Virus record (IMG/VR): IMGVR_UViG_3300045743_000045
Span: 1-32,773 of that record
Direction: 5' to 3' (one strand)
From: a virus
Length of the DNA: 32,773 bases
The position numbers and the translations under genes were made by a program. Every line of letters begins with the position of its first letter. The first letter of the stretch is position 1. The notes under the pieces are model-generated. The model was given only the letters and a program-made list of their open reading frames with translations. It searched no databases and was not told the origin of the DNA. This document shows, piece by piece, positions 1-32,773 of the stretch.

Positions 1-160
1 GCGCCTAGGCGTCATCCCTCGGGCGGCTAGGCAATCTGAAGCGGCCTTTTGCTACGCGGCTTGGCGCGCTTCCCTAAGCCCCTAATGCGGATCATGCATT
101 AGGGGCTTTTGCTTGTCTGCAACTTGCGGTATAGCTGCGGCATTGCGGGGATTTTGAATT
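1..160. other. gene-free left edge
   Basis: No reading frame with a ribosome binding site was found here. The first 32 bases contain an imperfect dyad (GCCTAG at 3-8, CTAGGC at 27-32) of unknown role. A strong terminator follows at 77-110. A weak -10-like TATAGC (130-135) with TTTTGC 17 bases upstream could be a promoter for the lysis genes, but the match is poor. The stretch looks like the boundary between an upstream transcription unit outside the window and the late block. Confidence 0.5.
77..110 (+). terminator. intrinsic terminator upstream of lysis block
   Basis: A perfect 12-bp stem (AGCCCCTAATGC at 77-88 with its complement at 96-107) encloses a 7-base loop and runs into TTTT (107-110). 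The geometry is that of a Rho-independent terminator for rightward transcription entering from outside the window. It insulates the late block that starts at 161. Confidence 0.85.
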
Positions 161-751
161 ATGACCTTCTTATCTAATCCTAAAGGCTATACTCCGCTTG
201 AATTCGATTTCTTTGTTAATTCATTGAAGTGGACAAGCTGGAAGCCTAAGTTTATTACTTTGCATAATACTGGCGAACCTAGCCTTAAGCAATGGATGCA
301 AGGCAATCACGGTAAGCCTGTTGACGATGCATACGAATTGCAACGTATGCGCAATCTAATTCATTATTATAAAGATCAAATGAAGTGGCATAGTGGCCCA
401 CATTTGATTATCTCGCCTCGCAAGATTTGGACGCTATGCGACTTAACGCAGGATGGCGTAAGCGTCCGATGCTGGAACAAAGTCACGCTGGCGCTTGAGA
501 TGGTAGGCGACTACTCGCACGAAGCTTTCGATAGTGGAGATGGCGCGAAGGTGCGAGATTTGACGGTTAGCGCTCTTGCGAGCCTTCACAAAGTTTTGAA
601 GCTAACCCCTTTGCCGTACTTAACAGGAAGCTTCGGGCTGCATCCCCACACGGATTGCGTGCAAGATCGGAAGACTTGCCCAGGAAAGCTTGTCTCAATG
701 GTAGACATGCGTAGCCGCGTCGCTGCGGCTATGGGAAATACTATTAAATAA
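161..751 (+). CDS. N-acetylmuramoyl-L-alanine amidase endolysin
   Basis: A 196-aa PGRP/amidase_2-type domain that would cleave the amide bond between muramic acid and the stem peptide of peptidoglycan. Visible motifs are the first zinc ligand in TLHNTG (H35), the core strand WHSGPHLIIS (76-85), an E-containing strand ALEMVGDY (111-118), and the C-terminal FGLHPHTDC...TCPG, which carries the second His (H161 or H163) and the Cys ligand (C173). There is no signal peptide or cell-wall-binding domain, so it is a single-domain cytoplasmic endolysin that needs a holin. Two holin-like small proteins and a spanin pair follow directly. It is the first gene of the late block. Confidence 0.85.
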   Translation: MTFLSNPKGYTPLEFDFFVNSLKWTSWKPKFITLHNTGEPSLKQWMQGNHGKPVDDAYELQRMRNLIHYYKDQMKWHSGPHLIISPRKIWTLCDLTQDGVSVRCWNKVTLALEMVGDYSHEAFDSGDGAKVRDLTVSALASLHKVLKLTPLPYLTGSFGLHPHTDCVQDRKTCPGKLVSMVDMRSRVAAAMGNTIK

Positions 752-763
752 GGAGTTGTTTAA

Positions 764-940
764 ATGTGGCAGACTATTCTTACTGACGTTGCGACCTATC
801 TTCCTTACATCATCACTGCGGCTGCGGCTGCGGCTGCGGCTTTGCCGAAGGCCGAACCCGGTTCCGTTTGGGCGACTGTTCGCGGCGTTATTGACTTCCT
901 CGCTTTGAACTTCGGCAACGCGACTAATAAGAAGTATTGA
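764..940 (+). CDS. 58-aa alanine-rich membrane protein, holin candidate
   Basis: A small gene with a strong ribosome binding site (AAGGAG, 750-755) starting 12 bases after the endolysin stop. The product begins MWQTILTDVATYLPYIITAA and has an uninterrupted run of eight alanines in a short hydrophobic segment at about residues 12-27, then a soluble tail ending in NKKY. Position between amidase and spanins plus one hydrophobic segment suggest a holin or lysis accessory protein. The family is not recognised, and the segment is short for a classical transmembrane helix. The alanine run is encoded by a perfect hexanucleotide repeat, described separately. Confidence 0.7.
   Translation: MWQTILTDVATYLPYIITAAAAAAAALPKAEPGSVWATVRGVIDFLALNFGNATNKKY
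818..841 (+). repeat. (GCGGCT)4 tandem repeat inside the 58-aa gene
   Basis: Four perfect tandem copies of GCGGCT encode Ala-Ala units in the membrane segment of the 58-aa protein. Copy-number change by slippage would stay in frame and alter only the length of the alanine helix. Confidence 0.9.
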
Positions 941-941
941 A

Positions 942-1163
942 ATGTTTACTTGGGCAAACCTAATTGCGGCTTTGCTCAACTTCGCTAGCAAGCTTATTGA
1001 CCTAATCAATAGGCAAGCTAGCGAAGCCAAAGCTAAAGCTATGCAGCAAAAGGCCGAAGCCGATGCTAAATCAAAAGCCGATACGGCGCGCGATGCTGCT
1101 ATCGCTGAGTTTGACGCTAACGGGCTGCGCAACTCAAGAGCCGATCCTAATTGCAGGGATTAG
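942..1163 (+). CDS. i-spanin (Rz-like)
   Basis: A 73-aa protein starting one base after the previous stop. Residues 2-22 form a hydrophobic or amphipathic N-terminal helix (FTWANLIAALLNF...). A charged Ala/Lys/Glu-rich coiled coil follows to about residue 58 (EAKAKAMQQKAEADAKSKAD). This is the layout of an inner-membrane spanin subunit that reaches across the periplasm. A lipoprotein gene lies out of frame within its 3' half and extends beyond it, as in lambda Rz/Rz1. It is short for an i-spanin. The call rests on architecture and position, not on sequence similarity. Confidence 0.65.
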   Translation: MFTWANLIAALLNFASKLIDLINRQASEAKAKAMQQKAEADAKSKADTARDAAIAEFDANGLRNSRADPNCRD

Positions 1164-1272
1164 CTGTTGCAGTTCCTTAAAAGCTATTTCCTATTCTAGA
1201 AAAGACACAGATGCGACTCAGCGGCAAATCATCGGTCACAATGCCGCTTACCAAGCTATTTGTGGGCATTAA
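1063..1272 (+). CDS. o-spanin (Rz1-like lipoprotein), nested gene
   Basis: The gene starts in the +1 frame inside the i-spanin gene and overlaps its last 101 bases. The N-terminus has positive residues (RR), then LLSLSLTLTGC, a clear lipobox whose Cys (about residue 22) would be lipidated, giving an outer-membrane lipoprotein of about 48 residues. The C-terminal part (ISYSRKDTDAT...HNAAYQAICGH) has the pattern S-x-x-DT...HNAAxxAICG that I associate with phage Rz1-type proteins. A second in-frame ATG at 1093 would give a shorter signal peptide. With the i-spanin it would fuse inner and outer membranes at the end of lysis. Confidence 0.75.
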   Translation: MLNQKPIRRAMLLSLSLTLTGCATQEPILIAGISCCSSLKAISYSRKDTDATQRQIIGHNAAYQAICGH

Positions 1273-1283
1273 GGGCGGCTATT

Positions 1284-1538
1284 ATGTCGAACGTTACTTA
1301 TAAAGGTAGCTCATTTGAGCTAGAAGAGATAATATCGCAGACAGTAACGCAGACATTGGTTAAGTTAGGTATAGACGTTTCAGACCCTATCGCTGTTCAA
1401 AAAGATTTCGCGCATTTGCGCAGTTGGCGTGAAGGTTCCGAAGCTATTAAGCGAACAGGTTTTCTTACGCTGTTAGGCTTGGTCATTACTGGCGCGGCGG
1501 GGCTTCTTTGGGCTGCATTAAAGACTAGCTTGCATTAA
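1284..1538 (+). CDS. 84-aa protein with C-terminal membrane segment, holin-like
   Basis: The start at 1284 is chosen over an upstream in-frame start because AAGGGCGG (1271-1278) lies at the right distance. The protein has an acidic, probably cytoplasmic N-terminal half with the pattern LGIDVSDP...DFAHLRSWREG and one strong C-terminal transmembrane helix (about residues 58-79, LTLLGLVITGAAGLLW). Proteins of this shape are common just upstream of phage small terminase genes and are often labelled holin-like. Whether this or the 58-aa protein is the working holin cannot be decided from sequence. Confidence 0.7.
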   Translation: MSNVTYKGSSFELEEIISQTVTQTLVKLGIDVSDPIAVQKDFAHLRSWREGSEAIKRTGFLTLLGLVITGAAGLLWAALKTSLH

Positions 1539-1564
1539 CTCAACAAATAGATTATGCGGCTAGT

Positions 1565-1957
1565 ATGTGGTCGGATGAGAAAGCAGAGAAAGACGCATTT
1601 GCGGCGGCTTGGATCAAAGAGCCTGACGCTTGGAAAGCCTCGCTCTTAGTATTTGGGCCTTCAAATGCAGGCCGAGCACTTCAGGCTTCGCACGTTTGGG
1701 TTAAAGACGACTACGTTTTAAACAAAAAAGCCGAATTGATTGAAGAGCACGGCGAAGAACACTATTTGCCCACAAAGGCCGACACAGCGCGCAAGGCTAT
1801 GGCAGTACATGACGAAGCGCGCACGGCTGAAGACAAGCTTAAAGCTCTAGACCTTTACGCGCGACTTATGGGTTATATTGCCAAGGCCGAACCTTTGGGC
1901 AAACTCGGCAACGGTATTGTTGCAATCCCTGTTAATGAATTGGATGCTAAGTTATGA
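1565..1957 (+). CDS. putative terminase small subunit
   Basis: A 130-aa soluble protein placed two genes upstream of the large terminase. Its central region, LPTKADTARKAMAVHDEARTAEDKLKALDLYARLMGYI cut at several points (about 69-107), has the spacing seen in small terminase proteins of this phage type, where a helical pair links a DNA-binding N-terminus to an oligomerisation core. It would bind the packaging start site and regulate TerL. No good Shine-Dalgarno precedes the ATG. Its last four bases (ATGA) overlap the start of the next gene, which implies translational coupling. The assignment is by position and pattern. Confidence 0.6.
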   Translation: MWSDEKAEKDAFAAAWIKEPDAWKASLLVFGPSNAGRALQASHVWVKDDYVLNKKAELIEEHGEEHYLPTKADTARKAMAVHDEARTAEDKLKALDLYARLMGYIAKAEPLGKLGNGIVAIPVNELDAKL

Positions 1958-2325
1958 CTTGGCTTAATAGATTGCTAATATCAGCCCCCAAGTTTTGCCT
2001 TTGTGTTAATGAGAGGCAATTCAAGCGGGAGCTAAAGCGGTTAGGCATAACGCAGCGTGTTGATTTTGTTTTAGGAACAACGCCTACTTGTGCAACATGT
2101 CATTTTATGCGCGGGCCTGAGGATTGTGTTATCGTAACACTTAGGATTGATCCTAAGACGCCTAAGCATAAAGTTTTAGCTTTATTGGTTCATGAAGCCG
2201 TGCATATATGGCAAGAGACGAAGCGCCACTACACTGAAACAAATCCGGGCGACGAAATAGAAGCTTATTGCATTCAAGGCATTACAGAATCATTATTCGA
2301 GGCATACTTTAAGCTAGTGAAATGA
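1954..2325 (+). CDS. HExxH zinc metalloprotease-like protein
   Basis: A 123-aa protein with a zincin motif, ALLVHEAVHIWQE (H80, E81, H84), and a downstream acidic helix (GDEIEAYCIQGI, 99-110) that could provide the third ligand, as in SprT- or ImmA-like minimal metalloproteases. Two Cys pairs (C15/C17 and C46/C49) could bind a second metal. It starts within the last codons of the small terminase gene and its own stop overlaps the TerL start by four bases, so the three genes form a coupled packaging operon. No substrate is known; capsid or packaging-motor processing is only a guess. Confidence 0.75.
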   Translation: MTWLNRLLISAPKFCLCVNERQFKRELKRLGITQRVDFVLGTTPTCATCHFMRGPEDCVIVTLRIDPKTPKHKVLALLVHEAVHIWQETKRHYTETNPGDEIEAYCIQGITESLFEAYFKLVK

Positions 2326-3701
2326 GCATTGCACTAAAGCCGGAACAGATACAGCCGTTAATTAAACTCACGGCTAAGCAGATTGAGGCGCAAGGCATTT
2401 TAACAAGCCTTGCGACCTATCTTATGCTGTTCGGCGGTTCGCGTTCTGGAAAGACTTTTCTTCTAGTGCGCAACGTAGTTATGCGGGCGATGAAAGCTCC
2501 CGGATCACGCCATGTTATTCTGCGCTTTCGTTTCAATCATATTAAGCAATCTGTAATTTATGATACTTTTCCTAAGGTAATGCAGCTTTGTTTTCCAGGC
2601 GTTCAATATAAACTAGACAAACAAGATTGGTTTGCGAAGTTTCCTAACAATGCCGAGATTTGGTTTGGCGGTTTGGATGATAAAGAGCGAACAGAAAAGA
2701 TATTAGGCAACGAATATATTACTATTTACTTAAACGAATGCTCACAAATTTCGTGGATTGCTTTCGGACTTGTCGTTACGCGCCTTGCTCAAAAGGTTTA
2801 TCAAGTCCTAGAGGGCAACGAAGCCACGCCGCTTATTCCGCGCATCTATTTCGATTGCAATCCTCCGCGAAAATCACATTGGACATATCAAGTCTTTGTC
2901 AAAAAGATTTCGCCGGATACTAAAGAGCCGCTAGGCAATCCTAATAATTATGATTGTATGAAGCTAAATCCGGCTGACAATAAAGAAAACTTGCCGGATC
3001 ACTATATAGGTACGCTTTCCGAACTTCCTGCTAGGCTTCGGCGGCGCTTTCTAGACGGCGAGTTTGGCGATGATGCGCCCGGCGCGCTGTTCTTAGACGA
3101 AACTATAGATAAATGGCGCGTTAATGACGGTAAAACTCCCGATTTTGTTAGGGTTGTAGTTGCTGTTGATCCTTCTGGCGCTGACGATATAGACAATGCC
3201 GATAATGACGAGATTGGCATTTCGGTTGTTGGCCTTGGTACGGATGGCAACGCTTATCTTATGGAAGACTTGACGCTGAAAGCAGGACCGGGAACTTGGG
3301 GCAAAGTCGCGGTAGACGCTTACACGCGCCATGACGCGGATTGCATCGTTGCTGAGACCAATTTCGGCGGGGCGATGGTGCAACAGACAATTAAGGTGGC
3401 CGCAGCACGCCAAATAGTAGCCTTCAGGGCGGTTCATGCGTCAAGGGGCAAGGTAGTGCGGGCGGAACCGTTCTCGGCGCTGTATGAGGCTGGGAAGGTC
3501 CGCCACGTAGGGCGCTTCGTGAAGCTTGAGGAAGAGCTAAGCGGCTTCACGACAAGCGGCTACGTCGGCGCAAAGTCACCTAACCGCGCCGACGCTCTAG
3601 TGTGGGCATTAACCGCGCTATTCCCGGCAATTACGAAGCCGAAAGAACAGAAGCACGCCGCGCCTATTCCAACGAAGAATTATTTTAGTCAAAGGGCTTA
3701 G
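2322..3701 (+). CDS. terL: terminase large subunit
   Basis: A 459-aa DNA-packaging motor. The N-terminal ATPase has Walker A GGSRSGKT (38-45) and a Walker B/catalytic Glu strand TIYLNE (E139) followed by the coupling-motif region CSQ. The C-terminal RNase H-like nuclease has acidic residues in VAVDPSG (D283), AETNFGG (E345) and NRADALVWAL (D424). Length and motif order are those of headful-packaging terminases. It threads DNA into the procapsid through the portal encoded next, and cuts it. ATGA overlap with the metalloprotease gene and a two-base gap to the portal gene show tight coupling. Confidence 0.95.
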   Translation: MSIALKPEQIQPLIKLTAKQIEAQGILTSLATYLMLFGGSRSGKTFLLVRNVVMRAMKAPGSRHVILRFRFNHIKQSVIYDTFPKVMQLCFPGVQYKLDKQDWFAKFPNNAEIWFGGLDDKERTEKILGNEYITIYLNECSQISWIAFGLVVTRLAQKVYQVLEGNEATPLIPRIYFDCNPPRKSHWTYQVFVKKISPDTKEPLGNPNNYDCMKLNPADNKENLPDHYIGTLSELPARLRRRFLDGEFGDDAPGALFLDETIDKWRVNDGKTPDFVRVVVAVDPSGADDIDNADNDEIGISVVGLGTDGNAYLMEDLTLKAGPGTWGKVAVDAYTRHDADCIVAETNFGGAMVQQTIKVAAARQIVAFRAVHASRGKVVRAEPFSALYEAGKVRHVGRFVKLEEELSGFTTSGYVGAKSPNRADALVWALTALFPAITKPKEQKHAAPIPTKNYFSQRA

Positions 3702-3703
3702 TT

Positions 3704-5890
3704 ATGATTAAAGAAACAGAAGAATTGCGCAAAATTCATGACGAGGCTTTGAGCGAATTTGACAAAGTTCAAAAAGCTTTGCGAGACGAGCGGTTGCAAT
3801 GCTTGCAAGATAGGCGCTTTGTGTCACTTGCTGGTGCGCAATGGGAAGGCCCGTTAGGTTTGCAGTTTGAAAATAAACCTAAGCTTGAGATTAACAAAGT
3901 TCATTTGGCAATGATACGCATTGAGAATGAATACCGAAACAATCGTATTTCGGTTAGCTTCATTCCTAAAGACGGGACAACCGGCGCTTCGCTTGGCGAT
4001 ACGTGTAAAGGGCTTTATCGTGCTGATGAGCAAGATAGTACGGCTGACGAAGCGCGCGACAATGGGTTTCAGGAAGGCATAGGCGGCGGTTTTGGCGCTT
4101 GGCGGCTTCGTGCTGACAAGGAAGATGAAAACGATGATGACGACGACGCGCCGCAGCGCATTTACATTGAGCCAATCTTTGACGCGGATAGTTCTGTTTT
4201 CTTTGACATTGACGCTAAGCGGCAAGATAAGCGCGACGCGCGCAAATGTTGGGTTTTGTCGTCACTTTCTCGTGCTGCTTATGAGGAAGAATACGGCGAT
4301 GACGTTTCGAGTTGGCCTAAAGTAACTTATCAACGTCAATTCGATTGGCATACGCCTGACGTTATCTATTTGGCGGAGTATTACAAGAAAATTCAAGTTC
4401 CGTACACTCTGCTTAACTTTGAAGGCCCGGCGGGGCTTAAGAAAGTTCTAGATGAGGAAGAATACAAAGAAGATAGCGATTTGCGCAAGCAATTGCGCGA
4501 TACAGGCTTTGTAAAGAGGGGCGAGAAACTAAAGAAAAGGACAAAGGTGCGAAAGTACCTTATCAATGGCCAGCGTGTAATCGAGGATAACGGGATTATT
4601 GCTGGGTGTAATATCCCGATTATACCTTACTACGGTAAGCGTTGGTTTATTGACAATGTTGAGCGTTGCATGGGGCATGTGCGGCTTGCAAAGGATGCGC
4701 AACGTATTAAAAACATGCAAATGTCGAAGCTTGCCGAGATTGCGGCGCTTTCGTCTGTTGAAAAGCCTATCTTTACCCCCGAGCAAATGGGGCAACACGG
4801 AACAATGTGGACAGAGGATAATCTAAAGAATTATCCATATCTGTTGCTCAACCCTATGACCGACGCTGATGGGCAAGTTATTGCCAATGGACCTATTGCG
4901 TACACTAAAGCCCCGAATATTCCGCCCGCTATGGCTGCTTTGTTGCAGCTAGTCGAACAGGATATTAAGGACATTCTAGGTAATCAGGAAGCCGGGGAGG
5001 AAGTACAGTCTAATATCTCTGGCGTTGCTGTTGAGCTTATTCACAATAAGCTCGATATGCAGACTTTTATTTACATTTCCAATTTCGCCAAGTCTATGAA
5101 GCGAGAGGGCGAAGTTTGGCTGAGTATGGCAAAAGAAGTTTATGTAGAGAATGAGCGCAAGCGCAAGGTTGTTAATGACGCTGGCGAAACTTCGTCCGTT
5201 GTGCTCAATCAGCTAAACATCGACGAAGGCACAGGAACGCCTAAAGTCGTCAATGACCTTAGCGAAGCTGATTTCGACGTTAGCGCCATCCCAGGGCCTA
5301 CTTCGGAAAGCAAGCGCGCTTCTACCGTTAGATCATTAATTGGCTTGCTCGGCGTTACGCAAGACCCGGAAACTGTGCAAATCCTTACGGCAATTATATT
5401 GACCAATATTGAGGGCGAAGGGATTGAGGAAGTTAGAGAATACTTCCATAATAAACTTGTGAAAATGGGCGTTATTAAGCCTACGGCTGAAGAACAGCAA
5501 GTGATGGCGCAAGCCGCTGCGGCGGCTCAACAGCAACAGCCCGACGCTAATACTCAATTCCTGCTAGCTTCGGCAGAGCAAGCCAAAGCCGACGCAATGA
5601 AAAAGCAGGCCGATACGGTAAAGGTTACGGCTGATGCTGAAAAGTCTCGTGCTGAAACTATGAAAATACTTAACGATATTCAAGCGGGTAATGTAGAGCA
5701 AGCAATGGCTAAAATTGAAGCTTTGCAGAATGCTGCGCTTGGCTACCATAGTTCTCAACTTGCGGCTGACACTACGGCGGCTAATGTTGCCCACAAGCAA
5801 GCGCAAACGCTTCATACTCACGCGCAAATCGCCAATACCCAAGCGCAAACCGATGCAATCAACAATCCGCCCGAAACGGCGGCAACTTAG
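3704..5890 (+). CDS. P22-like portal protein
   Basis: A 728-aa protein, almost the length of P22 gp1 (725 aa), directly downstream of terL as expected. The body contains the long clip/stem/wing region with acidic stretches (DEDDDDD-like at about 139-147). The last 130 residues form an Ala/Gln-rich coiled coil (AEEQQVMAQAAAAAQQQQ and repeated Q-T-x-A units) like the helical barrel of the P22 portal. The portal forms the dodecameric ring through which DNA is packaged and ejected and to which the gp4-like protein binds. The identification rests on size, position and composition. Confidence 0.9.
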   Translation: MIKETEELRKIHDEALSEFDKVQKALRDERLQCLQDRRFVSLAGAQWEGPLGLQFENKPKLEINKVHLAMIRIENEYRNNRISVSFIPKDGTTGASLGDTCKGLYRADEQDSTADEARDNGFQEGIGGGFGAWRLRADKEDENDDDDDAPQRIYIEPIFDADSSVFFDIDAKRQDKRDARKCWVLSSLSRAAYEEEYGDDVSSWPKVTYQRQFDWHTPDVIYLAEYYKKIQVPYTLLNFEGPAGLKKVLDEEEYKEDSDLRKQLRDTGFVKRGEKLKKRTKVRKYLINGQRVIEDNGIIAGCNIPIIPYYGKRWFIDNVERCMGHVRLAKDAQRIKNMQMSKLAEIAALSSVEKPIFTPEQMGQHGTMWTEDNLKNYPYLLLNPMTDADGQVIANGPIAYTKAPNIPPAMAALLQLVEQDIKDILGNQEAGEEVQSNISGVAVELIHNKLDMQTFIYISNFAKSMKREGEVWLSMAKEVYVENERKRKVVNDAGETSSVVLNQLNIDEGTGTPKVVNDLSEADFDVSAIPGPTSESKRASTVRSLIGLLGVTQDPETVQILTAIILTNIEGEGIEEVREYFHNKLVKMGVIKPTAEEQQVMAQAAAAAQQQQPDANTQFLLASAEQAKADAMKKQADTVKVTADAEKSRAETMKILNDIQAGNVEQAMAKIEALQNAALGYHSSQLAADTTAANVAHKQAQTLHTHAQIANTQAQTDAINNPPETAAT

Positions 5891-5971
5891 CTCTTGCGTT
5901 GCTTCGCGTTCGCGCGTATGTGTGGGCAAGGTTTCCAGCTATCCTCAAAGCTGAGTTAGAAGGTCTTAATT

Positions 5972-6844
5972 ATGGCTAATGAAGATTTGGCAGATAAAGA
6001 GACTATCGACGGTAACGGTCTTTTCCTCGAAATTGAAGACGAAGAATTAGAAGCCTCTGAGAAAGAAGCAACTAAAGAAGCGCCCGAAGATACGGTAGAA
6101 GATGACGACGAAGTTATAGTTTCAATCGGGGAAGCTTCGCCAGCTTCCGAGGAAGACGAAGTAGAAGCCCCGGTTTGGGTTAAAGACCTAAGGAAGTCTC
6201 ATAAAGAGCAAGCGCGCAAAATTCGCGAACTTGAGGGGCAACTAAAGACTGTTGCGCCGCAAGCTAAGCCGGTAGAGCTAGGCGACAAGCCCACACTCGA
6301 AAGCTGCGAATACGACGAAACCAAGTTTGAAAGTGAGTTGACGGCGTATCATGAACGGAAACGGCAAGTTGATAACGAAGCCGAAACCCGTAAGAAGGAA
6401 GCCGAGAACGCACAGAAAGCTTGGCAAGACACGCTAGCAGGATATGAGACGAAAAAGGTTAGCCTAAGAGTAAAGGATTTTAGCGAAGCTGAAGACAGTG
6501 TAAAAGAAACTCTGTCGAGTATTCAACAGACTATCATTTTGCAAGGTTCCGAAAACTCCGCTCTAGTCGTTTATGCATTGGGCAAGAATAAAGCCGAAGC
6601 TTCTAGACTAGCCAAGATTACAGACCACATTAAATTCGCATTTGAAGTCGCAAAGCTTGAAGGAAAACTGAAGGTGTCTGCAAAGAAGCCCCCGCCTCCC
6701 GAAAAGACTGTAAAGAGTGGCGGAAGTTCTTTTGCGGCTGCGACTGATAAAACCCTAGAGCGTCTTAGGGCTGAAGCTGAGAAAACGGGCGACTTGTCAA
6801 AGGTTGTCGCGTACAAAAGACAGCTTAAGGCCAAGGGCGCGTAA
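5972..6844 (+). CDS. scaffolding protein
   Basis: A 290-aa, highly charged protein between portal and coat genes, the P22 gp8 position and close to its length (303 aa). The first 70 residues are strongly acidic (EDEELEASEKEATKEAPEDT). A helical, Lys/Glu-rich middle and a basic C-terminus (RLRAEAEKTGDLSKVVAYKR...) follow, and coat-binding basic helices at the C-terminus are typical of P22-type scaffolds. It would direct procapsid assembly and exit before DNA filling. The 81-base leader between portal and this gene carries one copy of the TGTGGGCA octamer (5921-5928). Confidence 0.85.
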   Translation: MANEDLADKETIDGNGLFLEIEDEELEASEKEATKEAPEDTVEDDDEVIVSIGEASPASEEDEVEAPVWVKDLRKSHKEQARKIRELEGQLKTVAPQAKPVELGDKPTLESCEYDETKFESELTAYHERKRQVDNEAETRKKEAENAQKAWQDTLAGYETKKVSLRVKDFSEAEDSVKETLSSIQQTIILQGSENSALVVYALGKNKAEASRLAKITDHIKFAFEVAKLEGKLKVSAKKPPPPEKTVKSGGSSFAAATDKTLERLRAEAEKTGDLSKVVAYKRQLKAKGA

Positions 6845-6867
6845 CGCACCTTTGAGGATTATTTATT

Positions 6868-8139
6868 ATGGCTAACGCATTTTCAAAAGAGGAAAGAGTT
6901 GCTTTTGAGCAGTTGCTTGAAGGCTTTCAGGATGCACTTGTTTTGTCTAACAATATTTCGATCTATTCCACGAATATGAGCGAAATGGAACGAAGCGGCG
7001 ACGTTATTTGGCGTCCTCAGCCGTATATTGCGCAGTCTTTTTCCGGTATGGATCAGACCGCGAATTTTAAGGACAACGTTCAGCTTACCGTCCCTGCTAC
7101 GCTTGGTTACTCTCGTTCCGTTCCTTGGATCATGGATGCTAAACAGCTTCGTGATGCGCTTCAGGAGCAGCGCCTAGGCGATAGCGCTCGCCAGAAAATT
7201 GCTTCCGATATTAACGTCGCTGTTAATACAGTTGCGGCGCTTCAGGGAACGCTTTTCGTTAAGCGCACGGCTGCGGCTACGGGCTATGACGATATTGCGC
7301 TGTGCGAAGCTATCATGAATGAACAGGGCGTTAATTACGATAGCCGCGCGGCTGCGTTCTCTACTCGCGACTATAACAATATGGCGTCGAACTTGGCTAG
7401 CCGCTCTACTATGACAGGCAAGCCTGTTACCGCTTACGAAAAGTCGTTTGTTGGCAACATTGCTAACTTCGATACTTTCAAAATGGATTACGCGCCGCGT
7501 TTGGCGGCTGCGGCTGGCGTTACGGTTACTGTCAACGGGGCTAATCAGTATTATACCCCGAAGGCGGTTTCGGTTGCGACTACTGGCGAGACTTCTAACG
7601 TTGACAATCGTTACCAGAACATTGCCCTTACGGTTTCTTCGGGAACTATTAAGGCTGGCGACGCTTTCAACTTGGCTCTTGTCAATGCTGTGCATCACAT
7701 TACGAAGGTTGACACTGGACAGCTTAAGACCTTCCGTATTATCGGGCAGATTTCGGGAACTGTGGGCGGCTCTGGTACTTATCAGATTTCGCCGCCCATT
7801 ATCTCGGGGCAGGGTGCGACCGATGCGGAGTTGGCTTATCAGAATGTTACGGCTACCCCGGCCTCCGGTGCGGCTGTGACTTGGCTGAATACTGCGGCGG
7901 GCTATGTTAACCCGTTCTGGCATAAGGACGCTATTGAGCTTTTGCCGGGTCGGTACGCGGTTCCGAATGACGGCGGGGCGGCTGTTATGCGCGCCTCTAC
8001 CGATCAGGGGATTGAGCTTGTCATGACTAAGTTTTTTAGTATTGACAACTTCAAAACCAAGTATCGTTTGGATACGCTGTTTGGCATTGTTAACAAACAG
8101 CCTGAAATGACCGGCGCTATTATGTTTAGTCAGCCTTGA
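6868..8139 (+). CDS. P22-like major capsid (coat) protein
   Basis: A 423-aa protein, close to P22 gp5 (430 aa), starting 23 bases after the scaffold gene with GAGG spaced before its ATG. It begins MANAFSKEERVAFEQLLEGF, and the middle carries the region YEKSFVGNIANFDTF (about 192-206) that I associate with P22-type coat proteins. A telokin-like insertion domain rich in Thr/Val follows (about 217-320). Codons are strongly biased toward GCT, GTT and CTT, as expected for the most expressed gene. A clean intrinsic terminator lies right after the stop, which would raise the relative amount of coat mRNA. Confidence 0.92.
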   Translation: MANAFSKEERVAFEQLLEGFQDALVLSNNISIYSTNMSEMERSGDVIWRPQPYIAQSFSGMDQTANFKDNVQLTVPATLGYSRSVPWIMDAKQLRDALQEQRLGDSARQKIASDINVAVNTVAALQGTLFVKRTAAATGYDDIALCEAIMNEQGVNYDSRAAAFSTRDYNNMASNLASRSTMTGKPVTAYEKSFVGNIANFDTFKMDYAPRLAAAAGVTVTVNGANQYYTPKAVSVATTGETSNVDNRYQNIALTVSSGTIKAGDAFNLALVNAVHHITKVDTGQLKTFRIIGQISGTVGGSGTYQISPPIISGQGATDAELAYQNVTATPASGAAVTWLNTAAGYVNPFWHKDAIELLPGRYAVPNDGGAAVMRASTDQGIELVMTKFFSIDNFKTKYRLDTLFGIVNKQPEMTGAIMFSQP

Positions 8140-8147
8140 TTTAAACT

Positions 8148-8170
8148 AGGGGCGGTTAACCCGCCCCTTT
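8148..8170 (+). terminator. terminator after coat gene
   Basis: AGGGGCGG (8148-8155), a 5-base loop TTAAC, then CCGCCCCT (8161-8168) ending in TTT. The 8-bp GC-rich stem with a short U run should stop part of the transcription after the coat gene and let some read into the downstream tail genes. Confidence 0.85.
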
Positions 8171-8197
8171 CAGCATTTAACTTAAGGATTAAACATC

Positions 8198-8773
8198 ATG
8201 GCTTGGCTTGGAAGAAATGGACAGGTTCAACTTTCGTTGACGGCGGGGCAGTCGCTTGCCGTTGGAAGCTTTGGACCCGGTGATACCCGCATTTATACGG
8301 CGGGTCCGGTCAATGGGCAGGTTCCTCCCATTTTTGGACAGTATGCGAAGCTTAACGGTGGCGCGGGTTATTATACCTTCGCTGCGGCGGCTACGGTATT
8401 GCTTGAGGCTGCGAACGGTTGCGAAGTCGAGTACGACTATGGTGCGCAGCCTTCGCTCTCTGACGGCTCTGGCGCGAATACGATCACGGCGTTCGCGACG
8501 GGCGGACAGGCGAGCGCCACGCTGTTGACTGCAAATCATAATCGCATCACGGTTTGTGCTACGGCTGCGGACAGTGTGAAGCTACCCGCTGCTACTGTGG
8601 GCAAGCGTGTTACTGTCTATAATGCTGGCGCGGCGTCTTGCAACGTGTTTCCGCAGACCGGAGAAAGCACGAATAGCGGTTCGGCTAACGCGGCATTTGC
8701 TGTAGCCGCCACGAAATCTTGTATTTTCAATTGCGGCGCTAATGGCATTTGGACGGCTACGCTTTCCGCCTAA
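8198..8773 (+). CDS. putative capsid decoration or minor structural protein
   Basis: A 191-aa protein directly after the coat gene and framed by two hairpins, an arrangement typical of abundant capsid accessory proteins. The composition is Gly/Ala/Thr-rich beta. The N-terminal half (VQLSLTAGQSLAVGSF ... ATVLLEAANGCEVEYDYG) reads like an Ig-like or jelly-roll decoration domain. The C-terminal half (DSVKLPAATVGKRVTVYNAG ... SCIFNCGANGIWTATLSA) matches a beta module often found at the end of phage surface proteins. RBS AAGGAT (8183-8188) precedes the ATG. The function is inferred from context. Confidence 0.7.
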   Translation: MAWLGRNGQVQLSLTAGQSLAVGSFGPGDTRIYTAGPVNGQVPPIFGQYAKLNGGAGYYTFAAAATVLLEAANGCEVEYDYGAQPSLSDGSGANTITAFATGGQASATLLTANHNRITVCATAADSVKLPAATVGKRVTVYNAGAASCNVFPQTGESTNSGSANAAFAVAATKSCIFNCGANGIWTATLSA

Positions 8774-8796
8774 TTTTTAGCACGAAGTTATTTTAA

Positions 8797-8823
8797 GCAG
8801 GGGGACATATTGCGCCCCCCTGC
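8797..8823 (+). terminator. hairpin after decoration-like gene, weak terminator
   Basis: GCAGGGGG (8797-8804) pairs with CCCCCTGC (8816-8823) across an 11-base loop. The sequence after the stem is CATTTAG, a poor U run, so termination is probably partial, or the hairpin protects the 3' end of the upstream mRNA. Confidence 0.55.
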
Positions 8824-8855
8824 CATTTAGCCTAATTGCAGTAGGATTAATTTAA

Positions 8856-9896
8856 ATGGCCTACCCTAGTCCTACATTAACACAGCTAGTTGTTAACGAA
8901 ACCCTTTCCAGCCTGCGAACTGATCGTGTAACAACTAATACTACCGGAGGGGGTAGCCCCGGATCAGTAGGAGAAGGCTCAATTAATATTAACACGAAGC
9001 GCATCGGCGGCTTCGGTGACTATGGTCACGTTTTAGTTGATTATACAATTTCTTACGCTACACCTTCCCCACAGTTCGATTGCGCACTAAGTACTTGGTG
9101 CACGCATACTAATTTGACTACAGGTAGTGTGTTTGGCGCTTGGATTGGAGCCAACACCCCGTCTAGTGGCGTTGACTATAATAGCCACGCACTCACTGAA
9201 ACGTACACAGGCGGATCGGCTATAGGGCTAGAAGTTAACGTTGGTAATCGCTGGACAGACTTTGGCTTACAAAGCGACGTAGGCGGAACACGTTGCACAG
9301 TAGGTTTACAGGTTGTGCCCGATATAGTTCCTGCGTCTGACGGGCCTACTTCTAGCACTTACCCCGGATCATTCGGTATTGTTCTTGCTCATTCTATAAC
9401 AGGTCATAAATGGTGGACTGGTACATTTATTCGCCCCGATACGATAATGCCGGCCGGGCATGCTAATGTTGCTTGGGGAGGCTTCACTTCACCTAACGCA
9501 CCCCTTGATTATATAAATCTTCAAGGTTATTGGACTACAGGTATTGACCTTTCTTCCGCCGCTATAGCCTCCTTTACTGCTATTAACTATAATCAATTTC
9601 ATAATATAGTTGGGGGCGGCTACATTAGTACAGGCACAACCGCCTCTACAAACACGGTAACGGGGGCTATCAAGACCGCAGGCGGGCTAGGTGTTGCTGG
9701 TAACGGAAACTTTGGGGGTTATATTGCGCCTTTCGTCGGTACTGTCGCACAGGTGGCGGCTCTTACGTCTCCTCCTATTGGCGCACGCGCTACCGTTACT
9801 GATGCTACAGCGGCTACATTCAACGCCACATTGACGGGAGGTGGTTCAACAAAAGTTCCTGTTTGGTTTGATGGTTCTGTTTGGAGAACAGGTTAG
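8856..9896 (+). CDS. virion surface/tail appendage protein
   Basis: A 346-aa Gly/Thr/Ser-rich beta protein without signal peptide. The body has low-complexity beta strands (GGGSPGSVGEGSININ...). At about 267-285 comes the motif TGAIKTAGGLGVAGNGNF, a pattern common near the ends of phage tail fibres. The C-terminal 55 residues (VAQVAALTSPPIGARATVTD ... VPVWFDGSVWRTG) form a module widespread at the C-terminus of tail and appendage proteins. It lies where P22 has no gene, between coat and gp4. It could be a fibre or head fibre; no enzyme motif is visible. Confidence 0.65.
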   Translation: MAYPSPTLTQLVVNETLSSLRTDRVTTNTTGGGSPGSVGEGSININTKRIGGFGDYGHVLVDYTISYATPSPQFDCALSTWCTHTNLTTGSVFGAWIGANTPSSGVDYNSHALTETYTGGSAIGLEVNVGNRWTDFGLQSDVGGTRCTVGLQVVPDIVPASDGPTSSTYPGSFGIVLAHSITGHKWWTGTFIRPDTIMPAGHANVAWGGFTSPNAPLDYINLQGYWTTGIDLSSAAIASFTAINYNQFHNIVGGGYISTGTTASTNTVTGAIKTAGGLGVAGNGNFGGYIAPFVGTVAQVAALTSPPIGARATVTDATAATFNATLTGGGSTKVPVWFDGSVWRTG

Positions 9897-9907
9897 GAGA
9901 TTAAACT

Positions 9908-10150
9908 ATGTCAAACGATATGATGCTTTATAAATGCCCCGGCCCCTACGCTGTTCACGGCGGGCACTTCAATTTGATCGTGATTGATGCTGATGAGCCG
10001 GGAGCTATTGACGACGCCTTGGCTGACGGCTGGTATTTGACGACGCCTGAAGCCTCGGAGAACTTCAACGCCGATCAGAGCGCTATTGCAGCCTCTACGG
10101 ACGCGAACGGCGTTACCAAGCCCGTCAAGTCTAAGAAAGCCGCTTGGTAA
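9908..10150 (+). CDS. small conserved phage protein
   Basis: An 80-aa protein with an N-terminal segment MLYKCPGPYAVHGGHFNLIV followed by DADEPGAIDDALADGWYLTTPEA. This pattern recurs in small proteins of phage head/tail regions. The last 25 residues are a basic, probably disordered tail (VTKPVKSKKAAW). RBS AGGAG (9896-9900) fits the start. No biochemical role is known; the location suggests a structural or assembly role. Confidence 0.7.
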   Translation: MSNDMMLYKCPGPYAVHGGHFNLIVIDADEPGAIDDALADGWYLTTPEASENFNADQSAIAASTDANGVTKPVKSKKAAW

Positions 10151-10173
10151 GTGTGGGCAAAGGAGATTTTGAT

Positions 10174-10404
10174 ATGAGCGCACAAGAAAGATTTGACGCG
10201 GCTTCGGTTAATCTTAATACCGCAGTTCAGTCGCTACTTGATAAGGTTGCGGCGTTCAACACCCTTGACAATTCGCAGGCCGAACTTGCGGCGGCTAAGG
10301 CTGAAACCGAAGCTTTGCGCGCGGCGCATGACGAGGCTTTGAACCGTGTTTCGGATTGGGCTGAGAAGACGGCTGACGCTATTCGTCAGGCTGTTCCGGC
10401 TTAA
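10174..10404 (+). CDS. 76-aa coiled-coil protein
   Basis: The start at 10174 is chosen because AAAGGAG (10158-10164) lies 9 bases upstream; an in-frame ATG at 10144 lies inside the previous gene and has no ribosome binding site. The product is almost wholly helical with heptad-like Ala/Leu spacing (LLDKVAAFNTL ... AAAKAETEALRAAHDEALNR). It resembles small coiled-coil proteins that precede head-completion genes in phages. One octamer copy (10152-10159) abuts the ribosome binding site. The function is unknown. Confidence 0.7.
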   Translation: MSAQERFDAASVNLNTAVQSLLDKVAAFNTLDNSQAELAAAKAETEALRAAHDEALNRVSDWAEKTADAIRQAVPA

Positions 10405-10415
10405 GGAATAAAGCT

Positions 10416-10898
10416 ATGGGCTGGAAAAAGCGCCATTTTGTAAATAAGGCATTAGAAAAAGTCGGATACGCTAACTATGTATTCGACAATATGCCAGAAC
10501 AGCAAGAAAGCGTTTTGCAGTCCCTAGACGCTATGATGGCGACCTGGGATGCGGAAGGGATTAAGCTTGGCTATCCTATTCCTTCGTCGCCCGATGCATC
10601 GAAGCTTGACGATGAAAGCGGCGTTCCCGACATATCTGTATTGGCCATTTATTTAAATCTCGCAATATTGATTGCGCCTGATTTTGGAAAAACTATTTCG
10701 CCAGAAGTTAAAACTACGGCGAAGAATGCGAAGCGAGCGTTGCTAGGCTTCTTTGCAATGCCACAAGAGATGCAATATCCTGCAACGCTACCGCAAGGCC
10801 AAGGTAATAAGCCCTGGCGTAGAACTAATGCGCCGTTTGTTATTCCGCCAACTGATAATTTGCAAGCCGATAACGGCAATCAACTTGAATTTGAATAA
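10416..10898 (+). CDS. P22 gp4-like head-completion/tail accessory protein
   Basis: A 160-aa helical protein, close to P22 gp4 (166 aa). The N-terminus KKRHFVNKALEKVGYANYVF and the segment ESVLQSLDAMMATWDAEGIKLGYP, read with its spacing to ISVLAIYLNLAILIAPDFGK, follow the helix pattern of gp4-type proteins, which bind the underside of the portal ring after packaging and provide the site for the gp10-like hub. The C-terminal tail (QGNKPWRRTNAPFVIPP...) is extended, as in that family. RBS AAGGA (10404-10408) precedes the ATG. Confidence 0.85.
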   Translation: MGWKKRHFVNKALEKVGYANYVFDNMPEQQESVLQSLDAMMATWDAEGIKLGYPIPSSPDASKLDDESGVPDISVLAIYLNLAILIAPDFGKTISPEVKTTAKNAKRALLGFFAMPQEMQYPATLPQGQGNKPWRRTNAPFVIPPTDNLQADNGNQLEFE

Positions 10899-10909
10899 GG
10901 ATTTTTGCC

Positions 10910-12355
10910 GTGACGATAAGAATAAATGTTCCGGGGTTATACTACGCTGGCGCTCCGCTTGACGCAGGAAGCTTGCGTGAATTCGACACAGCGACCGAAG
11001 CTATGTTTGTCGCTACAGGAAAAGCTAGCCCTGTAAATAACGGCATAATGCAAATTTATGCTCAACCCCCGCTAATCGGGTTTGCGGGCGATAGTATTAC
11101 GGCAGCCGGAACTAGTAGTGATGCAACAAGCGCTAAGAATATGGTGGCTGGAATGCAATATTGGGTTCCAGCATTAACACAGCAGCGGGTAAGATCACAA
11201 CAAAATTTAAACTTTGGCATAGCAGGTAATACGTCATCTGACTTACTTGCTAGGATAGGTGCTGTTGCCGGTTCCGTAGCGAATATAATTGTAGTTCTTA
11301 TCGGTACAAATGACATTAATGGTATTGTTAACGAAACTACATTTTCGACATATAAAAATAATATGATAGCTATTTGGAATTCTTTGCTAAACTCTGGTAA
11401 AATAGTTATTGCAATTCCTCCTCTTCCTCGGTCTCTTTCCACGCCTGCGGCTGATGCAAACAGAAACATGCTCTTACGCATGAGTAATTGGGTAAAATCG
11501 CAGCAATGGGCTAATATAAAGAATTTTTACGTTATAGATGTTTCCGCTGACTATGGCGAGGCATCTTCAGTAACTTGGTCGCCAAAATCTGCGGCGGGGG
11601 TTACTTATGACGGATTGCACCCGGCGCAGCTAGGCGGCTTTCTTATTTCAAGGAAAATAGCTGCTTTCCTTAACACGATGTATGCTAACGCGGTTTCTCG
11701 CGCGGCGTTTGTTGCTGATGTGTACGATGCAGTATACAATCCTAATGGTAATTTAATTTCAGGGGGAGCATTTACAGGAACGGGGGGAACAGGGGCAGGG
11801 CAACAAACCTCAACATGGGCAGGGACTATTGCTACAAATTGGTCAACTTGGTTTAATTCGCCTTATAGCGGCGGTTCGGCGCTAAGCGGGCTAACTGTAA
11901 CAGGTTCCGCAAGTACGTCTGCCGATGGTGTTCCGCAACAAGTACTAACTTTTAGTGGTAGTTATACAGGCGATGTTGGATCATACTTCGGAATTAGACA
12001 ATCACCTACTAATTATTCGTCGTTTAAGCTCGGTGATATTGTAGAAGCGTCAATAGAAATTGATTGGAATAGCGCGGGGGCTATACAACCGCATTCTGGA
12101 GTAGAGTTGCGTTTTATATCGACAATTGGAGGAACAACTTTTATATGCGCAGATGGTTCCTCTAATAATGCTGCATGTGATTGGAATTACAATTATACTG
12201 CCACGCTAAGAACGCCGCCAATGCTTATTACCGCACAGCCTACAGCGTTGCAATTTACTTGCTATTTAGTTCCGTCACAAGGAGCAGCGGCTTTTTCAGG
12301 GTCAGCGTCAAGCCTAACTTATCGTGCGGCTGCATTGCGAAAAATTAACGTATAA
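10910..12355 (+). CDS. SGNH/GDSL hydrolase, virion-associated esterase candidate
   Basis: A 481-aa protein read from a GTG start with AAGG nearby (10897-10900). The SGNH core lies at about 55-255: block I GFAGDSITAAG with nucleophile S62, block III LIGTNDIN (G132, N134), and block V TYDGLHP with D234 and H237. All catalytic residues are present. A second beta-rich domain (about 280-480, Gly/Ser/Thr-rich) could bind carbohydrate or the virion. Such enzymes remove O-acetyl groups from surface polysaccharide or peptidoglycan. There is no signal peptide, so export is unlikely; an incorporated tail enzyme fits best. A second SGNH hydrolase lies 380 bases downstream. Confidence 0.85.
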   Translation: MTIRINVPGLYYAGAPLDAGSLREFDTATEAMFVATGKASPVNNGIMQIYAQPPLIGFAGDSITAAGTSSDATSAKNMVAGMQYWVPALTQQRVRSQQNLNFGIAGNTSSDLLARIGAVAGSVANIIVVLIGTNDINGIVNETTFSTYKNNMIAIWNSLLNSGKIVIAIPPLPRSLSTPAADANRNMLLRMSNWVKSQQWANIKNFYVIDVSADYGEASSVTWSPKSAAGVTYDGLHPAQLGGFLISRKIAAFLNTMYANAVSRAAFVADVYDAVYNPNGNLISGGAFTGTGGTGAGQQTSTWAGTIATNWSTWFNSPYSGGSALSGLTVTGSASTSADGVPQQVLTFSGSYTGDVGSYFGIRQSPTNYSSFKLGDIVEASIEIDWNSAGAIQPHSGVELRFISTIGGTTFICADGSSNNAACDWNYNYTATLRTPPMLITAQPTALQFTCYLVPSQGAAAFSGSASSLTYRAAALRKINV

Positions 12356-12369
12356 ATAAGGATTAACCT

Positions 12370-12420
12370 ATGGCTTATGATGGTCCTATTTTCCCGTTTT
12401 ACGGTTTGGGGAGTATGTAG
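12370..12420 (+). CDS. 16-codon mini-ORF, possible leader peptide
   Basis: It begins with the ATAAGGATTA...ATG start context used by other genes of this phage and encodes MAYDGPIFPFYGLGSM followed by TAG. Its stop lies one base before the ATG of the next gene, and its last codons contain that gene's GGGGAG ribosome binding site, so translation of the two could be coupled. It may be a leader peptide, a tiny structural peptide, or the remnant of a gene start. Confidence 0.4.
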   Translation: MAYDGPIFPFYGLGSM

Positions 12421-12421
12421 C

Positions 12422-12730
12422 ATGGCTATAACTGGAATTACGGTTGAATACCGAACTAGTGTAGGGCATAAGAATGGATACCCTATCCCTGTTAATGGTG
12501 AACTAGTATGGTCTGAGAATGTAGCTGCGGACGGAACTACGTCGAATGCAGCTAATAGCCAAGACGATCAATTAAACTATTTTACAATTTATACTGTTGC
12601 TGATGTTTTTATCTCAATCGGCTCATCACCGAATGCATCTATATCGTCTAAGCGTTCATTTGTGCCAGCTAGCACGTTTAGAGATTTTGCCTGTCATTAT
12701 GGCGACAAAGTTTCTTTCGTCACTGCTTAG
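12422..12730 (+). CDS. hypothetical protein between SGNH hydrolases
   Basis: A 102-aa protein. The start at 12422 is preferred because GGGGAG (12408-12413) lies 8 bases upstream. The product is beta-rich with a regular pattern (GITVEYRTSVGHKNGYPIPV ... YFTIYTVADVFISIGSSPNA ... FRDFACHYGDKVSFVTA) and has no membrane segment or enzyme motif. It sits between two SGNH hydrolases, 8 bases before the second. A small structural or adaptor protein that docks one of the hydrolases is possible, but nothing proves it. Confidence 0.65.
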   Translation: MAITGITVEYRTSVGHKNGYPIPVNGELVWSENVAADGTTSNAANSQDDQLNYFTIYTVADVFISIGSSPNASISSKRSFVPASTFRDFACHYGDKVSFVTA

Positions 12731-12738
12731 GACTTATT

Positions 12739-13887
12739 ATGCCTAATATAAATACAGGCAGATCGCTGACGCCGGGGCAGTTAGAGACGCTGTTCGGCGG
12801 GAAGAAACCTCCCGTTCTATACAACTTCTCCGCAAGCAAATTCTCGCACCTTAAAGCCGCTATAGCCACGGTAACAACAGGAACCGGGCGCGCGGTTATC
12901 CTCTGCGAAGGCGATAGTACAACTCTTGGCGCTGGTAGCGTCCCGGGGATACTTGGGCCTGGAACAAAAACGAATTCCTACCCGAGCAAACTTGCTGCTA
13001 TGCTGTCCGCCGCTGGAGTTAATACATGCCTTGAGAGCATTTGGGGCGACGGAGGTATTGGCGCGGCGATAGCGACATATGACTCAAGGATAGTTCTAGG
13101 GAACTGGTCTACAGGCGTAACGAACGGTTATTCACTTGGCGGTGCTCCGTTCTTCACCAATTCAGCAACTGTGGCCCCACTGGCGTGGACGCCATTAACA
13201 CCGACCGATACGTGCGAAATATATTATAATACAAACACTACGTTTGGGACTTTTAACGCAAATGCAAACGGCGGGTCAAACACTCTAGTTTCGTGTGTTA
13301 GCGGTGGTATTGGTGTCGGCAAGGTGACACTATCCGCATCTCTTGGCATGAATACATACAATGCCATATGGGCGTCTGGCGCAGTTAATGTTGTTGGCTT
13401 TAGAGCGTATAATTCGGCAGTCAAAGCCGTTGATGTCTGCAATGCCGGCTATGGCGGGGCGTACACAGGTATTATAAAGGGGAATGGTTGGGATGCCCCA
13501 CTACTTACTCTATTAGCCCCCTCATTGGTGATTGTAAGCGCCGGGATCAACGATTGGCTTGGTGCTGTACCGCCAGCTAATACCGCAACATGGTTTGCAG
13601 GTATGCTAGCGAACACGCCATCATCTGTCTCTGACACGATGATAATGGCCCCGTTTACAAGCGGCCTCTTGTCTACGCCATTTGCTACGCAAGTCCCTTA
13701 CCAGAACGTAACGCGAGCAGCGGCCGGGTCGTCAATCCCATTCATCGACATAAATAGGTTTTGGGGGAGTTGGAATGAAGCCAACGCGAAAGGTTATTAC
13801 TCTCCTGATTGGATACACCCGTCAGCATTAGGGTATTCTAGCGCGGCTGGGTTGATGTATGGCGCTATGTCGCCGTTTATCTTCTAA
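12739..13887 (+). CDS. second SGNH/GDSL hydrolase
   Basis: A 382-aa protein with a complete SGNH triad: block I LCEGDSTTLG (S60), block III VSAGINDW (N271, D272), and block V DWIHPSALGY (D357, H360). About 130 residues of beta-rich sequence (130-260) separate blocks I and III, an insertion that could bind sugar. The first 30 residues (PGQLETLFGGKKPPVLYNF) may anchor it to the virion. It differs from the upstream SGNH protein in layout, so it is not a recent tandem copy. Codon choice is more mixed than in the core structural genes. Likely role: de-O-acetylation or related trimming of host surface glycan. Confidence 0.85.
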   Translation: MPNINTGRSLTPGQLETLFGGKKPPVLYNFSASKFSHLKAAIATVTTGTGRAVILCEGDSTTLGAGSVPGILGPGTKTNSYPSKLAAMLSAAGVNTCLESIWGDGGIGAAIATYDSRIVLGNWSTGVTNGYSLGGAPFFTNSATVAPLAWTPLTPTDTCEIYYNTNTTFGTFNANANGGSNTLVSCVSGGIGVGKVTLSASLGMNTYNAIWASGAVNVVGFRAYNSAVKAVDVCNAGYGGAYTGIIKGNGWDAPLLTLLAPSLVIVSAGINDWLGAVPPANTATWFAGMLANTPSSVSDTMIMAPFTSGLLSTPFATQVPYQNVTRAAAGSSIPFIDINRFWGSWNEANAKGYYSPDWIHPSALGYSSAAGLMYGAMSPFIF

Positions 13888-13958
13888 CTCCGCCATCTCC
13901 TAGCGCAATCTAAGCGTAACGCTATCTGTGTTACGTGCAAACATAAGAGGTACTTATA

Positions 13959-14171
13959 ATGACTACGATTAACAAACTAAGCGCCGTCGATAGTGTAGTC
14001 GCGGCGGATCAAGTTCCGATTTATTCCTCTGCAAATGGCGACGCTCGCAAAGCCTCAATTACCGTGCTTGCGGCCTATCTTGCTGAAGTTCTAGCAACAG
14101 GCTTGCCCACAACCTTGCCAGCTGCGGCGGGAGTGCTGTGGAATAACGGTGGCGTTCTCTGCATTTCGTGA
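13959..14171 (+). CDS. small conserved tail-region protein
   Basis: A 70-aa protein with the pattern LSAVDSVVAADQVPIYSSANGDARKASITVL read in pieces, which recurs in small or N-terminal modules of phage tail proteins just upstream of the gp10-like hub. RBS AAGAGG (13946-13951). The C-terminus (AAAGVLWNNGGVLCIS) is a short beta hairpin seen at the ends of phage structural proteins. The exact role is unknown. The 71-base gap before it holds a 6-bp stem (CGTAAC at 13915-13920, GTTACG at 13930-13935) without a U run. Confidence 0.7.
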   Translation: MTTINKLSAVDSVVAADQVPIYSSANGDARKASITVLAAYLAEVLATGLPTTLPAAAGVLWNNGGVLCIS

Positions 14172-14179
14172 GCTAGCTT

Positions 14180-15583
14180 ATGCAAATCCCCCTGCTAAAT
14201 GGCGTTTACGCGGATACGGCTGCAAACCTTCGCACGTCATACCCGCGTAATCTAGTTCCTGTTCCTAAGGAAAGCGGCATTTCAAAAGGCTATCTTAAGC
14301 CAGCTGACGGGCTAGTTTCGCTCGGGCTAGGGCCTGGAATTGATAGAGGGGCTATCAATTGGAATGGTACGCTTTATCGTGCTATGGGCGACAGATTGGT
14401 TACAATCGGCAAGGACGGTACGTTAACCATTCTAGGATACATTGGTAACGATAACTTTCCTGTTACGTTCGCTTACTCTTTCGATAGGCTGGCGATTGTT
14501 TCTAATCAAAGTCTATATTATTATAATGGTGTTTCTATTAGTCAGGTAAACGACGTTGATCTAGGGTTGCCCATTAGCGTTATTTGGGTTGATGGCTACT
14601 TCTTAATGACTGACGGTACTTCGGTTTACGTTACCGATCTAGCAGACCCTATGTCAATTAATCCTCTTAAGTATGGCTCGGCAGAGACAGACCCGGATAA
14701 CATTTCGCTCTTGCTTAAATACCGTAATGAGGCTGTTGCTGTTGGCCGCTATACAATCGAATTCTTGCAAGACGTTGGCGGATCACTTTTCCCCTTCCAA
14801 AGAATTGATGGCGCTGAGATTATGCGCGGGGCTATCGGTAGGCGTGCGGCTTGTTTCTTCGCGGATCAAATAGCCTTTCTCGGTTCTGGAAAGAATGAAC
14901 CTCTTGCCGTTTACATGGGCGTTAATGGCCTTTGCACAAAGATTTCGACTGCGGAAATTGATAAGATAATTAAAGGCTACCCCGAGGCTACGCTAATTAG
15001 CGCCGTCCTAGAAACGAGAATAGACCTAAATCATATATGGCTTTATGTTAGGTTGCCGGATCAAACGCTAGTTTATGACCATTCTTCAACCCAACTAACG
15101 CAAACGCCAGTTTGGTTTAGTCTTGATAGCGGGCTAGGCGCGGCGTCAGCGTATAGGGCCGGAAATTTTGTGTGGTGCTACGATCAGTTTAATTTCGGCG
15201 ATCCTACTAGCGCTAATTACGGCGTGTTGAGCGATGCAATTTCGTCTCACTTCGGCGCTGATGTTTCATGGCAGTTCGGAACAGTCATAATCTATAATCA
15301 ATCAACCGGCTTTATTGTGCATGAATTGGAACTAATCGCCCTAACAGGTGGCGTCGCCATGGGGGCAGACCCTACAATATGGACAAGCTACAGCACTGAC
15401 GGCGTTACATGGTCAATCGACAGGCCGCGTAGTGTGGGCAAGATCGGCAACAGAAACAAACGTCTTAATTGGCTTATGTGTGGCAACTCGCGCAATTGGC
15501 GCATTCAGCGCTTTAAGGGAACTTCGTCGGCTCATATCTCAATCATGGCTTGCGAAGCTCGAATAGAGGCGCTTAATGACTAA
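14180..15583 (+). CDS. P22 gp10-like tail hub / packaged-DNA stabilisation protein
   Basis: A 467-aa protein, near P22 gp10 (472 aa), downstream of gp4 in the P22 order. The N-terminus MQIPLLNGVYADTAANLRTS ... RNLVPVPKESGISKGYL is the characteristic start of this family. The body reads as a beta-propeller with repeated short strands (GAINWNGTLYRAMGDRLVTI, LAIVSNQSLYYYNG). It would close the portal channel and hold packaged DNA. Its 3' end overlaps the next gene by 8 bases. Confidence 0.88.
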   Translation: MQIPLLNGVYADTAANLRTSYPRNLVPVPKESGISKGYLKPADGLVSLGLGPGIDRGAINWNGTLYRAMGDRLVTIGKDGTLTILGYIGNDNFPVTFAYSFDRLAIVSNQSLYYYNGVSISQVNDVDLGLPISVIWVDGYFLMTDGTSVYVTDLADPMSINPLKYGSAETDPDNISLLLKYRNEAVAVGRYTIEFLQDVGGSLFPFQRIDGAEIMRGAIGRRAACFFADQIAFLGSGKNEPLAVYMGVNGLCTKISTAEIDKIIKGYPEATLISAVLETRIDLNHIWLYVRLPDQTLVYDHSSTQLTQTPVWFSLDSGLGAASAYRAGNFVWCYDQFNFGDPTSANYGVLSDAISSHFGADVSWQFGTVIIYNQSTGFIVHELELIALTGGVAMGADPTIWTSYSTDGVTWSIDRPRSVGKIGNRNKRLNWLMCGNSRNWRIQRFKGTSSAHISIMACEARIEALND

Positions 15584-15839
15584 CAACGTAGCAACACTAA
15601 AGCTTAGCCGTAAACAGCTACAGGAAGTCTTTAAAAATCCCGTAGTTGTGCGCGGCTTTGAAGACAATATAAACGCCGTTAATGCTTTGATTGCTACAAA
15701 CATAACAAGCGCCACGGCTGATAGCTCGCCACAAAGTATAGGAAGCCTTACGCTACACGCCGCGTCAAACACTTCGCTTATTATTCGGCTTATGGGAAGC
15801 GACGGGTTTGTAAGATCGGCAACGCTCGTTTTAGCTTGA
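15576..15839 (+). CDS. small structural protein of unknown role
   Basis: An 87-aa protein overlapping the gp10-like gene by 8 bases, so probably translationally coupled. It has a helical N-terminus (RKQLQEVFKNPVVVRGFEDNI trimmed) and a beta C-terminal half (NTSLIIRLMGSDGFVRSATLVLA). It lies where P22 encodes its tail needle gp26, but at 87 aa it is far shorter than gp26 (233 aa) and lacks its long trimeric coiled coil. It could be a plug or trimeric tip of another type. Confidence 0.65.
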   Translation: MTNNVATLKLSRKQLQEVFKNPVVVRGFEDNINAVNALIATNITSATADSSPQSIGSLTLHAASNTSLIIRLMGSDGFVRSATLVLA

Positions 15840-15916
15840 TTTTATCCCCACACTTGCGCTATGTGACAGGTAAGCAGAGTTTCGGCCTTCCCTGCTAGGC
15901 GGCTAGAGTTTAGCCC

Positions 15917-16342
15917 ATGACCGAAGCTAAGCTTGTTCCAATAGACAAAATACAGCGATTTGAGGATATGCTTTTTAAGCTTCCTCAGGTTCCATTGCAG
16001 ACAACGCATGAATTTTGCGATGGCATTTATGCGCGTACTTTGTGTATTCCTGCCGGTGTAGTTCTCACTGGCGCTATTCATCGAAGTGAAAACTTCCTTC
16101 TAGTTCGCAGCGGAGACATTACCGTTTGGACTGAGGAAGGAATGAAGCGGGCGCAAGCTGGCGCTATGGTAAAGAGCCTTCCAGGGGCTAAGCGAGTTGG
16201 CTACGCTCACTCGGATACGCTTCTAACAACTTTTCATCCTAACCCGACAAATGAAACGGACCCCGAAGAATTGTGGGAACTGTTCACGGTTGACGATATT
16301 TCGCAGATTGAGAACGAAGTTATTTTGCAGATTGAGGATTGA
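15917..16342 (+). CDS. cupin-like protein in tail region
   Basis: A 141-aa protein whose central part, ARTLCIPAGVVLTGAIHRSE then FLLVRSGDITVWTEEG and GAMVKSLPGAKRVGYAHSDT, has the strand-turn spacing of a cupin double-stranded beta-helix, with H72 and H118 as possible metal ligands. The acidic C-terminus (DPEELWELFTVDD...) is helical. Similar cupin-like proteins of unknown role appear in tail regions of podoviruses. No good ribosome binding site is visible. An enzymatic role is uncertain; it may simply be a structural beta barrel. Confidence 0.7.
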   Translation: MTEAKLVPIDKIQRFEDMLFKLPQVPLQTTHEFCDGIYARTLCIPAGVVLTGAIHRSENFLLVRSGDITVWTEEGMKRAQAGAMVKSLPGAKRVGYAHSDTLLTTFHPNPTNETDPEELWELFTVDDISQIENEVILQIED

Positions 16343-16345
16343 CCA

Positions 16346-17014
16346 ATGACATTTATGGCCGCAGCCGTGGCAGCAACCGCAGTTGCGGGGATTGGATCGG
16401 CGGTTATCTCATCTAATGCGAGTGCTAAAGCTTCGCAAGCGCAGACCGACGCAGCTAACAAAGGAATTGGCGTTCAACAGGACCAATTCGCAGCGCTTCA
16501 AAAGTTGCTTGCGCCATACTCTGACGCAGGAACCGGGGCGCTGTCCGCTCAACAGGATATGCTAGGGTTGCATGGTAATCAAGCGCAGCAATCATCTATT
16601 GACGCAATTCAAAACGGCTCACAATTCAAGGCGCTAAACGCGCAAGGGCAGGATGCTATTTTGCAGAATGCAGCCGCAACGGGCGGCTTGCGCGGCGGCA
16701 ATGTTCAAGGCGCTTTAGGGCAGTTTTCGCCGCAGTTGTTACAGTCGCTTATTCAACAGCAATACGGCAACCTTGGGGGAATGACTTCAATCGGGCAGAA
16801 CGCGGCGGCGATGACTGGCAATGCAGGAATGAAGTCGGCTGACAGCATTTCAACGCTACTAGGTAACGTTGGCTCTGCGCAAGCGGGCGGGGCGCTCGGA
16901 CAGGCCAACGCGGCCAACGGCGGCATTAGCTCGCTGTTGAGCGCGCTGGGTATGCTCAAAGGCGCATCGGGCGGGGGGAACTTCGGATTGCCCACAACTG
17001 CATACAACTTTTAA
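16346..17014 (+). CDS. P22 gp7-like DNA ejection protein
   Basis: A 222-aa protein, near P22 gp7 (229 aa), first of three consecutive ejection-protein genes in the P22 order 7-20-16. The N-terminal hydrophobic Ala/Gly segment (MTFMAAAVAATAVAGIGSAV) could insert into a membrane. A Gln/Ala-rich helical body follows (ASQAQTDAANKGIGVQQDQF), then a Gly/Asn-rich low-complexity C-terminus. Such proteins leave the capsid before the DNA and help form the channel across the envelope. It starts three bases after the cupin stop. Confidence 0.85.
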   Translation: MTFMAAAVAATAVAGIGSAVISSNASAKASQAQTDAANKGIGVQQDQFAALQKLLAPYSDAGTGALSAQQDMLGLHGNQAQQSSIDAIQNGSQFKALNAQGQDAILQNAAATGGLRGGNVQGALGQFSPQLLQSLIQQQYGNLGGMTSIGQNAAAMTGNAGMKSADSISTLLGNVGSAQAGGALGQANAANGGISSLLSALGMLKGASGGGNFGLPTTAYNF

Positions 17015-17023
17015 GGTGCAATC

Positions 17024-18445
17024 ATGGCGTTAGAAGCACAAGGCCCTTTCAATTATAATACAATTGCTAGCACGCAACAGCTTGCCCCCGTTCAATCATT
17101 CGCGGGGGGAGTGCAAGCCGGTCAACAGATGGTCGAAGGCCAGCAAAAGATTACGGCTGAAAATCAGGCCCTAACTTTGCAAAAGCAAATGATGGGCGAT
17201 TTAAGCGCGGTTTCGGCTAACCCTACTCCACAGAACATTGCCGCGCTTTCTATTCGTTATCCTCAAATGGCTGACAAGTTTAAGCAGTCATACGACATGA
17301 TGAATACGCAGCAACAAACAGAAAATCTTAATCAAGCAATCCCTGTTTATGCCGCGCTTAACAGCGGCCATCCTGAAACGGCTATTTCGTTGCTTCAGCA
17401 AAAAGTTGATGCATATAACAACGCAGGGCAACCGGAAAAAGCCAAAGCGCTTAATGGAATGATTGACACAATCAAAGCAGACCCTAAGCACGCGACTGTT
17501 GCAATGGGAATGCATATCGCCGCAATCATGCCTGATAAATTTACGGATACGTTCAAGGGCGTAACCGATGCTAACGCCACGAATGCGAAGCTTCCCAGCG
17601 AAGTTGCGCTAGGGGCTGCAAATGCAGCCATTAAGGGGGCTGAAGCCGGGGCTGCGCAACAGACTGTTGATTTGGGCAATGCTGATAAGGCTTCAATTAT
17701 CGCGGAGCGCAAGGCGAAGCTTCAGCTTGAGCGCGACACGCTTAAATCCAACACTCAAACTAAGTTGGAAGAAATTAAAGCGCAGTATGGCGACATAAGC
17801 AAAGGCCCGGTTGCTACGCTGATTAATTCGAGCACGGAAAAATCGGTTGCGGCTGAAACTACTGCTAGCAAGTTTGCGGACTTTGCAAACAAAGCTGACA
17901 ACGCTGCTAATTGGACAGGTTTTGTTGGTAAGGGGCTTGACGCTTGGAAGCACGTGCTAGGATCACAAGACGCTGTTGCAGAGCTTAAAATGGAATACAA
18001 CCGTTTGCGGCCCAGCATTGTTACAGGAAACATTCCGGCTGGCGCGGGTCCGCTGTCAGACAAGGATATTGAACTTTATTCGCAGGGCATACCGGAAGCA
18101 AACGCTAATCCTAAAACAATTGCTAACTTCCTTCGCGCTGCGGCTAGAATGAAGCACGTTGAAGGTACGGTTGAAGATGCTAAAGCGCAATGGGCTGCGG
18201 CTAATCAATCATTGGCGAATGCTAAAACTGATACAGAGATAAACGGCGTGAAGGTTGCATCGGGAACCTCATTCAAGAAATTCTTGAATTCGTATATGTT
18301 GCAGGATTTGAAATCTTACGATCAATCATTAGTTGATAAGCGAGTTAGCGCCGCGCCTTACGCTGCATATTTGACGACGCCTAATCCCGCGCCAACTGAC
18401 GAAGCAAGCGCTAGGGAAATGCTTAAGGCTGGCAAGGGTTACTAA
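17024..18445 (+). CDS. P22 gp20-like DNA ejection protein
   Basis: A 473-aa, almost all-helical protein matching the length of P22 gp20 (471 aa) and lying between the gp7-like and gp16-position genes. The N-terminus is extended (MALEAQGPFNYNTIASTQQL), and long Gln/Ala-rich helices follow (QQMVEGQQKITAENQALTLQ). The C-terminal 100 residues include a conserved-looking helical pair (NFLRAAARMKHVEGTVEDAK). It has no signal peptide and no enzyme motif. It is presumably carried in the head and ejected to build the trans-envelope conduit. The next gene starts two bases after its stop. Confidence 0.82.
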   Translation: MALEAQGPFNYNTIASTQQLAPVQSFAGGVQAGQQMVEGQQKITAENQALTLQKQMMGDLSAVSANPTPQNIAALSIRYPQMADKFKQSYDMMNTQQQTENLNQAIPVYAALNSGHPETAISLLQQKVDAYNNAGQPEKAKALNGMIDTIKADPKHATVAMGMHIAAIMPDKFTDTFKGVTDANATNAKLPSEVALGAANAAIKGAEAGAAQQTVDLGNADKASIIAERKAKLQLERDTLKSNTQTKLEEIKAQYGDISKGPVATLINSSTEKSVAAETTASKFADFANKADNAANWTGFVGKGLDAWKHVLGSQDAVAELKMEYNRLRPSIVTGNIPAGAGPLSDKDIELYSQGIPEANANPKTIANFLRAAARMKHVEGTVEDAKAQWAAANQSLANAKTDTEINGVKVASGTSFKKFLNSYMLQDLKSYDQSLVDKRVSAAPYAAYLTTPNPAPTDEASAREMLKAGKGY

Positions 18446-18446
18446 A

Positions 18447-21400
18447 ATGTCTGAATTCAACCCTAACGTTGATCCGCGTTTGATTGATAGCATTAAAACG
18501 GCTTCGGAGGGCTACCCCTTCCAAGTTGTTTTGAAGTCAGGCTATCGTGAAGGTGATCCACGCTTCCACGGTAAGAAGATGGCGATTGACGTTCAATTGC
18601 TTGACCCTGAAACTGGCAGGGCAATTCCAAATTATCAAAGCCCCGAAAACTTCCGAACCTATGAGCAATTCGCCCAAAAGGTTCGCGAAGTTCAACAGGA
18701 TAAATACCCCGAACTTGATAAGGCTATGCGTTGGGGTGGCTACTTTTCAGGAAAAAAGAATTACGGCGCTGTTGACTTGATGCACTTTGACGCGGGCGGC
18801 GAAGATATGATTGCTCGCTACGGTAGCAACGGCATGAACGGCGGCGATTGGGCTACAGGTCTCAATGGCGCACAACGTAAGCTAATCCCCGGCGCTGAGA
18901 GTGTGGGCATGAACGCACAACGCCCTGCTTCTGATTTGATTGCTGACGCGGAAAAGGGATTTGCCGATAACAAAGCGCCGTCAACGTATGACACAATTAA
19001 GTCTGAAGTTGCAGCCAACATTCCGAAGTCTCAACTAAGCAATTTGTTGGCTGCTTATCAGTCTGGCAAAATGCCGCCCGAAGCTATGAAGGCTTTTGAA
19101 AAAGACGTTAATAGCGGCTTTATCGCTTTGCCTGTAGGCGTCAAAGTTGGCGGCTCTATGCCCACAACTAACGGGACGCAGCCGCATGAATTGCCGCAAT
19201 CGGCTATAGACGCATACAACGCAGGGGCTAAAAACCCATACGATAAAGGCGCTATGCCGGATGACGCGCGCAAGGCTTTAGATCGCGATTTGCATGAAGG
19301 TATTATTTCGCTTCCTTCCGGCGCTGTTCTCAATCCGCATTATATGGGCATTGTCGAAAAGGCTAAGGAGGCGGTTACGGGCGATTTGCGCTCAACAGAT
19401 GCAACAAAGAATAGTCCTGATTACCCGTCAATGCCTGAATTGAATTCTATTGATTGGAAGGGATTTAAATCAAGTCTTGGAACGATGACGGGCGGACCCG
19501 ATGAAATTGTTAAGGTCATTAAGGCTAACTATCCAGGCGTAAGTGTTAACCAAGATGAGCACGGAAACTATCTGCTAACTTCGTCGATTGATGGCAAGCA
19601 ATACGCCATCAAGCCGGGGATGACGCTTGGCGACGCTATTAGGGGCGCAACAGTTGCAGGAACCTTTACCCCAGCAATGAAGGCGACAACGATTGTTGGC
19701 GGGGCGCTTGCTAACGCAGGAACTGAGGCGGCTTTACAGGCTGCGCACGCTGGCGCGGGCGGCTCTTTCGATCCTTCGGCCATTGCCACGGCTGGCGTCA
19801 TCGGCGGGGCTATCCCGGCTGCGGCGCGCACCATCGAGGCGGTTGCGCCGGCGCTCAAAGGCGCAATTGGGCGCGTGATCGGACGCGAGGCGAAAGCAGG
19901 GGTTGCCCCTGAGGCTAGGGCTGGCGCTGGCGCTGTTGATCCTGCGGCGGCGACGGTTGCGCCCGCCCCTACGGTTGCCCCGCCAGCGCCCGTTGCCGGC
20001 GCATCGCAGGGGGCGGGGTTTGCCGAAGATGCGGCGAAATATGAAGCCGGTCAGCAACCTATCTTGCGCGAGACTGCAAAAGGTACGGTTGAAATTCCCG
20101 ATAATGAACATGCAACCTTGTTTGACGTAGGCCGAAGGCTTGCGCATGGCGAAACCGTGTCAACTAAAGAGTTGAAGGAAGTTTATAAGACATTCAAAGG
20201 ATACGTTACGCATGACGCACAGGATGAATTCTCGCAATTCAAATCGCCTGAAGACGTTAAGTCGCTAGCTACGGATTATTACCATAGCGCAGTTGAAGGC
20301 GCTAAGCCTGACAAGGTTATTCATGCTGGCGATACGCTAGAAAGCGACGCGGCGCGAGCGGCTTGGCTGCAAAAGAATAGGGGTTCAAACGTAAAACTTG
20401 ATACAACCGCAGACCCGGTTGAAGCCAAAATCAAGCCGGTTACTGAAGGCGCGCAAACGCCTATGGATGCCGCCCCGCCTAGTAGCGTTCCAACGCCTAA
20501 CTTGCCTGAAGTTTCCGGCTATCAATCGCCATATGCAGCGGCCAAGGCCGAAGCGCCAAGGGCTACCGCAGCCGCGCCTAGTGTGGGCATGACACCCGAT
20601 GAAATCGCCATTGCAGCTAAGCGCGCCGCAGATGGCGGGCTAGGGGCTAATCGTGCGCTCGAAACTTTGGCCGCTGAAGCGAGGCCAAATGCAAAGACGG
20701 TTGACGCAGCTAAAGCACTAGGCTTTGAAGATTATTTGCAGGTTGACCATGTAACAACCTCGCAAAGCACGCGCCAATTGCATCAAGTTCTAAAGTCTAT
20801 TCCCGGATCAATGTTGAAGCAAGCGGAAGGAATTAAGCTAGGGCAAGTTGCTGAAGGCGCGAACAGCATCATTAAGAAGCTTGGTGGAACTGAAGACTTA
20901 AGCACTCTTAATAAGAATGTTGGCGAGCATTTAGAAGCGGCGCGAAGTGCGCTTAAGAATGCAGCTAAGAAACTTTATGACGAAGTTGACGCGGCTATTC
21001 CGAAGGAAACTCCTATTTCGGTCAGCAACTTCAAGGCTTACATTGACCAAAGGATAAAGGAGCTAGGAGGCGAAGTTGGGCTAGAGCCGGGAGAAAAGCG
21101 CGCGATTGCTCAACTCAGCATTGGCGCGGGGGATAAGCCCACATACGGGGCGCTAGATAGTTTGCGCAAACAAATAAACGCGGTTAAGTTTGGTCAAACG
21201 GGCGGATTTGCTGATACGTCGGATTATATTCGCGAAGGGTTGCTTAAGGCGCTGCGAAAGGACCAAGCCGCAGCCGCTAAGGCCGCTGGCGTTGGCGACA
21301 AATGGGAACTCGCGCAAGCAACCGCTGCCCAAAAGCTTAGTTTGCAGCAAGACATTACTACGCTGTTCGGCAAGACGCTTGATAAGGCTTTTACAAACAA

Positions 21401-22115
21401 ACTTGTTACCGCAGTCAATGCCATTGAGAAGGGCGACGCTTCGCAGATTGCTAAGTTGATTTCGCTCATTCCAAAGGACATGCGGCAAGATGTTGTAGCT
21501 AGTGGCTTGCATACCGCTTTCGGAAAGAGCGCGGCGCGCAATTCTATTAGCTTCGGTGAATTCTCAAAATGGTATGAGCATTTGCTAAAGAATAAGCAAG
21601 CATACCATGCAATTATGTCAAACTTACCGCCTGAAGCGCGCAAGCAATTGTCAAACCTTTACCGCGTTTCAAAGGGTATTTCACTTTCTACGCGCGAAGC
21701 GATTACGACAGGCCGACTTACAACTGGCATGGAAGTTATTAAAGAGCGTATGGCGCAAGCCGACAACCTATTGAGCACGATTTACGGGATAGCGAAGCGC
21801 TCCGCAGTCGGCTCGCTTATGGAAGCCGTGACGACGCCGCTAGGGCTTCCTGGGGCGGGCATTGCTGCGGCTGTGGCGTCAGCATTGACCAAGGGCAAAA
21901 CTCCCGCCCTACAGGCTGCGGACGCGCTGCTAGCCTCGCCTGAATTTGAACAAGCCGTTAGGATGGCGGCGACAGGGCAGACCAAGGCCGCAGCCTCGCG
22001 CCTCGCCTACAGCAAGCCCTTCGTCCGGTTTGCGCGTAGTGTGGGCAATCCGCGCGAGATGACAAACCGTGAAAAGTTTATTTTGCAGGCTCTTGAGCAA
22101 AAGAATAACGATTAA
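18447..22115 (+). CDS. large ejection protein with N-terminal M15-like peptidase domain
   Basis: A 1222-aa protein in the P22 gp16 position but twice its length (609 aa). Residues 20-120 resemble a D-Ala-D-Ala carboxypeptidase (M15) fold: FHGKKMAID gives H41 and D48 in the H-x6-D spacing, and AVDLMHFD gives H113 as third ligand, preceded by D110. Two related modules follow, at about 196-238 and 258-296, each ending in I-x-LP-x-G. A Pro/Ala-rich linker (about 495-525) leads to a long helical C-terminal half. It probably cuts wall peptide locally while the ejection conduit is built. Three octamer copies lie within it and a fourth near its end. Confidence 0.75.
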   Translation: MSEFNPNVDPRLIDSIKTASEGYPFQVVLKSGYREGDPRFHGKKMAIDVQLLDPETGRAIPNYQSPENFRTYEQFAQKVREVQQDKYPELDKAMRWGGYFSGKKNYGAVDLMHFDAGGEDMIARYGSNGMNGGDWATGLNGAQRKLIPGAESVGMNAQRPASDLIADAEKGFADNKAPSTYDTIKSEVAANIPKSQLSNLLAAYQSGKMPPEAMKAFEKDVNSGFIALPVGVKVGGSMPTTNGTQPHELPQSAIDAYNAGAKNPYDKGAMPDDARKALDRDLHEGIISLPSGAVLNPHYMGIVEKAKEAVTGDLRSTDATKNSPDYPSMPELNSIDWKGFKSSLGTMTGGPDEIVKVIKANYPGVSVNQDEHGNYLLTSSIDGKQYAIKPGMTLGDAIRGATVAGTFTPAMKATTIVGGALANAGTEAALQAAHAGAGGSFDPSAIATAGVIGGAIPAAARTIEAVAPALKGAIGRVIGREAKAGVAPEARAGAGAVDPAAATVAPAPTVAPPAPVAGASQGAGFAEDAAKYEAGQQPILRETAKGTVEIPDNEHATLFDVGRRLAHGETVSTKELKEVYKTFKGYVTHDAQDEFSQFKSPEDVKSLATDYYHSAVEGAKPDKVIHAGDTLESDAARAAWLQKNRGSNVKLDTTADPVEAKIKPVTEGAQTPMDAAPPSSVPTPNLPEVSGYQSPYAAAKAEAPRATAAAPSVGMTPDEIAIAAKRAADGGLGANRALETLAAEARPNAKTVDAAKALGFEDYLQVDHVTTSQSTRQLHQVLKSIPGSMLKQAEGIKLGQVAEGANSIIKKLGGTEDLSTLNKNVGEHLEAARSALKNAAKKLYDEVDAAIPKETPISVSNFKAYIDQRIKELGGEVGLEPGEKRAIAQLSIGAGDKPTYGALDSLRKQINAVKFGQTGGFADTSDYIREGLLKALRKDQAAAAKAAGVGDKWELAQATAAQKLSLQQDITTLFGKTLDKAFTNKLVTAVNAIEKGDASQIAKLISLIPKDMRQDVVASGLHTAFGKSAARNSISFGEFSKWYEHLLKNKQAYHAIMSNLPPEARKQLSNLYRVSKGISLSTREAITTGRLTTGMEVIKERMAQADNLLSTIYGIAKRSAVGSLMEAVTTPLGLPGAGIAAAVASALTKGKTPALQAADALLASPEFEQAVRMAATGQTKAAASRLAYSKPFVRFARSVGNPREMTNREKFILQALEQKNND

Positions 22116-22126
22116 GGATTTTGATT

Positions 22127-24061
22127 ATGATTGAGGTTAAATCTAGCTTCGCTTCTTTCTTTGATCTTGACGGCGTAGCACTAGAAAGTGGATCAATTTA
22201 TTTCGGGGTTGTCAATCAAAATCCCGAAGCTCATCCTATAACTATGTATTGGGATAGGACTGCAACGCAAGTTGCTTCGCAGCCTTTTATCACTATGGAT
22301 GGCGTTATAACTCGCGACGGAACACCCGCGCTTGTTTATGCGCCGGATGATTACTCGATTACGGTAAAGGATAAGAAAGGCCGCATTGTTTACACGTTGC
22401 CGTCAACCTTTCCGCAAGCGGTTGCAGTAACAACTACTGTTACTGCGGTTGCAAACAATACGGAACTTGCCGCGTTAGCCGCCGCAGATTACCCTATCGT
22501 GTTGCGCTTGGCGCGCTCTACAGCGGGCGATTGTCAACCTGTTTTCTACCTCGGAAAGATCACGGCTGCGACGGTTAATGCTGGCGCGGGCGATGGCGGA
22601 TGGCAAATCCCTGCATCTGACGGCGGGCATTTCGAGCTTGTTTATCCTCTCGGCGGGGTTTGCCCACAAATATGGGGCGCTGTTGGCCGCGCTGATTTGT
22701 TGGCGGATGATTACAATGCAATAGCTGCAATGTTTAATTACGTTGCAAATCTTCCCCATGTAACTAACAGCGAAAATTATGTTATTGACGGCGGCGGTTT
22801 GGCTTATTGCACGTCAAAGCCCTTCAACGCCAGCAACCTTAACTATGCCACTGTTCGCAATATGCAATTCAAGGCTATAGCTGGCGTAACTTGGGCCGGA
22901 AACAATAGTTCCGTTGATCTAGGCTATGGAACAAATGGAATTGTTACGCTTAACGGTGCAAGTTTTGTAACGTTTGAGCGTTGCACTTTCGATGCATCAT
23001 TTATTACTAATTGCCAGTGTTTGTATGCAGCCGGAACCGTAGGGTATAAGCTTACGTTTAGGGATTGCTCGTTTATTCATTGGGCGGCTACTGGCAACGG
23101 AGCTATTGTTTATCAATATGCTGAGGTTACTTTTGAAAACTGCGACTTTTTGCAGTACAAAAAAGCAGATACTAGCTATGGATTGCAGGCTTCTCACGCA
23201 GGGATAGGGCTTGGCTTCTTTAGCTCAACTGATAGCAATGTGACGAATTGCAATCTAGGGAACACTAAATATCCGCTGTATGTTGATCCGGCTAGTGCTT
23301 GGCTGCGCTTTGTCAACAATCGTATTTATGCAGAATGCGTAGGCTCGGCTTTTGCTAACGCCATTGGTATTAGATATGCAGGAACTAATTGCTTATTCAG
23401 TGATAATCACATTTCCCGTTGCCGTATTCTAATGGAAATATCCGCTAGCACAGTTGGCGGGGTATTGAGCGCACAAATCTTCGGAACAGTTGCCGAGTAT
23501 ATTGTCGGCCAATCTGTGTTTGCGGCTTGGGTTGAGATTACAACTTCGCTCGCGAGTGCTGTGTTAAGCGGGATAAACATTAAAGGTAATGAATTTGCTT
23601 CAGGGGCTATCCCGGCTTACAAGCTTTCGACAACCGGGGCGGGAACCTATATTATAACTGCGGCGGCTGTTGCGAAGCTTAACGCCGCAGTCGGAAGCGT
23701 TGATATTGAAATGATTGGGAATACTAATGCCCATTATACGGGGAGTGAGGATAAGCTAGGATTGCATACCTTTACAGGGGCTAAGCGGATAGTAATTCCG
23801 CACACAGCCGCTTACACAGTTACGCAGGATGACTGCGGTGCAACCCTTGTTATATCAACGGCTGGCGCTGTAAACTTCTCCAATACGTTGTCAGTCGGGT
23901 TTAATTGCCGATTGGTAGGCATTACAGGGGCGACGAACGTCGCCATAACGCCTACAGGGGGCGCAACGCTCAACGGCGCTGCGGGGGCTATAACACTAGT
24001 TAACTATCGCTTGGCCTTCATTGAGTGCATTGCGGTGGGAAGCTTCACGTTAGCCAATTAG
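22127..24061 (+). CDS. tailspike with P22-type head-binding domain
   Basis: A 644-aa protein, near P22 gp9 (667 aa). The ATG at 22127 is preferred over an in-frame TTG two codons upstream because AAGGA (22114-22118) is correctly spaced. The first 95 residues (SFFDLDGVALESGSIYFGVV ... TPALVYAPDDYSITVKDKKG) follow the P22 head-binding domain. Residues about 180-500 show short repeated strands with N/C/D turns (FVTFERCTFDASF, LTFRDCSFIHW, VTFENCDFLQY), typical of a right-handed parallel beta-helix with pectin-lyase fold. The C-terminal 100 residues form a beta cap. It would bind and possibly cleave surface polysaccharide. Confidence 0.88.
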   Translation: MIEVKSSFASFFDLDGVALESGSIYFGVVNQNPEAHPITMYWDRTATQVASQPFITMDGVITRDGTPALVYAPDDYSITVKDKKGRIVYTLPSTFPQAVAVTTTVTAVANNTELAALAAADYPIVLRLARSTAGDCQPVFYLGKITAATVNAGAGDGGWQIPASDGGHFELVYPLGGVCPQIWGAVGRADLLADDYNAIAAMFNYVANLPHVTNSENYVIDGGGLAYCTSKPFNASNLNYATVRNMQFKAIAGVTWAGNNSSVDLGYGTNGIVTLNGASFVTFERCTFDASFITNCQCLYAAGTVGYKLTFRDCSFIHWAATGNGAIVYQYAEVTFENCDFLQYKKADTSYGLQASHAGIGLGFFSSTDSNVTNCNLGNTKYPLYVDPASAWLRFVNNRIYAECVGSAFANAIGIRYAGTNCLFSDNHISRCRILMEISASTVGGVLSAQIFGTVAEYIVGQSVFAAWVEITTSLASAVLSGINIKGNEFASGAIPAYKLSTTGAGTYIITAAAVAKLNAAVGSVDIEMIGNTNAHYTGSEDKLGLHTFTGAKRIVIPHTAAYTVTQDDCGATLVISTAGAVNFSNTLSVGFNCRLVGITGATNVAITPTGGATLNGAAGAITLVNYRLAFIECIAVGSFTLAN

Positions 24062-24131
24062 CCTTAGCTTCCTCTTCAGTATCAAACCCGCTGGCGATAA
24101 CCACGCCAGCGGAATTAATAACTTCGTAACC
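24045..24131 (-). pseudogene. coding remnant without start codon
   Basis: One leftward frame reads GYEVINSAGVVIASGFDTEE, then EAKANWLT and a stop. It has the look of a real small phage protein but is preceded in frame by TAA and has no start codon. Another frame just upstream reads RLGETAKAK. Joined across two frameshifts these could continue the 48-aa product of 24151-24297. It overlaps the tailspike 3' end by 17 bases. A decayed gene end or sequencing frameshifts would explain it. Confidence 0.35.
24088..24112. terminator. hairpin at convergence of late and replication units
   Basis: A perfect 9-bp stem, CCGCTGGCG (24088-24096) with CGCCAGCGG (24104-24112), around a 7-base loop. It lies between the end of the rightward tailspike gene and the ends of leftward genes, where a bidirectional terminator is expected. 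Neither side has a strong U run, so termination may be weak. The same bases also lie in a leftward coding remnant. Confidence 0.55.
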
Positions 24132-24150
24132 TTAGCCTTGGCGGTTTCGC

Positions 24151-24297
24151 CTAACCGATAACGTACAGGGCGACGGCTGCGGCTTCGCCGGGGTTGCAGC
24201 GGATAAGCGAGGTTGAGCCTTCGCCCTTTTCGTAAGCTTCGCACGGAATAAGTCTAAAGATTGCTGCAAGGTCATAGGTAAAAACTCTGATTAGCAT
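24151..24297 (-). CDS. 48-aa hypothetical protein, last gene of leftward unit
   Basis: It starts at 24297 with AGGAG (24306-24310) well spaced before the ATG and encodes a 48-aa protein beginning MLIRVFTYDLAAIFRLIPCE and ending VALYVIG. The family is not recognised. It lies downstream of the polymerase gene, 54 bases from that gene's stop, so it would be the last gene of the leftward replication operon. It may be the surviving 5' part of a longer gene (see the remnant at 24045-24131). Confidence 0.55.
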   Translation of the reverse strand: MLIRVFTYDLAAIFRLIPCEAYEKGEGSTSLIRCNPGEAAAVALYVIG

Positions 24298-24351
24298 TTT
24301 GAGAACTCCTCATTGACACTTTCAAACTAGCGCAGCCGTGTTAACAAAAGA

Positions 24352-26397
24352 TTAGTCGGCTAAGCCCCAATTCGGACCCGTCGAAACGTCAACCTTGACG
24401 GGAATGCGAAGCGGAATAGCGGTTTGCATCGTATGTTGGATAAATCGAAAAGCCTCTTGCATCTGCGGCGAATTGTCGCGCACGCTATGATCGGTTTCGT
24501 CATGTACGGTAATTCGGGGAACGCCTGTAAAGTCATAAACCCCGCTTCGATAGCAAGCGAGCATTCCCGTTTTCACTATGTCAGGCTCACTTCCCTGAAA
24601 CTTGTAATTGACGCCACGATACTCGTATGCACGCTTTATGTTAGAGCCGAATTCGCGTATTGCGCGCTCATAGGGTAGAGGTTCGCCGCGCCAGCCCCGC
24701 TCTTGAGGTTCCCACAAATTGAACCTGATGCGGCGGCCTAGAATGGTCCGCACGAAGCCAAATTCTTGAACCTCTTGGCCTATTAGCTTCATTGTGGGCT
24801 TAACGTATGGCGCGGCTTTGTGGTAGAATTGCGAGAACGTTTTACCGTCAGCCCTGCTCATTCCGGCTTTATACGAAAGCGAACTTTCAGACTGTCCATA
24901 AAGCAAACCGAAGTTCATGTTTTTAACTGGACGACGCTTGTCTTTAATCTCGGCCTTATCTGTTAAGCTCCAACCCATGAACGGTGCAACGCCCTCGTAA
25001 ACGTACATATGATAATCGGTTGCAGGATCATTGATATACCGCTGGCGTAATAGCTCCGCAGTACCGTCGCCGTCATCAACAGCGTAGTGCGCCAAGATGC
25101 GATAATGAATTTGACTGTAATCATTCTTTTGCCAAAACGCATGACCATAATCAGGCGTAAAGATTTGCCTAACCTTTTTACCCAGCTTCGTGCGCGAGGG
25201 GATATTTTGCAAATTAGGATCGGACGACGCAAATCGTCCCACAACTGTCCCGTTCTTATCGCCCTTCAAAGGATGAAATTGCGGAAACACTTTACCGTCA
25301 ACATTCTTTTCGATAATATATGATTGCAGGAAGGTTCCGCAAATCTTTTCGTGCTCGCGTATATCGACAATCAAATCCCCGATAGGGTGTTCAAGCTCGT
25401 TTAGTATCTCTTTTTCAAAACTCACTTTGTCTTTAGCATCGGGGTTTTTCTGAAGCTCTTTGCGGCTAGCTTTCTTCGCCGGTATTTGCAAACCTAAATG
25501 ATTGAACAGCTTCACAAGGTCGGCGGTTGAACAGCTTTCTAGTTTAAACCCGTGCTCGGCTTCAACACGCTTATAAAGTTCAATTGTTTCCTTCTCTAGT
25601 TCATCTTTCATAATTTCCGCTTTGGCTACGTCAACGGTTACGCCTTCCCGGCGCATTCGGACCAATAACGGAATAAGATCACATTCAAGACGAAATATCT
25701 GCGTTAGCTCTTGCCGCTCTAGCTCTTGCAATTGCAGCGGTAGAATTCGCAAGGGTAAATCTGCATCAGCTTCGCCGTAAGGACCTACTAGACGCGGGGG
25801 GCTGCGGTATATTTCCGCTCGCAATGCTTTTTCATTAGGCGAATATGCCGCTCTAATCCATTCGTATAATATGTTTGTTTCTTTGCCTTCGCCAAGATAC
25901 TTTTCGGATAGCACGTCAAGGGCAACCTTTGCATCTGCATCAAGGATAGCTTCAGCGAATTGAACGTCATTAAGTTGTCCATTTACATAAATTCCTTCCT
26001 CTGCTAGCCATCCAATATCATAAAGAAGGTTAGCGCCGACTTTCGGTAAATTGTTTTCGAGAACGTATTTCAGCCAAGGGAAAACTTGCGCAGGGTTTAG
26101 ATTGTGCTGCGGCTCAACCTCATGCCGAATCGGGAAGTACCACTTGCCCCTGTTCCCTAGCCGATCAACCGCCCCAATCGACGCGCCGACGATATGGCCG
26201 CGTCCGCGCGCCCATCCTGGCCCGCCTGTGGTCAACTCGGGGTCGAAGGTCTCAACGTCAAGGCTAAGCGCCGTTGCCGCTGACAGGTTCAGAAAGCTGG
26301 TAGGTGCGCGCCAGCCCGTTTCCGGTATGGGCGGAAGCGCCTTCAGCCGCGTAGCCTTGCGCGGGATTAAGTCTGCGTCATCGAAGAACAAAGACAT
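24352..26397 (-). CDS. family A DNA polymerase with 3'-5' exonuclease
   Basis: A 681-aa replicative polymerase. The exonuclease domain has Exo I LDVETFD (D47, E49), Exo II GANLLYD (N123, D127) and Exo III YGEAD (Y207, D211). The polymerase domain has GRFASSDPNLQNIP (387-400), motif A NDYSQIHYRILAHY (D426), the O-helix R488-x3-K492-x3-F496-x3-Y500-G, and motif C VHDE (D633, E634). In motif A the usual Glu of DYSQIE is His (H431). That position is the steric-gate/ribose-sensing residue in Pol I, an uncommon change. There is no 5' nuclease domain. The ATG overlaps the clamp stop by one base (TAATG), so polymerase and clamp are translationally coupled. Confidence 0.95.
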   Translation of the reverse strand: MSLFFDDADLIPRKATRLKALPPIPETGWRAPTSFLNLSAATALSLDVETFDPELTTGGPGWARGRGHIVGASIGAVDRLGNRGKWYFPIRHEVEPQHNLNPAQVFPWLKYVLENNLPKVGANLLYDIGWLAEEGIYVNGQLNDVQFAEAILDADAKVALDVLSEKYLGEGKETNILYEWIRAAYSPNEKALRAEIYRSPPRLVGPYGEADADLPLRILPLQLQELERQELTQIFRLECDLIPLLVRMRREGVTVDVAKAEIMKDELEKETIELYKRVEAEHGFKLESCSTADLVKLFNHLGLQIPAKKASRKELQKNPDAKDKVSFEKEILNELEHPIGDLIVDIREHEKICGTFLQSYIIEKNVDGKVFPQFHPLKGDKNGTVVGRFASSDPNLQNIPSRTKLGKKVRQIFTPDYGHAFWQKNDYSQIHYRILAHYAVDDGDGTAELLRQRYINDPATDYHMYVYEGVAPFMGWSLTDKAEIKDKRRPVKNMNFGLLYGQSESSLSYKAGMSRADGKTFSQFYHKAAPYVKPTMKLIGQEVQEFGFVRTILGRRIRFNLWEPQERGWRGEPLPYERAIREFGSNIKRAYEYRGVNYKFQGSEPDIVKTGMLACYRSGVYDFTGVPRITVHDETDHSVRDNSPQMQEAFRFIQHTMQTAIPLRIPVKVDVSTGPNWGLAD

Positions 26398-27392
26398 TAT
26401 ACTGCTATCTGCATAACCAAGCCGCGAACTTTATCGCCGAAGAAAAAGGTTGTACCTTTTACCCCAACGAAGTCAATCGTTTTAACGTAAGGCTCTATTA
26501 TTTTGAGATATTTCAAGTTGAAACTTGGGCCTTCCGGCAAGCCTTCAACTTCATAGCTAGCGCCTAAGTTTGTATCCGTATGCGTCGAAAGTATGCCTTG
26601 CCCACAATGAACGCGGTTGTCATCTGCGAAAGGCGCAATCGCGTCTAAGCCATGATAAAACGTCTCAGGAATAGGTTTATCGAGACAAGGAACGTTTAGA
26701 ATACGATCAACGTTAGGCCATTTCTCGGTGTATTGCTGCGTCTTTATCCATGAATTATCAGAAAACCAGAAAGTTACAGACCCGGCGGAAAATCCAAGCC
26801 TAGACAACGGCAGAGTGCATCTAGATACTGCGAGCGCGGCAAGCTTCGGTATGACAAGGGGAGGAAGGTCAATTCCGTGCCAGTATTCAAATAAGATATG
26901 TGTATTCGTTGAAACCATTGTTTGATTTCGTAAGAGAATAGAGGCTGTAACCATAAACTCTGAGTTATCAGATACAATTGTGCTGACGACATTGAAGCCT
27001 TCCTTAAGACTGTCATTGATTATGGCGCAAGGCGCGTCAGGCTCAACGCTTAGCAATTGATCTGAAGTCAAGCATGGAACAACCGCTTTGAACTTTTCCG
27101 ACTTTATTGAAAGCCGCTCGTTATCTAGCTGCGTAATCGAGAACGTTTCGCCGCAGCGTTCAAGCGCAGCCAATAGCTTTAGCGTATGCGGATTGGCGGT
27201 TATATCTTCGTCAATCCGCACGCCAGCGGCCAGCGTTCCGTTGAAGGCAACGGCTGTATTGTGGGCAAGTCGGCAATGTGTTTCGTGAGGTTGCCCCGCG
27301 TCTTTTTGAGCTACGCTGATAAACTTCAAAGCCGAAACTAGCGCCGTTGACTTGGCTTTAGGTTCGGCTTTCTTTCTTCCTCGCGGGGCCAT
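26397..27392 (-). CDS. DnaN-like sliding clamp
   Basis: A 331-aa protein encoded directly before and coupled to the polymerase. After a basic tail (APRGRKKAEPKAKS) it shows repeated alpha-beta units of the beta-clamp fold: an N-terminal unit around THCRLAHNTAVAFNGTLAAG, a middle unit with FMVTASILLRNQTMVSTNTH, and a C-terminal unit ending VGVKGTTFFFGDKVRGLVMQ, where DnaN-type proteins have their final strands. It is about 40 residues shorter than bacterial DnaN. It would encircle DNA and hold the polymerase. The identification is from fold pattern and neighbour, not from invariant residues. Confidence 0.75.
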   Translation of the reverse strand: MAPRGRKKAEPKAKSTALVSALKFISVAQKDAGQPHETHCRLAHNTAVAFNGTLAAGVRIDEDITANPHTLKLLAALERCGETFSITQLDNERLSIKSEKFKAVVPCLTSDQLLSVEPDAPCAIINDSLKEGFNVVSTIVSDNSEFMVTASILLRNQTMVSTNTHILFEYWHGIDLPPLVIPKLAALAVSRCTLPLSRLGFSAGSVTFWFSDNSWIKTQQYTEKWPNVDRILNVPCLDKPIPETFYHGLDAIAPFADDNRVHCGQGILSTHTDTNLGASYEVEGLPEGPSFNLKYLKIIEPYVKTIDFVGVKGTTFFFGDKVRGLVMQIAV

Positions 27393-27396
27393 AACT

Positions 27397-27579
27397 TCAA
27401 ACTTTCATTTTATCATAGGCGCATTGAATATAATGAACCGCCTTTAGCAAGTCAAGCTTCTCTTGCCCTTCGCGCTTGTTTTTGCCAAACCGCTTCATAT
27501 ATTTTTCAGCCTGTTTAATGCAATCTTCGGCCGAATAATTCGTAATAATATCTTCGCCCCTGTCGCCGTACTGAGGCAC
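27397..27579 (-). CDS. small protein, probably longer through a frameshift
   Basis: A 60-aa product from a GTG start with only a weak ribosome binding site. The protein-like reading clearly continues upstream (AYDWNKFSLEVYKHIEFYTV) without any start codon in that frame. A strong ribosome binding site (AAAGGAG, 27667-27673) and ATG (27656-27658) lie in another frame, which stops at ATA TGA C after MFDKRKPRI. A +1 shift there would give MFDKRKPR-YDWNKF... of about 85 aa. The core DCIKQAEKYMKRFGKNKREG ... LLKAVHYIQCAYDK resembles small proteins common in phage replication regions. The gene ends four bases before the clamp gene. Confidence 0.65.
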   Translation of the reverse strand: MPQYGDRGEDIITNYSAEDCIKQAEKYMKRFGKNKREGQEKLDLLKAVHYIQCAYDKMKV

Positions 27580-27680
27580 AGTGTAAAACTCTATATGTTT
27601 GTAAACTTCGAGTGAAAACTTATTCCAGTCATATGCGCGGCTTGCGTTTGTCGAACATTGCGATAACTCCTTTAGAAAGT

Positions 27681-27698
27681 GAGGGGCTTCCGCCCCTC
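27681..27698 (-). terminator. GC-rich hairpin between small leftward genes
   Basis: GAGGGGC (27681-27687), loop TTCC, GCCCCTC (27692-27698): a 7-bp stem with a tetraloop. In the leftward direction it follows the stop of the 47-aa gene by three bases and is not followed by a U run, so it is more likely an attenuator or mRNA-stability element than a full stop before the downstream genes. Confidence 0.5.
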
Positions 27699-27701
27699 GA
27701 A

Positions 27702-27845
27702 TTAGCGCTTACGCTGATACGATAACTTACCTTTTTCTGCCATCGTATCGTAAGCTTCACGAATGATACGCTTGCATTCGTTCGACAATTCAACGTGAGT
27801 AGGTTCGCGCCCTAGCTTCTCTTTCAGCTTTTCGTAAATCGTCAT
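27702..27845 (-). CDS. 47-aa charged hypothetical protein
   Basis: Starts at 27845 behind GGAG (27854-27857) and a recognisable leftward promoter. The product MTIYEKLKEKLGREPTHVEL...QRKR is highly charged and helical, with no membrane segment. LGREPTHVELSNECKRIIREA could form a small helical bundle. The family is not recognised. As the first gene after the promoter at 27875-27903 it could be a small regulator or host-takeover protein. Confidence 0.65.
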   Translation of the reverse strand: MTIYEKLKEKLGREPTHVELSNECKRIIREAYDTMAEKGKLSYQRKR

Positions 27846-27874
27846 CTTCGTTACTCCGCTTCGTTCGATGACTC

Positions 27875-27913
27875 TTTATCGCATATCGCCGTAGCTACGT
27901 CAACCCCTACGGC
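27875..27913 (-). promoter_or_regulatory. leftward promoter with overlapping dyad operator
   Basis: Read leftward: -35 TTGACG (27903-27898), a 17-base spacer, -10 GATAAA (27880-27875), good sigma-70-type spacing. A dyad with 7-bp arms GCCGTAG (27913-27907) and CTACGGC (27895-27889) surrounds the -35 box, so a protein bound there would block it. It would drive the 47-aa gene, the frameshifted gene, clamp and polymerase. Confidence 0.6.
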
Positions 27914-27925
27914 AAAATAATTTAG

Positions 27926-28078
27926 CTAATTCCTGCGACAGAATGTCGCAAGCAAAAGCGGTAGAGTTAGGATCAATGCCAACGCTAGGAAAACTGAGGC
28001 TGTTGCCAGCATTCCTAACAAGCGAAATAGGATTGCCCACACATACAAAGCCGTAACCCAATTTGCGAGATTAAACAT
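27926..28078 (-). CDS. 50-aa membrane protein
   Basis: Starts one base after the methyltransferase-like gene's stop (TGATATG), so it is translationally coupled to it. The product (MFNLANWVTALYVWAILFRL...) is almost entirely hydrophobic, with two likely transmembrane helices (about 6-23 and 25-44) and a basic C-terminus CRRN. It could be a small inner-membrane protein acting on the host, for example in exclusion, but no family is recognised. It contains one octamer copy (28034-28041). Confidence 0.7.
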   Translation of the reverse strand: MFNLANWVTALYVWAILFRLLGMLATASVFLALALILTLPLLLATFCRRN

Positions 28079-28079
28079 A

Positions 28080-28628
28080 TCAACCCCATTGCTCTGCCCT
28101 TGCGGGAGCTATTCCAGTGAATGTTCGGCTTCGCTCTTTCCATCGGTTAGGGCCAGGCGGCATTCTATGTACGCGAGCTTCCCGACCTTCCACTATATTT
28201 GTTGGCTTCAGCTTCGGTAGCCCCTTAAGCCATAGACATGTAGCCTTAGTCTCTCCATGCCCAAATTGCCAAGGCTGAATTATTTGATCTGGTTTCCTAA
28301 TCCGCGACGATATGATACTGATAGGATTTTCAAGTGCGATACGCGTTATATCAGCATCTAACAGCTTACGTACAAAAATTAAAGCTTCGCGCTGTTCATT
28401 ATGTTTTTCTTCAAACCATCGCGCTCCGCTAACTGCCAAATGAGTGCAAGGCGGATGAGCAATCATTAAATCCCAACCTTCATTAATAATGTTAATTATG
28501 TCAGTTTGATAATGATTATTAGTCCAGTCTTCTGCCGGAAGCAAATCGCATGACCAAGCTTCGTGACCTTTAGCCCTAAAGGCCCTGCGAACTACGCCAG
28601 AAAATTCGCAAGCTACTAGAACTTTCAT
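28080..28628 (-). CDS. minimal C5-cytosine-methyltransferase-like protein
   Basis: A 182-aa protein. The start at 28628 is chosen because GGGGGAG lies just upstream; the longer in-frame start at 28670 lies inside the preceding gene. The motifs follow C5 DNA methyltransferases: motif I LVACEFSGVVRRAF (5-17), motif II CDLLP (27-31), motif IV HPPCT (58-62, catalytic Cys 61), motif VI ALENP (98-102), and a C-terminal TFTGIAPARAEQWG like the last conserved block. At about half the usual length it has little room for a target-recognition domain, and PCT replaces the usual PCQ. It may modify DNA with low specificity or act on nucleotides or RNA. It lies in a run of overlapping small genes. Confidence 0.7.
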   Translation of the reverse strand: MKVLVACEFSGVVRRAFRAKGHEAWSCDLLPAEDWTNNHYQTDIINIINEGWDLMIAHPPCTHLAVSGARWFEEKHNEQREALIFVRKLLDADITRIALENPISIISSRIRKPDQIIQPWQFGHGETKATCLWLKGLPKLKPTNIVEGREARVHRMPPGPNRWKERSRTFTGIAPARAEQWG

Positions 28629-28629
28629 A

Positions 28630-28851
28630 TCACTCCCCCGAATAAATGATAACGTCAGGAAACTTCGCAATCAAAAGCGCCTTGGCGCTTTCGTATGTAT
28701 GCGCTCTAATATGTAGGTCAATCGTTGATCCTAGCGCATTCCAGAGCCGAGCGCCTTCGCCCCAAAACTGCCCCTGCGGATCACAGCCGAACTTAAGCGG
28801 AATTTCTACAATCTCGACTAGCTCGCTTGTGTGCATATCAATCGTGCGCAT
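28630..28851 (-). CDS. 73-aa hypothetical protein
   Basis: The ATG at 28851 overlaps the previous gene's stop (TGATG); a TTG one codon earlier is possible. The product is soluble and mixed alpha/beta (TSELVEIVEIPLKFGCDPQG ... YESAKALLIAKFPDVIIYSG). The family is not recognised. Its stop sits within the ribosome-binding region of the methyltransferase-like gene, so the two are probably co-translated and may act together. Confidence 0.7.
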   Translation of the reverse strand: MRTIDMHTSELVEIVEIPLKFGCDPQGQFWGEGARLWNALGSTIDLHIRAHTYESAKALLIAKFPDVIIYSGE

Positions 28852-29063
28852 CAAACTTTCCCCGTAATTTTGTTGGCAGTCGCGGTAGCTATCTCAGCAA
28901 TCACTCTTAGGTTATGAGCTACGTCAAACATGCGACAATCTAGCTCAGCTTTTGAGCTAGGCTCATAAACTCCTTTGATAATCGCCCTATCAAAGTCAAT
29001 CTTCGCTAGATCAAGCCTGCAATCTAGCTCGGCAATTACCTTTTGAAAGTCGGCTCTGTTCAT
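28851..29063 (-). CDS. 70-aa helical hypothetical protein
   Basis: Its ATG overlaps the preceding 47-aa gene's stop (ATGA) behind GGGGAAA. The product is predicted all-helical with repeated ELDCR motifs (AELDCRLDLAKIDF and KAELDCRMFDVAHNL, about 27 residues apart), suggesting a duplicated helical hairpin, and ends ATANKITGKV. No function is assigned. An octamer copy (29080-29087) lies just upstream of its ribosome binding site. Confidence 0.7.
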   Translation of the reverse strand: MNRADFQKVIAELDCRLDLAKIDFDRAIIKGVYEPSSKAELDCRMFDVAHNLRVIAEIATATANKITGKV

Positions 29064-29203
29064 CGTCGTTTCCCCATTGTGCCCACAAACCCATGAAGCT
29101 CTAGCAGCTTAGAAAAGCGCAAATCGAATTGCCACTTCGACAATATGCCATACTCAACTTGTGCCCAAAGTTCGCCAATGTCTGTTTTAAGTCGCGATTG
29201 CAT
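29060..29203 (-). CDS. 47-aa hypothetical protein, first gene of cassette
   Basis: Starts at 29203 with AAAGGA about 9 bases upstream and encodes MQSRLKTDIGELWAQVEYGI and a further 27 residues ending in MGKRR. It is helical and basic at the C-terminus. Its last four bases overlap the next start. It is the first gene after the AT-rich control region at 29204-29495 and heads a five-gene coupled cassette (47, 70, 73, 182 and 50 aa). The family is not recognised. Confidence 0.6.
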   Translation of the reverse strand: MQSRLKTDIGELWAQVEYGILSKWQFDLRFSKLLELHGFVGTMGKRR

Positions 29204-29495
29204 AACTTAGTCCTTTAAGGGGGGTTGACAGGGTATCAAATATCTAAGTGTCTGTTTTGTAAGGTATATATAGAGTTTTTTAGTAGTTTAATAAGTTTAA
29301 TGGTTTTTAAGAGTGACGTTTAATGAGTTTAATGGGTGGAGATATGCACATATCCTTATGCCCTCTGATATATATATATAGGGCAGCGCTAAACGAAAAC
29401 TGCTAAAAACAGCCATTTTTACCAGACATTTCAAACACTTAGCCAAAATTCACCCCGTTATACGCATTAACCTACTGATATTGCTATTAAACTTT
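29204..29495. other. AT-rich intergenic region, candidate replication origin or control region
   Basis: A 292-base gap downstream of the primase-helicase gene, visibly richer in A+T than its flanks. It holds four copies of GTTTAAT arranged as two direct repeats, a perfect palindrome GATATGCACATATC (29341-29354), a hairpin TGCCCT/AGGGCA (29359-29364, 29380-29385) around an alternating (AT) run, and TAAAAA/TTTTTA (29404-29409, 29416-29421). Reading leftward, TTAAAC and TATACC separated by 17 bases could be a promoter for the cassette. Repeats, palindromes and an easily melted tract next to a primase gene suggest an origin. No gene was seen. Confidence 0.55.
29286..29335. repeat. 18-bp direct repeats (iteron-like)
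   Basis: GTTTAATAAGTTTAATGG (29286-29303) and GTTTAATGAGTTTAATGG (29318-29335) differ at one of 18 positions and are offset by 32 bp, about three helical turns. Each contains two GTTTAAT units 9 bp apart (29286, 29295, 29318, 29327), so a protein could bind four sites on one DNA face. Either an initiator-binding iteron set or a repressor operator is possible. Confidence 0.75.
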
Positions 29496-31847
29496 TCACT
29501 CCCGCATCGCCCAAATACTATCAACAATTACGTAAGCCTTTTGCGAAGTTTCATAGTCATTTTGCATCTGCATTTTACCTATTTCGGCAACGTATCCGCT
29601 ATCTATCGCATTTTGTACCGCTCTTTTTATCGCATTTGTCGCCCCAATTCTATCTGTGCGAAAAGCTGACGTAGCCGCCAACCTGCGTAGAATGTACGCA
29701 TGTGGAATTACCTTAGCTTTGTGCAACTGTTGATTGTGGGAATAAATAGAAACATCTGAAAATGATCCTGAAACATATTGCCGCATAATTCTGCGAACTT
29801 CGTCAGCTTGTTTTGTTTCCGCATTTTCCGCCCCGAAGTTACCATCGTCAAATCGCTTATTGATCCGCGAGCAATCATAGCAAACTAGCCGGACAGCCCA
29901 TTCGGCTGCGACCATATCAATTATAGGGTTGTATGGGTTGCAGCCAACGGCGACAAGCGAGGCCAAGCGAAGCGCTTTTATATGTGCTCTATTCCATATC
30001 TCGCGTATTGTGTTATTCGTGCTGGCGTTTATCTTGTCGTCCATATCGTTGCCGAATTTACGCAAATAATCGTTAGCCTCGGACGTAGTTTCAACGTCAA
30101 CAGCGATAGGTTGACCGTTAACGCCATTTCCCATTTTAAGGCAATGCGCGGCCAAATCAGCGAAGCGGCTCTTGACGCTATCGGGAAGCTTCGCTTGCTT
30201 ATGGCCTTCGTTCAAGTGTGGGCGAAGGCTATTGCACTCGATAATGAGAAAGCGAGGAAGCAAGCCGGACGCAATCATAGTTTCGTCAATGGCTTTGTAG
30301 AACTCGCTAAACGTACTTTCACCTAAGATTGTGAGAGAAGGCGCGACAATCTCTAGAGTGTCTTTATCCTTATCCGAATAGATCCAAGGTTGAACCGTGC
30401 GGTTAACACCTGACTTATGATAGAGGTCTAGAAGGCAACGCTTCAACCCTAGTTCGACTGGCGAAGCGCGTTGGCTTGAAAGCTGTTGCATCTTAAGCCC
30501 GAATTCGCCAACCTGTGACAAAAAGCCTTTAGGACCTTTTGACATATGTTTGAATAGGGCAGGGGCGGAAGCTATTTCGCTTGGTCCGCGAAATTCCTTA
30601 GCAGCCGGAACTTCGTTTTTAATTGCGTTAAATAGCTTATCAATTCCAATTGCCATACCTTCTTTACCTAAGCCGGTTTCGGCTAGAAGCAAAACGTAAA
30701 GGTTAAGCCCGTCGTCGGAAATATTGTAAGCGCGCCCACAAACGCCAGCCATAAGGGCGATTGCTGCGGCTAGCGCGATCTCGGGGACCTGGCGCGGCGC
30801 GGCCTCATACATGAAGGCGGCAACCTCGCCGAGCAAGCCGGGAGGCATGGTGTAGGGGCTAGGCTCTTGCTCTGAGGGGGTAGAGGCGGCAAGAGCTTCA
30901 ATCGGGGCGTTAGCCGCGTCTCTTGCCGCCTCAATGCCATCTAGTGCGCTGTCGCGCGTCAGGCATTTGCGCGCTATAGCCTCATCCAAGCCATTTGCCA
31001 ACCCCTCAATGTCGATAGGCGGCAACATCCTGTCGAACGCCTTATTTAGCATATATTCGACGTAATCCGCGCGCTGTGCCTTCTCACGTTGGCCTAGCAC
31101 GCTGTTGCGGAATATGCGCGTAATTTGGTTCCGGCTCTGCGTGTAAAAGGCTACAATATCAATAAAAGCCATATCGGCTTCGGATTGGCTTGCGTACAAA
31201 TCAGGCCAAGTGCCTTCCAATAGTTTTTTGAATTTATCCCCGTTGACTGCGGCAATGGCACGTTTGATGATAGCTTCGTCAGTATCGCTTTCTTCATACT
31301 GCGGCTTATATCCTTGCGACGTTTTGACGCGCCCCATCTCTTCCCACAATACGCTTGCAAGCGCTTGCCGCTCAACAATAGGCGCATCGTTGAAAACGTC
31401 GCCAGTCATTGTAAAGAAGCGCTCGCTTGAATAAAGCTCAATTGAGCTACGCCGCCTTCCGCTAAGCAAATTAGCCTTTATGATGATATGCAAGCCTTGG
31501 CCGCTGGGACTACGCTCGCTGTAGCTGTTGAAGCTTTCATAAACCTTAAGCTGACGAGCCACGGTTTCAGCGTCTTTGGCTTGATCTAGGTCAATTCCCG
31601 CAAATTCGTCGTCACGGCTAAAAACAAAACCAATGCCAGCGAGCAAGCCCTTGGATGACACAAGCGCATTGCACGCTTCGTCAAATGAGGACCAAGTGTG
31701 GGCATTGGTTACGCTGGCGTGCTCGCCAGTCTTTGCGCTATATGGAACCTTAGTTGGCTTGCCGCTTGTCGCATCTTCGTATCTCCATACGACAAATTGA
31801 TTAAGCGCGCGCAATTCCTCAGGAATGCGCCTCAATTGATCTAGCAT
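29496..31847 (-). CDS. primase-polymerase/helicase fusion
   Basis: A 783-aa replication protein. The N-terminal AEP-type primase domain (about 10-170) shows FVVWRYE, a PTKVPYS strand, catalytic GIDLD (D86, D88), the nucleotide-binding turn SPSGQGLH (113-120) and SIELYSSERFFTMTG (E137). A helical linker (220-272) precedes a helicase-like ATPase domain with Walker A LAETGLGKE (about 388-396), where Glu replaces the usual Ser/Thr after Lys. The C-terminal region is helical and may contain a winged helix. It would unwind and prime the template for the family A polymerase. It starts two bases after the HTH gene, so both are one leftward operon. Confidence 0.82.
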   Translation of the reverse strand: MLDQLRRIPEELRALNQFVVWRYEDATSGKPTKVPYSAKTGEHASVTNAHTWSSFDEACNALVSSKGLLAGIGFVFSRDDEFAGIDLDQAKDAETVARQLKVYESFNSYSERSPSGQGLHIIIKANLLSGRRRSSIELYSSERFFTMTGDVFNDAPIVERQALASVLWEEMGRVKTSQGYKPQYEESDTDEAIIKRAIAAVNGDKFKKLLEGTWPDLYASQSEADMAFIDIVAFYTQSRNQITRIFRNSVLGQREKAQRADYVEYMLNKAFDRMLPPIDIEGLANGLDEAIARKCLTRDSALDGIEAARDAANAPIEALAASTPSEQEPSPYTMPPGLLGEVAAFMYEAAPRQVPEIALAAAIALMAGVCGRAYNISDDGLNLYVLLLAETGLGKEGMAIGIDKLFNAIKNEVPAAKEFRGPSEIASAPALFKHMSKGPKGFLSQVGEFGLKMQQLSSQRASPVELGLKRCLLDLYHKSGVNRTVQPWIYSDKDKDTLEIVAPSLTILGESTFSEFYKAIDETMIASGLLPRFLIIECNSLRPHLNEGHKQAKLPDSVKSRFADLAAHCLKMGNGVNGQPIAVDVETTSEANDYLRKFGNDMDDKINASTNNTIREIWNRAHIKALRLASLVAVGCNPYNPIIDMVAAEWAVRLVCYDCSRINKRFDDGNFGAENAETKQADEVRRIMRQYVSGSFSDVSIYSHNQQLHKAKVIPHAYILRRLAATSAFRTDRIGATNAIKRAVQNAIDSGYVAEIGKMQMQNDYETSQKAYVIVDSIWAMRE

Positions 31848-31849
31848 AA

Positions 31850-32056
31850 TTAAACTTCCAGCGGCTTAGCAGACAAAACGTTGTAAATCGCTTCGACCTT
31901 GCTAACGCTGGGCTCTGTTATGCCCTTCGTTCTGGTAAACTGCTTAAGCCAAAAGACGCTAACATGAGCCTCTTGCGCTATTTTTTCTAAAGTAATCGTG
32001 CGAGGGCGGTTGCGAACAAGTTCCCTTGTCCGCATTAGCAACTTGCTCTGTGTCAT
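31850..32056 (-). CDS. small HTH DNA-binding regulator
   Basis: A 68-aa protein. The helix-turn-helix is visible at about 22-47 (TLEKIAQEAHVSVFWLKQFT), followed by PSVSKVEAIYNVLSA as the next helix, a Cro/CI-like layout. It is the first leftward gene, next to a divergent promoter region, so it is likely to bind there and set early transcription. It precedes the primase gene by two bases. The ribosome binding site is weak. At this size it would act as a dimer without a separate ligand domain. Confidence 0.75.
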   Translation of the reverse strand: MTQSKLLMRTRELVRNRPRTITLEKIAQEAHVSVFWLKQFTRTKGITEPSVSKVEAIYNVLSAKPLEV

Positions 32057-32105
32057 AATGCCCCATACGTAAATGTGAGCGAACGAAATCGCCTCTTGCG
32101 TTGTT

Positions 32106-32200
32106 CCTTACAGGGGGGATATACCGCCCGTCAAGGGTTATTACCTACTAGCGTAGGCGACAAAAAGACGCTTGACGGCTTTATCGTAATCCGCTAGAGA
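32106..32200. promoter_or_regulatory. divergent promoter region with central palindrome
   Basis: Two CTTGAC boxes face away from each other: leftward (32135-32130) and rightward (32171-32176). The rightward one is followed after 17 bases by TAGAGA (32195-32200). The leftward one is followed after 16 bases by TGTAAG (32112-32107). Between them lies the palindrome CCTAC-TAGC-GTAGG (32144-32157), a plausible operator for the HTH protein encoded next to it. The -10 matches are poor, so the promoters are tentative. Confidence 0.5.
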
Positions 32201-32258
32201 CGTGAAACCGAAGCGACACGTGAGCCTTCGGGAGAGGATTTCACGGGGAATAAATTCA

Positions 32259-32771
32259 ATGAATAATCCTTGGCCCATTTGCGACAGACCGAAGATTGAG
32301 GTTCCGAAGTTGACGCTTGCCCAAGCCCTTTTGGATTGGGATAATTCAAAGAAGTTTCTTGAACAAGCCAAGGAAGCCGAATTGCGTGCGCGTAAGATTG
32401 CCTTTTTCATGGGATTTGGCGAAGACGCTAAAGAAGGTACTAACACAGAGGAACTGGCAAACGGCTATAAGCTTAAGGGCGTTCGCAAGTTTAATTACAA
32501 GCTTGTCGCACCTGAAGGTTTTGAAAGTAAAGTTGGCGCTGTCGATAATTGTATTGCGGCTTTTCGAAAGATTTCAAATGAAGGCGCTTTCATCGCAGAC
32601 CGCATTTTCAAATGGGACGTTGATTTGTCTGTGACGGAATACCGCAAGCTTGTCGAAGAAAGCGCTACCTCTGCCACGGCAACGTCTCTTTTAAACGAAT
32701 TAAACAAGGTACTGGAAATTACCGAAGCTACACCTACCTTGACAATTGTTGAGCCGAAGAGTAAAAAATAG
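32259..32771 (+). CDS. hypothetical protein, first gene of right-hand early unit
   Basis: The start at 32259 is preferred over an in-frame ATG at 32202, because the latter lies almost on the proposed -10 and GGGGAA (32245-32250) precedes the later ATG. The product is 170 aa and starts MNNPWPICDRPKIEVPKL. Its helical N-terminal half (NSKKFLEQAKEAELRARKIA) is followed by KEGTNTEELANGYKLKGVRK, a pattern I associate with phage proteins of unknown function in early or recombination regions. The C-terminus is Thr-rich and basic. GGA after the stop is probably the ribosome binding site of the next gene, cut off by the window end. Confidence 0.7.
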   Translation: MNNPWPICDRPKIEVPKLTLAQALLDWDNSKKFLEQAKEAELRARKIAFFMGFGEDAKEGTNTEELANGYKLKGVRKFNYKLVAPEGFESKVGAVDNCIAAFRKISNEGAFIADRIFKWDVDLSVTEYRKLVEESATSATATSLLNELNKVLEITEATPTLTIVEPKSKK

Positions 32772-32773
32772 GA

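Follow-up and report, generated by a model that had tools for sequence, protein, structure and literature searches.

A dispersed TGTGGGCA word as a candidate strand-specific priming signal of phage PrimPol enzymes

Why should one short word recur some twenty times, on both strands, in a viral genome segment of 32,773 nucleotides (hereafter the window, the whole stretch analysed)? A preliminary description of this DNA had listed protein binding, Chi-like recombination, modification and packaging or organisation as possible roles and had chosen none of them. Its view that the signal acts at the DNA level is retained here, since codon and protein explanations fail, while the data favour a role outside that list, a primase-start signal read on single-stranded DNA. 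In the reading preferred here, to which we assign a probability of roughly 0.86, TGTGGGCA constitutes a genome-wide set of strand-specific template recognition and initiation sites of the phage PrimPol, a primase-helicase encoded in the window (Table 1).

Over-representation and conservation of the word

TGTGGGCA has 20 exact matches in the window, 11 on the plus and 9 on the minus strand, spanning 1261-31704, against 0.44 expected under an order-2 Markov model and 0.63 ± 0.84 (maximum 4) in 100 dinucleotide shuffles; the earlier tally of 11 and 9 copies with about one expected is thus confirmed, the expectation being about 0.4-0.6. Models of order 3, 4 and 5 trained with the motif masked predict 0.27, 0.63 and 1.7 copies, and the sub-word TGTGGGC occurs 27 times against 2.0 expected. 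An unmasked model of maximal order predicts about 20 copies because the sub-words themselves consist of motif copies, and the order 5-6 comparison proposed earlier is therefore uninformative unless the motif is masked.

An origin in protein sequence or codon usage is ruled out by synonymous-codon shuffling with proteins fixed (n = 1000), which yields 0.93 ± 0.97 copies (maximum 5) against the 16 coding copies. The copies occupy every codon phase and both senses, four of them (1261, 5921, 10152 and 14104) lie outside or across the main coding sequences, and valine, as had been claimed, is mostly encoded by GTT (350 codons, against 71 GTG). Moreover, the loss of the word at synonymous positions in relatives, named earlier as a possible refutation, is not seen: between phages related by replication module rather than virion module, sites are kept at 9/9 (KL1-Kakheti25) and 11/12 (Yazdi-Kakheti25), against 0.18-0.25 for permuted 8-mers.

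Table 1. Positions of the TGTGGGCA sites and of the genes discussed in the window.
Feature	Position	Strand	Basis or remark
TGTGGGCA site 1	1261..1268	+	exact match
TGTGGGCA site 2	1767..1774	-	exact match
TGTGGGCA site 3	3601..3608	+	exact match; inside terminase large subunit gene
TGTGGGCA site 4	5788..5795	-	exact match; inside portal gene
TGTGGGCA site 5	5921..5928	+	exact match; intergenic
TGTGGGCA site 6	8596..8603	+	exact match
TGTGGGCA site 7	10152..10159	+	exact match; intergenic
TGTGGGCA site 8	14104..14111	-	exact match; intergenic
TGTGGGCA site 9	15433..15440	+	exact match
TGTGGGCA site 10	16989..16996	-	exact match
TGTGGGCA site 11	18902..18909	+	exact match
TGTGGGCA site 12	19159..19166	-	exact match
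TGTGGGCA site 13	20582..20589	+	exact match
TGTGGGCA site 14	22040..22047	+	exact match
TGTGGGCA site 15	22661..22668	-	exact match
TGTGGGCA site 16	26599..26606	-	exact match; inside clamp gene
TGTGGGCA site 17	27260..27267	+	exact match; inside clamp gene, antisense to it
TGTGGGCA site 18	28034..28041	-	exact match
TGTGGGCA site 19	29080..29087	-	exact match
TGTGGGCA site 20	31697..31704	+	exact match; inside PrimPol gene, antisense to it
Family A DNA polymerase (PolA), probable primer extender	24352..26397	-	Pfam DNA_pol_A, E 3.8e-58
Sliding-clamp-like processivity factor	26397..27392	-	PHROG 947, E 8e-58
Putative methyltransferase-like gene	28080-28625		
PrimPol primase-helicase, 783 aa, proposed motif reader	29496..31847	-	AEP catalytic domain, helix-bundle domain (HBD), MCM-like AAA+ helicase
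PrimPol HBD, residues 221-273	31029..31187	-	PF22763, NrS-1 polymerase HBD, E 1.2e-8
Small HTH-like protein adjoining primase gene, rival reader	31850..32056	-	HTH-like by eye and by annotation of positional counterparts
DUF7173 protein, co-occurring with PrimPol, possible partner	32202..32771	+	PF23791, E 3.4e-30

Linkage of the word to the primase

The window enzyme is a PrimPol of the NrS-1 type: its AEP catalytic domain carries DxD and SPSGxGxH motifs, the HBD lies C-terminal to it, and a C-terminal AAA+ helicase domain (DUF3987; MCM-like fold) follows. It matches the NrS-1 HBD and DUF3987 in Pfam, PHROG 3022 ('DNA primase', E 2.7e-221) and, by PDB profile, the NrS-1 primase (E ~1e-40), and its structure model resembles NrS-1 PrimPol over residues 2-273 (Z 20.8) and MCM over residues 335-663 (Z 17.7). 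Across 25-31 sequences D85, D87, S112, G117 and H119 are invariant, and S114 is invariant or almost so. The HBD family PF22763 scores above its gathering threshold in the window, Kakheti25, PAJD-1, slur01 and L187, and below it in Ab_SZ3; R253 and K255 of the HBD (numbered without the start Met) are nearly invariant and, by our own reading of the profile alignment, appear to correspond to NrS-1 R249 and K251.

Almost all compared phages with a close full-length homolog of this PrimPol carry TGTGGGCA, in 14-23 copies and irrespective of virion type or host, and about 70 IMG/VR contigs with a PrimPol homolog (GC 0.33-0.58) hold 444 copies against 19.0 expected. Coat-protein relatives lacking the primase show no excess (23 against 26.9 expected in 953 kb), and 9NA and phi105, whose similarity to PrimPol is confined to its N-terminal part, have no such word in the stretch examined. 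Furthermore, the word changes with the primase clade. Phages with Queuovirinae-type PrimPols (group B, as distinct from the TGTGGGCA users of group A) are enriched in TGTGGTCA (483 against 44 expected) and TGTGGTTA (203 against 30), with TGTGGGCA close to background (64 against 39.5); a separate primase clade uses TGTGGGGN, and pVco-14 and Siara also fit this covariation. When the TCA/TTA label of the word is placed on the PrimPol tree, it requires 3 changes, against a shuffled mean of 46.8. TGTGG is common to the words of group A, group B, the TGTGGGGN clade and a distant clade (CATGTGG), which gives all of them the GTG(G/A) template core expected of primase recognition sites. About 20 of the 158 primase contigs, many of them short, have no clear word.

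A host-specific signal is excluded because phages of one host species differ in their word in step with their own primase, as in Halfdan and slur01 (both of E. coli) and in Kakheti25 and PAJD-1 (both of P. aeruginosa). Word-discriminating columns were sought in the HBD, yet the many columns that differ between group A and group B PrimPols are spread over the whole enzyme (13/90 in the HBD, 27/169 in the catalytic domain) rather than lying chiefly in the HBD, and for this reason no specificity residues are named.

One exception to the TGTGGGCA pattern is VPv64, which has a close PrimPol homolog and the word TGTGGTCA. The family A polymerase was considered as the motif reader and rejected: VPv64 has a window-type PolA yet uses TGTGGTCA, and the window PolA does not match the Kakheti25-type PolA in tblastn although the word is identical. 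Used as a query against viral contigs, the window PolA found no relatives.

Strand-specific layout and the reading of the sites

Copies on the same strand are evenly spaced and avoid one another. The coefficient of variation of same-strand gaps averages 0.480 in group A (0.778 ± 0.034 expected) and 0.461 in group B (0.819 ± 0.039), same-strand neighbours closer than 800 bp number 6 against 34.9 ± 4.0 and 8 against 45.7 ± 4.6, respectively, and successive copies switch strand 166 times against 119.7 ± 7.3 expected. In the window by itself the joint minimum same-strand gap gives P = 5e-5, the evenness of the minus strand alone is not significant (P = 0.16), and gaps of 8-12 kb occur in phiAxp-1, PSV3 and Yazdi. 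Orientation follows genome polarity, with a ratio of 109:60 where the late genes lie and of 35:21 where genes run the opposite way, which speaks against orientation following the genes (P = 3.6e-5) and leads to the rejection of a transcription-linked signal. Even spacing and same-strand avoidance on each strand, together with the polarity, point indirectly to a signal that is recognised in single-stranded form.

The 8 bases directly 5' of the word have a composition of their own with a sharp edge: A at -8 to -5 has a frequency of 0.10-0.12 against 0.22-0.25 in controls, the edge falls at -9 (P = 4e-6), and positions -2 and -1 are A/T-rich. Permuted words served as controls because one-mismatch neighbours include weaker sites. 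This footprint, clear in group A only, bears out the earlier claim of restricted flanks and replaces its imprecise K...W form, the signal in the wider family being these upstream bases; its length matches a primer of 8-9 nt.

NrS-1 PrimPol recognises 5'-GTGG-3' or GTGA and starts mainly at the first upstream base (PMC8718748), the primase of pRN1 requires GTG and copies the bases immediately 5' of it into an 8-nt primer (PMC8076596), and in both homologs the HBD is the part that binds the GTG site (PMC8718748, PMC8076596). By analogy, a fork would expose single-stranded DNA, the HBD would bind 5'-GTGGGCA-3' in the template, and the AEP domain would start a primer opposite the conserved T immediately 5' of GTGGGCA, so that its first base would be A. 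The primer would span positions 0 to -8, some 8-9 bases, and be extended by the clamp and the family A polymerase. Selection would retain one site per ~2-6 kb on each strand independently, giving a built-in genome-wide priming map whose denser strand is probably the one that templates lagging-strand synthesis at the main fork. The excess of the word, its linkage to the PrimPol, the layout, the conservation of sites and the footprint are observed; the PrimPol as reader, the starting base, the length of the primer and action at the fork are inferred.

The likeness to NrS-1 extends to a homologous AEP and HBD enzyme, a GTGG core and a predicted start just upstream; the sites differ, being GTGG/GTGA or TTTGGTTA there, and an 8-mer with an upstream tract in some 20 copies, even on each strand, here. 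The 8-mer reported for NrS-1 occurs once in the NrS-1 record, and the NrS-1 genome, when tested for a dispersed word, has no array, its repeats clustering at 17061-17371. That the minimal NrS-1 site, GTG(G/A), is shorter than the 8-mer counts against the PrimPol reading, as does the lack of a dispersed array in NrS-1. The pRN1 enzyme ORF904 likewise reads a template GTG through its HBD and primes over the adjoining bases, but is a distant homolog (Foldseek E ~1e-5) with no evenly spaced genome-wide array reported in the literature consulted.

Alternative readers and wider meaning

The strongest rival, though itself improbable, is that the words serve, on single-stranded DNA, for the assembly or loading of some other replisome component, akin to primosome-assembly signals, with DUF7173, a clamp-related factor or a helicase as the reader in place of PrimPol. 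The per-strand layout implies single-strand reading and leaves the protein unspecified. Clamp homologs occur in every motif-bearing genome compared that covers the region, and DUF7173 homologs in most motif-bearing phages and in none of W01-W03. Against this reading stand the GTGG core, which a homologous PrimPol is known to recognise, the upstream tract of primer length, and motif-bearing phiAxp-1, in which tblastn finds no DUF7173 homolog. Since clamp and DUF7173 co-occur with PrimPol, a partner could add part of the specificity, a point that weighs against the PrimPol reading.

A Chi-like hotspot for a phage helicase-nuclease is very unlikely. The motif is oriented, dispersed and over-represented, and many of the phages have genes for a helicase and a Cas4-type nuclease, but W01 and W03 possess a DEAD helicase, a Cas4 exonuclease and Sak4 with neither PrimPol nor motif excess; in addition, the word tracks the primase, and same-strand avoidance with strand alternation is unexpected for Chi.

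Equally unlikely are dispersed operators for the small HTH-like protein encoded beside the primase gene in the majority of these genomes. The stoperators of mycobacteriophage L5 are also short, asymmetric, dispersed and biased in orientation, but those sites are bound by a repressor as duplex DNA and point along transcription, which motif orientation here does not follow (the 35:21 bias in opposite-gene blocks), and duplex binding gives no reason for per-strand evenness. The HTH-like protein of the window matches nothing in Pfam or PHROG; proteins of this kind share 20-55% identity, and those of Queuovirinae are unrelated, yet the word stays constant. A role in modification, restriction or packaging, or a host signal of the DNA-uptake kind, would accommodate the excess in both orientations and the putative methyltransferase-like gene, but is just as improbable given differing words within one host, the absence of that gene from most motif-bearing genomes compared, and a per-strand spacing left unexplained.

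Set beside other initiation systems, PrimPol sites of the proposed kind have partial parallels. RSF1010 ssiA and ssiB are strand-specific single-strand initiation signals read by a dedicated plasmid primase, with one structured site per strand instead of an array of short words. The T7 gp4 primase, which belongs to another family than the window PrimPol, also has a sequence-specific template site dispersed in its genome. That site, 5'-(G/T)2GTC-3' (PMC12839067), is shorter than TGTGGGCA. Searches of the literature for the word, or for repeats scattered through the genomes of these phages, found no earlier report; the KL1 genome paper contains one copy, only within its ribosome-binding-site table.

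Primase start sites are usually thought to be short, frequent and in need of no layout. Here selection appears to space rare, long sites evenly on each strand, and many PrimPol phages probably carry such a genome-encoded priming map, with long sites, selected even per-strand intervals and a word evolving with the primase. On that reading fragment starts would be set by the genome, and genome statistics alone would offer a route to the specificity of uncharacterised primases. Site layout may likewise suggest which way unstudied phages replicate, and the module itself occurs in familiar phages of Pseudomonas, E. coli, Burkholderia, Acinetobacter and other hosts.

The word in the window genome

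The window encodes a P22-like coat protein, a portal and a tail accessory factor, with a replication block on the opposite strand comprising a family A polymerase, a clamp-like processivity factor and the 783-aa primase-helicase (PrimPol). It is most of a phage genome and probably incomplete, since its close relative G022 has helicase, nuclease, SSB and Sak4 genes that the window lacks. TGTGGGCA occurs in 20 exact copies (11 on the plus and 9 on the minus strand). Simple models predict 0.44-0.63 copies, and Markov models of orders 3-5 with motif copies masked out predict 0.3-1.7; 16 coding copies were seen against 0.93 under synonymous codon shuffling. The excess claimed in the preliminary description therefore stands.

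Also in the window, a gene matching PHROG 757, annotated as DNA methyltransferase, has a homolog in G011, a contig without the motif, and none in the motif-bearing relatives compared. GCTGCGGC/GCCGCAGC is over-represented in the window (23 vs 3.0 expected) and in L112 (34 vs 3.2), perhaps just as alanine-run codons.

Coordinates of features in the window and comparison phages
Feature	Genome	Position
PrimPol	window	29496-31847 (-)
DUF7173	window	32202-32771
DUF7173	L110	31930-32370
PHROG 757 match	window	28080-28625
AGTGTAAC repeat cluster	L283 (NrS-1 phage)	17061-17371

Linkage of the word to the primase

Viral contigs sharing the coat protein fall into two sets, with TGTGGGCA excess (G001, G002, G021/G022 and G003) and without it (the remainder). 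Where the block is covered, the word-rich relatives have primase, clamp and DUF7173 genes in common with the window, and the compared word-poor members are without them; PrimPol was not found in G003, a 20-kb fragment. Minus G001-G003, the coat relatives amount to 953 kb and contain 23 copies, where 26.9 would be expected. A second search, started from the primase rather than the coat protein, found phages of quite different type with 14-23 copies each, where the word ranks top or near-top among dispersed 8-mers. Its bearers include Septimatrevirus, Kilunavirus, Titanvirus, Lokivirus and others, infecting Pseudomonas, Burkholderia, Rhodobacter, E. coli, Xanthomonas, Sphingomonas, Achromobacter and Acinetobacter, and about 70 further IMG/VR contigs total 444 copies against 19.0 expected.

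Queuovirinae-type primases (group B), about 30% identical to the window type (group A), accompany other words: TGTGGTCA (483 vs 44 expected) and TGTGGTTA (203 vs 30), with TGTGGGCA close to background. TGTGGTCA is also the word of VPv64, pVco-14 and Siara. One small primase clade uses TGTGGGGN, and in a distant one CATGTGG behaves alike with respect to strand. In a tree built from 158 primases, which partly reflects whole-genome kinship, the TCA/TTA label requires 3 changes (46.8 for shuffled labels) and the GCA label 14 (48.8); about 20 of the 158 contigs showed no clear word. Because of that kinship, module swaps weigh most, such as G001, which joins a window-type virion block to a Kakheti25-type replication block (primase 74% identical) and carries the word throughout.

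Compared with L110, G001 and G002 have plainly exchanged a module: their P22-coat virion genes are podovirus-like and stand beside a Septimatrevirus-type replication block with PrimPol and PolA 74-76% identical. DUF7173 accompanies PrimPol in nearly all phages compared and is a candidate primase partner; travelling with PrimPol, it and the clamp could add to the specificity. A host origin of the word is rejected, as the words of the E. coli phages Halfdan and slur01, and of the P. aeruginosa phages Kakheti25 and PAJD-1, differ with their primases.

Other dispersed words were seen in these phages. AAGGAGT/TAAGGAGT, strongly over-represented in the Septimatrevirus/Kilunavirus group (L110, L111, L120-L122; 14 vs 0.07 expected in Kakheti25), probably marks ribosome-binding sites and stands out because ACTCC/GGAGT is otherwise avoided, a shortage that hints at avoidance of a restriction target. 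The queuosine-gene phage pVco-14 (L284) has a second strong word, GCCTGGC/GCCAGGC (44 vs 2.5), possibly in a DNA modification context.

Layout on the two strands

Across 13 genomes, same-strand gaps are much more regular than chance predicts, with a CV of 0.465 on the denser strand (0.887 +- 0.060 random) and 0.462 on the other (0.772 +- 0.071), and strand switches at given positions number 166 against 119.7 +- 7.3, an excess of alternation. In a larger set, with null positions drawn from words within two mismatches, the CV is 0.480 in group A (0.778 +- 0.034) and 0.461 in group B (0.819 +- 0.039). Neighbours closer than 800 bp lie on opposite strands in 64 cases and on the same strand in 6 (34.9 expected) in group A, and in 80 and 8 (45.7 expected) in group B. 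The window's smallest same-strand gaps are 1458 and 1046 bp (joint P = 5e-5); some genomes have large gaps between copies. This per-strand evenness and same-strand avoidance argue for recognition of the word in exposed single-stranded DNA, not duplex; a duplex-binding reader offers no reason for even spacing per strand.

About 64% of copies are oriented along the late genes. Orientation does not track gene direction (P = 3.6e-5): the ratio is 109:60 in late-gene blocks and 35:21 where genes run opposite (Fisher P = 0.87), which ties the bias to the polarity of the genome, presumably that of replication.

Upstream footprint and proposed priming

At 624 sites of group A, base composition is distinct from background over the eight positions 5' of the word and changes abruptly at -9. 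The A fraction drops to 0.10-0.12 between -8 and -5 (0.22-0.25 in controls), where G+C reaches 0.61-0.67, and -2 and -1 are A/T-rich. Little signal lies beyond +8, and group B sites show the footprint weakly.

Sequence-specific primase sites are already known; a literature search returned no description of a long primase word evenly placed per strand genome-wide and evolving with the primase. By sequence, the window primase matches NrS-1 PrimPol at E about 1e-40, and its structural model does so at Z 20.8 over residues 2-273; the C-terminal part is MCM-like (Z 17.7). NrS-1 PrimPol most efficiently recognizes 5'-GTGG-3' and GTGA and most often begins synthesis at the base immediately upstream (PMC8718748); in pRN1 the HBD (helix-bundle domain) binds GTG, and an 8-nt primer is made from the bases directly 5' (PMC8076596). 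TGTGGGCA contains GTGG with a constant T immediately 5', and its upstream tract is about the right length for such a primer.

Unlike the window phage, NrS-1 phage is without a dispersed array. Just downstream of its primase gene, eleven AGTGTAAC repeats cluster in both orientations in what looks like its replication origin; the only TTTGGTTA found in L283 sits inside the cluster. Its recognition sequence has two genome copies per the literature and one in this record.

The word's linkage to PrimPol, covariation, layout, polarity, conservation and footprint are observed. PrimPol would read TGTGGGCA and begin primers at the T just 5' of GTGG; copied from position 0 to -8, these would open with A/T-rich bases and end in a G/C-rich 3' half with little U, a composition that may keep weak U:A pairs out of a primer containing RNA. 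Such sites would serve the replication fork.
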